Positions 1 through 64,000 of a stretch of 64,000 nucleotides of DNA are shown here, one piece after another. Made by a program: the position numbers and the translations under genes. Origin of the DNA: Pandoraea apista (GTDB lineage Bacteria > Pseudomonadota > Gammaproteobacteria > Burkholderiales > Burkholderiaceae); NCBI RefSeq assembly GCF_001465595.2, contig NZ_CP013481.2, forward strand, positions 1,922,001 through 1,986,000. The letters run 5' to 3'. The notes under the pieces were generated by a model. It made no database searches, was not told where the DNA came from, and saw nothing but the letters and a program-made list of their open reading frames with translations. How positions within the stretch are numbered: position 1 is the stretch's first letter; every line of letters starts with the position of its first letter.

Positions 1-713
1 ACGGCTTCAATATCAACGAAGACTGTGGCGCGACAGCGCCCGACGCACTCATGCGGGCCGTGCGGGCGAATCACGCGGACCTCGGCGTGGCGCTCGATGG
101 CGACGCCGATCGCTTGCAGATTGTCGACGGGGCCGGACGTCTCTATAACGGCGACGAATTACTGTATCTGTTAGTCAAGGACCGGCTGAACAACGGCGGC
201 GTGCAGGGGGCTGTGGGCACGTTGATGACCAACATGGCAGTGGAAGTTGCGCTCAAGAAGCTAGGCGTGCCGTTCGTGCGGGCCAAAGTCGGCGATCGTT
301 ACGTGCTTGAGCAACTGTACAAACACGGTTGGCAGATCGGCGCGGAAGGGTCCGGCCATATTCTCTGTCTGGACAAGCACACCACCGGCGACGGCATTGT
401 CTCGGCGCTTCAGGTGCTCGCCGCCATTCGCCGCGCGAACAACAAGCCGCTGGCGAAATTGCTCGACGACGTGCGCCTGTTCCCGCAGCACATGATCAAC
501 GTGCGTACGCCGGTGGGGTACGACTGGCAGAACGACAGCCGTCTGGCTGCCGAGCGTGAGGCCATCGAGGCCAAGCTGGGCGACACCGGGCGCGTACTGA
601 TCCGTGCCTCCGGAACCGAACCGGTGCTGCGTGTAATGGTCGAGGCTCGCGAAGAGTCACAGGCCACTTCATTCGCTCAACGACTGGCAAGCGTCGTCAA
701 AACGGCGGCATGA
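1..713 (+). CDS. glmM: Phosphoglucosamine mutase GlmM, C-terminal part (5' truncated by window)
   Basis: Interconverts glucosamine-6-phosphate and glucosamine-1-phosphate, feeding UDP-GlcNAc synthesis for peptidoglycan and LPS in the cytosol. Reading starts in frame at base 3 and the gene continues left of the window. Visible are the metal-binding loop DGDADR, the substrate loop GEGSGH in the form AEGSGHI, and the C-terminal phosphate-binding loop [15 protein letters not shown], all hallmarks of the family. About 236 residues remain of a usual 445-450. The stop is TGA at 711-713. In related genomes glmM follows folP and precedes the pst genes, as here. The active-site serine region is outside the window. 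Confidence 0.97.
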
Positions 714-1113
714 TCGGTCTTTGCCATCTGCGGCCGTCACTTTGCGTGGCGGCCTGCAACCCCCTTCGGCTGCCCGTCACGTTGTAAATCCCATCTCCCC
801 CGGCGAACGCTTTCAGCGGATCGCCGCGTCGTTGTCTTCCCTGATTCCCATCATAGGAATGTTCTTTGCCGGACGTTCACATTTGTGACACCGGCGCTGA
901 GCATTGTCAGATCATTTCCGACATCGCTAGGTCATTGTCACGAAGCGGACATGCGCGCTGGAAGGGGGGCGCCGAGACACAAAAATCTCGTGGGAAGGCT
1001 CCGAAACCCGCGCCAATCAACGATCTCTTCAAAATCCCAGGTGTGACGGAAGGCGAATGCAATATGACGATTCCGAGGCGACTTTGTGACGCCAATATTG
1101 TGAGCTTTCTGAA
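714..1113. other. Intergenic region upstream of the pst operon
   Basis: About 400 bases without a convincing gene. A short open frame at 866-1117 has no family resemblance and runs into the pstS promoter, so I do not call it. The region is richer in A and T toward its right end and contains further TGTGAC/TGTCA-like half-sites around 890-945 and 1085-1105, possibly weaker PhoB contacts upstream of the main box. Confidence 0.5.
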
Positions 1114-1147
1114 ATGACATATTACTGTCACATTCCGAATCTATTCT
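1114..1147 (+). promoter_or_regulatory. PhoB box and -10 of the pst promoter
   Basis: Bases 1114-1131 read ATGACATATTACTGTCAC, two TGNCA-type repeats 11 bases apart with an A/T centre. This is close to the PhoB box consensus CTGTCATAWAWCTGTCAY. Ten bases downstream, 1142-1147 is TATTCT, the expected place for a -10 when the Pho box replaces the -35. The start of pstS is 43 bases further on. I infer induction of pstSCAB-phoU-phoBR by phosphorylated PhoB under phosphate limitation. Confidence 0.85.
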
Positions 1148-1190
1148 TCGAGCCATCCACACGCTGTACCACACCAACTCGGAGAGATCC

Positions 1191-2225
1191 ATGAAGCTGA
1201 TGAAGACTGCGATTGCCGGCCTCGCTGGCGTTCTGTTCGCCGCTGGCGCGATTGCGGGCGAGATTACGGGCGCAGGCAGCACGTTTGCCGCTCCGATCTA
1301 CACCAAGTGGGCCGACGCTTACCAAAAGTCGACCTCCAACAAAGTCAACTACCAGGGCATCGGTTCGTCGGGCGGCATCAAGCAAATCCAGGCCAAGACT
1401 GTCGATTTCGCCGGTTCGGACGCCCCGCTGACGGATGAAGAGCTGGCCAAGCAAGGCTTGTTCCAATTCCCGACGGTTGTCGGCGGCATTGTGCCGGTGA
1501 TCAACGTGCCGGGCGTGAAGCCGGGCGAGTTGGTCCTGTCGGGCGAAGTGCTGGGCGACATCTACCTGGGCAAGATCAAGAAGTGGAACGATCCGGCCAT
1601 CGCCAAGCTGAACCCGAAGGTCAAGCTGCCGGATACCGACATTGCCGTGGTTCGCCGCGCTGACGGTTCGGGCACGAGCTTCGTGTTCACGAACTACCTG
1701 TCGAAGGTCAACGCCGAATGGAAGAGCAAGGTTGGCGAAGGCACCACGGTCAACTGGCCGACGGGTACGGGCGGTAAGGGCAACGACGGCGTTGCTGCCT
1801 TCGTGCAACGTCTGCCGGGCGCTATCGGTTATGTCGAGTCGGCCTACGCCAAGCAGAACAAGCTGACGTACACGGCCCTGACGAACGCGGAAGGCAAGGC
1901 TGTCGAGCCGACCGCCGAGACGTTCGCTGCCGCTGCTGCCAAGGCTGAGTGGTCGAAGACGTTCTACCAGATCCTGACGAACGAGAAGGGCGACAAGTCG
2001 TGGCCGATCGTTGCGGCGACCTTCGTGCTCGTGCACCAGAAGGCTGACGCCGGCAAGGAAGCCCAAAGCGCCGACGTGCTCAAGTTCTTCGACTGGTCGT
2101 TCAAGAACGGTGTGAACACCGCCAAGGAACTGGACTACATCCCGCTGCCGGAAGATGTTCTGAAGCAGATCCGCGCTGGCTGGAAGGCCAAGGTTGCCGA
2201 GTCGGCCACCAAGGCCGGCATCTAA
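1191..2225 (+). CDS. pstS: Phosphate ABC transporter, periplasmic binding protein PstS
   Basis: High-affinity periplasmic phosphate receptor of the Pst system. The 344-residue protein has a Sec signal peptide (residues 1 to about 22, ending AGAIAG). The phosphate-binding motifs follow: [11 protein letters not shown] near the mature N-terminus, [20 protein letters not shown], and RADGSGTSF in the second lobe. Length and order match the family. The start is supported by GGAGAG at 1181-1186. It lies directly under a PhoB box and is separated from pstC by 137 bases with a strong hairpin, so it is probably made in excess over the membrane subunits. Confidence 0.98.
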
Positions 2226-2239
2226 AGCACCTTGCAGGT

Positions 2240-2271
2240 TATCGGGCAATGCAACGTTGTGTTGCCCGATA
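2240..2271 (+). promoter_or_regulatory. Intercistronic hairpin between pstS and pstC
   Basis: TATCGGGCAA (2240-2249) pairs perfectly with TTGCCCGATA (2262-2271) across a 12-base loop, with no following T-run. A stem at this place is typical of elements that protect the pstS message or partly end transcription, giving more binding protein than permease. The role is inferred. Confidence 0.6.
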
Positions 2272-2362
2272 CCTCAGAACCGGCAATATCCGCGCCGCCT
2301 GTTCCGAAGCCCGAGTTCTGATCTGGCAACGGCTGGCGGCGCGCTCACGCTGAGACGACATC

Positions 2363-3337
2363 ATGGCAGAAGCCACCAGCCCCCTCGCAACACCGGGCGC
2401 ACAGCGCGCTCCGTCTTCCGTTGGCGACTTTCTCTTCGCGATGCTGACTCGCGGCGCCGCTCTCGTCACGCTGCTCTTGCTCGGTGGCATCATTGTGTCG
2501 CTGATCATCAGCGCGCTGCCGTCGATTCAGAAGTTTGGCTTCGCCTTCCTGTGGACGAAGGACTGGGATCCTCCCGCCGAACAATTCGGCGCGCTCGTGC
2601 CCATCTACGGCACGATCATCACCTCCGTCATTGCCCTTATCGTTGCGGTGCCGGTGAGCTTCGGCATTGCCCTGTTTTTGACAGAACTCTCGCCCGTATG
2701 GCTGCGCCGCCCGCTCGGCACTGCCATCGAGCTGCTTGCCGCCATTCCGAGCATCGTCTACGGGATGTGGGGCCTGCTGGTCTTCGCCCCGATCTTCAGC
2801 CAGTACTTCCAGAAGCCGCTGGGCGCGCTGCTCGGCAATGTGCCGGTCATTGGCGCGTTGTTCCAGGGGCCGCCACTTGGCATCGGTATTCTGCCCGCCG
2901 GCGTGATCCTCGCGATCATGATCATTCCGTACATCGCCTCGGTCATGCGCGACGTGTTCGAAGTGACGCCCGTGCTGCTCAAGGAGTCGGCCTACGGTAT
3001 CGGTTGCACGACCTGGGAAGTGATGTGGCGCGTTGTGCTGCCCTTCACGAAGACCGGTGTGATCGGCGGCATCATGCTCGGCCTGGGCCGCGCGCTCGGG
3101 GAGACCATGGCCGTCACGTTCGTGATCGGTAACACGAACCTGCTCGACAACATCTCGCTGTACTCGCCGGGTAACAGCATTACCTCGGCACTCGCCAACG
3201 AGTTCGCCGAAGCCGGCCCCGGCCTGCACACGTCGGCCCTGATGGAGCTCGGCCTGATTCTGTTCTTCATCACTTTTGTCGTGCTGGCGCTGTCCAAGCT
3301 CATGCTGCTGCGCCTCGAAAAGGGCGAAGGTAAATAA
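2363..3337 (+). CDS. pstC: Phosphate ABC transporter permease PstC
   Basis: Inner-membrane subunit that forms the phosphate channel with PstA. 324 residues with about six hydrophobic helices; the first is at about residues 33-55 and follows a polar N-terminus. The binding-protein-dependent transport signature (EAA loop) is at [19 protein letters not shown], followed by [19 protein letters not shown]. Length is normal for the family. The stop TAA (3335-3337) abuts the ATG of pstA with no gap, implying translational coupling. Part of the Pho-regulated operon. Confidence 0.97.
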
Positions 3338-4234
3338 ATGACTCAACAAGCGCTCGAATTGGAAACACCCGCCGTGAAGCCCACCGACGCCTTTACCCGC
3401 GTGCGGCTGCAAGCTTACCGCCGCCGCAAGAACATCTTCGCGATCGCCATGTCGCTCGCGGCGATGGCCTTCGGCCTGATCTGGCTGCTGTGGATTCTGT
3501 ACACCACGCTCTCGCTGGGCATCGGTGGCCTGTCGCTGTCGCTGTTCACGGAAATGACACCGCCGCCGAACACTGCGGGCGGGGGGCTTGCCAACGCCAT
3601 CGCCGGCAGTATCGTGATGGTCGGTGTAGCCACGCTCGTGGGCACGCCGCTCGGTATTCTGGCCGGCGTTTATCTGGCGGAGTACGGCCAGAAGTCATGG
3701 CTCGCGAGCATTACGCGTTTCATCAACGACATTCTGCTTTCGGCGCCGTCGATCGTGATTGGTCTGTTCGTGTACGCACTGGTGGTGGCGCAGATGGGGC
3801 ACTTCTCGGCCTGGGCCGGCATTATCTCGCTCGCGCTGTTGCAGATCCCGATCGTGATCCGCACCACGGAGAACATGCTCAAGCTGGTGCCGAACAATCT
3901 GCGTGAAGCTGCCTTTGCCCTGGGCACGCCGAAGTGGCGCATTATCGTCAAGATCACATTGAAGGCGTCGATCGCCGGTATCGTGACGGGCGTGCTGCTG
4001 GCTGTGGCGCGTATCGCAGGTGAGACGGCACCGCTGCTGTTCACGGCGCTCTCGAATCAGTTCTGGTCGATGAACCTGAACCAGCCGATGGCCAACCTGC
4101 CGGTCACGATTTTCAAATTTGCCATGAGCCCGTTTGCGGAGTGGCAGGCCCTTGCCTGGGCGGGCGTGTTCATCATCACCCTCGGGGTGCTGTTCCTGAA
4201 CATTCTGGCGCGCACGTTGTTTGCCAAGAAGTAA
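3338..4234 (+). CDS. pstA: Phosphate ABC transporter permease PstA
   Basis: Second channel subunit of the Pst transporter, 298 residues and polytopic. A short cytosolic N-terminus (about 38 residues) precedes the first helix ([20 protein letters not shown]). The EAA loop is [19 protein letters not shown], followed by [19 protein letters not shown], the conserved PstA stretch. It begins at the base after the pstC stop and ends six bases before the first possible pstB start, so the three genes are one translational unit. Confidence 0.97.
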
Positions 4235-4240
4235 CCGGCA

Positions 4241-5077
4241 ATGACAAACGACGCAACGCTACGACACGACGCAAACCTGACGGTTGAGACGAACATGACG
4301 AATCCGACGCAAGAAATCAAACTGCCCTCGAAGATTGAAGTCAAGAATCTGAACTTCTTCTACGACAAGTACCACGCACTCAAGAACATCAATCTGCGCA
4401 TTCCCGACCGTAAGGTGACGGCCTTCATCGGCCCGTCGGGTTGCGGCAAGTCGACGCTGCTGCGCACGTTCAACAAGATGTACGCCCTGTACCCGGAGCA
4501 ACGTGCCGAGGGCGAGATCAACATGGACGGCGAGAACCTGCTGACTGCGAAGCAGGACATTGCGCTGTTGCGCGCGAAGGTCGGCATGGTGTTCCAGAAG
4601 CCGACGCCGTTCCCGATGTCGATCTACGACAACATCTCGTTCGGTGTGCGTCTGTTCGAAAAGCTCTCGCGCTCGGAAATGGACGACCGCGTGGAGTGGG
4701 CGCTGACCAAGGCGGCGCTGTGGAGCGAAGTCAAGGACAAGCTGCAACAGTCGGGCTATGGTCTGTCGGGCGGTCAGCAACAACGCTTGTGCATTGCGCG
4801 CGGCATCGCCATTCGTCCGGAAGTGCTGCTGCTCGACGAGCCGTGCTCGGCGCTCGACCCGATCTCCACGGGCCGCATCGAAGAACTGATCGCGGAACTC
4901 AAGGACGACTACACGGTGGTGATCGTTACGCACAACATGCAGCAGGCTGCGCGTTGTTCGGACTACACGGCGTATATGTATCTGGGCGAGCTGATCGAAT
5001 TCGGCGAGACCGAGAAGATCTTCATCAAGCCGGATCGCAAAGAGACTGAAGACTACATCACCGGCCGTTTCGGTTGA
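4241..5077 (+). CDS. pstB: Phosphate ABC transporter ATPase PstB
   Basis: Cytosolic ATPase that powers phosphate import through PstCA and takes part in the PhoR signalling complex. In the 278-residue reading the Walker A loop is GPSGCGKST at residues 64-72, the signature LSGGQQQR at 175-182 and Walker B VLLLDEP at 195-201, with a switch His in IVTHNMQQA. An internal ATG at 4295 would give a 260-residue protein, nearer the usual length, and neither start has a strong ribosome site. The extra 18 residues are therefore uncertain. Confidence 0.97.
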
Positions 5078-5099
5078 TGCCCACGAGGAAACCCGCGAC

Positions 5100-5807
5100 A
5101 TGAACGATAAACACCTCTCCAGCCAGTTCGACTCCGACCTGAACCAGGTTTGCTCGCGCGTCCTTGAAATGGGCGGCCTGGTCGAATCGCAGATCGTGAC
5201 TGCCATGCAGGGCCTCAATACGTTCGACCGTAATCTGGTCGACGAAGTGATCGCCAACGAGCATCGTCTGAACACGATGGAAGTCGAGATCGACGACGAG
5301 TGCAGCAAGATCATTGCCCGCCGTCAGCCGACCGCGCGCGATCTGCGTCTGCTGCTCTCGATCTCGAAGACGATCACCAACCTCGAGCGCGCAGGCGACG
5401 AGGCCGAGAAGATCGCCAAGCGTACGCGCCACCTGCTTGAAGACGGTGCGGCGCAAAGCGTGAACTTCGCGGAAATCAAGCTCTCGGGCGAGATGGCTGC
5501 GCAGTTGCTGCGTCGCACGCTGGACGCATTCGCGCGTCTGGACATCGTGGCGGCTGCCGAGATCGTGCGCGACGACAAGGCCATCGACAATGAGTTTCGT
5601 GGCTTCGTGCGAAAATTGGTCACGTACATGATGGAAGATCCGCGCACCATCTCGGCTGGTCTGGATTTCCTGTTCATCGCCAAGGCTGTCGAGCGTATCG
5701 GCGATCACGCGAAGAACATCGCCGAATTCATCATTTACATTGTCAAAGGCACTGACGTCCGGCACATTTCGCGCGAAGATTTGCAGCGAAAAGTGCAGGG
5801 CGAATAA
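5100..5807 (+). CDS. phoU: Phosphate signalling complex protein PhoU
   Basis: Peripheral cytosolic protein linking Pst transporter activity to PhoR and keeping the Pho regulon off when phosphate is plentiful. 235 residues, two tandem three-helix PhoU domains. The metal-binding signatures E-x-x-x-D appear as EVEIDDECSK and LERAGDEAEKIA in the first repeat, and VERIGDHAKNIAEF in the second. It starts 22 bases after pstB behind GAGGAAACC and precedes phoB by 36 bases, the standard pst-phoU-phoBR order. Confidence 0.97.
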   Translation: MNDKHLSSQFDSDLNQVCSRVLEMGGLVESQIVTAMQGLNTFDRNLVDEVIANEHRLNTMEVEIDDECSKIIARRQPTARDLRLLLSISKTITNLERAGDEAEKIAKRTRHLLEDGAAQSVNFAEIKLSGEMAAQLLRRTLDAFARLDIVAAAEIVRDDKAIDNEFRGFVRKLVTYMMEDPRTISAGLDFLFIAKAVERIGDHAKNIAEFIIYIVKGTDVRHISREDLQRKVQGE

Positions 5808-5843
5808 AAGGCCGGACATTACTGAAGGTTTGAGAGGGAACCG

Positions 5844-6545
5844 ATGCCTAGCAGCATTCTGATCGTAGAAGACGAACCGGCGATTTCCGAGCTGATCTCC
5901 GTTAATCTGCAACACGCGGGTCACTACCCGATTCGCGCATACAACGCGGAGCAGGCGCTCACGCTGATCAGTGACGTCCTGCCGGATCTCGTATTGCTTG
6001 ACTGGATGCTGCCGGGCAAGTCGGGCGTGACGTTCGCGCGCGAGCTGCGAGCGAACGAGCGCACCAAGCATGTGCCGATCATCATGCTCACCGCGCGCAG
6101 CGAAGAACAGGACAAGGTGATGGGGCTGGAGATCGGCGCGGACGATTACGTGACCAAACCGTTCTCGCCGAAAGAACTGATGGCCCGTATCAAGGCGGTA
6201 TTGCGCCGCCGCGCACCGCAGTTGACCGAAGACGTGGTGAGCGTGAACGGCCTGAAGCTCGATCCGGCCACGCATCGCGTGACGAGTCATCAGTCGAGCG
6301 GCGACATCAAGCTCGATCTGGGGCCGACGGAGTTCCGCCTGCTGCACTTCTTCATGACGCACCCGGAGCGTGTGCACAGCCGCTCGCAACTGCTCGATCA
6401 GGTGTGGGGCGATCATGTGTTCGTGGAAGAGCGCACGGTGGATGTGCACATCAAGCGTCTACGCGCCGCGCTCAAGCCGGCGGGGCACGATGCTATGATC
6501 GAGACCGTACGCGGCAGCGGCTACCGTCTGACGAAGTCGGTCTGA
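5844..6545 (+). CDS. phoB: Phosphate regulon response regulator PhoB
   Basis: OmpR-family activator of the Pho regulon. 233 residues: a receiver domain (1 to about 120) with acidic pair E9/D10, phosphoacceptor D53 in LLDWMLPG, T in IIMLTAR and K in YVTKPFSP. A winged-helix DNA-binding domain follows (about 135-233), with the recognition helix RSQLLDQVWGDHVFVEERTV. Its likely targets in this window are the PhoB boxes before pstS and between ppk1 and ppx. GAGAGGGAAC precedes the start. Confidence 0.98.
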   Translation: MPSSILIVEDEPAISELISVNLQHAGHYPIRAYNAEQALTLISDVLPDLVLLDWMLPGKSGVTFARELRANERTKHVPIIMLTARSEEQDKVMGLEIGADDYVTKPFSPKELMARIKAVLRRRAPQLTEDVVSVNGLKLDPATHRVTSHQSSGDIKLDLGPTEFRLLHFFMTHPERVHSRSQLLDQVWGDHVFVEERTVDVHIKRLRAALKPAGHDAMIETVRGSGYRLTKSV

Positions 6546-6636
6546 GGCATCGGGCCTCGACTCCGGCCGAGACCTGCCGTGCCAATGCCGCTCCTGCCCG
6601 ATGGGCGGCGGGCGGCAATCTTCCTGTGCATCGTCT

Positions 6637-7977
6637 ATGAATATCATCTGGGCCCGTGCGCTGGCGTTCCTGATCCTGCAAGCGGCCATTTCGGTGGCCG
6701 TAGGCTGGCTCTTTGGGGCAAGCGCGGGCTACGTCACCGCCATTGTCCTGCTGGTGACGCAGCTCTTCTTCAATGTCTACCATGCCCAGCGCCTCTGGCG
6801 TTTGCTCGACGCGCCGGTCTATGGCGAAGTGCCGAGCGCACTTGGGTTGTGGGGCGAAATCTACTATCGACTGCACAAGCTGGCCAAGCGCTGGCATAAC
6901 CAGGTCAAGCAGGTGGAACAACAGCACGCGCGTTTTATTCAGGCGATTCAGGCATCGCCCAACGGCGTGATCATGCTCGACGAGCACAATCAGATCGAGT
7001 GGTGCAATGCGATTGCCGAGGCGCACTTCGGCATCGATGCCAAACGAGATCTGCGTCAACAGATCACACACCTTCTGCGCACGCCTGCCTTTGTGCACTA
7101 CCTGTCCTCGGAGCGCTACGACGAGGCGCTGCTCATGCACCACATGGGCGAGAAGCGAAACAACGTGCTCTCCATGCAGGTGTTCCCTTACGGCGACAAC
7201 CGCAAGCTCATTATTTCGCTCGACGTCACCGATCTCGAGCGCACCGACTCGATGCGCCGCGATTTCGTGGCCAACGTCTCGCATGAACTCAAGACACCGC
7301 TCACGGTGCTCTCCGGATTCCTGGAGACGGTCGGCGAACTGCCGCTCTCTCCCGACGAGATCCAGCGCTATGTCGAGATCATGCGGCAGCAGGCGTCGCG
7401 CATGCAGAACATCGTGAACGATCTGCTCACGCTGGCGAAGCTCGAAGGCAGCGGCAAGCCGCCGCCGGACGACCGGATCGACATGGGCATGCAGATGCGA
7501 TCGCTGCGCAGCGACGCCGAAGGGCTCTCGCAGGGGCAGCATGTGATCGAGGTGAGAGGGGCTGACGGACTCGATCTGCGCGGCGCCGAAGGCGAGCTGC
7601 ATAGTGCGTTCAGCAATCTCGTGAGCAATGCGGTGCGCTATACGCCGCCAGGCGGCAAGATCCAGATCGAGTGGGCGGCGACCGACGATGGCGGCGCTCG
7701 CTTCGTGGTAATCGACTCCGGGCTGGGCATTCCGGCGGAGCATATTCCCCGGCTTACCGAGCGGTTCTACCGCATCGACCGCAGCCGCTCACGGGATACG
7801 GGCGGCACCGGTCTTGGCCTCGCGATCGTCAAACATGTGCTGACGCGCCATCAGGCCGATCTACGGGTGACGAGCGAGGAAGGGCGCGGCAGCACGTTTG
7901 CCATTCACTTCCCGCCAACGCGTGTGGTGCATCGTGCACCGATCGATGCCACGCCCAGCGTGACCGCGAGCGAATAA
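6637..7977 (+). CDS. phoR: Phosphate regulon sensor histidine kinase PhoR
   Basis: Membrane histidine kinase that phosphorylates PhoB on phosphate starvation. From the ATG at 6637 it has 446 residues: two closely spaced N-terminal membrane helices (about 5-48), a PAS domain (about 85-190), HisKA with His216 in VSHELKTP, the N box NLVSNAVRYTPPGG, and the G boxes DSGLGIP and GGTGLGLAIVKH. An upstream in-frame ATG at 6601 would add 12 polar, non-conserved residues before the first helix and looks wrong. The short periplasmic loop fits PhoR, which senses through PstSCAB/PhoU. Confidence 0.96.
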   Translation: MNIIWARALAFLILQAAISVAVGWLFGASAGYVTAIVLLVTQLFFNVYHAQRLWRLLDAPVYGEVPSALGLWGEIYYRLHKLAKRWHNQVKQVEQQHARFIQAIQASPNGVIMLDEHNQIEWCNAIAEAHFGIDAKRDLRQQITHLLRTPAFVHYLSSERYDEALLMHHMGEKRNNVLSMQVFPYGDNRKLIISLDVTDLERTDSMRRDFVANVSHELKTPLTVLSGFLETVGELPLSPDEIQRYVEIMRQQASRMQNIVNDLLTLAKLEGSGKPPPDDRIDMGMQMRSLRSDAEGLSQGQHVIEVRGADGLDLRGAEGELHSAFSNLVSNAVRYTPPGGKIQIEWAATDDGGARFVVIDSGLGIPAEHIPRLTERFYRIDRSRSRDTGGTGLGLAIVKHVLTRHQADLRVTSEEGRGSTFAIHFPPTRVVHRAPIDATPSVTASE

Positions 7978-8019
7978 GTGCGTGCGGCGGAAGGGATCTT
8001 CCGCCAGATCGAGGATTCG

Positions 8020-8060
8020 AAAAAAGAGCGTTCGACTTTGCGGTCGGGTGCTCTTTTTTT
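8020..8060 (+). terminator. Rho-independent terminator after phoR
   Basis: AAAAAAGAGC (8020-8029) pairs with GCTCTTTTTT (8050-8059) and runs into a T tract. The loop is long (20 bases). It sits 43 bases after the phoR stop and works in the + direction; the A-run on the other side could also serve the - strand. Confidence 0.65.
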
Positions 8061-8105
8061 ATCACTCGTACGCGCGATAGTGTGCGTAATCCGATGGATT
8101 GGACG

Positions 8106-8134
8106 AAAAAAGGGGGCTTTCGCCCCCCCCCTTT
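8106..8134. terminator. Bidirectional terminator between phoR and ppk1
   Basis: An A-run, GGGGGC, a TTTC loop, GCCCCC and a T-run form a compact hairpin with tracts on both sides. It lies between two convergent genes and 35 bases past the ppk1 stop, so it probably ends transcription from both. Confidence 0.75.
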
Positions 8135-8168
8135 TGCCTTGTGACAAACGACCTGCGTTGCCAACGAT

Positions 8169-10241
8169 TCAGTTGCCGGTCTGCATGTGTTGCGCGACTT
8201 CCTGCATTAGCGCCATCTGGCTGTTGAACGGCGTCTTGCCGGGTTTGCGACGCACGTAGCTGCCGTCCGGACGCATCAACCAGGCGGCCGTGTTGTCGCG
8301 CAAGTGAACCATGAGTCCCTCGCGGATCACGCGGGCCTTCAAACGCTTGTCGCGCACGGGGAAGGCGACTTCCACACGGCGGAAGAAGTTGCGTTCCATC
8401 CAGTCGGCGCTGGAAAGCATGACTTGCTCGTCGCCATGCGCATAGAAGTAATAGATGCGATGGTGCTCGAGAAAGCGCCCGACAATCGAGCGAACGGTAA
8501 TGTTCTCCGATAGTCCCGGTACTCCGGCGCGCAGCGCACAAACACCGCGCACGATCAGATCGATCTTCACGCCGGCGCGCGACGCCTTATAAAGTTCCGC
8601 AATGATCGTGGGTTCGAGCAACGCATTCATTTTCGCGATAATGCGCGCCTTCTTGCCAGCTGCCGCCGCTTCCGTTTCGCGACGGATCGCCTCGAGCAGA
8701 TGCGTGTGCATGGTGAACGGCGACTGCCACAGCGCGTGCAGGTGCGTCTGGCGGCCAATGCCGGTCAACTGCTGGAAGACGACGTGCACGTCGGCGCACA
8801 GGGCCTCGTCAGCCGTCATCAGGCCGAAATCCGTGTACAGGCGGGCCGTGCGGGGGTGGTAGTTGCCGGTGCCGAGGTGGGCATAACGCTTGAGGAACGT
8901 TTTCTTGCCGAGGCGGGTGCGTCGCACCACGAGCAGCATCTTCGCGTGGCACTTGTGGCCAACCACACCATACACGACGTGAGCACCGACGGCCTCGAGA
9001 CGTGCGGCCCAGTTGATGTTCGTCTGCTCGTCGAAGCGTGCGAGCAATTCCACCACCACCGTGACTTCCTTGCCGTTGCGCGCCGCTTCCATGAGGGCGT
9101 CCATCAACGAGGATTCGTTGCCGGTGCGATAGATCGTTTGCTTGATCGCCACGACATCGGGGTCGCGTGCGGCTTGCAGCAGCAGTTCGAGCACGGGCTG
9201 GAAGCTGTCGTACGGGTGGTGCAGCAGCAGATCGCCCTGATCGATGAGATCGAAAATCGCAGGCGACGCACTCATGCGCTTTGGCAGCGCCGGCACAAAC
9301 GGTACGAACTTCAGGTCGGGGCGGTCGACCATCTCGGGCAATGGCATCAGGCGCACGAGATTGACCGGACCTTTCACGCGGTAGCAATCCGAGTCGGACA
9401 GACCGCACTCGGTCTGGAGGCGTCGCACGAGTCGTGCCGGGGCGCCGGCATCGACTTCGAGGCGTACGGCATCGCCAAGGTGGCGGGCTGGGAGTTCACC
9501 TTGCAGCGCGGTGCGCAGGTTGGTGATTTCGTCTTCGTCGACGAACAGATCGCTGTTACGCGTGACACGAAACTGGTGGCAGCCCTTGGCTGTGAGTCCC
9601 GGGAACAGTTCGCTGGCGAAGCGCAGCATGAGCGAGCTGAGCAGCACGAAGCTGTTGGGCAGCGGGGCGAGTGCCGGCGGCATGGGCACCAGTCGGGGCA
9701 GGGCGCGCGGGGCCTGAACGATGGCGAGTTCGGCGTCGCGGCCGAAGGCGTCCTTGCCTTCGAGTTCGACGGCGAAGTTCAGGCTCTTGTTGAGTACGCG
9801 AGGGAACGGGTGCGCCGGATCGAGCCCGATGGGCGTGAGAACCGGCACCAGTTCGCGCAGAAAGTAGTCGCGGGCCCACTCAACCTGGGCGTCGTTCCAC
9901 TGTCCGGAGGGGTGAAAGGCGATACCCTCGGCCTCCAGGCGGGGCAGCAGACTGTCGAACATGGCGTACTGCTTTTCGACGAGTGCCTGTGCCCGGGCGC
10001 AGACTTGCGTGTAAACTTGCTGAAACGTCATGCCGTCGGGCGTGAGCATGCCCGGATTCTCGCGCATCTGCTCCTTCAGTCCGGCGACGCGGATCTCGAA
10101 GAATTCATCCATATTGCTACTCACGATACAGACGAAGCGCAAACGCTCTAATAATGGCGTGGCCGGATCGGCCGCCTGGGCAAGCACACGTTCGTTAAAC
10201 GCAAGGATGCCCAGCTCGCGATTGAGCAGCGGGTAATTCAT
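8169..10241 (-). CDS. ppk1: Polyphosphate kinase 1
   Basis: Makes inorganic polyphosphate from ATP through a phosphohistidine intermediate, at the membrane. Domains N, H, C1 and C2 are in order. The catalytic His is about residue 455 in AHLGTGNYHPRTARLY, a second conserved His is in FYAHGDEQVML, and the C2 signature SSADWMERNFFRRVEVAFP is intact. I start at 10241 (MNYPLLNRELGILAFNERV, 690 aa), where family similarity begins. An in-frame ATG at 10283 would add 14 atypical residues and lies only 8 bases from a PhoB box, inside the expected promoter. Divergent from ppx with a shared regulatory region. Confidence 0.96.
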   Translation of the reverse strand: MNYPLLNRELGILAFNERVLAQAADPATPLLERLRFVCIVSSNMDEFFEIRVAGLKEQMRENPGMLTPDGMTFQQVYTQVCARAQALVEKQYAMFDSLLPRLEAEGIAFHPSGQWNDAQVEWARDYFLRELVPVLTPIGLDPAHPFPRVLNKSLNFAVELEGKDAFGRDAELAIVQAPRALPRLVPMPPALAPLPNSFVLLSSLMLRFASELFPGLTAKGCHQFRVTRNSDLFVDEDEITNLRTALQGELPARHLGDAVRLEVDAGAPARLVRRLQTECGLSDSDCYRVKGPVNLVRLMPLPEMVDRPDLKFVPFVPALPKRMSASPAIFDLIDQGDLLLHHPYDSFQPVLELLLQAARDPDVVAIKQTIYRTGNESSLMDALMEAARNGKEVTVVVELLARFDEQTNINWAARLEAVGAHVVYGVVGHKCHAKMLLVVRRTRLGKKTFLKRYAHLGTGNYHPRTARLYTDFGLMTADEALCADVHVVFQQLTGIGRQTHLHALWQSPFTMHTHLLEAIRRETEAAAAGKKARIIAKMNALLEPTIIAELYKASRAGVKIDLIVRGVCALRAGVPGLSENITVRSIVGRFLEHHRIYYFYAHGDEQVMLSSADWMERNFFRRVEVAFPVRDKRLKARVIREGLMVHLRDNTAAWLMRPDGSYVRRKPGKTPFNSQMALMQEVAQHMQTGN

Positions 10242-10290
10242 AGTCGACGTGCGAAAGACATGGGATTGGCGTGAATTCTTCATCCGTATT

Positions 10291-10308
10291 GTTACAGTTA
10301 TATGACAT
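10291..10308 (-). promoter_or_regulatory. PhoB box for ppk1
   Basis: On the - strand these bases read ATGTCATATAACTGTAAC, differing from the PhoB consensus in only a few places and with the 11-base repeat spacing intact. A -10 about ten bases downstream would fall near 10280, which argues that ppk1 translation starts at 10241 rather than 10283. Confidence 0.75.
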
Positions 10309-10314
10309 TCACAT

Positions 10315-10368
10315 TTGTCAACGACGTGTCATATTCGATTTGTAACTTATTCGTCATTTATTTGTCGA
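10315..10368 (+). promoter_or_regulatory. PhoB-box-like repeats upstream of ppx
   Basis: Two further pairs of TGTCA-like repeats with 11-base spacing: TTGTCAACGACGTGTCAT at 10315-10332 and TCGTCATTTATTTGTCGA at 10351-10368. They match the PhoB consensus less well than the ppk1 box but face ppx, suggesting that synthesis and breakdown of polyphosphate are both under PhoB. Confidence 0.5.
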
Positions 10369-10435
10369 GTGGACGTCATGCTTCTAATGTGAAGCATCGT
10401 GCACTTCGACACTCTTCGCTCAGGCGTATCCCTAC

Positions 10436-11956
10436 ATGAGTACCCCATCGCCCTTGCTTGCGGCCGTCGATCTCGGCTCGAACAGCTTTCGCCTGATCAT
10501 CGGCCGCGTGGAGGAGACATCCGCCGGCACGCAGATCTATCAGGTCGATGCACTGCGCGAGCCGGTCCGGCTTGCGGCGGGTCTGAACGCAGAGAAGTAC
10601 CTGGACCATCCTTCGCAGCAGCGTGGCTGGGAGGTACTCAAGCGTTTCGGAGAGCGCCTGCGCGGATTTCATCCCGATCAGGTGCGCGCCGTCGCCACGA
10701 ATACATTGCGCGTTGCAAAGAACGCGCAGGACTTTCTTGGTGAAGCACAACGCGCGCTCGGGTTTCCTATCGAAGTGATTGCCGGTCGGGAAGAAGCACG
10801 TTTGATCTATGCCGGTGCGGCGCACTCGGTGCCCACGTGCCCGGGCAACCGGCTGGTCGTGGACATTGGCGGCGGCTCGACGGAGTTCATTATCGGGCAA
10901 GATTACGAGCCGTTGATCATGGAGAGCCTATATATTGGCTGCGTGAGTCATAGCCGTTTGTTTTTCCCGAGCGGCAATGTCGACGACTACGCGATGAAGC
11001 AAGCCGAATTGGCGGCTCGACGGGAAATTCAGATCATTTCGGCGGCGTTTCGCGACGCCGGCTGGTCGCAGGCGATCGGCTCGTCCGGTACGGCGCGCGC
11101 ATTGGCCGAACTGCTCGAAGCCAACGGCTTCAACGACGGCGGTGTGCACGGCCTCACCCGGGGCGGTCTGGAGCGGCTCAAACGGGCGCTTATCAAGGCT
11201 GAGAACGCCAATCGTCTCAAGCTCGCAGGGCTCAAGCAGGATCGCATTCCGGTGCTGCCGGGCGGCCTGTCGATCATGCTGTCCGTGTTCAATGAACTCG
11301 AAGTCGATCATATGGAGACGACCGACGCGGCACTCCGGCTTGGCGTGATGTACGACCTGTTGGGACGTACGCAGCATCAGGACATGCGCGCAGTGACCGT
11401 GGAGCAGTTCGTGCGCCGTTACGGTGTGGATCGCGCACAGGCCGAGCGTGTCGGTAATCTGGCGATTTCGCTGTACCGTCAGTTGCCGGTCGAAGTGGCC
11501 GAGGGGGATCAGGGTGACGGTCGCGAGGAAGGCGAGGCGTTGCTCAATTGGTCGTCGTCGCTGCACGAAATGGGTCTGTCGATTTCGCATAGCGCGTATC
11601 ACAAGCATTCGGCCTATATCGGCAGCAATGCGGATATGCCGGGTTTTTCGCGTCCCGATCAGGCACGGCTGGCGGAATTGTTGCTCGGACATGTGGGCAA
11701 GCTGGGCAAGCTTGCGTCACAGGCGCAGCAGGTCGATTGGCAGTTGCTCTTCTGTCTGCGGCTGGCGGTGTTGTTTTGTCGTCGCCGTACCGACGCGCTG
11801 CCGGACAGCATCGAGGTCGAACGTCTTGACGACGGCTTTCAGGTTACGGTGCCGCGTGCGTGGATCGATGCCAATCCGCTTACCGATTACAGCCTGCAAC
11901 GCGAAGCGCAGGAGTGGGAGAAGATCGGTATGCGTTACAAGGTTGTGTACGCCTGA
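10436..11956 (+). CDS. ppx: Exopolyphosphatase Ppx/GppA family
   Basis: Releases phosphate from polyphosphate chain ends, and may also hydrolyse pppGpp. 506 residues with an actin-like ATPase fold: phosphate-1 loop AVDLGSNSFRLIIGR at the N-terminus, VATNTLRVAKN, GREEARLIYAGA, and phosphate-2 loop VVDIGGGSTEFIIG. A C-terminal helical HD-like region follows, with HEMGLSISHSAYHKHSAYI near residue 378. Length fits the long Ppx type. The start ATG at 10436 precedes the conserved SPLLAAVDLGSNS. Divergent partner of ppk1, and its stop is followed by a shared terminator. Confidence 0.96.
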   Translation: MSTPSPLLAAVDLGSNSFRLIIGRVEETSAGTQIYQVDALREPVRLAAGLNAEKYLDHPSQQRGWEVLKRFGERLRGFHPDQVRAVATNTLRVAKNAQDFLGEAQRALGFPIEVIAGREEARLIYAGAAHSVPTCPGNRLVVDIGGGSTEFIIGQDYEPLIMESLYIGCVSHSRLFFPSGNVDDYAMKQAELAARREIQIISAAFRDAGWSQAIGSSGTARALAELLEANGFNDGGVHGLTRGGLERLKRALIKAENANRLKLAGLKQDRIPVLPGGLSIMLSVFNELEVDHMETTDAALRLGVMYDLLGRTQHQDMRAVTVEQFVRRYGVDRAQAERVGNLAISLYRQLPVEVAEGDQGDGREEGEALLNWSSSLHEMGLSISHSAYHKHSAYIGSNADMPGFSRPDQARLAELLLGHVGKLGKLASQAQQVDWQLLFCLRLAVLFCRRRTDALPDSIEVERLDDGFQVTVPRAWIDANPLTDYSLQREAQEWEKIGMRYKVVYA

Positions 11957-12027
11957 AGTGTTGCGGATCGTATCGCCCGTTGTGTTCCGAAGGGCGGTGA
12001 GGCGAGGAAGCGGCGACAGCAAAAGAG

Positions 12028-12058
12028 AAAAAGCCCGGCAGATGCCGGGCTTTTTTTG
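12028..12058. terminator. Terminator after ppx, also facing the acyltransferase gene
   Basis: A-run, then AGCCCGGC, AGAT loop, GCCGGGCT and a seven-T tract. A strong symmetric hairpin between two convergent genes, able to stop both. Confidence 0.85.
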
Positions 12059-12096
12059 TCCTTTTCGGGGGACGAAAGACTTGGGGGAATTGCCTG

Positions 12097-12924
12097 TCAG
12101 GCTTGTTTTAGCTTGTTCACGAGTTCCGGGCCGAGGAAGTGGCGCGCGTAGCGCGGATTCATGTCGGCAAGGCGGAATAGCGTGAGGAAGTCGGCGGTGT
12201 TGAAGTCGGGGTCCCATGCCGGGGCGCCGCAGATGCGGGCGCCGAGGCGCAGATATCCCTTGACGAGTGCGGGCGGCTCGACGTCGAGGGTCGATTGCAG
12301 CTCGTTGACCGGCAGGGCGATGCGCGGCACGGCGTGGTATTCCGACGGGGCCATCGCAGTGTCTTGCAACTTGCGATAGAGGCTGGCGGCGTAGTGGCCG
12401 CCATCGGCCATTGGCACGCTGGCGCAACCGAGCATCGTCTCGAGGCCATTGCGCAGCATGTATTCGGCCAACCCGCTCCAGAGCGCCATGATGACCGCGC
12501 CGCTACGGTAATCCTCGTGCACGCATGAGCGGCCGGTCTCGAGCATCTTCGGGCGCAGATGATCGAGTCGCGAGAGATCGAATTCCCCTTCGGAGTACAG
12601 ACGACCCAGGCGTTTGGCCTGAGACGGGGGCAATACGCGATAGGTGCCGACGACTTTGAGCGAGTCCTGATCGCGCACGATCAGGTGGTCGCAATATTGG
12701 TCGTATTCGTCGACGTCCAGGCCTGCGGGGCCTTTGACCGACGCTCCCATTTCTTCTGCGAAGACCTGATACCTCAGGCGTTGGGCTTCCCGAAGCTCGC
12801 TTTCGTCGCGTGCCCACGCCACAGCCAGATTCGGTTTGACAGGCGTTTCAGGGCGAGGAAGACGCCTCCGCGACGTGGGGGTCAGCGAAGAGAGCGGCAT
12901 AGTGGGGTTCGGCAGGTCGCGCAT
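12097..12924 (-). CDS. OlsB-like GNAT acyltransferase (putative ornithine N-acyltransferase)
   Basis: Member of the haemolysin-like/OlsB GNAT family (Acetyltransf_5), which transfers 3-hydroxyacyl groups from acyl-ACP to ornithine in ornithine-lipid synthesis. From the ATG at 12924 it has 275 residues. Conserved stretches are LRYQVFAEEMGA, DEYDQYCDHLIVRD, VGTYRVLPP, LETGRSCVHEDYRSGAVI and LGCASVPMADGG. The N-terminal 35 residues are basic and variable. Starts 12975 (TTG) and 12972 add a poorly conserved extension. The substrate is inferred from the family; the olsA partner is not in the window. Convergent with ppx. Confidence 0.82.
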   Translation of the reverse strand: MRDLPNPTMPLSSLTPTSRRRLPRPETPVKPNLAVAWARDESELREAQRLRYQVFAEEMGASVKGPAGLDVDEYDQYCDHLIVRDQDSLKVVGTYRVLPPSQAKRLGRLYSEGEFDLSRLDHLRPKMLETGRSCVHEDYRSGAVIMALWSGLAEYMLRNGLETMLGCASVPMADGGHYAASLYRKLQDTAMAPSEYHAVPRIALPVNELQSTLDVEPPALVKGYLRLGARICGAPAWDPDFNTADFLTLFRLADMNPRYARHFLGPELVNKLKQA

Positions 12925-13112
12925 AAAGGCCCTTTTTTTGACGGTCGCGTTGCGACGTACTTTAAAAAGCATCAATGTCGATTCCGTGAACGGTAGGCGA
13001 CAATTCTATGACAAAACTCGCAATGTCATGAGTCAGGTCCCGCTTCTGATACCTTTCAAAGCCCGGTACATGCGGGTTTGCGCAGGGTCTTCCGATGATG
13101 CCGGGCGGTCGT

Positions 13113-13607
13113 TCAAAGCAGATCGGGATTGACGACGGCTCGCACGACGACCTGGCTTTCGTCTTCGCGGCGGCGTGAAGAGAGCCACCAGATGCCGGCC
13201 TTCTTGATCGTCCAATAGGCTTCCTGACCACTTAGCAGCAGGGCGGCAAGTTGGCCGAGGGCGGGTTGATGACCCACGACGACGACGGTCTGATTCGTGC
13301 CGGGCCAGTCGATGGCGCCCAGCAGGGTCATGGCGTTTGCACCGGGAGCGAGATCGCGCACGATGCGCGGGGCGGGGGTGAGTGCCTGGGCGGTCTGAAC
13401 GGCGCGCACGGCGGGGCTGGAGAGAATGATGGCGTCTTCGGGCAGATGGGCACGCAGCCATTGGGCGGCTTTGTCGGCCTGCTTGCGGCCGCGCTCGGTG
13501 AGTTCGCGCGCCAGATCGGCTTGAGCACTGAGGGCGAGGGAGGCTGGCAGGTTTTCAGCGTCGGCGTGACGCCAGAGAATCAAGTTCATTGACACGGGTT
13601 CGGACAT
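13113..13607 (-). CDS. sixA: SixA-type phosphohistidine phosphatase
   Basis: Histidine-phosphatase-superfamily enzyme that removes phosphate from phosphohistidine proteins. 164 residues from the ATG at 13607, chosen because GGGAGG stands seven bases upstream. The catalytic motif is LILWRHADAE with His14. The second active-site residues are in SSPAVRAVQTAQAL and VVVVGHQPALGQLA. Length matches SixA. A longer frame starting at 13679 lacks a ribosome site. It stands alone between the acyltransferase gene and tRNA-Pro; no partner histidine kinase is adjacent. Confidence 0.88.
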   Translation of the reverse strand: MSEPVSMNLILWRHADAENLPASLALSAQADLARELTERGRKQADKAAQWLRAHLPEDAIILSSPAVRAVQTAQALTPAPRIVRDLAPGANAMTLLGAIDWPGTNQTVVVVGHQPALGQLAALLLSGQEAYWTIKKAGIWWLSSRRREDESQVVVRAVVNPDLL

Positions 13608-13724
13608 GGAGAACCTCCCACTATGGCGGGGTTTCGTGGCGGTGGCGTGACTGCGGGGAGAACCCCCGAGGAGTCCCATTGTGCCAGCCGCCGCTGGGAA
13701 AGTACCTTTGTCGCGTGTGACTAT

Positions 13725-13753
13725 TTGACGCGGCGGGCAGAACCCACTAGAAT
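13725..13753 (+). promoter_or_regulatory. Sigma-70 promoter of tRNA-Pro
   Basis: TTGACG (13725-13730), an exact 17-base spacer, then TAGAAT (13748-13753), 14 bases before the mature tRNA 5' end. Confidence 0.8.
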
Positions 13754-13767
13754 CTCACCTCTTTAGT

Positions 13768-13844
13768 CGGAGCGTAGCGCAGCCTGGTAGCGCATCTGAT
13801 TTGGGATCAGAGGGTCGTAGGTTCGAATCCTATCGCTCCGACCA
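13768..13844 (+). tRNA. tRNA-Pro(TGG)
   Basis: 77 bases with encoded CCA. The acceptor stem CGGAGCG pairs with CGCTCCG, the anticodon stem TCTGA pairs with TCAGA around the loop TTTGGGA (anticodon TGG), and the T arm contains GGTTCGAATCC. Discriminator is A. All arms are intact. Confidence 0.97.
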
Positions 13845-13852
13845 GCAGGATC

Positions 13853-13888
13853 AAAGGGGTTACAAGATTTTTCTTGTAACCCCTTTTT
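13853..13888 (+). terminator. Terminator after tRNA-Pro
   Basis: AAAGGGGTTACAAG pairs with CTTGTAACCCCTTT around a short T-rich loop and ends in a T tract, eight bases after the tRNA CCA. Confidence 0.9.
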
Positions 13889-14307
13889 GCTTTTTGTCCC
13901 GGGGTAGGTGCGGGCGTGCCCGTACCACTTCGCGTTGCCGGCCGAGCGGCAGCGTGTGTGCGCAATGTCTCGCAATGCCTATTTCGCCAGATCAAGGCTG
14001 GCGGACGCGGAGTCCTGCCTGTCGTCGCACGTGCCGGGCACCGATGCGAGTGTTGCCAACTTAGCCCGATCGAGAAGGTCGCCCCCGCGCTGTGGGCACG
14101 CTTGAGCGAAGCGGAACGGCTCGCGCTGCGGCCGAGGGCCGATAGCCGTGGCCGTTTGGCGGGTGGCAGGCGATTGCCGCCATCGTTGCGACGCGTCTGC
14201 CACCGGATTGTCACAATACTTGCATGTTGGACTGCTACGGTTCGAGTCGATTTTGACGATATGCGCAAGCTCGTCGTTTCCGAAACCCCATGATCGATAT
14301 GTAGACA
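13889..14307. other. Intergenic region before the first FHA cassette
   Basis: About 420 bases. Open frames on both strands (13916-14293 + and 13979-14308 -) are arginine-rich, lack family resemblance and overlap each other, so I take them as chance. The promoter of the first cassette must lie here, but I see no copy of the ECF-type motif found further down in the cassette. Confidence 0.45.
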
Positions 14308-15111
14308 ATGACGAGCAACCCGGCGTCGCTATGGGTGCTAATGCTGGCCGGGTGCACCGTGTGTCTGGGTTTTTCGGGCGTCACGCCATCCGCGCTTGCC
14401 CAACTCGCGCCATCGCGGGGCAAGGCGCCGACCGAGGCAGCAGGCGCTGCAGTCTCTCGCGCGAACGCGCCGGCAGTGGCCGCTCGCGGCATTCCCGACG
14501 ACGAGCCACGCTTCGAATTCGACATCCCCGCACAGCCGCTTGCCGCCGCCATTGACCGGTTTGCCGCCATTTCACGTCAACCGGTGGTGTTTCTCGACGA
14601 ACTGGTGGACGGACGCCTGTCCGCTGCCATCCACGGACAATACGACGCTTTGTCGGCGTTGCGCATCATGCTCGTGGGCACCGGACTCGCTGTCGACGAT
14701 GTGAGCGGGCGTCAGAGCTCACCGGGCGGTGTGCGTGCCTTCGTGCTCTCCAGAGTCGCCGGCACCACGGACGACGCCGCGCCGCTCGCGTCTGCGCCTA
14801 GTCCATTGTTTGACGGTCTGGTGCAGTCAGGGGTCTGGTCGGCGCTGTGCAATAACCCGTCAACGGAGCCGGGCGGCTATCGCGCACTGCTGCAGTTTCA
14901 AGTCGACGGCGGTGGCCGGATCCGTTATGTCCGGCTGCTTGGCTCGACCGGCGACCGCTACCGCGACGCAGCGATCGTGGCGACGCTCACGGCCATTGAT
15001 GTCGGTCAGGCGCCGCCGCCCGGGCTGGCGCAACCGTTGACGCTCATGATCGTGCCCCGCGACGCCTTGTCGCAGTGGCTGACCTGCCAGGGAGGGCGCC
15101 GCCATGGCTGA
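14308..15111 (+). CDS. Exported STN-domain protein with TonB-C-like end, cassette 1
   Basis: 267 residues. An N-terminal hydrophobic stretch (8-31, ending ALAQ) looks like a signal peptide. A Pro/Ala-rich linker follows, then an STN (secretin and TonB N-terminus) domain at about 68-130 (FEFDIPAQPLAAAIDRFA and RIMLVGTGLAVDDV). The C-terminal domain at about 175-260 (YRALLQFQVDGGGRIRYVRL) resembles a TonB C-terminal domain. In FecA-type signalling the STN domain sits on an outer-membrane receptor and talks to FecR; here it stands alone. The last 8 bases overlap the sigma gene (ATGGCTGA), implying coupling. The function as periplasmic signal input is inferred. Confidence 0.8.
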   Translation: MTSNPASLWVLMLAGCTVCLGFSGVTPSALAQLAPSRGKAPTEAAGAAVSRANAPAVAARGIPDDEPRFEFDIPAQPLAAAIDRFAAISRQPVVFLDELVDGRLSAAIHGQYDALSALRIMLVGTGLAVDDVSGRQSSPGGVRAFVLSRVAGTTDDAAPLASAPSPLFDGLVQSGVWSALCNNPSTEPGGYRALLQFQVDGGGRIRYVRLLGSTGDRYRDAAIVATLTAIDVGQAPPPGLAQPLTLMIVPRDALSQWLTCQGGRRHG

Positions 15112-15628
15112 CGACGTGCCCCAGGGGTTGCGCAACTTCCTGCTCACGCGCTATGACGATCTCAGGCTAAGACTGCGGCGGGCGCTCGGCAGCGACGATC
15201 TGGCCGACGACGCGTTGCACGATACGTGGCTGCGCCTGCAACGAGGCGACGTGGCCGGTCCGATCCACAACCCGCAGGCTTACGTCATGCGCATGGCGGT
15301 CAACTTCGCGCTCGAAATTCGCCGTGGCCGCAGTCAGTTGTTGTCGTCAGACGATGTGGAGACATTGCTCGAACTCGTGCCCGATACCGCGCCGGGGCCC
15401 GAGCGCGTCGCCGAAGATCGTTCGCAATTGCAGGCGCTGGGCGAGATTCTGGGTAACATGCCCGCGCGCCGTCGCGAGATTCTGATTCTGGTGCGCTGGG
15501 AGGGCTGGGCGCAGCGCGACGTGGCCAAACGCTTTGGCATTTCGGTGCGAACCGTGGAATACGAACTCAAGACCGCCCAGGACTATTGCGCGGCCCGTCT
15601 GGCGCGACGCAACCGGAGCGAACGATGA
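15104..15628 (+). CDS. ECF sigma factor (FecI-like), cassette 1
   Basis: 174-residue extracytoplasmic-function sigma factor. Region 2 runs over about 8-75 (FLLTRYDDLRLRLRRALG, DDALHDTWLRLQ, NPQAYVMRMAVNFALE). Region 4 runs over about 110-165 (MPARRREILILVRWEGWAQ, AKRFGISVRTVEYEL), including its helix-turn-helix. Its start overlaps the end of the STN gene and GGGAGGG precedes it. The next gene is a FecR-like anti-sigma factor, so this is a FecI/FecR pair. Likely targets are the two matching promoters at 15645 and 16826, and perhaps the similar pair in cassette 2. Confidence 0.92.
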   Translation: MADDVPQGLRNFLLTRYDDLRLRLRRALGSDDLADDALHDTWLRLQRGDVAGPIHNPQAYVMRMAVNFALEIRRGRSQLLSSDDVETLLELVPDTAPGPERVAEDRSQLQALGEILGNMPARRREILILVRWEGWAQRDVAKRFGISVRTVEYELKTAQDYCAARLARRNRSER

Positions 15629-15644
15629 CGCAGACAACAAATTG

Positions 15645-15675
15645 TTGCGGGATCCGCGGCGCGGTAACCATCTGG
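15645..15675 (+). promoter_or_regulatory. Putative ECF promoter before fecR-like gene, cassette 1
   Basis: TT at 15645-15646, GCGGGA, a 16-base spacer and CATCT at 15669-15673, preceded by AAATTG. It shares sequence and exact spacing with three other sites (16826, 31030, 32214). It starts 17 bases after the sigma stop and would give the anti-sigma gene its own sigma-dependent transcript with a leader of about 75 bases. Confidence 0.65.
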
Positions 15676-15754
15676 ATAGTAAGGGGCCGTTGCATGACGT
15701 ACGGACGCGATGTCGCTCCGATGGCCGTCGCCGCCCGAGGCAATGTGAACTGAC

Positions 15755-16753
15755 ATGCTGAATTTTCCCGACTCCCGCGTCGAGCCGGACCTGCCCGATC
15801 CGCTCCGGCAGGACGCGCACGCATGGCTCGCGCGCCTAACCTCCGGTGCGGCGACGCAGGACGACGCCGCCGCCTTCCAGCGCTGGTGCGCCACGAGTCC
15901 CAGGCATCGGCAGGCCTTCGAAGAGGCGCGCGACCAGTGGCGCCTGCTGCAACCGGCCGTGGGGGGGCTGCTGGCAAGCCGTCCGGAGGTTGCCGAGCAT
16001 CACCGCCGCACGCTGCGCGAACCACGGGTCGGACGACGCGCGTTTCTCGGCACAGCACTCGGTGCGGTCGCCGCAACGGGCGTCGCGCTGATCCATCCAC
16101 CGTTCGACCTATGGACGCCCGTCGGGGAATGGCGCGCCGACTACCGCACGGCCGTGGGCGAGCAACGCACGGTGACGCTGGCCGATCAGGTGAGGGTCAC
16201 GATGAACACGCGCACCAGCGTGCGCCGTTTGGCATCGGGCGGGCAGACCGTCGGCCTCGACCTGCTCGGCGGCGAGGCGGCGTTCGACGTGCTCTCGGCC
16301 GATCGGGCCTTCGACGTGGTGGCCGGCGCAGGACGCAGCGTGGCGGACAGCGGCCGGTTCGAAGTGCGCTATCTGGACGGCAACGCGTGCGTGACTTGCC
16401 TGCGCGGGCGCGTCAGGGTCGAGCACCCCGGCGGCACGCGCACGCTGCTCGCCAGCCAGCAGGCGAAGTACGACGACCGCTTGGTGAGCGTCGCCACCAC
16501 GGTCGATGCCGCCGATGTGTCCGCTTGGCGGCGCGGCGAACTCGTCTTCAAGCGCGCACCGCTTGCCGACGTGATAACGGAAATCAATCGCTACCGGCAG
16601 GGGCGCGTCGTGTTGATGTCGTCGAGTGAGGCCGACAAGACGCTCAGCGCGCGCTTCCAGTTGGGGGCGCTGGATGTGGCGCTGGTGCAGATCCAGCGCT
16701 CGTTCGGCCTGAGCGCCAGATCGCTGCCCGGTGGCGTCGTCGTGTTGAGCTGA
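15755..16753 (+). CDS. FecR-like membrane anti-sigma factor, cassette 1
   Basis: 332 residues. The N-terminal cytosolic DUF4880-type domain (about 18-60, HAWLARLTSGAATQDDAAAF) is expected to hold the sigma factor. A twin-arginine motif GRRAFLGTALG at about 92 leads the single membrane segment. A periplasmic FecR domain follows (about 128-225, TAVGEQRTVTLADQVRVTMN; RFEVRYLDGNACVTCLRG). The C-terminal STN-like domain is at about 258-332 (LADVITEINRYRQGRVVL). E. coli FecR has been reported to use the Tat pathway, so the motif is plausible. The ribosome site is weak. Confidence 0.9.
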   Translation: MLNFPDSRVEPDLPDPLRQDAHAWLARLTSGAATQDDAAAFQRWCATSPRHRQAFEEARDQWRLLQPAVGGLLASRPEVAEHHRRTLREPRVGRRAFLGTALGAVAATGVALIHPPFDLWTPVGEWRADYRTAVGEQRTVTLADQVRVTMNTRTSVRRLASGGQTVGLDLLGGEAAFDVLSADRAFDVVAGAGRSVADSGRFEVRYLDGNACVTCLRGRVRVEHPGGTRTLLASQQAKYDDRLVSVATTVDAADVSAWRRGELVFKRAPLADVITEINRYRQGRVVLMSSSEADKTLSARFQLGALDVALVQIQRSFGLSARSLPGGVVVLS

Positions 16754-16825
16754 TGCGGCGTGTGCGCATCTGCTATGTGTTTGTTGAGGACTGCAAGGCA
16801 ATTTCCCGACGTCATAAAAAAATAA

Positions 16826-16855
16826 TTCGGGATTCCGTGGGGTATCGACCATCTA
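16826..16855 (+). promoter_or_regulatory. Putative ECF promoter before giant FHA gene, cassette 1
   Basis: TT at 16826-16827, CGGGAT, a 16-base spacer and CATCT at 16850-16854, with AAATAA just upstream. Same layout as the sites at 15645, 31030 and 32214. The leader to the chosen start of the giant gene is about 120 bases. Confidence 0.65.
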
Positions 16856-16982
16856 GAAGGTGACGAGTCCCCGTGTCGCTGGCGCGCGCTGCCGCCTCGA
16901 CGGTGGGCTCACTTCGGATACGGCTGCTCGCCAGGTTTGAGTGGCCGTCGGCATTGACTCAACCACCGGGCAGGAACCAGAA

Positions 16983-19900
16983 ATGAGCACATGCGGGCAG
17001 ACGGGCGCGGCGATCGCGACGATCACGACAAGCATTCGGTCGCAACGCAAATGCACGATACCTCGGGCACACGCCACCCAGGCAGCCACAGCGGCCCGTC
17101 TGGCACCGATGACCCGGGCTATCGCCGTCGCGCTGGCGACGGGCGGCATGCTCGGTACGGCACAGGCCGATCAGGCGTTCAGTCCCGCATGGTTCGCCGC
17201 CCGGGGCGCGGCGCAGAGCAGCGCCACGGCCACGGGCCGTCTGCCCAACGGCATGCCCGTCTCGTCGCTCAACAGCCCGTCGGAGCAACAGCGTCAGGCC
17301 AATGCGCAGTTGCAGCGTTCGGTGGCCAATCTCGGTGCGGCAGCGCAGGCCGTGGCGGCGCAGCAGGCGATGCAGGCGGCGGCGCGCCAGGCCGCACAGG
17401 CCAGCGCGTCAGTGCCCGACGGCCTGACCGACGGCGGCCTCAAGGTCGACACCAACAGTCTCACGCGCGGCTGGCTCAACGCCAACGCGCCGACACAGAC
17501 CGTGGCGGACGGTCAGACGATGGTCACGGTCCAGCAGACCGCGGACAAGGCCATCCTGAACTGGGAGACGTTCAACGTCGGCAAGAACACAACGGTGTCA
17601 TTCGAGCAACAGAAGGACTGGGCGGCGCTTAACCGCGTGAACGACCCGCAAGCGCGGCCGAGCAGGATTCAGGGGCAGATCAGGGGGGATGGCACAGTAC
17701 TGATCGTCAACCGCAACGGCATTCTCTTTACCGGCACGAGTCAGGTCGACACGCGCAATCTCGTTGCGGCGGCTGCGAACATCAGCAACGACCAATTCCA
17801 GAAGAACGGCATCTACGGCACGAGCGGTAACACCCCGACCTTTACCGATGCGATGGGCAAGGTGCAGGTCGACGCGGGCGCGCGGCTCGTCACGCGCGAG
17901 CCGACGAGCGTGACGCAAGGCGGCGGCTACGTTATGTTGCTGGGCACGGAGGTGAGTCATGCGGGCGAGATCGTCACCCACCGCGGGCAGACCCAACTGG
18001 CCGCCGGCGATGCGTTCGTGATTCGTCGCGGTGTGGGCACCGACGGCAACACGGCGTCGACCACGCGAGGCAATGAAATCGCACCGCAATTCGGCGCGAA
18101 CAGCACGGCCGGAAAGGTGGTCAACAGCGGGCTGATCGTTGCGCGCGAGGGCGACATCACGCTCGCCGGGCGTCAGGTGGAACAGCTAGGCGTGGCGTTA
18201 TCGAGCACGACGGTCAACACGCGCGGCACGATCCATCTGCTCAATTCCGCAAGCGACGCGCGCGGCAGCGTCACGTTCGGGCAGGGCGCCACGACCGCCG
18301 TGCTGATCGAAGACGACGGCAGTCGCGCGCTGGACAGCCAGCGCGAGGCGCTGATTCAGGCGTCGGCGTTGCAGGACAAGGTGCGCGCGCCGATTTCCGC
18401 CGACGCGTTCGACAATCTGTCGCGCCTGTTCGACCGGCGCGATCAGTCGCGCGTTGAAGTGGTCTCGGGCGGCGATGTGCTGTTCGACAGCCACTCGCTC
18501 ACGCTGGCCACGGGCGGACAGATTGCCGTGAGCGCGGGGCGTCGCAGTTTCGTCGCGAACCGGGCGTTGCTCGATGTCTCCGGCGCGGTGGGTGTGCAGT
18601 TGGACATGGCGTCGAACAACGTGAAGGTCAACGTTCAGGGCAACGAACAACGCGACGCACCGGGCAATCGCGACAACGGCAACCTGATCAACACGAACGT
18701 CTGGATCGACCGGCGACGGCTGGTGTACGTGGCGCCGAACGTAGGCGGCTACGCGAACGAACGTTGGTACACGTCGAACGGCCTGCTCGAAGTGGGCGGC
18801 TATCTGGGTAATCAGGGCCACACGATCGGCGAGTGGGCCGCGCAGGGCGGCACCGTGGTGCTGGGCGGCACGGAAGTCGTGACGCAGTCGGGGGCGAACG
18901 TGAACCTCGCGGGCGGCACGCTCGACGTGCAGACGGGATATCTGAACCAGACATGGCTCAAGGGCGCCGACGGTCGGCTGTACAACATCAACAGGGCGCC
19001 AGCCGACATGGTGTTTGCGGGCGTGTATCGCGGCTTCGAGAGCGAACATCCGCGCTGGGGCAAGAACACGACAGAAGCGTATTACACGCCGCTGATCGGG
19101 CCGCAGCGCGTGCTGGAGAATGGCTACACGGTGGGGCGCGACGCGGGGCAATTGATCGTCAATGCGCCGACGGCCGTGCTCGAAGGCGACATCGTCGCCA
19201 CGGTATTCAATGGCGCGCGACAGACGCAGGCGCCCACGGCAGCACTCACCGACAGCTATCGCCAGAGTCAGAACGCGGTGGCGCGGGAAGGCCGATTGGC
19301 AATCGGACAGTACGGGGCGCTGGGCCTCACTGGAGCGTTTAACACCAATGTGCGGATCGGCGACGTTGCGGACATCGGCATCATCGCACCCACAGATGCG
19401 CTGGCACCGAACCGGCTCAATACGGCGTGGCTCGACGCGACACGTTTGACTTCGCAATCGCTGGGCGGACTGGGCATCGCGACGCGCGATACGTTCACGC
19501 TCGACGCCCCGCTCACGCTCGCCAACGGCGCGAGCTTCTCGGTCGTTTCGCCGTTCGCCAGCCTTAACGCCGACCTCACGGTGCGAGCCGGACAGATCAG
19601 CGTCGGCAATACATTGCGGACTTCGAGCATCGACTACTTGAGCTTGACCGGCGGGGGGGGCGGCGTGTCCCTCGCGCCGGGCAAGACGATCGACGCGCGT
19701 GGCCTCTGGACGAACGTCAAGCTCGGCGGTTCGGCCAACGCGCGGCTCGCCTATGTGGACGGTGGCAGCGTCAAACTCAATTCGACGCAGGACATCACGC
19801 TGGGCGCCGGCAGTGCGATCGACGTGTCGTCGGGGGCCGCGATACTGGCAGACGGCAAGATTCTCGGCGGCAAGGGTGGGAGCGTCACGCTGAATGCCGA

Positions 19901-22900
19901 CGATGGCGGCAACGGCGCAGGCATGCTCACGCTCGGTAGCGATATTCGCGGCTTCGGTGTGAACGGCGGCGGCACATTGACGATCGGCACGGGCCAGCCC
20001 GTGATTCTCGGTAACGGACCGGTTCTGCCTGACGGACGGCTCTCTGCCGGCAAGGCCGCACCCGTCGATTTGCAACTGGGGGCGGATCTTGTCGTGCCCG
20101 CTGGCGGAGTGCTGCCGTTCTCGTTCGCGGTCACGCTTTCGAAGCTGGCTGCGGGCGACGTTGTGAAGGGAGGCGACGAACCGGTCTCGCTGATCCCGTC
20201 GCAAACGACCCCGCTCGTGCCGAAAGCCGACTGGACCGTGCCGATGACAATGACCGAAGTCGCGCTTGAGAACGGCACGCGGATATGGCCCGGACAGAGC
20301 GTGCCCGCTGGTTCGCGCATCGTCAGTGTGGTCGGCACGCTGCCCGACGGGTATGTCATTCCGGCCGACGCGTTTCCGAACGGCGTGAGCATCAAGCCCA
20401 ATCGCACGGGCTACGACGCCGGCACGCGCGTCGCTAACGACTTGGTCATCCGCTCGGGCACCGTGGTCCCCACGGGCACGGTGTTTGACCGGGCGATCAG
20501 CGTAAGACCCGTATTCGCGCTCGCGCCGTCGCTCTTCGCGAAGGGGTTCGGCAGCTACACGGTGAACAGCCATACGGGACTTACCGTCACGAGCGGCACC
20601 CATGTGAACGCCGTGATGCCGGTGCTGCGTCTGAGCGCCGACGCGTCGAATCTGGCGACGAGCGACAACCCGGCCGGTGCGTGGGATGTATGGTTGCCGC
20701 CCGCCTATCTGGCTGATGCCGCCAAGGGCACGGTAACGAAGCGCGGTGGTGCCGATGTCCTGCTGCAATCGAGCAGCGCGATGCGGGGCGGGCACATGAC
20801 GATCGAGCAAGGGGCGTCGATCACCGTCGACGCCGGCCGGCGTATTGCGCTCGAAAGCCCGGGACAGATCACTATCGAAGGCCGCTTGCAGGCGCCAGGC
20901 GGCGCGATTGACGTCTCGCAGGTCACGCTGGCGTACATGGCGCGCACGCCAGCGGACGCCGCGCCGGGGCAGCGTTCGATCCTGATCGGCGATCACGCCG
21001 TGCTCGACGTTGCCGGGCGTGCCGCGACGGCCATCGACGACGCCAATCGCCGCTACGCGGAAGTGCCCGACGGCGGGAGCATCACGATCGGTGCGCCGAC
21101 TAACCGAAACTTTGGCACGGGCCTCGCGCAGGCGGGCGAGGCGTTCATCGTCGTGCGTCCGGGCGCGATGCTCGATGCGTCGGGCGGTCTCGCCGTGACC
21201 GATCTGCCGGGCAATGCCGGTTCGCTGACGCTGGCTGGCAACGGCGGCACCATCGCGCTCAATTCCTTCAACGGCCTCTATCTCGACGGCACGATGCGTG
21301 CGGCGGCGGGCGGGCCGGGGGCGCAGGGCGGCACGCTGGTCCTGACCCTGGAAACGCCACGCTATCGCCAGACCGTGGTGCCGGACGATGTGCGCATGCT
21401 GCGAACGCTCGTGATCGGTCAGGACACGGTGCCGAGCGGCTCGGATGGTCCGCTGACGATCGGTACGGCGCGTATCGGCGTCGGGCAGATCAAGGCGGGC
21501 GGATTCGACAGTGTCTCGGCATATGCCGATCTCATCCGCTTCAGCGGCAACGTCGACCTGTCGCTCGGACGAGGCATTGAGCTTTATCACGGAACGCTGA
21601 TCACCGACGGGACCGATCAGACGGTTCGGCTGGCCGCGCCTTACGTGCAATTCAAGGCGGTCGCCTACAACTCGCTCGAAGGCAATCCGGTCTATCCGAA
21701 GGCGACCGGGGATGCGCCGGGCATACAGATTTCCGATTTGCCCACGAAGGCGAAGCTGGTCGTCGATGCATCGATGATCGAACTGGGCTCGCTTACGTTG
21801 TTCGGCGTGAAAGGGGCGTTGCCGCTCGTGGACGGCACGCGGCCGTTCAATCTGACAGGTTTCGACGCCGCCACGCTGAACAGTGCCGGTGATATTCGCG
21901 TGGGCAACGGCGTGGCCGGCACGCGCACACTCGATCTTGTCGCGGCGCAGATCTACCCGGTCTCGGCGCAGGACAACAACGCTGTCATCCCCGGCGCGAT
22001 CCGAGCGACGGAAACCGTGCGCATCGGGCGCAGCACCGACACGCTACCCGCCATGCCGTACGAGGTGTTCGGCAGCCTGAGCGTCTTTGCGAAGAACATC
22101 GAACAGGGTGGCGTGCTGCGCGCGCCGCTCGGCATGATTACGTTGGGCACGGCCAAGAACATCGGTGCCGGTCTCTTGACGTCGGGACCGACCGACAATG
22201 TCGTGTTATTGCCGGGCAGTGTCACGTCGGCGAGCGCCAAGGGGGTGACCCTGCCCTATGGCGGTACCGTCGACGGCATGACTTATTCGCATGCAGGCAA
22301 TGCCATCACAGGACCAGCGGGCTTCACCACGGGCGTGACGTTCGGCGGGAAGGCGTTCGACGTTCGGCAGGGAGCGGTCATCGATCTGTCCGGCGGCGGA
22401 GACGTGCTCGGCGCGGGCTTTATCAGCGGCCGCGGCGGTTCCGTCGATATCCTCACGACGCCGCTGGCGAACGCTGGACCTGGCTACCGCTTCAGCACGG
22501 CCGACAGTCAGGTCTATGCCATCGTGCCGGGCAGTCAGCCAGGCTATGCGCCAAGCGATGCAGAAGCCGGCGTGTTGCCATCGCTGGGCCGTCAGATCAC
22601 GGTGCAGGCGGGCGTGCCCGGACTCGCGGCCGGCACCTATACGCTCATGCCGGCACGCTACGCATTGTTGCCGGGCGCGTACCGGGTCGAAGTGGGCGCG
22701 CATACTGCGGCAGCCACATCACAGGTGGTACCGACGAGCAGCGGTTCGTGGGTGATTCAGGGCTATCAGGGCACGGCGTACACCGGCTATCGCGAGGCAC
22801 TGCCGACACGAATGGTCGTTACGCCGGGTAACCTCGTTCGCACGCACTCGCAGTACAACGAGACAAGCTATACCGACTTTCTCGTGTCGACGGCCAGACG

Positions 22901-25900
22901 CTCTGGCGCGCCGCTGCCTATTCTGCCCGCCGACGCACGGACATTGAACCTGAACTACGCGACCCGTCCCGGTACCGCGCCATCGCTCAGCTTCAAGGGC
23001 ACCGCAATATTCACGCCGGGCAAGGGCGGGCAGGGCGGTATTCTCAGCGTCGACGGCGCGGACTCGCGCGACCTCAATCTCGAAATCGTGCCGGTCGGCG
23101 CGGCGACCAGACCGGGTTTCGTCTCGCTGCCTGACGCGGATCTGAACGCAATCGGTGCAGACCGGGTCTCGATCGGGGGCAGTACGCAGTTGTCCGATCT
23201 GTTCATCATTCGGGGCTTCACGAAGTCGCTGGCGATCAGGAGCGGGGCGCAACTGCGAGCACCGGAGTTTTTCCTGATCGGCGGCGCCGGGGGGGTGACT
23301 GTCGAGGACGATGTGCGCATCAGCACATTAGGCATGGGCAGCGCCACGCCGTTTTCGGCAGCCGACGGTTACGCCTACCGCGTTGCGCGCGACCTGTTCT
23401 TTCAAACCAACGCGATTGCACTGTCCAACGGCTTGCTCAATGTGATTTCGCAGGCGGGCACGGGCACGAGCGCCGGAATTTCGGTGGGCCGCGCGGCGCT
23501 ATACACCGAGGGCACGCTGGCATTCACGGCGGGCACGGCGGGCAAGTTGTCGCTGTCGCCCGACCTGCGCTATGGCGCGAAGTACCTGTCGTTCGCCGTG
23601 CCCAACATCAACTTCGGTACGTCGGCGTTGCTCGACGCTGCGCGCCTTTCCGGCGTGCTGCCGGCGGGACTGCAGCTCAATCAGCAGGTGCTTGGCGATT
23701 TGCTCAAGGGCAACGCGGAACCCGGCGTGCCGAAGGTCGAATCGCTGATTCTGTCGGCGGGCAACTCGATCAACTTCTACGGTCCCGTGCTGTTTGACAC
23801 GATCAACCCGGCGACCGGCAAGTCGAGCCTGACCGATCTGGTATTCAATACACCGGCCATTTACGGGCTGGGCGATGCGGGCGACACGGCGAAGATCACG
23901 ACCGGCCGGCTGGTGTGGAACGGTGTGAGCGATGGGGTGACGCGCAATGCCAACCGCGAGCCGAAGAGCCTGCCGCCGCCTGTCGTCATCGCAGGCGGGC
24001 CGGGCACCGGCAGCGGCACGCTGGAGGTGGTCGCCGATGAGATCGTATTCGGTTACCCGCGATTCGGTTTGCCCGACACGCAACTGACGCTCGATCGTCT
24101 GGCGCTCGGCTTCTCCACCGTGAACCTGACCGCGAACGAGCGCATCACGGCAAACACACGCAATACGTTGTCCGTCTACCAATCGGGCACGAACGCGGCC
24201 ACGTACGCGGGCGGCAATCTCAATCTGATCACGCCGCTGCTTACGGGCGAGGCGGCCTCGATCAACCGCATCACTGCGGGCGGCGCACTGCGCGTTTCGT
24301 CACCCAACGGGGCAAGCGCCAGTCCGAACGACGTGCTGGGCGCGGAGATCGGTCTGAAAGGGCAAGCCGTGACGATCGCCAGTACTGTGAGCCTGCCCAG
24401 CGGCAAGCTGACGGTCGACGCCGACGGCGATATCCGGCTCGGCGACACTGCGCGCATCGACCTTGCCGGGCGCGAAGTCAGGTTTTTCGACGTCAGCAAA
24501 TACAGTTGGGGCGGCGATCTGGTGTTGTCCAGCGCACACGGCAACATTGCGCAGTCGGCTGCATCGGTCATCGACCTCTCGGCGCATCGCAATCGCGGCG
24601 GGTCGCTCTCGGCGACGGCGCTCGACGTTGCGGCCGGCAGTGTCGCGCTCGCCGGCAGGATTCTTGGCGCTGCCGATGGTGTCTACGACGCGGGCGGCAC
24701 GCGCGTGCCCTATCTGGGCGCGAGCATCGACGTGCGCTCGCAGTCCGTCGACGACTTCGCCGGCTTGAACCAGCGTCTTACACAGGGCGAGGTATTCGGG
24801 GCGCGCAGCTTTCAGCTCAAGCGCGAGGGTTTGAACCTCGTGATCGACAACGAGCTCAAGGCCAACAGCATCGACGTCTCGGTCGACGGCGGCACGCTTA
24901 CCGTCAATGGACGCGTCGACGCAAGCGGTGCACAGGCTGGCACGATCCGGTTGGCAGCGCGCGACGGCATCACGCTCGCATCGAACGCCGTGCTCGACGC
25001 GCACGGCACGACGTTACGTGTCGATAGTCGCGGACAAGCGATCGACGCGCCGAATCGGGCCATCGTGGAATTGACGACCGGGCGCAATCCAGCCAACGAT
25101 ACGCCGGGCTGGCTGAGAATGCGCCCGGGGGCGACCATCGACGTGAGTTCGCCCGATGGCGTGGCGCGTGGCACAGTGGATCTGAACGTGCAGCGCATGG
25201 ACAAGCGCGGTGGCGATCTCGCCATCGACGCGACAGGACCGGTAACGATTCTCGGTGCGAAGAGTGTGGCGGTCAACGGCTTCTGGCGTTATACGGATGC
25301 GCCTGCGGGCACGCCGTCAAGCGATGGACGCCCGACGCAGGTGGTCAATCAGGCCTATCTCGACGCCCTCGATGCCGACAGTCGTGCCTTCACCAACGCC
25401 GCATGGGTCAACAGCGGTTTGCAGGGCCGGCTGGCGGGGCTCACCTCCTATGGCGCGGCGTATCACTTGCGACCGGGCATCGAGATCGCGAGTGCCACGG
25501 CCAACGGCAACCTGCTGGTCGATGGCGACCTCGATTTCTCCGGCTATCGCTACGGCCCCGGGGTGAATCCGGCTATTCGCGGTTCGGGAGAACCGGGCGT
25601 GCTGATGTTGCGCGCGGGGGGCGACCTGACGATCAAGGGCAGCATCAACGACGGCTTTGCCCCGCCGCCGACCACGCCTGACGACAACGGGTGGAAGATC
25701 ATCGGGCGCGTGCGTGCCGGCGATCTGCTGACGTCGAATTTCGAGGCTATCGGCACGACGACGGTCTTCGAGATCGAGTACACGATTCCTGCCGATTGCT
25801 GGGATTGCCTGATCTTCGGCTCCGCGGGCGACATGTACGCCGCGGGCGATACCGTGCCGCTCGGCACGCAGGCGGACTACGTCACGATCCCGGCGGGGCT

Positions 25901-28900
25901 GCCGAGCCCCGTGTCGTTCGAGAGCATCGTGCCGCGCCCGGAGCCCGGCAAGATGTGGGCGGTCTCGCCGATGCTCGCACCGGGCGTGCGCTCGTGGTCG
26001 ATGCAACTCGCGAGCGGTGCCGACGTTGGCGCCGTGAGCGGTCGCGCGTTGCAGCCGGGCAAGACGGGAAATCTCGTGCTCGACGACGAGCACTTCAGCG
26101 GCCAGCAGCGCACGGCGAGGGCGATGAGCGTAGTGCGCACCGGCACGGGCGATCTCTCGATGCTCGCCGGTGGCGATTTCACGATGAAGAGTCTGTTCGG
26201 CGTCTATACGGCGGGCACGCAGTCCGCGCCATTGCTCGCAGCCGACGGCAGCGTCCCGTTCAATCTGGCGCGTGGCACGGAGCAGCAGACACGTCCGAGC
26301 GGCGGCGACACCGTGCTAGGTCCGAGCGGCGCGGCGTACGAACCGTTGGTGAGCGGGCCGTCGAGCGCATATCAGGCGTGGTATCCGGAGCAGGGCGGCA
26401 ACGTGTTCGTCAAGGCGCAGGGCAACGCGAAAGGCTACGTGACCTCGGGCGCCGACCAGTCGGTGACGTCGGCAAGCGGCAACTGGCTGTGGCGACAGGG
26501 CGGCGACGTGGGCGGCGTGTCCACGGCGTGGTGGATCAACTTCGGGACTTATGTGCTGCCGGTCGAAAGCGGCCGGTCTGTCCCGGGCACGACACCTCGT
26601 CTGGTGGGTTTCACTGGCATCGGCGCGCTGGGTGGCGGCAATGTCGACGTGCGCGTGGGCGGCGACGCCGGCATCATCGACAGCATGGGTCAACCCACCA
26701 ATCCGGTCACGCAGGGTCTGAACCTTGCGGTCGGCGGCACTGGCAGAGTCACGGCCGACGGACGTATCGTGCAGACGGGCGGCGGCGATCTGAACCTGCG
26801 CGTGGGCGGCACGCTCAACCCACTCGACCCGAACCTGAATCGCAGCAGTAATACCGAGACACTGTTCGTGCGCGGCGCCATCGTGCCCGATATGCTCAAC
26901 GGTGTACTCACGAACGTTCGCGGTGTGCTCGACATCGGCGCCGGCGCGATCGGTCGCATCGATCTTGGCTACGGTGTCACGTCGCCCTCGGTCGCGGTCG
27001 ATCCCCGCGCGGTCGACTTCAATACGGCGAACGGCGGACGCGCCAACGGCGGGCCTTCGCTATCGCTTGGCGACGCTGCGGTGTCGTTCGGCGCGCGCGG
27101 CGACCTCGTGCTTTCTCGGGCAGACGATGCAGGCCTCACGTCGCAACCCAACGCGTCGTCGTACCAGGTGACGAGGGACGGCACGACTACGCGCTACACC
27201 GGCGGCGGCTATAGCTGGTTCTCTTTGTGGACAGACAGTACCGCGATCGACTTGATGGCCGCAGGGGGAAATCTGGCGCCGACGACGGTGGGCGCCAACG
27301 ATCGAGTGAACCGTGGGGGTGGCGATTACCCCGCAACGTTGCGGGTGGCGGCGGCGCAGGGCGGCATCTTTTACGGAGCCAAGCTTTACGACCCGACGAG
27401 CCCGTACACCACATCGTTGACATTGGCGCCGTCGCCCGTCGGGCAGTTGGAAATGCTCGCCCGTAAATCGATTCAGACGCTGGGCATGTCGATCAACATG
27501 TCGGGCGCCGACCTCTCAGTGCTTCCTACACCGTTGCGTCCGGGTTTCGTGGGCTATTCGGGACCGAACACCGAGATCGTGACCAACCGCGACATGAACT
27601 CGCCGGCGAACGGCGTTGCTGGCTCGCTCTACACCTTCGGACCCAACACGGTGACCGGCAATCTCCATGCGGGCGACGACACGCCGCAGCGCTTCTACGC
27701 GGTGGAAGGCGACATCATCGGACTACGAACGGGAGAGGTGCTGGACTTCACCAGCAATGGCCAGGTCAAGTCAACGTTTGCGCAGAACCAATGGAATGTC
27801 GCAGCCAAGCCGGTGTGGGCCATTGCCGGTCGCGACATCGTTGGCGCTGGCGCGCAATCGATGATCTACGCGAACGGCGTCGCTCATTACGCGCCGGGGC
27901 TTTACGGTGCCGAATCGTCGGGCAACCTGATTTATCACAATAGCGAGACGGATGTGTCGATCGTGCGTGCCGGTCGCGACATTCAGTTGGCGAATTTCCA
28001 GGTCGCAGGACCGGGCACGCTCGAGGTGGTGGCAGGGCGCAATCTTTATCAGGCTGACAAGGGGGCGATCCTGAGCATTGGGCCGCTCGCGCCGGGCGAT
28101 CTGCGCCCGGGGGCATCCGTTGTCGTGATGGCGGGCGCCGGCGCGGCCGGGCCGGACTATGGGGGACTCAAGCGCTATCTCGATCCCGCGAATCTGCTGC
28201 CGGCAGCCGCGCCGCTCGACGGTTCGGGCAAGGTCGTCAAGACGTACGAAGGCGAGCTCGCGACGTGGTTGCGCAAGCGTTACGGCTACACGGGCAACGA
28301 TGCGCTGGCGTACTTCAACGCGTTGTCATCCGATCAGCAGAATGTGTTCTTGCGCGACGTGTACTTCGCCGAGCTGAAGGCGGGCGGGCGCGAGTACAAC
28401 GATCCGGACGGCCGCCGTCAGGGCAGCTATCTGCGCGGGCGCAATGCCATCGCGGCGCTGTTCCCGGAGCGCGATGCCGAGGGCAAGCCGATCGCCCGCA
28501 GCGGCGACATCACGATGTTCGGCGGCTCGGGGGTGCGCACGCTCTTCGGCGGCAGCATCGACGTATTTGCACCGGGCGGTCAGATCGTGGTGGGCCTGCA
28601 GGGTGTGGCGCCGCCGGCCACGTCGGGCATCGTCACGCAGGGAGAGGGCGACATCAATCTGTACTCGAAGGGCAGCGTTTTGCTGGGGCTCTCGCGCATC
28701 ATGACGACGTTCGGCGGCGGCATTCTGGCGTGGTCCGCCGAGGGCGACATCAACGCGGGACGCGGATCGAAAACGACCGTCGTCTACACGCCGCCCAAGC
28801 TGGCCTACGACAATTACGGAAACGTGACGTTGTCGACGCAGGTGCCCTCGACGGGCGCGGGGATCGCCACACTCGCGCCGATTGCCGACGTGCCGGCCGG

Positions 28901-29381
28901 CGACGTGGATCTGGTGGCACCGCTGGGCACCATCGATGCAGGCGAGGCCGGGATTCGCGTGTCGGGCAACGCGAACCTGGCGGCGCTGCAAGTGGTGAAC
29001 GCCGAAAACATTCAGGTGCAGGGCAAGTCCACGGGCATTCCGGCGATCGCCGCCGTCAACGTGGGGGCGCTGACCAATGCGAGCGCGACGGCGTCGCAAG
29101 CAGCATCGGCCGCGCAGGATGCCGTACAGCGCGAGCGGGCCGCCTCGCGTCAGGCGCTGCCGTCGATCTTTACCGTGCGTTCGCTCAACGGCAGCAACGA
29201 TCTGTCGCCATTGACCGAACCGATACGACCCGCGCAAATGGGCGCCTCGCTTGCACCCGGCTACGGGACGTATGACCCGCGCATCCCGGTGCAGGTGCTC
29301 GCACACGGACGGCAGTTCAATCCGGAGGTGTCGACATTGCTGACCGACGACGAGCGCAGACGTCTACGTGATGCACGGTAA
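16983..29381 (+). CDS. Giant filamentous-haemagglutinin-family protein, cassette 1
   Basis: 4132 residues from the ATG at 16983 (AGGA upstream; the cassette-2 homologue also begins MST). A GTG at 16941 would add 14 residues. It has a long TpsA-like signal peptide (about 1-62, ending GTAQA), then the conserved block QAFSPAWFAARGAAQ. The haemagglutination-activity domain is at about 120-290, with AILNWETFNVG, LNRVNDPQARPSRIQGQI and VLIVNRNGILFTG. The long centre is Gly/Ala/Asp-rich with beta-helix-like repeats. The conserved end (DUF3739-like) includes GREYNDPDGRRQGSYLRGRN, SRIMTTFGGGI and TIDAGEAGIRVSGNANL. Probably a secreted or surface adhesin. No TpsB/FhaC transporter is nearby. Residues DCWDC (25794-25808) are an unusual Cys pair absent from the homologue. 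Confidence 0.9.
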   Translation: MSTCGQTGAAIATITTSIRSQRKCTIPRAHATQAATAARLAPMTRAIAVALATGGMLGTAQADQAFSPAWFAARGAAQSSATATGRLPNGMPVSSLNSPSEQQRQANAQLQRSVANLGAAAQAVAAQQAMQAAARQAAQASASVPDGLTDGGLKVDTNSLTRGWLNANAPTQTVADGQTMVTVQQTADKAILNWETFNVGKNTTVSFEQQKDWAALNRVNDPQARPSRIQGQIRGDGTVLIVNRNGILFTGTSQVDTRNLVAAAANISNDQFQKNGIYGTSGNTPTFTDAMGKVQVDAGARLVTREPTSVTQGGGYVMLLGTEVSHAGEIVTHRGQTQLAAGDAFVIRRGVGTDGNTASTTRGNEIAPQFGANSTAGKVVNSGLIVAREGDITLAGRQVEQLGVALSSTTVNTRGTIHLLNSASDARGSVTFGQGATTAVLIEDDGSRALDSQREALIQASALQDKVRAPISADAFDNLSRLFDRRDQSRVEVVSGGDVLFDSHSLTLATGGQIAVSAGRRSFVANRALLDVSGAVGVQLDMASNNVKVNVQGNEQRDAPGNRDNGNLINTNVWIDRRRLVYVAPNVGGYANERWYTSNGLLEVGGYLGNQGHTIGEWAAQGGTVVLGGTEVVTQSGANVNLAGGTLDVQTGYLNQTWLKGADGRLYNINRAPADMVFAGVYRGFESEHPRWGKNTTEAYYTPLIGPQRVLENGYTVGRDAGQLIVNAPTAVLEGDIVATVFNGARQTQAPTAALTDSYRQSQNAVAREGRLAIGQYGALGLTGAFNTNVRIGDVADIGIIAPTDALAPNRLNTAWLDATRLTSQSLGGLGIATRDTFTLDAPLTLANGASFSVVSPFASLNADLTVRAGQISVGNTLRTSSIDYLSLTGGGGGVSLAPGKTIDARGLWTNVKLGGSANARLAYVDGGSVKLNSTQDITLGAGSAIDVSSGAAILADGKILGGKGGSVTLNADDGGNGAGMLTLGSDIRGFGVNGGGTLTIGTGQPVILGNGPVLPDGRLSAGKAAPVDLQLGADLVVPAGGVLPFSFAVTLSKLAAGDVVKGGDEPVSLIPSQTTPLVPKADWTVPMTMTEVALENGTRIWPGQSVPAGSRIVSVVGTLPDGYVIPADAFPNGVSIKPNRTGYDAGTRVANDLVIRSGTVVPTGTVFDRAISVRPVFALAPSLFAKGFGSYTVNSHTGLTVTSGTHVNAVMPVLRLSADASNLATSDNPAGAWDVWLPPAYLADAAKGTVTKRGGADVLLQSSSAMRGGHMTIEQGASITVDAGRRIALESPGQITIEGRLQAPGGAIDVSQVTLAYMARTPADAAPGQRSILIGDHAVLDVAGRAATAIDDANRRYAEVPDGGSITIGAPTNRNFGTGLAQAGEAFIVVRPGAMLDASGGLAVTDLPGNAGSLTLAGNGGTIALNSFNGLYLDGTMRAAAGGPGAQGGTLVLTLETPRYRQTVVPDDVRMLRTLVIGQDTVPSGSDGPLTIGTARIGVGQIKAGGFDSVSAYADLIRFSGNVDLSLGRGIELYHGTLITDGTDQTVRLAAPYVQFKAVAYNSLEGNPVYPKATGDAPGIQISDLPTKAKLVVDASMIELGSLTLFGVKGALPLVDGTRPFNLTGFDAATLNSAGDIRVGNGVAGTRTLDLVAAQIYPVSAQDNNAVIPGAIRATETVRIGRSTDTLPAMPYEVFGSLSVFAKNIEQGGVLRAPLGMITLGTAKNIGAGLLTSGPTDNVVLLPGSVTSASAKGVTLPYGGTVDGMTYSHAGNAITGPAGFTTGVTFGGKAFDVRQGAVIDLSGGGDVLGAGFISGRGGSVDILTTPLANAGPGYRFSTADSQVYAIVPGSQPGYAPSDAEAGVLPSLGRQITVQAGVPGLAAGTYTLMPARYALLPGAYRVEVGAHTAAATSQVVPTSSGSWVIQGYQGTAYTGYREALPTRMVVTPGNLVRTHSQYNETSYTDFLVSTARRSGAPLPILPADARTLNLNYATRPGTAPSLSFKGTAIFTPGKGGQGGILSVDGADSRDLNLEIVPVGAATRPGFVSLPDADLNAIGADRVSIGGSTQLSDLFIIRGFTKSLAIRSGAQLRAPEFFLIGGAGGVTVEDDVRISTLGMGSATPFSAADGYAYRVARDLFFQTNAIALSNGLLNVISQAGTGTSAGISVGRAALYTEGTLAFTAGTAGKLSLSPDLRYGAKYLSFAVPNINFGTSALLDAARLSGVLPAGLQLNQQVLGDLLKGNAEPGVPKVESLILSAGNSINFYGPVLFDTINPATGKSSLTDLVFNTPAIYGLGDAGDTAKITTGRLVWNGVSDGVTRNANREPKSLPPPVVIAGGPGTGSGTLEVVADEIVFGYPRFGLPDTQLTLDRLALGFSTVNLTANERITANTRNTLSVYQSGTNAATYAGGNLNLITPLLTGEAASINRITAGGALRVSSPNGASASPNDVLGAEIGLKGQAVTIASTVSLPSGKLTVDADGDIRLGDTARIDLAGREVRFFDVSKYSWGGDLVLSSAHGNIAQSAASVIDLSAHRNRGGSLSATALDVAAGSVALAGRILGAADGVYDAGGTRVPYLGASIDVRSQSVDDFAGLNQRLTQGEVFGARSFQLKREGLNLVIDNELKANSIDVSVDGGTLTVNGRVDASGAQAGTIRLAARDGITLASNAVLDAHGTTLRVDSRGQAIDAPNRAIVELTTGRNPANDTPGWLRMRPGATIDVSSPDGVARGTVDLNVQRMDKRGGDLAIDATGPVTILGAKSVAVNGFWRYTDAPAGTPSSDGRPTQVVNQAYLDALDADSRAFTNAAWVNSGLQGRLAGLTSYGAAYHLRPGIEIASATANGNLLVDGDLDFSGYRYGPGVNPAIRGSGEPGVLMLRAGGDLTIKGSINDGFAPPPTTPDDNGWKIIGRVRAGDLLTSNFEAIGTTTVFEIEYTIPADCWDCLIFGSAGDMYAAGDTVPLGTQADYVTIPAGLPSPVSFESIVPRPEPGKMWAVSPMLAPGVRSWSMQLASGADVGAVSGRALQPGKTGNLVLDDEHFSGQQRTARAMSVVRTGTGDLSMLAGGDFTMKSLFGVYTAGTQSAPLLAADGSVPFNLARGTEQQTRPSGGDTVLGPSGAAYEPLVSGPSSAYQAWYPEQGGNVFVKAQGNAKGYVTSGADQSVTSASGNWLWRQGGDVGGVSTAWWINFGTYVLPVESGRSVPGTTPRLVGFTGIGALGGGNVDVRVGGDAGIIDSMGQPTNPVTQGLNLAVGGTGRVTADGRIVQTGGGDLNLRVGGTLNPLDPNLNRSSNTETLFVRGAIVPDMLNGVLTNVRGVLDIGAGAIGRIDLGYGVTSPSVAVDPRAVDFNTANGGRANGGPSLSLGDAAVSFGARGDLVLSRADDAGLTSQPNASSYQVTRDGTTTRYTGGGYSWFSLWTDSTAIDLMAAGGNLAPTTVGANDRVNRGGGDYPATLRVAAAQGGIFYGAKLYDPTSPYTTSLTLAPSPVGQLEMLARKSIQTLGMSINMSGADLSVLPTPLRPGFVGYSGPNTEIVTNRDMNSPANGVAGSLYTFGPNTVTGNLHAGDDTPQRFYAVEGDIIGLRTGEVLDFTSNGQVKSTFAQNQWNVAAKPVWAIAGRDIVGAGAQSMIYANGVAHYAPGLYGAESSGNLIYHNSETDVSIVRAGRDIQLANFQVAGPGTLEVVAGRNLYQADKGAILSIGPLAPGDLRPGASVVVMAGAGAAGPDYGGLKRYLDPANLLPAAAPLDGSGKVVKTYEGELATWLRKRYGYTGNDALAYFNALSSDQQNVFLRDVYFAELKAGGREYNDPDGRRQGSYLRGRNAIAALFPERDAEGKPIARSGDITMFGGSGVRTLFGGSIDVFAPGGQIVVGLQGVAPPATSGIVTQGEGDINLYSKGSVLLGLSRIMTTFGGGILAWSAEGDINAGRGSKTTVVYTPPKLAYDNYGNVTLSTQVPSTGAGIATLAPIADVPAGDVDLVAPLGTIDAGEAGIRVSGNANLAALQVVNAENIQVQGKSTGIPAIAAVNVGALTNASATASQAASAAQDAVQRERAASRQALPSIFTVRSLNGSNDLSPLTEPIRPAQMGASLAPGYGTYDPRIPVQVLAHGRQFNPEVSTLLTDDERRRLRDAR

Positions 29382-29738
29382 CGTGCGATGACGTGAAAAT
29401 GTTGCTTCGATGAAAGCGATGACTTATGTCGACGGCGGGTATGTGGTGCAGTCGACGTATCGGGGGGGCCGGCATGAGACGTCCGAAGACGGAAGCTGTC
29501 GGCCGGCCCTACCAACGCCCGGCGCAAGGCACGGGCATGACGCTCCACGACATTCTGTTTCCCTCTCTGCCGAATGATGGCCGCAGGGTGTAACAGAATT
29601 GTCGTATTCCGATGTCATCATCTGCACTTTCCAGAGTTGCGTGCTGCATAGGCGATTGACGCATGCCGTCCGGTGCGCACTGAGGCCGGCGATTGGCGGC
29701 CTGACATGCCGTTGGTTCGGAAGCCGGGAGGATGCATC
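29382..29738. other. Intergenic region between the two FHA cassettes
   Basis: About 360 bases, with no terminator-like hairpin after the first giant gene and no convincing gene. The promoter of cassette 2 should lie here; I see no copy of the ECF-type motif. The purine-rich ribosome site GGGAGGA is at 29726-29732, directly before the chosen TTG start of the next gene. Confidence 0.45.
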
Positions 29739-30521
29739 TTGCGTCTGTATTTGCTGGGTTTGGGCTGCTATGGAGTGCTGCTGCCGGTGTTGAGCATGGG
29801 GCCATCTGCCGCGCGAGGTGCGCCGCTCAACCCCTTCATCGGTTCCGACAGTGACCCCGCACGGCCCACGGTGCCAGCGATACCCGCGCAACAGACGCCG
29901 GGGCCCAGTGCCGAGCCCAAGTCGTTCTTCTTCGATATCCCTGCGCAGCCACTGGCCGATGCCTTGCAACGTTACGCCATGATCTCCGGCCGTCCCGCTC
30001 TCTTCAGTAGTGCACAGGTGGCCGGTCTCACCTCGTCGCCCGTGCGTGGCGACTTCCCGGCCGACACCGCACTGGAGCGTCTGCTGGCCGGCACGGGCCT
30101 TGTCGCACAGCACGCCCGCTCCAGTCCCGCAGAAGCCTTTGTCCTCAAAGCGCAGCCGACAGCAACCGGGCCGCTGTCGTCCGGCGAAGACACGCCCGCC
30201 AACGCTTATGCCGGCCGGGTGCAGGCGAGCGTCTGGGCGGCGCTTTGTAGCAACACGCTTACCCGGCCGGGACAATACCGAACGTTGTTGCGCTTCGAAA
30301 TCGACGCGACTGGCGCCCTGCGTCAGGCGCGGCTGCTGACATCGACCGGGGAGCGCAGCCGCGACGCCGCTGTGCTTCGGGTGCTCGCTAGCGTACGTAT
30401 CGAGGGTGTGCCGCCAAGCGACCTGGCGCAGCCGTTGACCATGGTGCTGTTGCCCCGCGATCCGCATCGTTCCGACGCCTCTCCCGTTTGCCGCGCGGCG
30501 GTCAAGGAGGGGCGTTCATGA
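29739..30521 (+). CDS. Exported STN-domain protein with TonB-C-like end, cassette 2
   Basis: Paralogue of the protein at 14308. I choose the TTG at 29739 (260 aa) because GGGAGGA lies 6 bases upstream and the product opens with a classic signal peptide (RLYLLGLGCYGVLLPVL to SAARG). ATG at 29706 and GTG at 29673 are alternatives with poor ribosome sites. The STN domain is at about 60-125 (FFFDIPAQPLADALQRYAMI, LLAGTGLVAQ). The TonB-C-like domain is at about 165-245 (YRTLLRFEIDATGALRQARL, LAQPLTMVLLPRD). The stop TGA shares bases with the next ATG (ATGA at 30518), so sigma translation is coupled to it. Confidence 0.8.
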   Translation: MRLYLLGLGCYGVLLPVLSMGPSAARGAPLNPFIGSDSDPARPTVPAIPAQQTPGPSAEPKSFFFDIPAQPLADALQRYAMISGRPALFSSAQVAGLTSSPVRGDFPADTALERLLAGTGLVAQHARSSPAEAFVLKAQPTATGPLSSGEDTPANAYAGRVQASVWAALCSNTLTRPGQYRTLLRFEIDATGALRQARLLTSTGERSRDAAVLRVLASVRIEGVPPSDLAQPLTMVLLPRDPHRSDASPVCRAAVKEGRS

Positions 30522-31033
30522 CGGAGAACGTCGGATCCCTGCCCGAATATCTCACCCGGCACTATCACAACCTGAAGCGCCGTCTCACTCGCCTGCTCGG
30601 CAGCAGCGATCTGGCCGGCGACGCCTTGCACGACGCCTGGGTCAAGCTCCAGGCGCAAGAGCCGGGAACGGGCGAGAGCGTGCACAGCCCAGGCAGTTAT
30701 CTCGTTCGCGTCGCCGTGAACATCGCGCTCGACGCGCAGCGCAAGCAAAGCCGCTCGCTCTCATTCGACGAGGTCGATGCACTGCTTCATCTGTCAGACA
30801 CGGCGCCCGGCCCGGCGCGCGTTGCGGAAGACCGATCCGAACTTGAAGCCCTGATGCAGTTGATGGAACGGCTGCCCGAACGGCGCCGTCAGGTGCTGCT
30901 GCTGGTTCGATGGGAAGGGTTGCCGCAAAAGGCCGTGGCCGAGCGTCTGGGGGTGTCGCTGCGCGTCGTTGAGAACGAGTTGCGCCGTGCGCACGATTTT
31001 CTGGACGAAAAACTGAAAACCAAAAATAGTTGA
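30518..31033 (+). CDS. ECF sigma factor (FecI-like), cassette 2
   Basis: 171 residues from the ATG at 30518, preceded by AAGGAGG. An ATG-less upstream extension to 30488 is rejected. Region 2 (LTRHYHNLKRRLTRLLG, DALHDAWVKLQ, SYLVRVAVNIALDAQRK) and region 4 (LPERRRQVLLLVRWEGLPQ, ERLGVSLRVVENELRRAH) align along their whole length with the sigma factor at 15104, including SDLA-DALHD and DTAPGP-RVAEDRS. It overlaps the STN gene by four bases. Its stop lies within the next promoter motif. Confidence 0.92.
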   Translation: MTENVGSLPEYLTRHYHNLKRRLTRLLGSSDLAGDALHDAWVKLQAQEPGTGESVHSPGSYLVRVAVNIALDAQRKQSRSLSFDEVDALLHLSDTAPGPARVAEDRSELEALMQLMERLPERRRQVLLLVRWEGLPQKAVAERLGVSLRVVENELRRAHDFLDEKLKTKNS

Positions 31034-31059
31034 GGGATTTGTGCGACGCCGTTCGTCCA
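31030..31059 (+). promoter_or_regulatory. Putative ECF promoter before fecR-like gene, cassette 2
   Basis: TT at 31030-31031, GAGGGA, a 16-base spacer, and CGTCC at 31054-31058, preceded by AAATAG. The upstream element overlaps the sigma stop codon (TGA 31031-31033). It is nearly the same as the site at 32214 over the first 14 bases. Confidence 0.65.
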
Positions 31060-31146
31060 TACACTGGCGGCATCCGACGATGCGCGATGCCGCGTTATCG
31101 ATACCGCTAGATTGCCCGCCCTCGGCTGGGCGCCAACATTGATGCA

Positions 31147-32160
31147 ATGAATACACGCGACACTCCTCCGGCTTCCACTTCAGACGACCTGCAACGGCAG
31201 GCGCGCGTCTGGTTGCGGCTGTTGGACGCCGGTGACGTGACCGACGTCGATGCGCAAGCCTTTCGGCGCTGGCTCGACATGAGCGCCGATCACAAAGTGG
31301 CGTTCAACGAGGTGAAGCACCGCTGGGCGACACTGCGCGCGGCGAGCGGTATCTACGTCGAACGGCATCCGCATGCGATGCCCGCCCCGGCAACCGTACG
31401 GTCAACACCACGTGACGGCGCCAGGCAACGCTCGGCGGGCCGCCGCGCGTTCATCGGCGGGGCACTGACCGTGGGCGCGGCGGCGGCCGTCGCAGGTTTC
31501 TACCCGGACGCGTTTCGCCGCGCCATGCCTGACCAGTGGGGGGCAGACGAGCGCACGGCCGTAGGCGAGCAGCGCACACTGACACTGGCGGCGCAGACCG
31601 TTGTCACGCTCAATACACAGACCAGCATCCGGCAAAGCACGCAAAACGGCAGGACGGTGAGCGTGACGTTGCTTTCCGGCGAGGCCGCCGTCGACCTTGG
31701 CGGTTCGGCCGAGCCATTCACGGTATCGGCCGGCGTGGGCAGCGCGCGCGCGCAAGACGGCCGCTTCGAAGTCCGCTATCTCGACGGCAAGGCCTGTGTC
31801 ACATGTATCGATGGATCGGTTCAGGTGTCGCACCCCGCTGGCAAGCGGTCTTTGCAGGCGCGCCAGCAAGTCGCCTATAACGACCACGTGCTGAGCGACG
31901 TCGGCAACGTCGATGCGCAAGCCGTGACGGCATGGCGTCGGGGCGAATTGGTGTTCGACCAGATTCGCCTTGTCGATGTCGTCGACGAAATCAATCGCTA
32001 CCGCTCGGGGCGGATCGTTCTCGTCAATGAGGCCGCACGCAATCAGCGCGTGACCGGGCGTTTTCGGATCGCCTCGCTCGATGCCGCATTGTCACAACTG
32101 GAGAGCACATTCGATCTGAATGCCAGGGCGTTGCCAGGAGGCCTGCTGATACTGAGCTGA
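31147..32160 (+). CDS. FecR-like membrane anti-sigma factor, cassette 2
   Basis: 337 residues, paralogue of the protein at 15755 with the same order. Cytosolic DUF4880-type domain (about 16-60, ARVWLRLLDAGDVTDVDAQA), twin-arginine motif GRRAFIGGALT near residue 98 with the membrane segment, and periplasmic FecR domain (TAVGEQRTLTLAAQTVVTLN; RFEVRYLDGKACVTCIDG). The STN-like C-terminus is LVDVVDEINRYRSGRIVL. The two Cys of the ACVTC stretch are conserved in both paralogues and may pair in the periplasm. Expected to bind the sigma factor at 30518 and receive a signal from the STN protein. Confidence 0.9.
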   Translation: MNTRDTPPASTSDDLQRQARVWLRLLDAGDVTDVDAQAFRRWLDMSADHKVAFNEVKHRWATLRAASGIYVERHPHAMPAPATVRSTPRDGARQRSAGRRAFIGGALTVGAAAAVAGFYPDAFRRAMPDQWGADERTAVGEQRTLTLAAQTVVTLNTQTSIRQSTQNGRTVSVTLLSGEAAVDLGGSAEPFTVSAGVGSARAQDGRFEVRYLDGKACVTCIDGSVQVSHPAGKRSLQARQQVAYNDHVLSDVGNVDAQAVTAWRRGELVFDQIRLVDVVDEINRYRSGRIVLVNEAARNQRVTGRFRIASLDAALSQLESTFDLNARALPGGLLILS

Positions 32161-32213
32161 CGATCCGAAGATCGAACGTTGGCGGGTTTCCCATATCGAT
32201 CGTCGGGAAATAG

Positions 32214-32243
32214 TTGAGGGTTTCCGCACAGCCCATTCGTCTT
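32214..32243 (+). promoter_or_regulatory. Putative ECF promoter before giant FHA gene, cassette 2
   Basis: TT at 32214-32215, GAGGGT, a 16-base spacer, and CGTCT at 32238-32242, with AAATAG upstream. Leader to the ATG at 32357 is about 105 bases. Confidence 0.65.
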
Positions 32244-32356
32244 AGCGACTCGGGATGCCGACACAACGCCGACAACGGCGATGTGCACGTTTCCGGCAAC
32301 GGGGTCGCCGATGGCGAATTTGCCGGAAGCGCTCAACTATCAGCGAGGATTCGGGC

Positions 32357-35300
32357 ATGAGCACGCGTGGACGCGAAGGGGCAACGGCAATGCGAAGCAG
32401 CGGTCGCAGAATCGGTTTAGGACTGATGCGCCGTCCGCGCAGGGTCGCACCTATCGCACAGGCGATCACACTGTTGCTTACTACCATGGGCGCGGCCCAC
32501 GCACAGCAAGCCTTCAGCAACGCGTGGTTCGCCGCGCGAGGCGCGGCACAGGCCACAGCGTCGCAGACGGGACGCTTGCCCAACGGCATGCCGGTCACGT
32601 CGCTCATGGACCCGTCGGCGCAGCAGCAACAGGCGAACGCGCAGTTGCAGCGCTCGATTGCGAATCTGGGCACGGCGGCGCAGAACATTGCCGCGATGCA
32701 GGCCGCGCAGGCCAATGCGCGTGCGGCGGCTGGCAATACGGATGCGACGATTCCCGACGGTCTGAGCGAGGGCGGCCTGAAGGTCGACACGAACAGCCTG
32801 ACCAAAGGCTGGGTCAACGCGCAGGCGCCCACGCAAACGAGCGCCAACGGCAAAACCAACGTCAACATTGCGCAAACGGCCGACAAGGCAATCCTGAACT
32901 GGGAGACGTTCAACGTCGGGCGTAATACGTCGGTGAACTTCGCACAGCAAAGCGACTGGGCGGCGCTCAATCGCGTGAATGATCCGAATGCGCGTCCGAG
33001 CCAGATTCAGGGGCAGATTCACGGCGACGGCACGGTGCTGATCCTGAACCGCAACGGTGTGATCTTCGGTGGGACGAGTCAGGTCGATACGCGCAATCTG
33101 GTGGTGGCGGCGGCGCGCATGAGCGACGCGCAGTTCCAGACCGGTGGCATCTACGGGGCGAACGGCACGACACCGAGCTTCACCGATGCGCTGGGCAAGG
33201 TCGAAGTGCAGGCGGGCGCGAACATCACGACCCGCACGCCGACGTCGGTGACGCAGGGCGGCGGCTATGTGCTGCTGCTGGGCAACCAGGTGAGTAATGC
33301 GGGCGCCATCGTCACCCCGCAAGGGCAGGTGGCGCTCGCCGCGGGTGATAGCTTCGTGATTCGCAAGGGCGTCGGCACGGATGCGAATACGGCATCGACC
33401 ACGCGCGGCAATGAAATCTCGCCGCAGTTCGTTGCGCAGAGCACGGCGGGCAAGGTGGTCAATACGGGCTTGTTGATGGCGTCGGAAGGCGACATTACGC
33501 TGGCGGGCCGCGACGTTCAGCAGCTAGGCACGGCGGTGTCGACCACGACGGTGAACACGCGCGGCACGATCCACTTGCTGAACTCGGCGAGCGACACGCA
33601 GGGCAAGGTGACGCTGGGCAGCGGGGCGCTCACGTCGGTGCTCATCAGCGACAGCGGCGCCACCGCCCTCGACAGCCAGCGCACGGCACTGATTCAGGAT
33701 TCGGCCACGCAGGACGCACTGCGCGCGGGCACTTCCAGCGGACTGTTCGACAACCTCTCGAAGCTCTCGGATCGTCGCGATCAATCGCGCGTCGAGATCG
33801 TGAGCGGTGGCAACGTGGAATTCCAGAGCGATTCGCTCACGCTGGCCACGGGCGGACAGATTGCCGTGAGTGCGACGGGCCGCAGTTTCGTGGCGAACCG
33901 TGCGCAACTCGATGTGTCGGGTGCGGTCGGCGTGTCGCTGTCGATGGACAGCAACAACGTCAAGGTGAACGTGCAGGGCAACGAGCAACGCGACGCGCCG
34001 GGCAACCGCGATAACGCCGCGTTGAATAACGCAAACGTCTGGATCGATCGCCGCCGTCTGGTCTATGTTCCGGCCTCTGTGGGGGGCTACGCGAACGAGC
34101 GTTGGTACACCCCGGGCGGTTTGCTCGAAGTCGGCGGCTACCTGGCGAATCAGGCGCACGGCATTGGCGAATGGGCTGCGCAGGGCGGCACGGTCACGAT
34201 CGGCGGCAACGAGGTTGTCACGCAAAAGGGCGCGCTCATCAACTTGTCGGGCGGCTCGCTCGACGTGCAGACGGGTTACCTGAACCAGTCGTGGCTCAAA
34301 GGCGCAGACGGTCAGCTCTACAACGTCAACACCGCGCCGTCGAATGTGCTCTACACGGGCGTGTACAACGGCTTCGAAGTCGATCATCCGCGCTGGGGCA
34401 AGAACACGACCGAGTCGTATGCGAGCCCGCTCATCGCACCCACGCGCGTGCTGCAAAACGGGTACACGGTCGGACGCGACGCCGGGAAGCTGATCGTGAA
34501 TGCACCGACGGCGGTGCTTGAGGCCGACGTCACGGCAACGGTCTACACCGGTCCGGTGCAGACGCAGGCGCGTCCGTCGAGCCTGACCGATGGCTACGCA
34601 TTGAGTCAGTTCACGGTCGCGCGAGCCGGATCCCTTGCGCTGGGGCAGTACTCGAATCTCGGCCGCATCAATGGCTATGCGAGCGATGTTGTTATCGGGG
34701 CGTTCGACGACATCACCCAGGGCATGGCGGCAGGCGATGCACTCGACACCGCGCGAAATGGCACCGTCTGGATGGATGCCGGCCGCCTCAACAGCGCGGG
34801 GCTGGGCGAGTTGGATCTGGTGTCGACCCATCGCATCGCGGTGAACGGCGACCTGAATCTTGCCACCGGTGGCCGGCTCAGTCTCATCGCACCGCGTGTC
34901 GACGTGAACGGCGACGTCACGGCCCGGGGCGGCATCGTCAACGTCACCAATCTCTTCCTCAAGGCGGGCGACACGTTTCCTACCCCATTGCTGACGCCGG
35001 ATAACGTGGCCGTGCTCACGCTGGGGCCGAATCGCACAATCGATGTTCGTGGTGTATGGGTCAACGGAGCGCTGGACCCCAATTCGCTCTCGCAAGTTGC
35101 CTATCTGAATGGCGGCAACGTGACGTTCGATTCGACCGGCGATCTGACGATCGACACCGGCAGCGTGATCGACGTTTCCTCCGGCGGGGCCGTTCTGGCA
35201 AACGGCAAGACACGGGGTGGCACCGGCGGGAACGTCACGCTGATCGCCGGCGATGCCGCCGCCAACTTCAGCCGAGGTACGCTGGTGCTGGACGGCACGA

Positions 35301-38300
35301 TCAAAGCCTACGGCGTGAATGGCGGCGGCAAGCTCACTATCTCGACACCCGACAGCATCATGATCGGAAGCAATGCCGGACTGGCGGGCGGGTCGCTCGC
35401 GTCGGGGACCGCGTCGGAGGTGGCGTTGAAGCTCGCAGAGCCGTACACCGTCCCGGCGGGCACGCCGTTGCCGTTCAGCGCCGTTGACGGGCGTACCCGG
35501 CTGACGCTGGACGTGCCCACACCGACCGACATCACCAGCGACGGCGGACCCAGCACGCCGACCGCCGCGCCTTGGGTCGTTCCGACCGGGGTCACCGTCA
35601 TGGTGACTCGTCCCAAAGGTCAATTGGGATGGGATCGCTACTACAGCGGCGACACATTACCCGCAGGCACGGTCATCTTCGCGCTCGATAACAGCGGTGT
35701 GATACCGGCAGGAACTGTCATTCCATCGAGCGTTTTTCCGAACGGTTTTCCGATCAAGCCGTACAGCGTTGTCTATACGGCTGGCACGGTTAGCGGCACC
35801 GACGTGACCTATCCTGTCGGCACGATCCTGCCTGCGGGGACGGTACTGGCGCGCACCGTCGCCGTAGCCCCCGTGCCGAGCTTCAGTGCAGGCAATTCCG
35901 GCAGCAATGCGCCGTTCTTCAGCGCCGGTTTTTCGAGTTACGACATCAATGGCGGTCAGGGGGTGCATATCGACAAGGGCGTGACGCTGGCGCCCACCAT
36001 GCCGGTATACCGCTTCACCGCCAACAGCATGAACGCCCGCACGGGCAGCGATCCTGCTCAGGCGATGACGCTAACCTTGCCGCCGTTGTTTGCCGAGAAT
36101 GCGAGCGCTGGCACCTTGACCCAGCGCGGTGGGGCAAGCCTTGCGTTGCGCGCACTCAAAAAGGACTATCTCGGCAATCCGTCGGGCGCCGACATCGTTG
36201 TCTCGCCACAGGCTTCGATCATCGTCGATCCGGGGCAGAGCATTACGCTCGACGCTTTCGAGCAGATCACCGTCGATGGTTCCCTGAGTGCGCGCGGGGG
36301 CAAGATCAATCTCGTCAACGAGGGCGACGGCAGTTTGCCCAATACGCGAATCTTCGACGACAGCGGCGCGAATCGGGGCGTATCGGTCTGGTTAGGACCG
36401 CAGGCAATGCTTGACGTCTCCGGTCTCGGCTATACGGCGACCGACGCGAACGGCCGAACCTACGGCACCGTACTCGACGGCGGTGCGATCAACATCAACG
36501 GCGGCACAGCCTTCGTTGTCTTGCGCCCGGGCGCTCAAATGAACGCCGACGGCGTCAGTGTGAGCGTCGATACGGCAACGGTTTCCGGACAGCCGGCGAA
36601 CGCCAGGGGCACCACGGCGCTTGTTTCCAATGGCGGCTCGATTGCGCTCACCTCGATGAGCGGATTGGCACTGGACGGCGACATGCACGCGAGAGCGGGC
36701 GGGGCCGGCGCCTCGGGCGGCGACTTGTCGCTCACGCTGATCACGCTACAGTTTTGGGATCCGCTGGGGCAAACGCCACTCAGTCAACGCCCGGTGAGCA
36801 TGATGATGCTGACGCAAACGCGTCCGGACCCTGTCGCGTTATCGGGACCGGGGGCACCGGTTTCGGTGCTGCCTGTCGGTCGCGGGGTGATCAGTGTCGA
36901 CCAGATCAAGTCCGGCGGGTTCAGTTCGCTGTCGCTCACGTCAACTGACTATCTCAACTTCAACGGCGATGTCTCGCTCTCGCTCGACAAGAGCCTGCGG
37001 CTTAACGCCGGTGAGTACGTCTCGGGCATGCCGCTGGTCGCGGGCGAGAGCCCGACGGATCATCCGGGCCACGGCAATGTGCGTTTGAGTGCGCCATATG
37101 TTCTGCTCAGCGCCACGCCGTTCACCTTGCCCGACGGATACGTATCCGGCTCGCTGGGCAACCCCAATGCGTCGGCACGCCCGACGACGGCAACCTTCGA
37201 GATCGACGCGAATCTCATCGATGTCAAGGGCCCGGTGGTTTTCTCTTCGCGATCGAGCTACTACGATTCCGATCAATATGTGAACGTGGACACGTCGGCG
37301 CCGGGCTTCCGTTCGGTCAAGCTTGTCAGTCAGGGCGACATTCGGTTTCTCGCTTCGCCGAACGCTACCAATGGAACCGTACTTGCGTCGTCGTGGGATA
37401 TCGCGCTCGACGGCGCACAGATCTATCCGGCAACGGGCGCCGTTGCCACCGTTACCGCCGGTCAGAGCAACAGCAATTACACCGATGCGACCTTGTCGAT
37501 CGGGCGTACGACCGACACGGTGCCTGACACCCCGTACTCCGCGTTTGGCACGTTAAGCCTGGTGGCCCCGAACATTCGGCAGGGCGGTATCTTGCGGGCA
37601 CCGTTCGGCAAACTTCTGATGGGAGTCCCAGCCGTTGGCGGGGTGCTCACAGGCTCGACGAGCAATATCGAGTTTCTCCCCGGCAGCCTCACTTCGGCGT
37701 CGCTGAACGGTTTGGTGATGCCGTATGGCGGCACTGTCGACGGCGTGACCTACACCTACAACGGCGCGACCATTCCCGGATACCTGACGGAACTGAGTCT
37801 CGATAGTCGGTTGCTGGGCGCAGGCATGCTGCTCCAGAGCAAGACCATCCGCGTCGACGAGAACGCCGTACTCGATCTCTCGGGCGGCGGTACGCTTACG
37901 GGGGCGGGCTTTGTCTCGGGGCGTGGCGGATCCGTCAACGTGCTGAATACGCCGCTCGTGAACGCCAATCCGACCATGACCCTGAGCAAGGCGGGGAACA
38001 CGGTCTATGCCATTCTGCCCGGCTATGCGTCGAACTACGCGCCTGTCGCGGCCGAGAACGGCGCGGGCGACCCCGTCGTCGGACAGCGCATCACCCTGGG
38101 AGAGGGCGTTCCGGGGCTCGCGGCAGGAACGTACACGCTGCTGCCCTCGAATTACGCACTGCTGCCCGGCGCCTATCGTGTCGAGATCGGCGGCACGGTC
38201 GGAAATCTGCCGGCAACGGCCACCGCGGCAGGCAACGGAACCTACCTCGTGCCCGGGTACACGAGCGTTGCGAATACGGCCATACGAAGTCAGCTACCGT

Positions 38301-41300
38301 CGAGCGTGCTGGTGACACCCGGCACCGCAGTGCGCAAGTACTCGCAATACAACGAACAAAGCTACAGCGACTTCGTCACGAGCCAGGTCGCCCAGTTCGG
38401 CGGGGTGGCGCCCATGTTGCCAAGAGACGGCAGCGCACTCGCGATCCGCTTCAATCTCTCGGATACGCCGGACACACCGTCGCCCTATCCGGCGCTGGTG
38501 TTCGACGGCCGAGCGTTGTTTCAGCCGGCCGCCGGTGGCACGGCCGGACAGGTCGGTGTGTTCAACATCGGCGAAATCACGAACGGCGATATTTCACCGG
38601 GCTTCACCGGCGTGTCGGTGACGGGCCAGGCGCTGAGTGCGCTCGGCGCACCGCGCTTGAGCGTCAATGGCAAAGTGGGGCTCGCCAACGGCGTACTCGG
38701 CTTCGAGCAGGCTCCGGCGTCGGGCGATCTGGCCGTGCGCGATGGGGTGACGTTGACGGCTGGCGAGATTTACTTGGTCGGCGGCAACATCGACATTGGC
38801 CGCGACGTGACACTTTCGACCGTGGGACAAGGCCCAGCGCGCTTCGACACGGCGTCGACCGGCTACAAATTCTCTGCGGGAAATGCCACGGTGCTGGGAT
38901 TGTCCAACGGCGACCTGCAATTCGTCGGGTCATCCGGCGGTAGTGGAGCGATCAACATCGGCGCGGGCGCTGGCCTATTTGCGGAGGGCACCGTCGCGCT
39001 CGCGACCAACGGCGCCTCGAGCATCGACCCCGACGCCCGCTTCGGTGCGCGCAACATCGCGCTGGCGGTCGGCACGCTCAATGTCGGCGATGCGGCGCAG
39101 ATTGTGGCCGCAGGCAATCCGGCCGGCGTGCTGTTCAATCAATCGGTGCTCAACACATTGCTTCAGGGCGATTCGACGCATGGCGCACCTGCGCTGCAAC
39201 GGCTGACGTTGAGCACGGCGAACGCGATCAATCTGTTCGGGAGCAACGGACTGGATACGCGCGGCAAAGGGGTCGATCTTGTCCTGAATTCCCCCGCAAT
39301 CTACGGCACGGGTGCGGCGGGTGATCGGGCGGTGGTGGCGGCGGATCGCATCGTGTGGAACGGCGTGCAAGGGGGCGGTGCACCGGCGATCACGGCGGGC
39401 GGGCCGGGAACCGGTAGCGGATCTCTGCAATTCGTCGCCAGAGAGATCGACATCGGTGAGCCAGTGACACTCGATACGTCGAACGTCAATCGCACGATGT
39501 ACGGCTTCAACAGTGTCGATTTCTCGGCAAGCGAGCGTATCGTTTCGGCTGGACGCGGTGCGTTGTACGTCTATCAGGCGCCGAGTACGCAGGCCGGCGA
39601 TGTTCTTGGGCAGAGCGGCACGGGCGGGAACCTGACGCTGAGCACACCGCTGCTGACCGGTGCGGCCAAGTCGATCATCAACTACACGACCGGCGGCACG
39701 TTGACTGTTGTGACACCGGCGGGTGTGGCCCCGAGCGTCGCGACGACAACGGTTGCCGGTGCCGAAATCGATCTTTCCGGCAACAACGTGAACATCGGCA
39801 GCGCCGTGCTGTTGCCCAGCGGCAAGTTCGTGGTGAACGCGGTCAACGACATCGTGCTCGACGGTAACAGCCGGATCGATCTGCGCGGACGGCCGACGAC
39901 GATTCAGAGCGCGACGGTGTATGGCTTCGGCGGCTCGGCCGTCTTGCGCAGCATGCAAGGCAGCGTCAGTCAATTGGCCGGGTCGGTCGTCGACGTATCG
40001 GCAACACACGCCAACGCCGGCGCGATTTCGATCGACGCCGCCACGGGCACGCTCTCGCTCGGAGGCAGTGTGCTGGGCGCGGCGGACGAGGGCTTCACGA
40101 GCGGGGCATTCGGCGCGTCGGTCAGCACCTTCTCAGACTTCTCCGGATTGAACGCGCTTCTCACTCGGGGCGGCTTCTTCGACTCGCGCAGCTTCGACCA
40201 GAAACGGGGCGATCTGGTCGTCGGCGATGGCGTGAAGGCACACAACGTTGGCATTGCCGTCGATAGCGGCATGTTGACCGTGAACGGGACCATCGACGCC
40301 TCGGGCGCCCAGCCCGGCACCATCCGCTTGTCGGGTGGCAATGGTCTGATGCTGGGCAGCAGCGCCGTGCTCGATGCGCACGGCACCCAATTGCAGGTCG
40401 ACAGTTATGGCGCCCCCATCGAGGCGAAAAATCGCGGGCACGTCGAACTGACGGCTGCCGGCGGAACGCTGACGCTCTCGCCAGGCGCCACGATCGACCT
40501 GAGCACACCGGGCGCGACCCACTACGGCGACGTGATTCTGAATGCCATGCGAACCGCGGAAACGTCGGGTGACGTGGCGATCGACGCTGCCGGCCCGCTG
40601 GCGATTCGCGGCGCGAACAGCATCGCCCTGAACGGGGTCTGGACGTACACGTTGCCCTCGGGCAGTGTCGTGACTCAATCGACCCTCGACGACTACGACA
40701 CGGCCAGCACCGCGTTCATGAATCAGGCGCAGGGCAATGCGGCTTTGGGGGCGCGCACGGCAGGGCTTGCGGCTTATGGCAGTGCTTACCACTTGCGTCC
40801 GGGCGTGCAGATCGCGTCACTGGGTGATCTCTCGACGGCGGGCGATATCGATCTGGCGAAGTACCGCTACGGCGCGGGCGCGGATCGCGATCCGGCCTCG
40901 GCGACGTATGGGGCCGGCGAGCCGATGGCGCTGATTCTGCGTGCGGCCGGGAATCTGGCGATCAACGGCAGCATCTCCGACGGGTTCACCGGCACGGGGG
41001 CGGGCGCACCGGCCTTCTCGGCGATCACGCCGGCAACGTTCTCGACTGACACGTCCCATTTCGGCAAGCAAGGGGCGTACCTTTGGCGCTTGAGCGCGGG
41101 CAACACCATGGTCGTGAGCAATCCGAATGGGTGGCTCGTGCCGCAGTACGGGCCCGCCCGTAACCTTGCCCTTCCGCCGTCGGTGCAGCCGACAGCGTTA
41201 GACGGAACGCAATATCCTTCCGGCAGCGTGGTTCCGTTCGGGACGATCCTGACGCGACTGTATGTGCCGGTGGGTTCGGAAATACCGTCGGCGGCCAGCT

Positions 41301-44300
41301 TGTCGCTCCAGACCGACCCCGGCACGCCGGCGGCTTCGGCGACATCTGCCCGTGCCAGTTTGCTGGCGCCAGGCATGCTCTCGGCATCACTGCGTCTGGT
41401 GGCAGGCGCTGATCTGTCCGGCGCCGATCAGCGCGCGTTGCAGTCGGTGCCCACGCTCGGCGGCAGCGGCAATCTCACATTGAGCGACAGCGCTTACGAC
41501 GCGTCGCAGAAAGGCACGTTCTTCAGCGTGTTGCGCACTGGCACCGGAAGTCTCGAACTGCTCGCGGGCAACAGCTTCAGCGAAGCGACGCCTTATGGCG
41601 TTTATACGGCGGGCACGCAAGCGGCGCCGATTCTGGCGGCAGACGGCCGTAACCCGTATAACTTGCCGGGCGCGGCAACCAGCGGTGTGCTTCAGGCCTG
41701 GTATCCCGAGCACGGCGGCGACTTGCTGCTGATGGCGCAGCAGGACGTCAGCGGCAATATTCAATTGGCCGACAATCCAGTGCGCTATGTGAACAGCAAT
41801 CAGGTCGGGAACTGGCTGAACCGGCAAGGCGGTGGTGGTGCAACGAACGATCCCGCCGCGTGGTCGATCAATTTCGGTTCGCTCGCGAAGACCGATCCGA
41901 ATGCCACCGATCTTCAACTGATTGGCTTTCAGGGGATCGGCACCCTGGGCGGCGGCAATCTGACGGTGATTGCCGGGCGAGATGCGGGGGCCATCGCCGT
42001 CCCCGATACCAGCGGAACGACATCGACCGGGCTGGATCTCGCGGTAGCGTCGACTGGACGTGTGCTGTCCGACGGTACGCTCGTGCAGACCGGCGGGGGC
42101 GATCTCACGCTCAAAGTCGGCCGTCAGCTCAACGGCGCCGACCCCTCAACCTCGCGCGACTTCCGCCGAGACTACTTCGGGTCGTTGACGGCCTTGCGTG
42201 GCGACACGTCGGTGGAATCTGGCGCCGTTGGCGTGATCGCGCCGCAAATCCGCGGTGTCGTCTGGACGACTTACGATCCGCGCGCCCCGGAGCCCAATGC
42301 GATCAAGCTGACGATGCGCACGCCGGGACCGACGGTGCTCGTGGGCGACGGGGCCGCGAACATCGTGGCACGCGGCGATCTGGTGCTGGCCGGGGCGGGC
42401 GACGCGGGCATGTCGCTTTTCTCCGACAAGGGCGGCGGTTACTACACGTCTGTGGCCGCCGGAAGCGGTGTGGCATCGGTCGTCAAGGGGGGCTATTCGA
42501 GATTTACGCTCTGGACGCCGGGCACGAGTCTCAGGCTGCTCTCGGCCGGAGGCGATGTTTCGCCCTTGTCCGGCACGGGCAGCGGCGATGCGTCGAACGC
42601 TCTGGGCTTCTATCCGGGCAGTCTGAGCGCCGTGTCGCTCAATGGCGATATCCGGTTCGGCGAAGGGCAGACCATCGAATTGATGCCGTCGCCGATCGGG
42701 CAGCTTCAGGTGCTTGCCGCCGGCACGATCTACGGAGCGGGCTCGACGATTGCGATGTCAGGCGCCGACCTCGCGAGCCTCGCCACACCGCTACATCCGG
42801 TCTTCACGACGATGGAGGGCTTCACTGCCAACTCGCTCACGAACGCCTCGGCGAACGCCGCCCAGCGAATCAACTGGGCAAGTCCTCTTGCCTTCGGCGA
42901 GGATTACCCGTCGGGCAGTTTGCATGCGCCGGATGGCGCGCCGGCACAGATCTACGCTGGCACCGATATCGACGACTTACAGATTGGGATGACCACCGTC
43001 GTAAACTTGGGGCCGGCGAGCGGATTTACGCCGAGCCACGCGCGGTGGTTTGTCGCCGGCAAGCCGGTCGAGGTCATCGCGGGACGCGATATCGTGGGCA
43101 CCGGTACGTTGCCGAGCACATTCCTGAATCAGTCGGACAGCGATGTCTCGCTGATGCAGGCGGGGCGCGACATCATCTATCAGTCGGCGAACATCGTCGG
43201 GCCGGGCTTGCTCCAGATTCAGGCCGGGCGCAACGTGTATCAGGGCTACTACGGTCAGTTGCAGAGCATGGGCGACGTGGCGCATCCGTCGAACACGAAT
43301 GGCGGCGCGGGGATCTCGGTGCTCGCCGGTGTCGGTGCCAATGGCCCGGACTACTCGCGTTTTGCCCGCCTCTACTTCGACCCGGCCAATCAGCTTGCCA
43401 GCGGTTTGCCGCTGGCCGACAGTGGCAAGGTCGTTCATGCCTATGGCGACGAACTCGTGGCGTGGCTCAAGCGCCGCTTCGGCTACGACGGCAACGCCTC
43501 GGACGCGCTGAGCTATTTCCTCTCGCTGCCACAGATCCAACAGGGCGTGTTCGTGCGGCAGGTTTATTTCAAGGAACTGCTGCTGGGAGGGCGCGAGTAT
43601 AACGATGCGTCGAGCCCGCGCTACGGCAGCTATCTGCGTGGCCGCGAGGCCATTGCCACGCTATTCCCAACGAGCGACGCGCAAGGCAATCCGCTGAGCT
43701 ACAGCGGTGCGATCACGCTGTTCAGCAGCGTGACCGGGTCAACAACGGTCAACGGCAAGCCCGTTCCCGTGACGACCGACGCCACGGTACGTACCAACTT
43801 CGGCGGCGACATCCAGATGTTGAATCCGGGCGGACGCATGCTTGTCGGCGTGGAAGGCGTGACCCCTGGCGCGGCGGCCGGGGTCGTCACTCAGGGCGAT
43901 GGCGACATTCAGTTGTATAGCCGTGACAGCATTTTGCTGGGCCTGTCGCGTGTGATGACGACCTTCGGCGGCAGCATACAGGCGTGGTCGGCGCAGGGCG
44001 ATATCAACGCCGGTCGCGGCGCAAAGACGACCGTGCTCTACACGCCGCCGAGGCGCGTATATGACGACAGTGGCAACGTGACGCTCTCGGCGTCGGTGCC
44101 GTCGAGCGGGGCGGGCATTGCCACGCTCGCGCCGTTGCCGGAAGTGCCGCCGGGCGACGTCGACCTGGTGGCGCCGCTGGGCACGATCGATGCGGGCGAG
44201 GCCGGCGTGCGCGTGTCGGGCAACGTCAACTTCGCCGCGCTCGCGGTCGTGAATGCCGCCAACGTGCAGGTGCAGGGTAAGTCGACGGGCTTGCCGGTGA

Positions 44301-44626
44301 TCGCGGCGGTCAACGTGGGTGCGCTGACCAATGCGAGTGCAACGGCGGCACAGGCCGCGTCGGCCGCGCAGGACGCGATGGCGCGTGAGCGCGTCACGCA
44401 GCGCCAGAACCTGCCGTCGATCTTCTCCGTGCGGATGTTGAGCACGGGGGGCGGTGCGACCGACGGCACAGCGGGCAGCGACACGCCCGCGGGATCACGC
44501 GCGCCGGGCCCGCTTGGCTACGATCGATCGAGCCTTCTGCAATTGGTTGGCAGTGGCAATCAACTCGATCCGCGTCAGCTCGCGCGACTGACCGATGAGG
44601 AGCGCCGTGCGCTGAACACGCATTGA
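32357..44626 (+). CDS. Giant filamentous-haemagglutinin-family protein, cassette 2
   Basis: 4089 residues from the ATG at 32357 (GAGGA seven bases upstream; begins MST like its paralogue). An open extension back to 32255 is arginine-rich and not shared. It has an extended signal peptide (ending GAAHA) and the block QAFSNAWFAARGAAQ. The haemagglutination-activity domain follows (AILNWETFNVGRNTSVNF, IQGQIHGDGTVLILNRNG), then a long repetitive beta-rich centre. The C-terminal block has GREYNDASSPRYGSYLRGRE, SRVMTTFGGSI and TIDAGEAGVRVSGNVNF. The first about 800 and last about 350 residues are close to the paralogue; the centre has diverged with insertions and deletions. No transporter gene is adjacent. 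Confidence 0.9.
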   Translation: MSTRGREGATAMRSSGRRIGLGLMRRPRRVAPIAQAITLLLTTMGAAHAQQAFSNAWFAARGAAQATASQTGRLPNGMPVTSLMDPSAQQQQANAQLQRSIANLGTAAQNIAAMQAAQANARAAAGNTDATIPDGLSEGGLKVDTNSLTKGWVNAQAPTQTSANGKTNVNIAQTADKAILNWETFNVGRNTSVNFAQQSDWAALNRVNDPNARPSQIQGQIHGDGTVLILNRNGVIFGGTSQVDTRNLVVAAARMSDAQFQTGGIYGANGTTPSFTDALGKVEVQAGANITTRTPTSVTQGGGYVLLLGNQVSNAGAIVTPQGQVALAAGDSFVIRKGVGTDANTASTTRGNEISPQFVAQSTAGKVVNTGLLMASEGDITLAGRDVQQLGTAVSTTTVNTRGTIHLLNSASDTQGKVTLGSGALTSVLISDSGATALDSQRTALIQDSATQDALRAGTSSGLFDNLSKLSDRRDQSRVEIVSGGNVEFQSDSLTLATGGQIAVSATGRSFVANRAQLDVSGAVGVSLSMDSNNVKVNVQGNEQRDAPGNRDNAALNNANVWIDRRRLVYVPASVGGYANERWYTPGGLLEVGGYLANQAHGIGEWAAQGGTVTIGGNEVVTQKGALINLSGGSLDVQTGYLNQSWLKGADGQLYNVNTAPSNVLYTGVYNGFEVDHPRWGKNTTESYASPLIAPTRVLQNGYTVGRDAGKLIVNAPTAVLEADVTATVYTGPVQTQARPSSLTDGYALSQFTVARAGSLALGQYSNLGRINGYASDVVIGAFDDITQGMAAGDALDTARNGTVWMDAGRLNSAGLGELDLVSTHRIAVNGDLNLATGGRLSLIAPRVDVNGDVTARGGIVNVTNLFLKAGDTFPTPLLTPDNVAVLTLGPNRTIDVRGVWVNGALDPNSLSQVAYLNGGNVTFDSTGDLTIDTGSVIDVSSGGAVLANGKTRGGTGGNVTLIAGDAAANFSRGTLVLDGTIKAYGVNGGGKLTISTPDSIMIGSNAGLAGGSLASGTASEVALKLAEPYTVPAGTPLPFSAVDGRTRLTLDVPTPTDITSDGGPSTPTAAPWVVPTGVTVMVTRPKGQLGWDRYYSGDTLPAGTVIFALDNSGVIPAGTVIPSSVFPNGFPIKPYSVVYTAGTVSGTDVTYPVGTILPAGTVLARTVAVAPVPSFSAGNSGSNAPFFSAGFSSYDINGGQGVHIDKGVTLAPTMPVYRFTANSMNARTGSDPAQAMTLTLPPLFAENASAGTLTQRGGASLALRALKKDYLGNPSGADIVVSPQASIIVDPGQSITLDAFEQITVDGSLSARGGKINLVNEGDGSLPNTRIFDDSGANRGVSVWLGPQAMLDVSGLGYTATDANGRTYGTVLDGGAININGGTAFVVLRPGAQMNADGVSVSVDTATVSGQPANARGTTALVSNGGSIALTSMSGLALDGDMHARAGGAGASGGDLSLTLITLQFWDPLGQTPLSQRPVSMMMLTQTRPDPVALSGPGAPVSVLPVGRGVISVDQIKSGGFSSLSLTSTDYLNFNGDVSLSLDKSLRLNAGEYVSGMPLVAGESPTDHPGHGNVRLSAPYVLLSATPFTLPDGYVSGSLGNPNASARPTTATFEIDANLIDVKGPVVFSSRSSYYDSDQYVNVDTSAPGFRSVKLVSQGDIRFLASPNATNGTVLASSWDIALDGAQIYPATGAVATVTAGQSNSNYTDATLSIGRTTDTVPDTPYSAFGTLSLVAPNIRQGGILRAPFGKLLMGVPAVGGVLTGSTSNIEFLPGSLTSASLNGLVMPYGGTVDGVTYTYNGATIPGYLTELSLDSRLLGAGMLLQSKTIRVDENAVLDLSGGGTLTGAGFVSGRGGSVNVLNTPLVNANPTMTLSKAGNTVYAILPGYASNYAPVAAENGAGDPVVGQRITLGEGVPGLAAGTYTLLPSNYALLPGAYRVEIGGTVGNLPATATAAGNGTYLVPGYTSVANTAIRSQLPSSVLVTPGTAVRKYSQYNEQSYSDFVTSQVAQFGGVAPMLPRDGSALAIRFNLSDTPDTPSPYPALVFDGRALFQPAAGGTAGQVGVFNIGEITNGDISPGFTGVSVTGQALSALGAPRLSVNGKVGLANGVLGFEQAPASGDLAVRDGVTLTAGEIYLVGGNIDIGRDVTLSTVGQGPARFDTASTGYKFSAGNATVLGLSNGDLQFVGSSGGSGAINIGAGAGLFAEGTVALATNGASSIDPDARFGARNIALAVGTLNVGDAAQIVAAGNPAGVLFNQSVLNTLLQGDSTHGAPALQRLTLSTANAINLFGSNGLDTRGKGVDLVLNSPAIYGTGAAGDRAVVAADRIVWNGVQGGGAPAITAGGPGTGSGSLQFVAREIDIGEPVTLDTSNVNRTMYGFNSVDFSASERIVSAGRGALYVYQAPSTQAGDVLGQSGTGGNLTLSTPLLTGAAKSIINYTTGGTLTVVTPAGVAPSVATTTVAGAEIDLSGNNVNIGSAVLLPSGKFVVNAVNDIVLDGNSRIDLRGRPTTIQSATVYGFGGSAVLRSMQGSVSQLAGSVVDVSATHANAGAISIDAATGTLSLGGSVLGAADEGFTSGAFGASVSTFSDFSGLNALLTRGGFFDSRSFDQKRGDLVVGDGVKAHNVGIAVDSGMLTVNGTIDASGAQPGTIRLSGGNGLMLGSSAVLDAHGTQLQVDSYGAPIEAKNRGHVELTAAGGTLTLSPGATIDLSTPGATHYGDVILNAMRTAETSGDVAIDAAGPLAIRGANSIALNGVWTYTLPSGSVVTQSTLDDYDTASTAFMNQAQGNAALGARTAGLAAYGSAYHLRPGVQIASLGDLSTAGDIDLAKYRYGAGADRDPASATYGAGEPMALILRAAGNLAINGSISDGFTGTGAGAPAFSAITPATFSTDTSHFGKQGAYLWRLSAGNTMVVSNPNGWLVPQYGPARNLALPPSVQPTALDGTQYPSGSVVPFGTILTRLYVPVGSEIPSAASLSLQTDPGTPAASATSARASLLAPGMLSASLRLVAGADLSGADQRALQSVPTLGGSGNLTLSDSAYDASQKGTFFSVLRTGTGSLELLAGNSFSEATPYGVYTAGTQAAPILAADGRNPYNLPGAATSGVLQAWYPEHGGDLLLMAQQDVSGNIQLADNPVRYVNSNQVGNWLNRQGGGGATNDPAAWSINFGSLAKTDPNATDLQLIGFQGIGTLGGGNLTVIAGRDAGAIAVPDTSGTTSTGLDLAVASTGRVLSDGTLVQTGGGDLTLKVGRQLNGADPSTSRDFRRDYFGSLTALRGDTSVESGAVGVIAPQIRGVVWTTYDPRAPEPNAIKLTMRTPGPTVLVGDGAANIVARGDLVLAGAGDAGMSLFSDKGGGYYTSVAAGSGVASVVKGGYSRFTLWTPGTSLRLLSAGGDVSPLSGTGSGDASNALGFYPGSLSAVSLNGDIRFGEGQTIELMPSPIGQLQVLAAGTIYGAGSTIAMSGADLASLATPLHPVFTTMEGFTANSLTNASANAAQRINWASPLAFGEDYPSGSLHAPDGAPAQIYAGTDIDDLQIGMTTVVNLGPASGFTPSHARWFVAGKPVEVIAGRDIVGTGTLPSTFLNQSDSDVSLMQAGRDIIYQSANIVGPGLLQIQAGRNVYQGYYGQLQSMGDVAHPSNTNGGAGISVLAGVGANGPDYSRFARLYFDPANQLASGLPLADSGKVVHAYGDELVAWLKRRFGYDGNASDALSYFLSLPQIQQGVFVRQVYFKELLLGGREYNDASSPRYGSYLRGREAIATLFPTSDAQGNPLSYSGAITLFSSVTGSTTVNGKPVPVTTDATVRTNFGGDIQMLNPGGRMLVGVEGVTPGAAAGVVTQGDGDIQLYSRDSILLGLSRVMTTFGGSIQAWSAQGDINAGRGAKTTVLYTPPRRVYDDSGNVTLSASVPSSGAGIATLAPLPEVPPGDVDLVAPLGTIDAGEAGVRVSGNVNFAALAVVNAANVQVQGKSTGLPVIAAVNVGALTNASATAAQAASAAQDAMARERVTQRQNLPSIFSVRMLSTGGGATDGTAGSDTPAGSRAPGPLGYDRSSLLQLVGSGNQLDPRQLARLTDEERRALNTH

Positions 44627-44743
44627 ACCGGCATGAGGGATCGGCGTCGCCAGAGGATCGGGGCGCCGGTGTTTGGTCGACGCGGTGTATGCCGCATTGC
44701 GCCACGGTGCCTGACAATCCCGTCATCGTCACCATGACGGCGT

Positions 44744-44890
44744 GGATATCGCGGCGTGCTGAGCCCTGACTACAACCGGTACATGAATTTGCAGCGGGAC
44801 GTCAATCTGGCGCTGATGCGGGCATTTCTCGAAGCGGACATCCGTTTTCCCATTCCGGCCGGCGTCCAATATTTTGCCCGGGCGTCCGAA
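44744..44890 (+). pseudogene. Remnant of an MscS-type mechanosensitive channel C-terminus
   Basis: The frame through 44756 reads VLSPDYNRYMNLQRDVNLAL then MRAFLEADIRFPIPAGVQYF, which matches the usual end of small-conductance mechanosensitive channels (SPDYN-YMD-QQ-INL, then I-F-FPT). No channel body lies upstream: the frame is stopped at 44735 and the FHA gene ends at 44626. I read it as the decayed 3' end of a gene lost when the FHA cassettes arrived or rearranged. Recognition is from memory of the family. Confidence 0.6.
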
Positions 44891-45051
44891 CCTCCCGGGG
44901 TTGCGTCCACTACACACCGAAGGCAAGGAAGGCCTCGCGCCTGCTGGCACAAGCTTTGCGGCGTGGTACGATCATTCGCATCCACGTGATTCAGATCGTG
45001 GCTTCGATCCAATCCGGACCCGCCGCATGGCGGGTACATCAGGAGGCCGGT

Positions 45052-45672
45052 ATGTCTGCAGAGCAGAAGACGTCGCATCGCGGGTTCACCATCATCACAG
45101 TTCTCGAACGCCTCTCGAAGGGCCGGGCCCGGCTCTCCGCCAAAGTGCTCGCCAGCGACGAAGATCACAAGCGGCGTCTCGGAGGGAAAAAACTCCTGCA
45201 GGCCAAGCGCTGGTTCGACCACTTTGCGGACGATCTGGCCGCGCCGGTGATCGCCGGACTCAAGCACACCATCGATCTGGAATTGGCCGCCGCCGCGAAG
45301 GCCGCGCCGAAGACACCGGCCAAGACGGTTGCCGCCAAGCCATCCAAGCCTGCCAAACCTGCGAAAACCGTGAAGCCCGCGAAGCCGGAAAAAGTGGCTA
45401 AGGCGGACAAATCCAAGAAATCGGCGAAGCCCGGCAAGACGGCCAAGACGCCTGCCGCTGCGACGCTGGCGCGGGGGCCGAGAGTCGGCAACGGTGCGCC
45501 TGCCGGCGTTGGTGCCGCCAATGGCGTAGCGTCGGCAAAGTCGGCCAGCGCGGCCAAACGTGTAGCGTCCGGCAGTGTCGCGAAGTCGCGTAAGCGCGCC
45601 GCGCCATCTGCACCTGTCGGAACACCGGCGCCCAAGCCGCTCAAGGCGGCATCGGGTCGTAGCACAACGTAA
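45052..45672 (+). CDS. Lys/Ala/Pro-rich protein with short N-terminal domain
   Basis: 206 residues from the ATG at 45052, supported by AGGAGG at 45041-45046. Residues 1 to about 78 form a mixed-charge domain (GFTIITVLERLSKGRARLSA, LLQAKRWFDHFADDLAAPVI). The rest is a low-complexity tail of KPAK/KTAK/SAK repeats like the tails of histone-H1-like bacterial proteins. Such tails usually bind DNA or other polyanions; the function here is unknown. It stands alone, followed by a terminator at 45738. Long frames on the other strand across this gene are by-products of its biased composition. Confidence 0.75.
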   Translation: MSAEQKTSHRGFTIITVLERLSKGRARLSAKVLASDEDHKRRLGGKKLLQAKRWFDHFADDLAAPVIAGLKHTIDLELAAAAKAAPKTPAKTVAAKPSKPAKPAKTVKPAKPEKVAKADKSKKSAKPGKTAKTPAAATLARGPRVGNGAPAGVGAANGVASAKSASAAKRVASGSVAKSRKRAAPSAPVGTPAPKPLKAASGRSTT

Positions 45673-45737
45673 CGACTCACGAGGGCGGGCGGCGCATATC
45701 GGAAACGATTGCGGCGACGTCACAAGACTTCCGTTCA

Positions 45738-45772
45738 ACGGCGCGCGCCAGTCCGGCGACGCGCCGTTTTTC
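45738..45772 (+). terminator. Terminator after the Lys/Ala-rich gene
   Basis: ACGGCGCG (45738-45745) pairs with CGCGCCGT (45760-45767), then five T. Confidence 0.75.
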
Positions 45773-45980
45773 ATTGGGTCGATGCGTTTCTGCCTTCGTG
45801 CACGGCGTGATCTGACGGGACGACGCCTCGCATATTGCGCTAGTAATGCTCGATATCATGGTCACCGAATCGATTACGGTCCCGGTGCCATATGCCGCGA
45901 ATTTCATGTGTTGCAAACGCACCACTTGTGTGCGAAATGCGTCGCGGACGTGTCAAAATGCGCCCCGCTTCCTGATCGTC

Positions 45981-46014
45981 AGCGGTGCTTTTTCCCTCTG
46001 GGGAAAGCACCGCT
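45981..46014 (+). promoter_or_regulatory. Strong hairpin in the porin leader
   Basis: AGCGGTGCTTT (45981-45991) pairs with AAAGCACCGCT (46004-46014), and inner bases TCCC/GGGG extend the stem to about 15 pairs around a TCT loop. No T-run follows. The region 45773-46147 holds no gene. The stem lies 133 bases before the porin ATG and may act on the porin message (stability, RNA-binding protein or small-RNA site) or be a terminator without a T tract. Confidence 0.55.
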
Positions 46015-46147
46015 AGTCATTTGTTAAGCACTCCATTGCATATGCGATTGCAGCAAATCTTGTCCTGGGGGCGAGAGCAATCGGCAGTGACGGGGATGCC
46101 CGCCGTGGCGGGCCAAAAAAGTAAAAAACCACAATCAAAGAGGAACT

Positions 46148-47323
46148 ATGAAGCGCTTCCAACTCACGGCGCTGGCCGCTGCCAGCTTTGCCGTCGCCGC
46201 GCCGGCGATGGCCCAGAGCAACGTCACGCTCTACGGTGTGATCGACGCCGGTATCGGTTACGTGAACAATGTCGCCACTGGCCTGAACGCCAAGGGCGCG
46301 CATAACTTCCAGGCCGTGAGCGGCATTGGCCAGGGCAACCGCTGGGGCCTGAAGGGTTCGGAAGATCTGGGCAGTGGCCTGAAGGCAATCTTCGTGTTGG
46401 AAAACGGCTTTAGCCTGACCAACGGCACCATGTCGCAGAACAGCCGTATGTTCGGCCGCCAGGCTTACGTGGGCCTGCAAAGCACGCAAGCCGGTACCGT
46501 GACGATCGGTCGTCAGTACGACTCCGTGGTGGACTTCGTGAGCCCGATCACGTCGGCCAAGCAATGGGCGACGCAATATGGCGCGCACGTTGGCGACATC
46601 GACAACCTGTACAACTCGTTCCGCGTCAACAACTCGATCAAGTACACCAGCGCGAACTACAGCGGGTTCTCGTTCGGTGCGTTGTACGGCTTCAGCAACG
46701 AGGCGAACACCGGGAACGGCACGGGCTTCTCGCATAACAATGCATTCAGCCTCGGCGCTTCGTATGCCAACGGCCCGCTCACCGCAGCGCTCGGCTACAT
46801 GCATCTGGCCAGCCCGGGCACGGCTAACGGCAGCGGTGCCGTGACGAACGATTACTCGAGCGCCACCGACATTTTCTACACGAGCGCGGTCGACAAGCAC
46901 GACATCGCGGCGGCGGGCGTCTCGTACCAGATTCAGGCGGCTACGCTCGGTTTCGTGTACAGCTACGCCAAGGTTCGCTACACGAACCAGTCGTCGATTC
47001 GCGTGAACACGTTCGAACTGAACGGCAAGTACCAGGTGACGCCGAACCTGCTCGGCGGTCTGGCCTTCATCTACAGCGATGGCAGCGTGGGTGGCGCAAC
47101 GGCACTGTCGGGTATCAGCAAGGGCACGAAGCCGCGTTGGTTCCAGGTCAACGCGGGCGGTGTCTACTCGTTCAGCAAGCGCACGGAGACGTATCTGACC
47201 GGCGTTTATCAGCGCGCAACGGGCGACGCCATCGTGGCTGCGATCGACAACGTTGGTGGCCCGACGGGCACCGGCGCACAGTCGCAGATTGCCGTTGTCG
47301 CGGGTGTGCGTCACAAGTTCTAA
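46148..47323 (+). CDS. Outer-membrane porin, Burkholderia type (Gram-negative porin family)
   Basis: Trimeric 16-strand general porin for passive entry of small solutes. 391 residues with a signal peptide (1-22, AAPAMA then Q) and the typical mature start SNVTLYGVIDAGIGYVNN. Further porin landmarks are NRWGLKGSEDLGSGLKAIF, MFGRQAYVGLQS and TIGRQYD, and the C-terminal strand ends VVAGVRHKF, with the terminal Phe needed for outer-membrane insertion. AGAGGA stands before the ATG. Monocistronic, with a leader hairpin and a terminator. Confidence 0.96.
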   Translation: MKRFQLTALAAASFAVAAPAMAQSNVTLYGVIDAGIGYVNNVATGLNAKGAHNFQAVSGIGQGNRWGLKGSEDLGSGLKAIFVLENGFSLTNGTMSQNSRMFGRQAYVGLQSTQAGTVTIGRQYDSVVDFVSPITSAKQWATQYGAHVGDIDNLYNSFRVNNSIKYTSANYSGFSFGALYGFSNEANTGNGTGFSHNNAFSLGASYANGPLTAALGYMHLASPGTANGSGAVTNDYSSATDIFYTSAVDKHDIAAAGVSYQIQAATLGFVYSYAKVRYTNQSSIRVNTFELNGKYQVTPNLLGGLAFIYSDGSVGGATALSGISKGTKPRWFQVNAGGVYSFSKRTETYLTGVYQRATGDAIVAAIDNVGGPTGTGAQSQIAVVAGVRHKF

Positions 47324-47400
47324 GCCATTTTCAGGCCGATTTTGAGCACCTTTCGGCCTGAACGGAGGAAGGAGGCTATGCCTTCCGCTGAGTGATAGAG

Positions 47401-47428
47401 GGCCCCGCCGGCTGCCGGCGGGGCCTTT
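47401..47428 (+). terminator. Terminator after the porin gene
   Basis: GGCCCCGCCG pairs with CGGCGGGGCC around a short loop, followed by TTTGT. Very GC-rich stem with a weak T tract. Confidence 0.7.
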
Positions 47429-47451
47429 GTGCATTGGAAAGGGGGAAATCG

Positions 47452-47803
47452 TGTGCATTTCACCCGGTTTCTGTGTATAATCACGACCTTGTCCAAAATA
47501 TGGGCAGTGCGGGGAGTGGGGCTCACTGACGAACGATGAGTGCCGCTTCGCCATCAATCAACCGTTCAGCCAGTCTGGAAGGCGCGATGCGGGGTTCGCA
47601 GCAGCGAACGAGGCGTCGAATGCCAATCGGGAGATCGCAGAGGAGGTGATTCGCGGTCCCGCCAGATGTGGTGTAGTGCAGTCCGTAGCAAGTCCGTTCG
47701 TCGCGCCTGGCAGGGGGAGTCTCCGGCAGGGCGGAGAAGGGTGTCTTTGCTCGGTAAGTTAAATGTCCGGCTCGATGAGCCGAATCACTATTCGAGATAT
47801 TGC
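47452..47803 (+). promoter_or_regulatory. rpsU promoter and long leader
   Basis: TATAAT at 47476-47481 with TGTGCA 18 bases upstream (47452-47457) makes a plausible sigma-70 promoter. It leaves a leader of about 315 bases before rpsU. The leader has no convincing gene. CGGCTCGATGAGCCG (47769-47783) can form a hairpin 20 bases before the start codon and could influence translation. Frames that extend rpsU upstream to 47540 are not coding-like. Confidence 0.55.
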
Positions 47804-48016
47804 ATGACCAAGATCGTTATCAAAGACGGTGAACCCGTTGAAGTCGCACTGCGTCGTTTCCGCCGCGCTATCGATGGCACGGGCCTGATCAAGGAAGTGA
47901 AGGCACGCGCCGCTTACGAAAAGCCGACGGCTGAGCGCAAGCGCAAGAAGGCCGCTGCAGTGGCCCGTCTGCGTAAGCGTCTGCGCAGCCAGACCCTGAA
48001 GAAGAAGATGTACTAA
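47804..48016 (+). CDS. rpsU: 30S ribosomal protein S21
   Basis: Small basic protein of the 30S subunit needed for efficient initiation. 70 residues, [20 protein letters not shown] at the N-terminus and [16 protein letters not shown] at the end, the full family length. The ATG at 47804 is the only start that fits the family. It stands alone here, not in an rpsU-dnaG-rpoD unit; Burkholderiaceae often carry more than one rpsU. A strong terminator follows. Confidence 0.97.
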
Positions 48017-48055
48017 GCACGCTGCTGCGCCGTTGGCGCAGTGAAGTGCGAAGTG

Positions 48056-48083
48056 AAAAACCCGCCTCTCGGCGGGTTTTTTT
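48056..48083 (+). terminator. Terminator after rpsU
   Basis: AAAAACCCGCC, loop TCTC, GGCGGGTTTTTTT: compact stem and long T tract. Confidence 0.92.
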
Positions 48084-48175
48084 ATGGGTGGAAGCGGCGC
48101 ATCGGTTTGCTACACTCGTGGCCGTCGCCACTACGCCGCGACCGTTTCATCCCCTGACTCCCCCACGATTCCTAT

Positions 48176-48649
48176 ATGAAGACGCTGACTTTCGCTGCTC
48201 TTGACACGCTCACGCAACAAGCCGAGCAGTCGCCGCGTGCCCGCATGAACCAGAACTTGCATGAGTCGCTGGAAGATCCGATTCAGCGTTTGGCGATTGC
48301 GATGGAGCCGTCGACCTATATTCGTCCGCATCTGCATCGCCAGACATGGGAGTTGCTTACCGCGCTGCGTGGTCGTTTTATCGTACTGACGTTCGACGAG
48401 GCCGGCATCGTCACGGATCGCAAGGTGCTCGGTGACGACACGAGCGTGACCGAGACGGCAGCGGGCACGTATCACACAGTGCTTTCGCTGGACTCGGGGG
48501 CCGTGATTTTCGAAGTGAAGCATGGCCCGTACCGGCCTTTCGTCGAATCCGATTACGCGAGCTGGTCTGCGCCGGCAGATACGCCGGAAGCCGCCGCCTT
48601 CATGGCGTGGGTCAAGACGGCAAAGGTGGGAGATCGCTGGACTGCCTGA
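48176..48649 (+). CDS. WbuC-family cupin-fold metalloprotein
   Basis: 157 residues. The cupin core is RPHLHRQTWELLTALRGRF with the metal-binding His pair, then GTYHTVLSLDSGAVIFEVKHGPY as the second motif. N-terminal RARMNQNLHESLEDPIQR is typical of the WbuC family, often found beside surface polysaccharide genes. The reaction is unknown. A putative glycosyltransferase gene lies next to it but is convergent. The first ATG, at 48176, gives the family length. Confidence 0.85.
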   Translation: MKTLTFAALDTLTQQAEQSPRARMNQNLHESLEDPIQRLAIAMEPSTYIRPHLHRQTWELLTALRGRFIVLTFDEAGIVTDRKVLGDDTSVTETAAGTYHTVLSLDSGAVIFEVKHGPYRPFVESDYASWSAPADTPEAAAFMAWVKTAKVGDRWTA

Positions 48650-48709
48650 GTGCCTGTATCGCGAGACGTTTTACGGTGCTGACGCGTTTGCGAAGGCGTT
48701 GGTGAAACG

Positions 48710-49684
48710 TCAGCGAGTCCAGCCCTGGAATTCGCGGGACATGGCGAGCAGGGCTTGGGCAGCCGCATCGACGCCACTGAGCCAGTCGTCGCGGCCTGCC
48801 GACATTTCGGCGAGGCGCTGGGGGCTGAAGTGCACGTCGTGCCGAGACGAATCGAGGGCGGCGGCATGCAACTTCCAGACGGGCACACCCAACCCTTCGG
48901 CCAGATGGGCGTGGGTGGCATCCAGCGAGATCACCAGATCCAGATTGTCGATGAGCGAAGCCTCGTCGGCGAGATCGTCGCAATCCGTTCGCCAGTCGAT
49001 CCAGTCGACGGTTTCTGGCGGGATAGCGTTCGATTGAGAGGTGCCGGGGCGTCCCAGCGGCACCCATGAAACGCCGGGGACCCGTAGAAGCCGTGCGAGC
49101 GCACGGAATCTGGCAACGTTGAGAGGCGTTGCCGTCTCCGAGGCGCTGTCGACAGCATCTAGCCCGGCGAGGCCCACACAGAAGCCGTGTTGAGCGATCG
49201 CTGCCAGACGATCGCGCCAGTGACGCGATGCTGCGGTGGCAACCCGAAGAAAAGGTCGTCCTGCGTGTGCGGCAGTGGCTTGGGGGCCTAGCGCGTGCGC
49301 GAGCGAACCAAGCGGGCATCGCAGGTCCCAATCCGAGACGTCGCGTGGCATACGGGAGAGTATGACCGCGCGTTCCCCTATCGACCATTCCACCAGTCGG
49401 CGCGCGTTCGCGGGGCCGACAAATCCCACTTTTCCGAAGCGTGCGGCCGCGACCTCCATATGGCGGAATTGGCTCACCAATCCCGCGTCGTTGTTGGCGC
49501 CAATGATTAGCAGATGTTGGTGGAGCGTGTCGCCGCCGCCGGCCCAGGTGGGAAGGGGGCAATCCGGGTGGGGACTGAGCGCTGCGCCGACTTGCACCCA
49601 GGCGTGGGCGATGGCGTTGGTAGCGGGGCTGACACCGGCGTCGGGCGTTGGGGGCTGAAAGGCGCGTTGCGAAGGCTTCGTCAT
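48710..49684 (-). CDS. Glycosyltransferase family 9-like protein
   Basis: 324 residues from the ATG at 49684. The C-terminal half has a GT-B nucleotide-sugar site as in heptosyltransferase-like proteins and the end domain of TPR-glycosyltransferases (LDLVISLDATHAHLAEGLGV, then PVWKLHAAALDSSRHDVHFS). The N-terminal half has HQHLLIIGANNDAGLVSQFR and FVGPANARRLVEWSIGERAV. An open frame upstream to 50212 is low-complexity and I exclude it. The acceptor is unknown; by family it may modify LPS or surface proteins. It ends 60 bases from the convergent cupin gene. Confidence 0.75.
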   Translation of the reverse strand: MTKPSQRAFQPPTPDAGVSPATNAIAHAWVQVGAALSPHPDCPLPTWAGGGDTLHQHLLIIGANNDAGLVSQFRHMEVAAARFGKVGFVGPANARRLVEWSIGERAVILSRMPRDVSDWDLRCPLGSLAHALGPQATAAHAGRPFLRVATAASRHWRDRLAAIAQHGFCVGLAGLDAVDSASETATPLNVARFRALARLLRVPGVSWVPLGRPGTSQSNAIPPETVDWIDWRTDCDDLADEASLIDNLDLVISLDATHAHLAEGLGVPVWKLHAAALDSSRHDVHFSPQRLAEMSAGRDDWLSGVDAAAQALLAMSREFQGWTR

Positions 49685-50126
49685 GCGAATCCTGGCATCG
49701 AGAGGAGAGCGGGAGGGGGAGCCACCGCGAAGGAAAGCGTACGCGGTGCGTAGCGCCTGCGAAAAATAGCGGGGCGTGCAGAAAATGATAGAGGACTGAT
49801 GGCGCGGATTATTAAGACGCCTTTGCTGGCGGGAACGATTCATTTGCCGGACGGCAAAATATTTAACAAGGAGCACCGAAGCGAGAGAAGCCACGCTGGT
49901 GCAATGAGCGAGAAAGGCGAGAGGAGAGGGGGGTGCGTGCAAGAAGAGAGGTGGGCCGGGGCTCCTTCCTGCTGCGAGTTGGGTTGATGTCTGGGCAGCG
50001 GGGAGGGACAGTTCGCCTGGGGGAGAGAGGAGGAGGCGCCGCCCGGCTGTAGCGCAGCCGATATCGAAAAGAACCGCTCCCAAACCCACGCGGACGAAGG
50101 TTTGGGGCGCGGATACTCCTTCGAAA
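49685..50126. other. Intergenic, purine-rich stretch
   Basis: About 440 bases between two - strand genes. The + strand is strikingly purine-rich at about 49880-50035 (runs of GAGAGGAG type). An open frame at 49799-49987 (+) has no recognisable features and is not called. The promoter of the glycosyltransferase gene should lie here; nothing clear was seen. Confidence 0.45.
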
Positions 50127-50993
50127 TTACTTCTTCTTTTTCGTGGACTTCTTGGTCGGTGCTGGCGCGTCGTCGTCTTGCACGGCGAGTTGGCCACCGG
50201 TGCCGAGGCCACCGGCGACCGTTTGTTGCTTGTAGTTCTTCACGGCGCGCACGACGTTGTTGTACGAGTCGGTGAAGGCGGCAACGATGACCTTGCCTTC
50301 GGCGGTGTTTGAGTAGCCGCCGAGCGAGCCGCCGGCAGAGCTACCGAGGATGCGGCCGAGTGCACCGAAGTCCATGCTGCTGGCGCTGCCTTCTGCGGCG
50401 GCGATCTGCACGCTGGAGCGGTTGTCGATGACGGTGAGCAGCGTGCTGGCTTCCTTAGCGTTCATGCTGCCGGCGAGGGCGCCGATGGCCGAACCGATAC
50501 CGCCCGGCAAGAGGCCGGCGATGCTTGCCCCGGCGCCGCCGGCGTTATTGTTCGTGAAGGTGATCGACGGGCTGATGGCATAGTCGGCGGCGACCATCTT
50601 GCCTTTGCCGAAATTCGACTTGTTGCGCAGTTCGCCGGAGTCTTGCAGGGCGCGCTCGCCCATGACCGTGTTCATGCCGCGGCCGCGATCCACGACGACG
50701 AAGCAGTTTGACTGTTGCACGAGGAGCTTGAGCACCGGAACGGTCGAGCCGAGTTTGTACTGGCCGGTGAGCATGCCGTACCAGGGCGCGGACGTATCTT
50801 CGATTACCGCGATCGTGCCCAGCGGGCGGTCACACTTTTCGAGTGATTGGTTGGCGTTTTCGGAGTTTGCGCCGCCGGCGGAACCGGTCGCCGCCGTCTT
50901 GGCGCTGCTGCTCCCCATGTTCATGGACGAGCAACCCGCCATGATGCCGGCTGCAACCAGCAGGCCCGTGATTTTTACGAGATGGTGTGCCAT
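50127..50993 (-). CDS. CsgG/HfaB-like lipoprotein
   Basis: 288 residues with a lipoprotein signal peptide (LLVAAGIMAGC, Cys20), so probably anchored at the outer membrane. The central part resembles the CsgG/HfaB family: GTIAVIEDTSAPWYGMLTGQ, FVVVDRGRGMNTVMGERALQ and AADYAISPSITF. A Gly-rich region (GASIAGLLPGGIGSAIGALAG) and a Lys-rich tail ending TKKSTKKKK are added. CsgG forms the curli export pore; HfaB secretes holdfast proteins. No curlin genes are nearby, so the substrate is unknown. AGGA lies before the ATG. Confidence 0.8.
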   Translation of the reverse strand: MAHHLVKITGLLVAAGIMAGCSSMNMGSSSAKTAATGSAGGANSENANQSLEKCDRPLGTIAVIEDTSAPWYGMLTGQYKLGSTVPVLKLLVQQSNCFVVVDRGRGMNTVMGERALQDSGELRNKSNFGKGKMVAADYAISPSITFTNNNAGGAGASIAGLLPGGIGSAIGALAGSMNAKEASTLLTVIDNRSSVQIAAAEGSASSMDFGALGRILGSSAGGSLGGYSNTAEGKVIVAAFTDSYNNVVRAVKNYKQQTVAGGLGTGGQLAVQDDDAPAPTKKSTKKKK

Positions 50994-51220
50994 TTTCCTA
51001 GTTCTTTAGAATGTTGTTCTGGAAGTTGGCGGCGTTGCCCTGCCCGGATTCACCCCGGGTGTCGGCCAAGTCGGTGACGCCACCGTATGCCAGGAGTCCA
51101 AAAAAGCAGGAGTAAGAAGCGAATTACGGTAGGACTCCTATGCTGAAATGCTCCGTAAGAACATTCCGCGCCGCATGCTAGCACGCGGTCAAATCGCTGG
51201 TCCCCTATCAAAAATCGTGG

Positions 51221-51272
51221 GGATTACGAATGGATTAGGGTAGTGCTTTCGCAAAGGATTAGGCGGGGATTA
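51221..51272. repeat. Four GGATTA direct repeats in two 11-base-spaced pairs
   Basis: GGATTA occurs at 51221, 51232, 51256 and 51267; each pair is 11 bases apart, the pairs 35 apart. One-helical-turn spacing suggests a protein-binding array. The place, about 230 bases before the CsgG-like gene (- strand) and outside the prophage edge, fits a regulatory site for that gene. Confidence 0.55.
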
Positions 51273-51328
51273 GGTAAAAACCATGAGCAAGGTGGATTGC
51301 CCACGCTGACTCGGCGCCGACGGGCGCA

Positions 51329-51361
51329 AAAAAGCCCCGTCAGGCAGAGGCCGAGCGGGGC
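51329..51361 (-). terminator. Leftward terminator next to the prophage edge
   Basis: On the - strand GCCCCG...CGGGGC is followed by six T (stem 51334-51339 with 51356-51361). No - strand gene ends here now; it fits the terminator of a tRNA gene whose 3' end remains at 51397-51420. Confidence 0.65.
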
Positions 51362-51396
51362 GTTTCGGTAATGCTTGAGGGCTGAGCGAAAAATCG

Positions 51397-51420
51397 TGGT
51401 CCCCCCGACAGGAATTTCGA
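51397..51420 (-). other. Displaced tRNA 3' end, likely attachment site
   Basis: Read on the - strand the last 19 bases are ATTCCTGTCGGGGGGACCA: T-stem 3' strand CCTGT, acceptor strand CGGGGGG, discriminator A and CCA, in the exact lengths of a tRNA end. Upstream the match breaks at TTCGA (two extra bases, no ACAGG partner), as expected at an integration crossover. I could not name the tRNA. Confidence 0.55.
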
Positions 51421-51580
51421 ACCATTATTACAAATTGCACAGCTAGACCCCACATTGCCCCAAATCCATGTCCAGCAAGCCATCGCAGGGTATGCGTCGT
51501 GGTACGATTCCCACCAAAGCAAACCATATTGGCGTAAAGAATACATAGCGATTACGCCAAGATCACGCCAAGGTGGGGCG

Positions 51581-52576
51581 ATGGCATCATTCAGAAAGCG
51601 GGGCGATACTTGGCGCGCTGAGATTGTGCGCTCAGGCGTTCGACTGTCGGAATCCTTCAAGACGAAAGCCGAGGCTGTAGCCTGGGCGGCAAAGAAAGAG
51701 GCCGAGATAATGCATGGCCAGCACCGGCACTATACCAAGTCCGGGAAGACTCTGGCAGATGCATTCGACCAATACCTTTTGGAAGTTTCCCCGACCAAAG
51801 CAAAGCACGGCTGGAACGTGACACGGATTGCTTTTCTCAAAAATCAGTTGTCATTCGTTGGCGAGTTAATCCACAAGGTCAAGGCCGAGCACATTAAGTC
51901 GTGGACAGACGATCGTCTGTCCGAGGTGAAGACGTCAACCGTGAACCGTGACTTGAACCTGCTTTCGGCGGTATTCGAGGCCGCCCATACGGATTGGAAG
52001 TGGATTCCCTCAAACCCGGTACATGAAGTGCGGCGCCCGAAAAATCCCAAGTCACGCGATAGGTTGATCTCGCTCGAAGAGCGAAACGCGATCCTCAAGC
52101 ATTTGGGATATGACGATGACGCACCTGTTGAAACGGCACAGCAATACATCGCCGTCGCGTTTCAACTGGCGATCGAGACTGCAATGCGTCGAGGCGAGAT
52201 ATTGGGGCTGGTGTGGGGACGCGTTCATGTCAGCAAACGGTTCCTTCACCTGGACAAGACGAAGAACGGCGACGCGCGCGATGTCCCGTTGTCGAAGCGG
52301 GCATGCGAACTCATAGAGAAATTGCCGAAAGTAAAAGGCGAGAATAGGTGCTTTCCAGTGAACCCGGGGACGGCCGATACGCTTTGGCGCCGAGCGGTGG
52401 CCAAAGCAGGAATCGAAGGGCTCACATTCCACGATAGCCGGCACCAGGCAATCACGAGCCTGTCGAAGAAGCTCGACATTCTGGCGCTATCTCGAATGGT
52501 AGGCACCCGAGATCCGCGCACATTGATGGTCTACTACAACGAGACGGCCAGCGCGATAGCCAGCCGCCTCGATTAA
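51581..52576 (+). CDS. int: Prophage tyrosine-recombinase integrase
   Basis: Catalyses site-specific integration and excision. 331 residues from the ATG at 51581 (AGGTGG upstream); a frame open back to 51455 adds an unrelated start. The N-terminal arm and core-binding domains (FRKRGDTWRAEIVRSGVRLS; TLADAFDQYLLEV) precede the catalytic domain. Catalytic residues: Arg in ETAMRRGEILGL, Lys in LDKTKNGDARDV, His and Arg in FHDSRHQA, and Tyr in MVYYNETA. It faces the AlpA-like gene and their ends overlap by four bases. It adjoins the putative att site, as in lambda. Confidence 0.95.
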   Translation: MASFRKRGDTWRAEIVRSGVRLSESFKTKAEAVAWAAKKEAEIMHGQHRHYTKSGKTLADAFDQYLLEVSPTKAKHGWNVTRIAFLKNQLSFVGELIHKVKAEHIKSWTDDRLSEVKTSTVNRDLNLLSAVFEAAHTDWKWIPSNPVHEVRRPKNPKSRDRLISLEERNAILKHLGYDDDAPVETAQQYIAVAFQLAIETAMRRGEILGLVWGRVHVSKRFLHLDKTKNGDARDVPLSKRACELIEKLPKVKGENRCFPVNPGTADTLWRRAVAKAGIEGLTFHDSRHQAITSLSKKLDILALSRMVGTRDPRTLMVYYNETASAIASRLD

Positions 52577-52881
52577 GCGGCCTTTGCACGGCTGCGCCGG
52601 CCGCTCGGCAGCGTTCCGCGGTTCTCTCGTGCCCAGGCGATCACCTCGGCAGCGAACCAGCGCGGCTGCGAGTTCTTCGAGCCCCCCGGCTGTACTGGCT
52701 TCGGGAATCCGGGCTGGCAGACAACACGCTGCTTTACCGTGGACCCGGAGAGGTGAAGCCAATCGGCAATGCCCTCGACGTCCCACAGGGTATTTTCGAG
52801 GCTGATTTGCGGGCGCGACAATTGCACAATGAGCGCGTCGATGCGCGGCAGCAGTTCTTTCACGTCGGTTGGTTCCATCAT
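52573..52881 (-). CDS. AlpA-like excisionase / MerR-type HTH protein
   Basis: 102 residues from the ATG at 52881 (GGGAG upstream; a TTG at 52893 is less likely). The winged helix-turn-helix is of the AlpA type: LWDVEGIADWLHLSGSTVKQ, FPKPVQPGGSKNSQPRWFAA and VIAWARENRG. An N-terminal helical stretch precedes it (VKELLPRIDALIVQLSR). Such proteins act as recombination directionality factors or activate int. It is probably the last gene of the leftward operon, 220 bases beyond its neighbour. Confidence 0.8.
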   Translation of the reverse strand: MMEPTDVKELLPRIDALIVQLSRPQISLENTLWDVEGIADWLHLSGSTVKQRVVCQPGFPKPVQPGGSKNSQPRWFAAEVIAWARENRGTLPSGRRSRAKAA

Positions 52882-53053
52882 CGTATCTCCCAATCTCTCG
52901 CAGTAACCCGCAGAATCTCTTTCAGTGCTTCGTTCATTCAGTAAAGCGGTCGCTTGATATCGAGCCGTTCGGGTATTCTCTAGTCATGGCCGTCAAAAAG
53001 ATGGTGTAGCTTGTAATGACCGTAAGCCGAAATGCCCCTGGTGATCGGATCTC

Positions 53054-53082
53054 AGCCCGCGCAATGCCGTGGGCTTCTTTTT
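53054..53082 (+). terminator. Possible terminator between prophage genes
   Basis: AGCCC (53054-53058), a 12-base loop and GGGCT (53071-53075), then TCTTTTT. Short stem; no + strand gene clearly needs it. Confidence 0.35.
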
Positions 53083-53101
53083 GCCGTGGCCGGGTGGGTG
53101 G

Positions 53102-53500
53102 TCATGCTATTTCCTGCTGTTGCGCGGCATGCCTGCGTTTCGCTTCCTTCATCGCAGCATCCCATTCGGCTCTAGACAGTTTTTCCCTGAACACATCAAG
53201 CAAAAATGGCTCGATTCCTTTGCACTTCATGGCAGGACGAATAGCATTGATGCGCTTGTTTAACTCAAATTGCTGTTGTCCAAGAGTCCGCCTCTCCTGC
53301 TTACTAATCGTTCTGTCTCGAAGTTTTTCGTGCACTCTTTTTACAACCGCGACCAACGCATCCCGTTCCTGTTCTGGGGTCATTTGCTCGGTTGTCCCTA
53401 TGTCCCAGCCAAGCAGATTTGCGCCAGTTCGCGACCCATGCGTGGAATATGAGCCGGTTCGCGCCTGCCAGTGGGCGTTCCGTGCGGTTGCCCCTTTCAT
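53102..53500 (-). CDS. Hypothetical prophage protein, charged helical
   Basis: 132 residues from the ATG at 53500, which has GGGAGG five bases upstream. An inner ATG at 53383 would leave the protein-like part (TPEQERDALVAVVKRVHEKL, SKQERRTLGQQQFELNKRIN, LSRAEWDAAMKEAKRRHAAQ). The first 39 residues are of odd composition and may be a leftover of a fusion with a methyltransferase gene whose first codons lie directly upstream. No known domain recognised; it looks all-helical. Confidence 0.65.
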   Translation of the reverse strand: MKGATARNAHWQARTGSYSTHGSRTGANLLGWDIGTTEQMTPEQERDALVAVVKRVHEKLRDRTISKQERRTLGQQQFELNKRINAIRPAMKCKGIEPFLLDVFREKLSRAEWDAAMKEAKRRHAAQQQEIA

Positions 53501-53544
53501 ACAACCTCCCGGCAGTCGCCCAGAATGATCTCGTTCTGTCTCAT
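53497..53544 (-). pseudogene. Truncated start of a DNA methyltransferase gene
   Basis: From the ATG at 53544 the - strand reads MRQNEIILGDCREVV then stop. The stretch IILGDCREV is the usual opening of N4/N6 DNA methyltransferases (motif near the SAM site), but the rest is missing and the next gene begins in the overlapping ATGA. Its first 15 bases equal the start of the gene at 53968. Confidence 0.45.
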
Positions 53545-53576
53545 GCTAGGATTTCTCGAAAGTGCGGGAGGTCGCC

Positions 53577-53744
53577 ATGTGGAAATGCGTGCGATGTGGA
53601 CTTGAGATCCCATTCGAGGGCATTGAGCCTGCGATTGACGACCTCGGCATTTACTTCATCTGCCCCGTGTGCCGCCGACGTAACAAGCTGATTAACGTGG
53701 GCAAGCCGGACGGGCCAATAGAGTTGATGCAACCTGACGAATAG
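53577..53744 (+). CDS. Small zinc-ribbon protein
   Basis: 55 residues from the ATG at 53577, with GGGAGG five bases before it. WKCVRCGLEIPF and FICPVCRRRNKLI give two CxxC pairs, a likely zinc ribbon. It is the only + strand gene inside the leftward operon, so it should have its own promoter. Partner unknown. Confidence 0.7.
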   Translation: MWKCVRCGLEIPFEGIEPAIDDLGIYFICPVCRRRNKLINVGKPDGPIELMQPDE

Positions 53745-53746
53745 CA

Positions 53747-53968
53747 TCACGTCTCCTTAGCAAGGCCACGCCATGGCCAGTTAGGTCGCACGCTCACCTG
53801 CCAGCGGTACATATGAGCTACCTCTGGAAATGGAGCGCCCGGCCCCCAGTAGCCGTTCCAATATGCGAAAAACAAGGTGCCGGTAGAAGTGTTCTGTTTC
53901 TCGTAGACACCTTTATGTACTGGTTGCACTTCAGGTGGAAACCACTCGGTGTGCTCGTTCTGTCTCAT
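53747..53968 (-). CDS. Small conserved-looking prophage protein (WFPP...YWNGYWG type)
   Basis: 73 residues from the ATG at 53968, which overlaps the upstream stop as ATGA. RQNEHTEWFPPEVQPVHKGV and TLFFAYWNGYWGPGAPFPEV resemble small phage early proteins I have seen without assigned function. The aromatic-rich core suggests a small beta fold. Its first five codons repeat at 53544. Confidence 0.7.
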   Translation of the reverse strand: MRQNEHTEWFPPEVQPVHKGVYEKQNTSTGTLFFAYWNGYWGPGAPFPEVAHMYRWQVSVRPNWPWRGLAKET

Positions 53969-54153
53969 GAGCGGGCCTTTGCGGCGTTTCCTGGCACGAA
54001 ATAGCTGACATCGCGCTTCTGCACCGGTCGTGCCAGTTTGATTTGCTTTTCGAAGATGATGCCGATCCAAGCCACGCCGGCACATTCCGCAACCGCAAAG
54101 TCACGTCGCCGAGCGATGGCAGTATCGATATGAACGAAGGTTCCTTTGCACAT
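53965..54153 (-). CDS. Hypothetical small prophage protein
   Basis: 62 residues from the ATG at 54153 (GGAGG four bases upstream, inside the end of the previous gene). CKGTFVHIDTAIARRRDFAV and GIIFEKQIKLARPVQKRDVS; no domain recognised. It overlaps by one base upstream (TGATG) and four bases downstream (ATGA), so it is part of a coupled chain. Confidence 0.65.
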   Translation of the reverse strand: MCKGTFVHIDTAIARRRDFAVAECAGVAWIGIIFEKQIKLARPVQKRDVSYFVPGNAAKARS

Positions 54154-54443
54154 CACGCCTCCTTAGCGCCGTCGACGCGCTCGGCCTGCCAGTGTTTGCA
54201 GGCCGGCGAGCGCAGCAGGATGTCGGAGCCTGCGCCTCCAGTCCAGAATGGGCGCAGCAGTTCGCATTTCCAATAGGTGCGCCCCCCGCAGCGGCCGGTA
54301 CCGACTGAGTGCTCGCAGGACTTGCACGTCTCGCTTTGGGGGCCAGAACCCGGCGTTGCGGCGTAGCCTTTCGGCGCAGGCGTCTTTCGGAACTCGGTCA
54401 CGACGCGCTCGCCGAATAGGTCGGTGGATTCGACTCGGATCAC
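54153..54443 (-). CDS. Cys-rich prophage protein, probable zinc binder
   Basis: 96 residues from a GTG at 54443 with AGGAG eight bases upstream. Cys pattern: TCKSCEHSVGTGRCGGRTYW, then KCELL and SPACKHWQAERVDG. Spaced Cys and a His suggest metal binding. The end overlaps the next gene by one base and its start overlaps the HNH gene by four. Function unknown. Confidence 0.7.
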   Translation of the reverse strand: MIRVESTDLFGERVVTEFRKTPAPKGYAATPGSGPQSETCKSCEHSVGTGRCGGRTYWKCELLRPFWTGGAGSDILLRSPACKHWQAERVDGAKEA

Positions 54444-55147
54444 GATTTCCGCTCCTCCACTGCCTGCGAGGCTAGTTTCGCCAGCCGCGCCGATGCATAT
54501 GCCGAATGCGCTTCTTGCGGCGTGCTGAAATATCCCAGATGGGTTTTTCTGCCCTTCAATCGGATTTCGGCGGCGAACAGGCCATTCGACTTGGATACGA
54601 CGCCGCGATACCCAAGACGATTGTTGGAGCGCGGGCGCATCTGGTCTGAGCTTTCGATATAACCGAAGACAGGATTGAGAACCGCATATTCGCCGTGAAG
54701 TCGAATAGCGGCCTTGTTGAATTCATGGGCGGCTTCTTCAGGGGTGTCAAAAAACCCAAGGCGTGTAACGCCATGACGCCCGATCTTGGCTTCCCATTTC
54801 CGAGCATGTCGGTTGTAAGTGACGCCTCGATATCCAGAGGTGTTATCCACGTGGATGCGATGGTTGATGGCGTTCTCCGAGTTTCCGACTATTCGAAGAT
54901 TATCGATACGGTTGTTCTGCTTATCCATGTCGATGTGGTCTAGGATGCCGTTCGGCTCTTCTCCGTAATACAAAAGCCACGCGACCCTATGGGCTCGGTA
55001 AGTTTTGTCGGCGCACGAGACGTAGAGATGTCCGCAAGGTGCCACGTGCGTGGCGACCTTTCCCGGTCTGACTTTCTTGCGCGTGATTACGCCGGTTTCC
55101 GGGTCGTAAGAGAGCAATCGATTGGCTACTTCGAATGACAGGCTCAT
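54440..55147 (-). CDS. HNH homing-type endonuclease with two AP2-like DNA-binding domains
   Basis: 235 residues. HNH core (about 52-98): HRVAWLLYYGEEPNGILDHI, DMDKQNNRIDNLRIVGNSEN and AINHR. Two AP2-like domains follow: SGYRGVTYNRHARKWEAKIG...LGFFDTPEEAAHEF and LGYRGVVSKSNGLFAAEIRL...HLGYFSTPQEAHSAY. This is the build of phage-borne homing endonucleases, selfish nucleases that spread into alleles lacking them. Unusually it is fully stitched into the operon: its start overlaps the gene before by four bases and its end overlaps the next GTG. Confidence 0.88.
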   Translation of the reverse strand: MSLSFEVANRLLSYDPETGVITRKKVRPGKVATHVAPCGHLYVSCADKTYRAHRVAWLLYYGEEPNGILDHIDMDKQNNRIDNLRIVGNSENAINHRIHVDNTSGYRGVTYNRHARKWEAKIGRHGVTRLGFFDTPEEAAHEFNKAAIRLHGEYAVLNPVFGYIESSDQMRPRSNNRLGYRGVVSKSNGLFAAEIRLKGRKTHLGYFSTPQEAHSAYASARLAKLASQAVEERKS

Positions 55148-56655
55148 TGCTCGTCCCCCTGGTGGGATTGCTTGGCGGCAATGGCGGCGCGGATTGCTGC
55201 ATCAAGGCCGGGAGTTTTCGCTGGTGCTAGATTGATCGACTCAGGGGCGTCTCCGATGTGCTCGTCGCGAAGCCAACGATAGAGGTCTGGATAGTCTGAA
55301 TCGGCGTCGCTTTTTATACCAAGGGCGGCGTCGCATATTGCGTCAACGCATTTCGCCGATGCCCCCGGATCAAAGCCGACTTTAGGAGAGCTAAGCCCCA
55401 TGTTGCGAGAAAGTTGACCGGGGCTAATATTTCTGCGGGCCACGCGATACCGCTCCGCATCCTTGCGATCCCCGCCATCCGCCGACAGCGCGGCACGGGC
55501 ATAACCATCCGCATCCAAAGCCGCGCGTGCTTCCGTGACATAAGACATTGCGCGTGGACTATCAGCGCAGTTTGCGAACAACTCAGCAGAACAGAGTTTT
55601 AGCGCTTCGCGTAACCGACCGTTACGCTCGTTGCTTGCGTTCAATTGATGTGCCAACGAATTTAACTCGGCCTCCCGCTCATCCCCGCCCACCTTCGCGG
55701 GCGACGTGATCGCGGCGCGCAGATAGTCGACGGCCCTTCCGATCAGCGGATGCCTATCAAAGCCAACGTGATGGGTTTTCTCGCCGGTACGTTTGGTGAC
55801 GGTGAATTCCATGCCGTACTTAGCTTCGAGACGTCCGATAAGTTCGGCGATGGCGTCTCGGTCGCCGCCCACCTTCGCGGGAGACGTGAGGGCGGCGAGT
55901 TGGCAATACAAATCGCATTGGTCATCGAACGATGCCCCGCTCTTATCGAGCCAACTATTCAAAACGACACAAGCGTCATCCCAGCCCAACAATCGACCAC
56001 CCACCTGCTGCGCATCTGCGGCGCGCTCGGCGTAGATTCCAGTGCGCTTGTCCGGGTCGCCGAAGTGTTCACGCTCAAGCGTGGCGTAATCGCTTTCTGT
56101 CAAACCTGCTTCGTCCCTGCACTCGCCGCCATTCACGGGCACGGCGTTGGTGTAAGCAGTTCGCAGCGGCACATGAGGGAAAGCACATGGCTTACCGTTA
56201 ACGTCGAAGCCGGTGCCATAACATACGCTGCATGCGCTTACCGCCTCTTGCCCTGCGCTCTGTGCGGCTGGCGTGGGGGCGGCGGCGAGCATGGCGCTGT
56301 AGTCGATATCGAAGCGTTCCCGGTCTCCATACCATTCCTCGCTACCGTTACCCCATGCCTTCCCTTTGAGACGCCCGGGATATTCGCCGCCATTCATGAA
56401 AGCACCGGCCATCTCGTCGGTGACTTTCTTCGGCACCAGTTGCCACTGGCTCGCATCAAACGTCACGGTCTTGAGATCGGTCGGCGCGAGCGTCTCGACA
56501 ATCGACGGCGGAGCGGGCGGCGCGCAAGTGCGCTCGATCTCGCAGCCGAGCAGCAGGCAGTCGCTCTCGCTGACGATCAGGTGCTTTCCATCAGGGTTGA
56601 CGAGGCCCGGAGAGCGCTCGCACACCTCGCGCCAGAGTTGCAGAAGGGTGTTCAT
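55144..56655 (-). CDS. Large mosaic prophage protein of unknown function
   Basis: 503 residues made of short blocks joined by repeated linkers. TSPAKVGGD occurs twice (about 257 and 317) and SADGGD once. Blocks include SACSVCYGTGFDVNGKPCAF (zinc-like Cys), a helical stretch AELNSLAHQLNASNERNGRL, and DAERYRVARRN and DYPDLYRWLRDEH of a type common in phage early proteins. The linker DNA repeat (CGCCCACCTTCGCGGG at 55686 and 55866) is 180 bases apart. It resembles Ea22-like patchwork proteins. Start ATGA overlaps the previous stop. Confidence 0.65.
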   Translation of the reverse strand: MNTLLQLWREVCERSPGLVNPDGKHLIVSESDCLLLGCEIERTCAPPAPPSIVETLAPTDLKTVTFDASQWQLVPKKVTDEMAGAFMNGGEYPGRLKGKAWGNGSEEWYGDRERFDIDYSAMLAAAPTPAAQSAGQEAVSACSVCYGTGFDVNGKPCAFPHVPLRTAYTNAVPVNGGECRDEAGLTESDYATLEREHFGDPDKRTGIYAERAADAQQVGGRLLGWDDACVVLNSWLDKSGASFDDQCDLYCQLAALTSPAKVGGDRDAIAELIGRLEAKYGMEFTVTKRTGEKTHHVGFDRHPLIGRAVDYLRAAITSPAKVGGDEREAELNSLAHQLNASNERNGRLREALKLCSAELFANCADSPRAMSYVTEARAALDADGYARAALSADGGDRKDAERYRVARRNISPGQLSRNMGLSSPKVGFDPGASAKCVDAICDAALGIKSDADSDYPDLYRWLRDEHIGDAPESINLAPAKTPGLDAAIRAAIAAKQSHQGDEQ

Positions 56656-56843
56656 ACGGTGCTCCCGAAGTAAACGGCGTACATGGCGTCAAGCTCTTCG
56701 ACCTGCTCGCCGGTGAGTTGGGTGACGACTCCGGAGTGCATGGCGATCTGCATGGGCTGGAGCGCGGCGCGCTCATCGGCGGTCAAGTCGCTAGCGATTT
56801 GCTCCAGCGACTTGATCATGGTCGTTGTGGAGATGGCCGGCAT
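56652..56843 (-). CDS. Hypothetical small prophage protein
   Basis: 63 residues from the ATG at 56843, one base after the previous stop, with AGGAAG upstream. SLEQIASDLTADERAALQPM and LTGEQVEELDAMYAVYFGST: acidic and helical. A longer open frame to 57023 is Ser/Thr/Arg-rich and overlaps the neighbour, so I reject it. Function unknown. Confidence 0.65.
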   Translation of the reverse strand: MPAISTTTMIKSLEQIASDLTADERAALQPMQIAMHSGVVTQLTGEQVEELDAMYAVYFGSTV

Positions 56844-56844
56844 A

Positions 56845-57375
56845 TCAGGCGACTTCCTCTTCCTCGTGCTGCTCGATGTCTTCCCCGAACAACTGCTGGA
56901 CAGTCTGCGGCTCCGGGGCAACCAGCTTGATGATGATGTCCTGCTGAATGCGGTGATCGAGAATGCCGCTCTCGCGCTCGTCCGGCGCACAGTTAATGTT
57001 GAAGTCGTAGATAACGATGTCATTCTCTTCCGGCGTCACCTTGATGTTTTTGACGGTGCACTCGACCAGTTCGATATCGCTCTCACCGCCGAGGCCGTAA
57101 TCGACTGTAGCGACGTAGCCCTTACCCTCGAACGACCATGCGAACGGGGCCATCTTCGAGAACCGACGGGTGCTGGTGGCGAGCATGTCTTCCGGGTTTT
57201 CGATCTGCATGTAGAGTGAGTCGTACAAGCCAGGCGCCAGCATGTCGAGTGAGCGAGCCTGCATCACGACTTGCACGCGCATCGTGGCGGCGGGGCGTTT
57301 CACCTTTCCGTGCTTCTCCGCGCGCGGGTTGTAGTTGACGAGCTTTGCGGTCTGAGCGTTGAGGATTTCGAACAT
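56845..57375 (-). CDS. Hypothetical prophage early protein
   Basis: 176 residues, acidic end (EDIEQHEEEEVA). FEILNAQTAKLVNYNPRAEK and AATMRVQVVMQARSLDMLAP begin a probable beta-rich fold (SFEGKGYVATVDYGLGGESD, VECTVKNIKVTPEENDIVIY). It lies two genes after a RecE-like nuclease. In other phages this place is held by recombination or single-strand-binding proteins, but I see no OB-fold signature, so the role is open. Confidence 0.75.
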   Translation of the reverse strand: MFEILNAQTAKLVNYNPRAEKHGKVKRPAATMRVQVVMQARSLDMLAPGLYDSLYMQIENPEDMLATSTRRFSKMAPFAWSFEGKGYVATVDYGLGGESDIELVECTVKNIKVTPEENDIVIYDFNINCAPDERESGILDHRIQQDIIIKLVAPEPQTVQQLFGEDIEQHEEEEVA

Positions 57376-57401
57376 GTTGGGTATCTCCGGGAGGTGGCGG
57401 G

Positions 57402-57995
57402 TTACTGGCTGTCGGACGGTGCTATGGGGCCGCGCAGTTCAGCGACGCGGGCGTTGAAAGCGTTCGTTGCTGCAATGGCGTCGTCCTCGTCGACAAGCTG
57501 CATGGCGAGGTTCTTGGCAGCCTCGCGCGACTTTCTGTCGCTCATCGCTGCGATGGCCTTGAGAACTTCTTCCAGCGTCACAGCCGGTGTCATGACGAGG
57601 CGCTTCACGAAGTGCTGGGCCTTCTTGCCCTTCGTCGACGTGAGCGATACGGCGATATCTTTCTCGATATCGCTCAGATGGCTGATGCGGATGCCGCCAA
57701 CCACTTCGCCGCCAAACTTCACGCTCGGCTCGTTGAATAGCGTCATGGACTTGCCGATCCAGCGCCGGCCGTCTTCGCCCCACGCGAAAATCAGCAGCTT
57801 GCGCATCGTCTTGCATGGCTTGAACGGGCGCCCGTCGTCGTTCTGGTAATGGATGCTGACCGGTTGATCTGCGCCGCCGCCGACACGCACGTCGGTCACG
57901 GTGATGGTCATGTCAGCGGTAAGCAATTGCTCGGCGTTCAACTGGTCGCTCTTGGGCACGACGGTGTGCCGCAAGTCGGTGATGTCATTCGGCAT
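57402..57995 (-). CDS. Hypothetical prophage early protein beside the nuclease
   Basis: 197 residues starting at ATG 57995 inside the end of the nuclease gene (11-base overlap). TITVTDVRVGGGADQPVSIH and CKTMRKLLIFAWGEDGRRWI, then a central fold with SMTLFNEPSVKFGGEVVGGI and a helical C-terminus (EEVLKAIAAMSDRKSREAAK). It is tightly coupled to the RecE-like gene, suggesting a partner in the same recombination step; no direct sign of single-strand annealing activity. Confidence 0.75.
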   Translation of the reverse strand: MPNDITDLRHTVVPKSDQLNAEQLLTADMTITVTDVRVGGGADQPVSIHYQNDDGRPFKPCKTMRKLLIFAWGEDGRRWIGKSMTLFNEPSVKFGGEVVGGIRISHLSDIEKDIAVSLTSTKGKKAQHFVKRLVMTPAVTLEEVLKAIAAMSDRKSREAAKNLAMQLVDEDDAIAATNAFNARVAELRGPIAPSDSQ

Positions 57996-58878
57996 AGGAA
58001 ATCTCCACTTCTTCGTAAGTCAGGGCGTAGGCGGGTAGTCGGATCTTGGTCACTTCTGTGCCATACCCGGGCCAGACGCCTGTGCGCAGGCATCGCTCGT
58101 ACACGTCGAGGTTGCGATGCACTTCGTTGTAGCCCTCGGTCCGGCTCTCGTCGTCGAGCGAGAACACCTGAACTGCGAACGGCCATTCGGTTTCGATCAC
58201 GCAAAACAGGAAGTCTTCGACGTTCGTGCCCGACGCGATTTCGTATCCCTGCGTGTAGAACGGGTCTTGTACGTGGTAGCGCTTGCGAGCGGCTTGTCTG
58301 CTGAACTCGTTGGCATCAGCACTGGAGAACGTCTTGACGTCCATCAGAACGGACGATGTGGCATCGATCTGTTTTGCGACGTCCGGACGGCAACGGCACC
58401 TGACACCTGTCTGCGGATCGGTCCAATACGCGGACACTTCCACCTGATAGAAGCCAGACAGAATCTCGTTCACGCGTGGATGACGGTGAGCAGAATCAGC
58501 CTGATACATCGCCGTGTTGTACTGCGTGCCCTTGATTGCGATCTTCCCGTCAGCGCGCGCTTTCTCTTCGAATGCCTTCCACTCTTTCGTATTGCGGCGC
58601 ACGGCCGGCCCGATGGCATAGCGTTTGCCAAACTCGTCAGGCTCGAGAATCGCGCAGTGCGCTAGCGTGCCTTCCAACTGGCCCGGCTTCGTCTCTTCGC
58701 AGTCTTCGCCCAGCTTCTCCGCGACGCGCTCGTACTGCGGGTCGAGCATGCGGGCGTAGTAGATGGCCGGGGCGCGCGCAATCAGATCAAGGCCAGTCTT
58801 CGAGATGGATTCCGTGTCGGCGTGGTACTGATCGATCGGCATGCCGACCACGAGGGCGCTGTCTTGGCTCATGGTCAT
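57985..58878 (-). CDS. RecE/exonuclease VIII-like PD-(D/E)XK nuclease
   Basis: 297 residues. PDDEXK-like exodeoxyribonuclease family (DUF3799 type): YHADTESISKTGLDLIARAP, QLEGTLAHCAILEPDEFGKR and AVRRNTKEWKAFEEKARADG. The catalytic core is RCRPDVAKQIDATSSVLMDV then KTF (the D...DxK pattern). The end has FCVIETEWPFAVQVFSLDDE. It would resect double-strand ends to start phage recombination. The start is 58878 or the ATG at 58872; GGAG spacing favours the second. It overlaps the small membrane protein gene upstream by four bases. Confidence 0.88.
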   Translation of the reverse strand: MTMSQDSALVVGMPIDQYHADTESISKTGLDLIARAPAIYYARMLDPQYERVAEKLGEDCEETKPGQLEGTLAHCAILEPDEFGKRYAIGPAVRRNTKEWKAFEEKARADGKIAIKGTQYNTAMYQADSAHRHPRVNEILSGFYQVEVSAYWTDPQTGVRCRCRPDVAKQIDATSSVLMDVKTFSSADANEFSRQAARKRYHVQDPFYTQGYEIASGTNVEDFLFCVIETEWPFAVQVFSLDDESRTEGYNEVHRNLDVYERCLRTGVWPGYGTEVTKIRLPAYALTYEEVEISYAE

Positions 58879-59036
58879 ACGCTCCGAAAAACGACGGGCT
58901 GCGCGGCGCGCATGGCGTCGGCGTAATCCATCGAGCCGACGATGCCATACAGGCAGAACAGCACAACGGCGGCGACGGTGCCAGCGAGGAACGGGCGACG
59001 ATTGGCGAATCGGTCAAGGCGGCGGAGGAGGTTCAT
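58875..59036 (-). CDS. Small single-span membrane protein
   Basis: 53 residues read directly from the - strand. MNLLRRLDRFANRRPF is basic, then LAGTVAAVVLFCLYGIVG is a membrane helix, then a short tail. Both ends overlap neighbours as ATGA, so it is a real member of the coupled operon. The positive N-terminus suggests the C-terminus faces the periplasm. Function unknown. Confidence 0.7.
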   Translation of the reverse strand: MNLLRRLDRFANRRPFLAGTVAAVVLFCLYGIVGSMDYADAMRAAQPVVFRSV

Positions 59037-59263
59037 GCGGCACCTCGTTCGGGATGCGCATCACGGATGTGATCCATCAGTCCGGATGCTTTCACCCGGC
59101 GTCCGCAGCGCTGACAGGCAACCTTCGGCGACTGGATCACTCCGGACGGGGCATCCTTCGTGCAGCTTCGGCAGCGCTGCGGGAAACCGTCGACGCGGCC
59201 GAGATACGTCCCGCACCCCTCGCAGGGCGTGCCATCGAGCATCATTTCGGCGATGTCACCCAT
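59033..59263 (-). CDS. Small double zinc-finger protein
   Basis: 76 residues from the ATG at 59263 (GGGAGG five bases upstream). First finger CEGCGTYLGR...RCRSC; second CQRCGRRVKASGLMDHIRDA then H, a C2H2-like pattern. Possibly DNA- or RNA-binding. It overlaps the upstream gene by eight bases and the downstream one by four. Confidence 0.75.
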   Translation of the reverse strand: MGDIAEMMLDGTPCEGCGTYLGRVDGFPQRCRSCTKDAPSGVIQSPKVACQRCGRRVKASGLMDHIRDAHPERGAA

Positions 59264-59654
59264 GGCACCCTCCCATCTGAGCGATAGCCACCTCGCGCGC
59301 CAGAACGTAGGAAGGAATCGCATCAGGCGCCGCGACGCCACGCTCGACGTCGTTCAGTTCGCGCGTGATCTCGACGTCGGCAAGCTCGCGCCACTCGCGG
59401 CGGAGCATGCGGACGAGCACCGGCCCGAGTGCATCGGGATAGCCAGAGCGGAAAGCCGCGCAGATCACGGTCATGTCTTCCGGCAGCGCCAGCGAGCCCA
59501 GCGCTTCGGTCACGTCGGAGATCAGGCATGCGCGCTCGATCAGTGAAGCCCGGGCGTCAACTTGTTCCCGAAACTCTTCGGGATGAGCAGCCGCTTTCGC
59601 CGATCCCAGCGGGAACCGGCGGTGCGCCGCGGTGAAGGGTAGGGGTGCGGTCAT
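59256..59654 (-). CDS. Hypothetical prophage protein
   Basis: 132 residues, start ATG at 59654 with GAGGTG seven bases upstream. FTAAHRRFPLGSAKAAAHPE, then a helical part (ASLIERACLISDVTEALGSL, VLVRMLRREWRELADVEITR). No domain recognised. It lies nine bases after the Ala-rich repeat gene. Confidence 0.7.
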   Translation of the reverse strand: MTAPLPFTAAHRRFPLGSAKAAAHPEEFREQVDARASLIERACLISDVTEALGSLALPEDMTVICAAFRSGYPDALGPVLVRMLRREWRELADVEITRELNDVERGVAAPDAIPSYVLAREVAIAQMGGCHG

Positions 59655-59663
59655 CTTGTCACC

Positions 59664-60428
59664 TCACTTTGCGTCGATCATGCGGGCGAACAACTCGTGT
59701 GCGCTGACCTGAAGAGTTTTTACGGTGGGCTCGAGGGCGTCCCCTGCGGCGGCCCCTGCGGCGTCCCGTGCGGCGTCCCCTGCGGCGTCCCCTGCGGCGG
59801 CCCATGCGGCGGCCCATGCGGCGTCCCCTGCGGCGTCCCCTGCGGCGTCCCCTGCGGCGGCCCCTGCGGCGTCCCGTGCGGCGTCCCCTGCGGCGTCCCC
59901 TGCGGCGGCCCATGCGGCGGCCCATGCGGCGGCCCGTGCGGCGGCCCCTGCGGCGTCCCCTGCGGCGGCCCATGCGGCGTCCCGTGCGGCGGCCCGTGCC
60001 TCCTTGATCTTGGGCAAAGCAATATCGAGTTCAGCGCGGCAAGTGATGGCCGGCAGAGACACCAGGATGTCGGCGTGAACCTTCAGCGCAGGCGTAAGAG
60101 CAAGCCAAGCAGCGCAGTGCACGCGCACCAGCCAGTCGAAGGCCATCCACGAGCGCTTTTCGGAGAGTTCTTTCGAGCCAGCGGTGCCGACGAGCAACGG
60201 GATGTACTGCTTGAGTTGGGCGCGCTCTTCGTCAGTGCGCATGCCGTCGTTCCAAGCTCGGCCGAACGCGGCCAGAACCGGATCGACGCACGCCGGGGAA
60301 TCGCCGAAGGATTCGCCCGCGAACAGGCTCACGACTTCGAGCAGGCAGTGTTCGCCGCTATCAGCCTCGTGAGCGCCAGCGCTCAGGACTACGGTTTCGA
60401 GATCAATGGTGCTGCTGGTGGGTTGCAT
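59664..60428 (-). CDS. Prophage protein with 22 Ala-rich tetrapeptide repeats
   Basis: 254 residues and the first gene of the leftward operon; GAGG lies six bases before the ATG. Residues 1-143 form a non-repetitive helical domain (LAAFGRAWNDGMRTDEERAQ, RSWMAFDWLVRVHCAAWLAL). Residues 144-231 are 22 exact units of A-[R/W/G]-[A/D]-A, and the last 23 residues (LEPTVKTLQVSAHELFARMI) are non-repetitive. A pure helix with Trp, Arg and Asp in register is likely. Similar Ala-repeat proteins occur in phages without known function. The repeat is open in several other frames, which are artefacts. Confidence 0.75.
   Translation of the reverse strand: MQPTSSTIDLETVVLSAGAHEADSGEHCLLEVVSLFAGESFGDSPACVDPVLAAFGRAWNDGMRTDEERAQLKQYIPLLVGTAGSKELSEKRSWMAFDWLVRVHCAAWLALTPALKVHADILVSLPAITCRAELDIALPKIKEARAAARDAAWAAAGDAAGAAARAAAWAAAWAAAGDAAGDAARDAAGAAAGDAAGDAAGDAAWAAAWAAAGDAAGDAARDAAGAAAGDALEPTVKTLQVSAHELFARMIDAK
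59736..59999. repeat. 12-base tandem repeat, 22 units, with 108-base higher order
   Basis: + strand units follow CNTGCGGCGKCC, varying only at two positions. Units 7-13 and 16-22 encode the same seven tetrapeptides, so a block of nine units (108 bases) was probably duplicated. Likely prone to slippage; changes in unit number keep the frame. Confidence 0.9.
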
Positions 60429-60767
60429 GTGTGCCTCGCAAGTAAATGCTTTGGCAACCTGAGAATCAGGGGAGGGGGCTGACCGGCTTTGCTATGATGG
60501 CGTCGCTGGGACCGTGAATCCCAGTTGTGGCCTCACAAGCCGCTAATGGTCCACGGTGTGTGGGCGCTTAGGTGCCGCCGACCGTAACGGGCGTTGGCTA
60601 CCCAATCTCCGTGGATCGAATCTGCGAAAGCGCCCCGAAAGGGATAACGCCGTAACAGATGCGGGGAACGATTCTAGACACGTGAACCGCAAGCGCCAGG
60701 CACGGCGCTCTACAAATGCCAACCCTCAACAGTTGGCAGGCCTGCCAGCGAAAACAGGGCTATTGCC
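60429..60767. other. Leader region of the leftward prophage operon
   Basis: About 340 bases. Contains a hairpin CTGGGA/TCCCAG (60506-60524). A possible + strand short frame ending at 60780 begins with GTG at 60682 (32 codons, basic: NRKRQARRSTNANPQ) but lacks a good ribosome site. In lambda the PL leader carries the nut site; I see no lambda boxA/boxB. Confidence 0.4.
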
Positions 60768-60851
60768 ATGTTCGAGCTGACACTCAAACTGAAACTGAAC
60801 TACAAGCAGTTGCATGCACTGATCGCACTGCTCATGTTCCTTTTCAGCTAG
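60768..60851 (+). CDS. Possible 27-residue hydrophobic peptide
   Basis: MFELTLKLKLNYKQLHALIA then LLMFLFS, stop at 60849-60851, followed within seven bases by a strong GAAA-loop hairpin. Hydrophobic C-terminal half. It lies opposite the leftward transcript. The ribosome site is weak (AGGG), so this may be chance. Confidence 0.35.
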   Translation: MFELTLKLKLNYKQLHALIALLMFLFS

Positions 60852-60857
60852 TAGGCC

Positions 60858-60879
60858 CCCGGCGTCGAAAGACGCCGGG
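60858..60879. terminator. GAAA-loop hairpin after the small peptide frame
   Basis: CCCGGCGTC, GAAA, GACGCCGGG: nine perfect pairs with a GNRA tetraloop and no T-run. Could be a terminator or a structured element in the PL leader. Confidence 0.45.
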
Positions 60880-60987
60880 CTTCACGCGCCACTTCCCAAG
60901 GCCGCGCCCCCTCTCCTGATTCCCAAGTTGTCAAAGAGCTTCGAGGCTGGCATCTGCTCGCCTCGCATTCCGTGTGGATGTGAGGCG

Positions 60988-61028
60988 AGTTTAGAAAACT
61001 ATTCTGCAATGGTCAAGTAGTCTAAACC
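60988..61028 (-). promoter_or_regulatory. Prophage PL promoter with operator half-sites
   Basis: - strand: -35 TTGACC (61016-61011), a 17-base spacer, -10 TAAACT (60993-60988). GGTTTAGA (61028-61021) lies four bases before the -35, and TCTAAAC (60995-60989) overlaps the -10. The same half-site in the same position precedes PR, so both are likely CI/Cro-controlled. It would drive the leftward early operon starting at 60428. Confidence 0.75.
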
Positions 61029-61035
61029 AATATCA

Positions 61036-61060
61036 CAAAAAAATCCCGCCGAGGCGGGAT
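61036..61060 (-). terminator. Terminator after the lipoprotein gene
   Basis: - strand ATCCCGCC, TC loop, GGCGGGAT then eight T, 45 bases past the lipoprotein stop. It separates the cI-lipoprotein transcript from PL. Confidence 0.88.
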
Positions 61061-61104
61061 CTGTCGGAACGAGCGATCAGCTCAATGGACGAGACGCACG
61101 CTGG

Positions 61105-61506
61105 TCATCGCGATATTTGCAGGTCATAAATCTGTTGATCGTCGGTTATGCAAGTGCCAGTCCCGGCTTGGCTCCAGCCACTGAACGAGAAAACGCAGCG
61201 GAGATTGTGACCGTCCTGCGATTGCGCGAGTACGTTGCCGTTCCCGGTTGCGCTGATACCGATCGCATTGCCAGTCGTGACTTGGCCTCCCGAGAAGGCC
61301 GTTCCAAGCGTGAACGCGCCACCCTGCATATAGGAAAACTTCCCGTCGTAGACGCGCTCGTTGATCGTGATAGATACACTTTTGTCGACCTGCTTGGCCG
61401 TTCCAAAAGCCATCTTCCCGGGCCCTCTCGGCATTAGCGACAAGTCATAAGTTGCACATCCCGTAAGCGCGAATGCCAGTGCGGCTCCGCAGATGATTCT
61501 TTTCAT
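61105..61506 (-). CDS. Prophage lipoprotein next to cI (possible lysogenic-conversion gene)
   Basis: 133 residues with a lipoprotein signal (ICGAALAFALTGC, Cys17) and GGAGAG before the ATG. The mature part is small and Gly-rich (GGAFTLGTAFSGGQVTTGNA, CVFSFSGWSQAGTGTCITDD), probably beta-rich with a Cys pair. It starts 32 bases after cI on the same strand and ends at its own terminator, the position of rexAB in lambda, so it should be made in the lysogen. Function unknown; superinfection exclusion or envelope change are guesses. Confidence 0.78.
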   Translation of the reverse strand: MKRIICGAALAFALTGCATYDLSLMPRGPGKMAFGTAKQVDKSVSITINERVYDGKFSYMQGGAFTLGTAFSGGQVTTGNAIGISATGNGNVLAQSQDGHNLRCVFSFSGWSQAGTGTCITDDQQIYDLQISR

Positions 61507-61538
61507 TAACTCTCCGAAGTAGGCTTGCGCCCAAACAG

Positions 61539-62207
61539 TTATCGTTTTCTATAGCGACGGTGCTCCATCATTACACCAATGATGCGCACCGGCTCATGAT
61601 CGCTGCTGATGGTCGGATAATCTGGATTCAGTGGGACCAACTCGAAAGCCTCTCGGCCGTGTGCTCCGATACCGCGCGCCCGGTACTTTTTGAAGGTCGC
61701 TTCTTCGCGACCATTCTTCGCAACGACGAAATCGCCGGGCCGTGGATGGATTGCTGGATCAACAATCACGCGGTCACCAGGATGAAACTCGGGCAGCATC
61801 GAGTTTCCTTCGATCTCAAGTGCGAAGGCATGATCGGACAGGTCTAGATCCGTCAAAAGGTATTCGAATGCGCCGCCTGGCGGAAACGGATCGACTACCT
61901 CTGTCATCAGACCAGCTTGCACGCTACTGATGAGAGGAACACGGCGTTCCCCAACCTGCGCTGGAGCCACATTTGCGAATCCGGCTGTGCCGACTTTCTT
62001 GTCACCTTCACCCATGACGATCCATACGGCGTTGTATCCATAGCGCTTTTGGATGCCAATCGCATACTCAAGCTTTATCGACTTTATCTTCCCATCCAGC
62101 CACTGGTTGACGGTTCCCTTAGTGACGCCGGCCGCCGTCGCGATCTCGATTTGCTCGGCGCCGGTCTCGTCGATGATGGTTTGGATTCGTTGGTCAAGTG
62201 TGCTCAT
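61539..62207 (-). CDS. cI: CI-like prophage repressor (HTH plus S24 peptidase)
   Basis: 222 residues. N-terminal helix-turn-helix (about 18-45, EIATAAGVTKGTVNQWLDGK) and C-terminal LexA/CI S24 domain. Likely self-cleavage at Ala98-Gly99 (SSVQAGLM), Ser136 in EGNSMLPEFHPGD, and Lys173 in EATFKKY. It keeps lysogeny by binding operators at PR and PL and is inactivated by RecA-assisted self-cleavage after DNA damage. Divergent from cro across 93 bases. Confidence 0.93.
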   Translation of the reverse strand: MSTLDQRIQTIIDETGAEQIEIATAAGVTKGTVNQWLDGKIKSIKLEYAIGIQKRYGYNAVWIVMGEGDKKVGTAGFANVAPAQVGERRVPLISSVQAGLMTEVVDPFPPGGAFEYLLTDLDLSDHAFALEIEGNSMLPEFHPGDRVIVDPAIHPRPGDFVVAKNGREEATFKKYRARGIGAHGREAFELVPLNPDYPTISSDHEPVRIIGVMMEHRRYRKR

Positions 62208-62217
62208 GGGATAGAAA

Positions 62218-62272
62218 TCTAAACGAATCGTGGTTTAGAGCACTTTCCAAATTCAGTTTAGGGTTCTATACT
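62218..62272 (+). promoter_or_regulatory. Prophage PR promoter and right operator
   Basis: TTTCCA (62244-62249), 17-base spacer, TATACT (62267-62272). Half-sites: TCTAAAC (62218-62224) and GTTTAGA (62233-62239) form a 22-base palindrome, and GTTTAGG (62256-62262) lies in the spacer. GGTTTAGA is four bases before the -35, exactly as at PL. Drives cro and the rightward genes. Confidence 0.78.
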
Positions 62273-62300
62273 CTCGGCAAGACCTATTGGAGCCGACGAT

Positions 62301-62507
62301 ATGAACCTAACGAAACAGCAGGCCACGGCCATTTTTGGCAGCGGTGCTGCGCTTGCTCGAGCGCTCGGCATCACGAAGGGCGCCGTGTCTCAGTGGCCCG
62401 ATCAGCTCGACCAGCAACGCACGGCAATGGTGATCGGCGCCGCAGTTCAAAACGGTAAGTCCGTTCCTGATGGCTTCATTAATCAACCCGATCAGGTTGC
62501 GGCGTGA
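62301..62507 (+). CDS. cro: Cro-like transcriptional regulator
   Basis: 68 residues. YdaS/Cro-type helix-turn-helix: TKQQATAIFGSGAALARALG, ITKGAVSQWPDQL. First gene of the rightward operon, opposite cI. It should compete with CI at the shared operators and turn down early promoters in lytic growth. The start at 62301 is 29 bases after the -10. Confidence 0.88.
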   Translation: MNLTKQQATAIFGSGAALARALGITKGAVSQWPDQLDQQRTAMVIGAAVQNGKSVPDGFINQPDQVAA

Positions 62508-62519
62508 ACAACCGATCGG

Positions 62520-62816
62520 TCATACGCGGGAAGGTGGCTCTCCGAGCACTTCAAGCATCGCAGCAAGCGAGAGCGTCAGCTTCTCGTCATATGGCGCTGA
62601 CAGCGGGTGGCTCGAAAACGCATCTCCAAGGTCGTTCGCCGATTGACGTAGCGCTAACGCAATTTGTGATTTGTGTTGCGCTCTTTCCAAGAGCAAATGC
62701 ATTGCCCGCTCCAGCAGGTCGATTTTCGCTTGCTGCATCAAAACCGTATTGCTGAATGCCTGGATCACTGCTGCAACGTCATCCGGGTTGAGTGGCTGTT
62801 GCTTCCCTTCTTTCAT
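62520..62816 (-). CDS. Hypothetical helical protein, antisense within the rightward operon
   Basis: 98 residues from the ATG at 62816 with GAGGA upstream. NPDDVAAVIQAFSNTVLMQQ and AKIDLLERAMHLLLERAQHK form a likely coiled coil; C-terminus EKLTLSLAAMLEVLGEPPSR. It looks more protein-like than the + strand frame it overlaps (62504-62755). The orientation, against cro and the CII-family gene, is unusual and needs its own promoter. Confidence 0.55.
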   Translation of the reverse strand: MKEGKQQPLNPDDVAAVIQAFSNTVLMQQAKIDLLERAMHLLLERAQHKSQIALALRQSANDLGDAFSSHPLSAPYDEKLTLSLAAMLEVLGEPPSRV

Positions 62817-62829
62817 GGAGTCCTCACTG

Positions 62830-62958
62830 ATGAAAGTTAATGTCGATGGCCTGCAAGCCGGCATTAATTCTCGCATGGCCGAGAACTCCGCCGTTTCGTT
62901 GTCGCTTGGGATGAAGTTTCCCGCGCGACGCTGCACCGCACAACATTCGCGAGACTGA
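62830..62958 (+). CDS. Small hypothetical prophage protein
   Basis: 42 residues: KVNVDGLQAGINSRMAENSA, VSLSLGMKFPARRCTAQHSR. GGAG nine bases upstream. It ends three bases before the CII-family GTG, so coupling is possible. Its start is only 13 bases from the divergent ATG at 62816. Too short to assign. Confidence 0.45.
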   Translation: MKVNVDGLQAGINSRMAENSAVSLSLGMKFPARRCTAQHSRD

Positions 62959-62961
62959 TCC

Positions 62962-63471
62962 GTGAACACATCCGACGCTGCATATCACCTCGTCCATGAC
63001 TACAAGGGCGGTTCCGAATCGCTCGCACCTCGCATGGGCATCTCAGCCGCACTACTGCGCAACAAGGTCAACCGCAATCGGACCCCGGAGAACCGCAACG
63101 TTCTATCGCTGGCCGAGGCGGTGAACATGACCGACCTGACCGGCGACGAGCGAATCCTTCACGCTTGGGCATCCGAGCGCAATAGCGTCTTGGTGCGTCT
63201 TCCAGAGCCGACTGAGCAGCCTGACAACGAGGAATTGCTTGGCCTCTTCATGCGCCTTACGACGGAGTTTGGCGCGCTCGCACAGCGCCATCAGGAAGCG
63301 ACCGAAGACGGTGAAGTCGACGAACAGGAGAAATCCGACCTGAAGCGCCTTGGCAACCAGATACACCAGACGGTGCAGCAGATCCAGAGCCTCACCGAGG
63401 TGATTTACTGCCGCCCATCTACTGGTAGCGGCACCACGCCGCAGCGCGCTCCGAGCGTGCGGGTGGTGTGA
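62962..63471 (+). CDS. Phage regulatory CII-family (CP76) protein
   Basis: 169 residues from a GTG at 62962. AYHLVHDYKGGSESLAPRMG, ISAALLRNKVNRNR and LSLAEAVNMTDLTGDERILH match the CP76/phage CII family, with a helix-turn-helix at about 20-45. The C-terminal half is acidic and helical (TEDGEVDEQEKSDLKRLGNQ). Such proteins sit after cro and act as early regulators or replication-linked factors. The ribosome site is weak. Confidence 0.82.
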   Translation: MNTSDAAYHLVHDYKGGSESLAPRMGISAALLRNKVNRNRTPENRNVLSLAEAVNMTDLTGDERILHAWASERNSVLVRLPEPTEQPDNEELLGLFMRLTTEFGALAQRHQEATEDGEVDEQEKSDLKRLGNQIHQTVQQIQSLTEVIYCRPSTGSGTTPQRAPSVRVV

Positions 63472-63472
63472 C

Positions 63473-63550
63473 ATGGCCGACATCATTGCCGCCGTGCCCA
63501 TCGTCTGCATCGTCGCCGTGACGTGGTTCGTGCTGCGTCGGAGGGGGTGA
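63473..63550 (+). CDS. 25-residue single-span membrane peptide
   Basis: MADIIAAVPIVCIVAVTWFV then LRRRG, stop at 63548-63550. One membrane helix and a basic end. It begins one base after the previous stop, suggesting coupling. It resembles tiny phage inner-membrane peptides; function unknown. Confidence 0.5.
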   Translation: MADIIAAVPIVCIVAVTWFVLRRRG

Positions 63551-63605
63551 ACGATGCGCGCCTTGTATGATGACGTTCCTAATTCATTGACCGGAACGGA
63601 CCAAT

Positions 63606-63905
63606 ATGGACAGCACAAAGAAGCCATCCGAGGAATTACGCGAAGAGCGCGAATTCCAAAGGAAGTACTGGGACAAACTGTATTCCGAGGCGAAAGCTGG
63701 GAGCAGTCTCCACGATGCAATCGGCGTGATTGTTGCTCTGCATCGCTCACTCGTGGACGGCGAACCACTCAACGAGGAATGGGCGCGTTGGGTCGAGGAA
63801 TGGCTTCATCTTGCCGATCGAGTGGAGTCCGACATGGACACTTGGTTGAATATGGTGTTCTCCGACAACGTCGAGCACATCATGTCACGCAAAAAGCGCG
63901 ACTGA
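63606..63905 (+). CDS. Hypothetical acidic helical prophage protein
   Basis: 99 residues. SEELREEREFQRKYWDKLYS, HDAIGVIVALHRSLVDGEPL and WARWVEEWLHLADRVESDMD: Trp-rich and helical. A longer frame over the same bases (63554-63961) has arginine-heavy composition and is rejected. No domain recognised. It lies between the CII-family gene and the replication-type gene. Confidence 0.7.
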   Translation: MDSTKKPSEELREEREFQRKYWDKLYSEAKAGSSLHDAIGVIVALHRSLVDGEPLNEEWARWVEEWLHLADRVESDMDTWLNMVFSDNVEHIMSRKKRD

Positions 63906-63961
63906 TTCATCGTCTCCCGTGCCGCAATGGCGCGGGCAATCGCTTTCGGATGGGGGTCTAA

Positions 63962-64000
63962 ATGGCCCGCATCCGCTCTACCAAGCCCGAATTCTGGACC
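63962..64000 (+). CDS. Start of a phage replication-type gene (cut by window)
   Basis: Thirteen codons, MARIRSTKPEFWT, with GGGGG upstream. MARIR-IKPEFW is the usual opening of a family of phage replication-region proteins, as expected at the O-gene place of a lambdoid phage. The rest is outside the window. Confidence 0.6.
   Translation, partial: MARIRSTKPEFWT

Follow-up and report, generated by a model that had tools for sequence, protein, structure and literature searches.

Two cassettes of the PUMA3 plan in Pandoraea apista

The window analyzed here is a stretch of 64,000 nucleotides from the genome of Pandoraea apista; Pandoraea is a genus known for cystic-fibrosis isolates. As shown in Table 1, two cassettes, W1 and W2, lie head-to-tail on one strand of the window. 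In each, the order is an STN protein with a TonB/TolA-like C-terminal domain, an ECF sigma factor, a FecR-like anti-sigma factor, and a TPS-secreted giant. The observation of a preliminary description, that four gene types occur twice in the same order and on the same strand, was confirmed. Its statement that each sigma start overlaps the STN stop also held, the overlap being 8 bp in W1 and 4 bp in W2. In the giants, Pfam finds only the TPS and DUF3739 domains. No TpsB gene was found within the window. An ORF of 238 aa without a Pfam match (44956-45672) lies 3′ of FHA2.

It had been stated that no system of this form was described. This must be corrected, since PUMA3 (VreA/VreI/VreR with TpsA; PMC2729926) has the same plan in the passages cited here. 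The reference system is PUMA3 of Pseudomonas aeruginosa, PA0674-PA0699, in which PdtA is the TpsA, PdtB is the TpsB, and ExbB2-ExbD2-TonB4 is encoded (PMC2729926, PMC4971064, PMC7035377). Judged from genes and domains, the window cassettes have the VreA-VreI-VreR-TpsA plan. As far as the cited passages describe PUMA3, the common features are an STN and TolA/TonB-like protein whose gene overlaps that of an ECF sigma factor (the 4-bp overlap of W2 is of the vreA/vreI type), a FecR-like anti-sigma factor, a TPS giant, and TpsB-ExbB-ExbD-TonB-porin and PpiC genes. The cassette STN protein matches the VreA architecture by domains and fold, with an STN signaling domain, a TolA/TonB-like C-terminal domain, and no beta-barrel. 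A FecR-type anti-sigma gene stands beside the gene of the TPS-domain giant, and genes for TpsB, ExbB, ExbD, and a PA0696-type porin are present in the genome, outside the window. This likeness rests on architecture, domains, and fold; P. aeruginosa is outside the 80 exporter loci described below, which include other Pseudomonas loci. The PUMA3 plan, known from P. aeruginosa, is multiplied in Pandoraea.

Table 1. Features of the two window cassettes (positions in the window)
Feature	Position	Strand	Remark
tRNA-Pro(TGG)	13768..13844	+	left edge of the variable slot housing the cassettes
Pho-box-like direct repeat CTGCCACCGGATTGTCAC upstream of cassette 1	14197..14214	+	0/60 shuffles as good
VreA-like STN + TonB/TolA-CTD protein, cassette 1, 267 aa	14308..15111	+	neither domain reaches its Pfam cut-off here
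VreI-like ECF sigma factor, cassette 1, 174 aa	15104..15628	+	
Promoter-like motif before fecR1, cassette 1	15648..15676	+	2 pattern sites in genome: 15648 and 16828
VreR/FecR-like anti-sigma factor, cassette 1, 332 aa	15755..16753	+	
Promoter-like motif before FHA1, cassette 1	16828..16857	+	
Giant TpsA/PdtA-like protein FHA1, cassette 1, TPS + DUF3739	16941..29381	+	probable start 16983
Weak pho-box-like repeat GTGTAACAGAATTGTCGT upstream of cassette 2	29588..29605	+	p 0.45, not significant
VreA-like STN + TonB/TolA-CTD protein, cassette 2, 282 aa	29673..30521	+	
VreI-like ECF sigma factor, cassette 2	30518..31033	+	ATGA overlap with STN stop
Promoter-like motif AGTTGAGGG-N-TT...TTCGTC before fecR2, cassette 2	31028..31057	+	overlaps sigma stop codon
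VreR/FecR-like anti-sigma factor, cassette 2, 337 aa	31147..32160	+	
Promoter-like motif before FHA2, cassette 2	32212..32241	+	
Giant TpsA/PdtA-like protein FHA2, cassette 2, TPS + DUF3739	32255..44626	+	probable start 32357
Gene-conversion tract in FHA2	32510..34425	+	approximate, 60-column windows

Distribution in the genus and the exporter hub

I found 52 cassettes in 17 genomes of the genus, from one to six per cassette-bearing genome. The STN, sigma, and FecR genes are present in 52/52 and the start of the FHA gene in 51/52, the 52nd cassette being interrupted by a contig end. The gene order is kept in relatives, in all 51 cassettes with the fourth gene on the contig. A possible sigma start overlaps or abuts the STN stop in 47 of the 52, and the giant frames of about 4100 codons stay open across many species. 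Fourteen genomes of the genus lack DUF3739; in the six of these that were searched, the STN cassette protein has matches in longer frames only (575-1082 aa).

The giant had been taken for the sole output gene. This did not hold, because a TpsB-ExbBD-TonB hub sits elsewhere in the genome. Five intact cassettes, spread over three loci, are present in the host genome, and one adjoins the hub at C1:4.487-4.494 Mb. The hub encodes TpsB, LamG-ExbB, ExbD, a TonB-like protein (TonB_2 below the cut-off), Porin_5, and YbjN, with PpiC upstream of TpsB. Compared with PA0692-PA0699 in the cited passages, the content of annotated tpsB, exbB2, exbD2, tonB4, porin, and PpiC is matched but the exact order is not. 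Unlike in P. aeruginosa PUMA3 as described there, some 2.5 Mb separate the hub from the window cassettes, there are several cassettes per genome, a promoter-like motif precedes fecR, and PpiC is upstream of TpsB. The hub recurs in records of Burkholderiales and Pseudomonas, in which 410 relatives were confirmed and 80 loci kept. Within about 10 kb, and with some contigs being short, ExbB was found at 78 loci, ExbD at 75, TonB at 74, a porin at 73, TpsA at 64, PpiC at 43, a VreA-like protein at 30, sigma at 29, and FecR at 25.

Among 18 genomes searched, the same 17 carry cassettes and the hub TpsB, which is single-copy in each. In a single-contig genome (G021), none of the five cassettes adjoins the hub. 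It is probable that several cassettes are served by a single exporter, whose gene lies at another place on the chromosome. Repetition itself has precedent: the Discussion of PMC2729926 (2009) mentions a fourfold repetition of PUMA3 clusters in Janthinobacterium and R. palustris. As described there for Janthinobacterium sp. and Rhodopseudomonas palustris, there are several vre clusters; a tpsA comes after three of them, and the fourth precedes a tpsB accompanied by exbBD and a homologue of PA0696. In Pandoraea, in contrast, tpsB is upstream of a vre-tpsA cassette or apart from all cassettes (G021). In its cited passages, that paper does not name Hxc type II secretion and LapA for every cluster-bearing species.

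Promoter-like motifs and pho boxes

In Table 1, each cassette has one promoter-like motif before fecR and one before the giant gene. The W1 and W2 patterns have two sites each in 5.57 Mb, all inside their own cassette, and none with the reversed-pattern control; for W1, a spacer of 13-16 gives the two sites and a longer spacer range gives one. When the sigma gene end was included in the group consensuses, motif sharing within cassettes was supported by a gap permutation (p=0.0009). A first gap comparison without the sigma gene end had failed, with within-cassette pairs ranked 8, 32, 37, 44, and 47 of 66, partly because the W2 motif shares bases with the stop codon of the sigma gene. Each sigma factor presumably uses the motifs of its own cassette, and sigma-dependent tpsA transcription is predicted from them. 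As had been proposed, sigma and FecR most likely serve the adjacent giant and not an iron receptor. A generic promoter pattern (TTGCGG...CGTCTT) matched 18 times in the genome and 18 times when reversed, and was discarded as uninformative. The H pattern, named after the hub-linked cassette, has a third site at C1:5493252.

In P. aeruginosa PUMA3, a pho box is located upstream of vreA according to the cited passages; in Pandoraea, only some cassettes have one. At p<=0.02, pho boxes were found in 17 of 52 upstream regions versus 0/52 in each of two coding controls. They occur in three of eight cassette groups, that of cassette 1 included (2/2) and that of cassette 2 not (0/5), although the same or a similar repeat as GTGTAACAGAATTGTCGT is the best match in 5/5 W2 cassettes, at positions no more than 12 bp apart. 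Before the FHA genes, 4/52 at p<=0.02 were not convincing. By analogy with P. aeruginosa, PhoB probably controls some of the cassettes. A functional link through proximity to pst-phoBR-ppk-ppx was set aside because the cassettes occupy a variable slot after tRNA-Pro. By eye, a third half-site-like CTTGCAT follows CTGCCACCGGATTGTCAC at about 14219.

Conversion of the secretion domain

It was revealed that a tract of FHA2 has 96-100% nucleotide identity with the giant gene of another cassette, B2, located 2 Mb away, and only 36-58% just before the tract. With the giant gene of B1, W2 has a shorter, interrupted match in the region. Thus, the secretion (TPS) domain has been converted between cassettes 2 Mb apart, and the regulators remain distinct. 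The preliminary description had the giant ends closer to each other than the centers; this is true of W1 versus W2, but between W2 and B1 or B2 the likeness of the N-terminal ends is partly due to recent gene conversion. Homogenization was seen in three other species, between the TPS domains of the hub-linked cassette H and of a cassette, Y, unlinked to the hub; this fits one shared exporter.

Meningococcal TpsA (PMC3848433) also has recombination between TpsA-family sequences; the exchange is at the 3′ end by the title of that paper, whereas the 5′ secretion domain is homogenized here. With diverged regulators and a near-identical secretion domain, the cassettes are a clear-cut example in nature of concerted evolution confined to one domain. 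The features of the Janthinobacterium and R. palustris clusters given in the cited passages of PMC2729926 include neither motif uniqueness nor gene conversion, and cassette-unique promoter-like motifs, pho boxes in some groups, and TPS-domain conversion go beyond the PUMA3 literature as cited. Among the open-access matches listed, there was no paper on PUMA3 in Pandoraea and none on TPS-domain gene conversion in PUMA3-type cassettes.

Proposed separate switching of the giants and a probable common exporter

It is likely that the cassettes are PUMA3-type units, that is, separately switched adhesins with one common exporter, some under PhoB. In each unit, the three regulators (STN-TonB/TolA-like protein, ECF sigma factor, and FecR anti-sigma factor) would control transcription of one giant TpsA and of the anti-sigma gene itself, with promoter families that vary from one cassette to another. 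The giants, whose function is presumably adhesion, would leave via the TpsB encoded once per genome in the ExbB-ExbD-TonB-porin hub, and this TpsB would also export the window giants. Phosphate starvation would probably act upstream of some cassettes via PhoB, as in P. aeruginosa. One TpsB for more than one TpsA is described in cited passages of a TPS review (PMC5422565) and of a report on the relaxed specificity of BcpB (PMC10449530). Those are other TPS or CDI systems; here, an exporter would be shared by as many as six giants per genome, under VreA-I-R control.

Alternatively, the cassettes might be orphans, with sigma and FecR acting elsewhere and FHA1 and FHA2 either not exported or exported by another TpsB. 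The window has no TpsB, the W1 and W2 patterns are missing before the TpsB gene, and two other sizeable ShlB-family genes, one with a POTRA_2 domain, are present in the genome. However, the open giant frames in many species, the co-occurrence of cassettes and hub TpsB, the Y/H homogenization, and the confinement of the W1 and W2 motifs to their cassettes make this unlikely.

If the cassettes are separately switched units with a common exporter, they may, more speculatively, form a selectable surface display with as many as six adhesins in a genome; every adhesin would have a dedicated envelope sensor and sigma factor and an insulated pair of promoters, and one exporter energized by ExbB-ExbD-TonB would serve them all. 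Recurrent conversion of the export tag alone would keep the adhesins compatible with this exporter as the sensors, the promoters, and the adhesive shafts diversified. Variable slots, for instance the one after tRNA-Pro, could then accept new cassettes. One to six cassettes with one hub TpsB per cassette-bearing genome make the role of VreA and the reason for several PUMA3 copies testable. In the genus, separate promoters for each sigma factor, one exporter for all giants, and concerted evolution of the export tag can be tested.

Origin of the pair and alternative identities

Is the window pair a local duplication? The preliminary description assumed that one cassette was duplicated in place and that the copies then drifted apart. 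The same order and strand and the head-to-tail arrangement agree with this, and so do synonymous sites near saturation, which bear out the claim that the divergence is old. However, in a midpoint-rooted regulator tree of 50 cassettes, in which 7/7 multi-member cassette groups are monophyletic, W1 is placed next to B1 (given without node support) and W2 with a singleton from G001 and group Y. Since W1 and W2 are not sisters, local duplication was rejected as improbable. Moreover, the same slot in relatives holds a cassette of group X (G013, G021), W2-X (G009), or unrelated DNA (G015).

A classical FecIRA system of the iron type, with a receptor that has lost its barrel, is a very improbable identity for the cassettes. 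The regulators are of the FecI/FecR family, and the closest solved structures to the STN domain are siderophore, citrate, and haem receptors. However, the STN proteins, 267 and 282 aa long, have no barrel domain, no iron-uptake gene was found inside the cassettes, and the P. aeruginosa system of the same plan is controlled by phosphate, not iron, according to an introduction passage in the cited PUMA3 literature.

Contact-dependent inhibition by CdiA-like giants is very improbable: the giants are TPS-family proteins of similar size and the ORF without a Pfam match follows FHA2, but Pfam gives no toxin domain, the ends of the two giants, with about 110 residues past DUF3739, are alike by eye, no plus-strand ORF of at least 100 aa lies between FHA1 and the next cassette, and the ORF after FHA2 belongs to a flank that is retained by the cassette-free G015.

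Conservation of the cassette

DUF3739 is present in 18 of 32 genus genomes. All 52 STN-profile hits of at least 140 bits in the 24 genomes searched (5 in the P. apista genome, 47 in others) were taken as cassettes; the next hit, of 64 bits, lies within an 872-aa frame. The gene order first described in the window is conserved in relatives: STN, sigma, and FecR genes were found in 52 of 52 cassettes and the FHA start in 51, the only one without it (G001_L088) running off its contig. The cassettes are spread over 17 genomes, one to six in each. Each of these genomes has exactly one homologue of the TpsB encoded in the hub (the TpsB-ExbB-ExbD-TonB-porin-YbjN locus), with 88-97% identity outside the P. 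apista genome. The 18th genome searched, in which DUF3739 survives only as a remnant, yielded no homologue. In G021, a single contig, none of the five cassettes adjoins the hub. A TpsB-alignment scan of GTDB genomes confirmed 410 of 417 stretches, and among the 80 loci kept the hub order was seen in Pandoraea, Cupriavidus, Variovorax, Herbaspirillum, Janthinobacterium, Achromobacter, and Pseudomonas. TpsB matches from named organisms, at 96% identity, would place the window within Pandoraea or close to it.

Five intact cassettes were found in the P. apista genome by STN and DUF3739 searches and in the stretches examined (Table). PpiC lies upstream of the hub TpsB. The other ShlB-family matches are a 454-aa gene, a 593-aa gene with POTRA_2, and one short fragment. 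A sixth DUF3739 frame lacks the TPS (N-terminal secretion) domain and is perhaps a conserved stub; a match in G009 sits in a frame of equal length, and a ThiF/JAB protein follows the P. apista frame. The VreA profile also matches the hub TonB-like protein at two loci, L105 and L106 (E about 2e-9 and 3e-10), which suggests related TonB/TolA-type domains in the two proteins.

Table. Features in the window (plain positions) and elsewhere in the P. apista genome (C1 or Mb), and the slot after tRNA-Pro in relatives
Feature	Position	Context
Window	C1:1922001-1986000	5.57-Mb genome
W1, W2		within window
B2 and B1	3.94-3.97 Mb	tandem
H	4.469-4.485 Mb
TpsB (561 aa), LamG-ExbB fusion (608 aa), ExbD, TonB-like, Porin_5, YbjN		hub, upstream of H, same strand
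DUF3739 frame, 1324 aa	C1:510523-514497 (L024:8523-12497)
ECF-sigma-like gene, 257 aa	C1:3954881-3955654 (L019:4881-5654)	between B2 giant and B1 STN genes
H-cassette promoter pattern, third site	C1:5493252-5493281	outside H cassette
pstS-pstC-pstA-pstB-phoU-phoB-phoR, ppk (reverse), ppx	1191-11956	just upstream of slot
Prophage-like region	51455-63471
Integrase	51455-52576	prophage-like region
HNH+AP2 endonuclease	54440-55147	prophage-like region
DUF3799 protein		prophage-like region
Alanine-rich ORF	59664-60428	reverse strand
S24 repressor	61539-62207	prophage-like region
CII-like regulator	62962-63471	prophage-like region
Slot, G013: X		behind ~18-19 kb other DNA; both flanks match
Slot, G009: W2-X		behind ~18-19 kb other DNA; both flanks match
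Slot, G015: no cassette		11 kb other DNA; both flanks match
Slot, G021: X		match seen for left flank only

A system of known kind

The preliminary description held that no system of this form had been described. According to the 2009 paper (PMC2729926), PUMA3 of P. aeruginosa has the same plan: VreA is periplasmic, with STN and TolA/TonB-like parts and without a barrel, vreA and the sigma gene vreI share a 4-bp overlap, and the locus further includes VreR and, downstream, a TPS system accompanied by ExbB-ExbD. There vreR was assigned to a separate unit of its own. Its Discussion also describes fourfold repeats of the cluster in Janthinobacterium and Rhodopseudomonas palustris, so the repetition is no more novel than the cassette itself. 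In later papers the P. aeruginosa system is described as responding to phosphate rather than iron. The P. apista hub matches the annotated PA0692-PA0696 plus PA0699 in content, while the exact order differs. The cassette system is real and well conserved, but of a known kind and not a new class.

The analysis shows the gene content, the gene order, one hub TpsB per cassette-bearing genome, and gene conversion confined to one domain. The sensor would act through FecR on the sigma factor, which would switch on the giant; the giants would be exported in trans by a common exporter and may serve in adhesion. Promoters specific to each cassette and a pho box at cassette 1 are suggested, and PhoB might gate the cassettes. 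What deserves attention is that a single exporter probably serves cargo whose switches are separate, together with the concerted evolution of the export tag.

Origin of the W1-W2 pair

By sigma identity, the 52 cassettes fall into H (15), B2 (12), X (6), B1, W2, and Y (5 each), W1 (2), and two singletons, X and Y being groups found in relatives. In the midpoint-rooted sigma+FecR tree (50 cassettes), all groups with more than one member form clades, with support of 1.0 except for H (0.79). The tree draws W1 next to B1 and groups W2 together with a singleton and Y. In G013, G009, and G015, the flanks match up to 13.86-13.89 kb on the left and from 44.79-44.96 kb on the right. For G012 and G031, the match on the left extends to the tRNA end (13844), and the right flank was not found within the 20 kb covered. 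Tandem pairs, judged by position, occur in 5 of 17 genomes (two in G000; G009, G015, G021, and G022), though fragmented assemblies may hide more. B1 adjoins B2 in four genomes, in both orders. From the tree, the slot contents, and the pair distribution, the best reading of W1-W2 is that two ancient members of the family came to lie next to each other. The tandem duplication first proposed was right as to old divergence (synonymous divergence, ps, about 0.6), but W1 and W2 are not sisters in the regulator tree.

Gene conversion of the secretion domain

Along the five P. apista giants, synonymous divergence is close to saturated (ps about 0.6), the exception being W2, B1, and B2 over their first 600 alignment columns (ps 0.03-0.20). 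Between about nt 256 and 2170 of the gene, W2 and B2 share 96-100% nucleotide identity, against 36-58% immediately ahead of that tract; B1 matches B2 at 100% over about nt 256-1396. Of 67 within-genome pairs in the genus, 10 combine a TPS ps of 0.03-0.31 with a FecR ps of 0.60-0.67. With two cassettes at contig ends dropped, the nearest neighbour of the TPS domain was in the same genome in 12 of 50 cases, an ortholog in 30, and other in 8, against 0, 48, and 2 for the FecR gene. In the TPS tree, W2, B1, and B2 are intermingled, as are H and Y, with modest support within these two clades (0.35-0.79 and 0.53, respectively), while W1 and X remain apart. Gene conversion is limited to one domain of the giants. 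Since W1 took no part, it is not required by every cassette. The W2 giant is nearest to B2 overall (70% identity vs 46-52% in other pairs), while their FecR proteins are just 38% identical; thus, reshuffling of adhesins and regulators seems to have occurred as well.

Surroundings

The phosphate genes were named by eye from translations; upstream of pstS, the sequence that comes closest to a pho box is ATGACATATTACTGTCAC. The ECF-sigma-like gene between B2 and B1 is preceded, by eye, by a AAAAAATAATCTGCGGATTT...CCGTCTTG block of its own. The alanine-rich ORF has long near-repeats (GDAAGDAARDAAGAAA...), and the mirror frame on the opposite strand is rich in cysteine and glycine.
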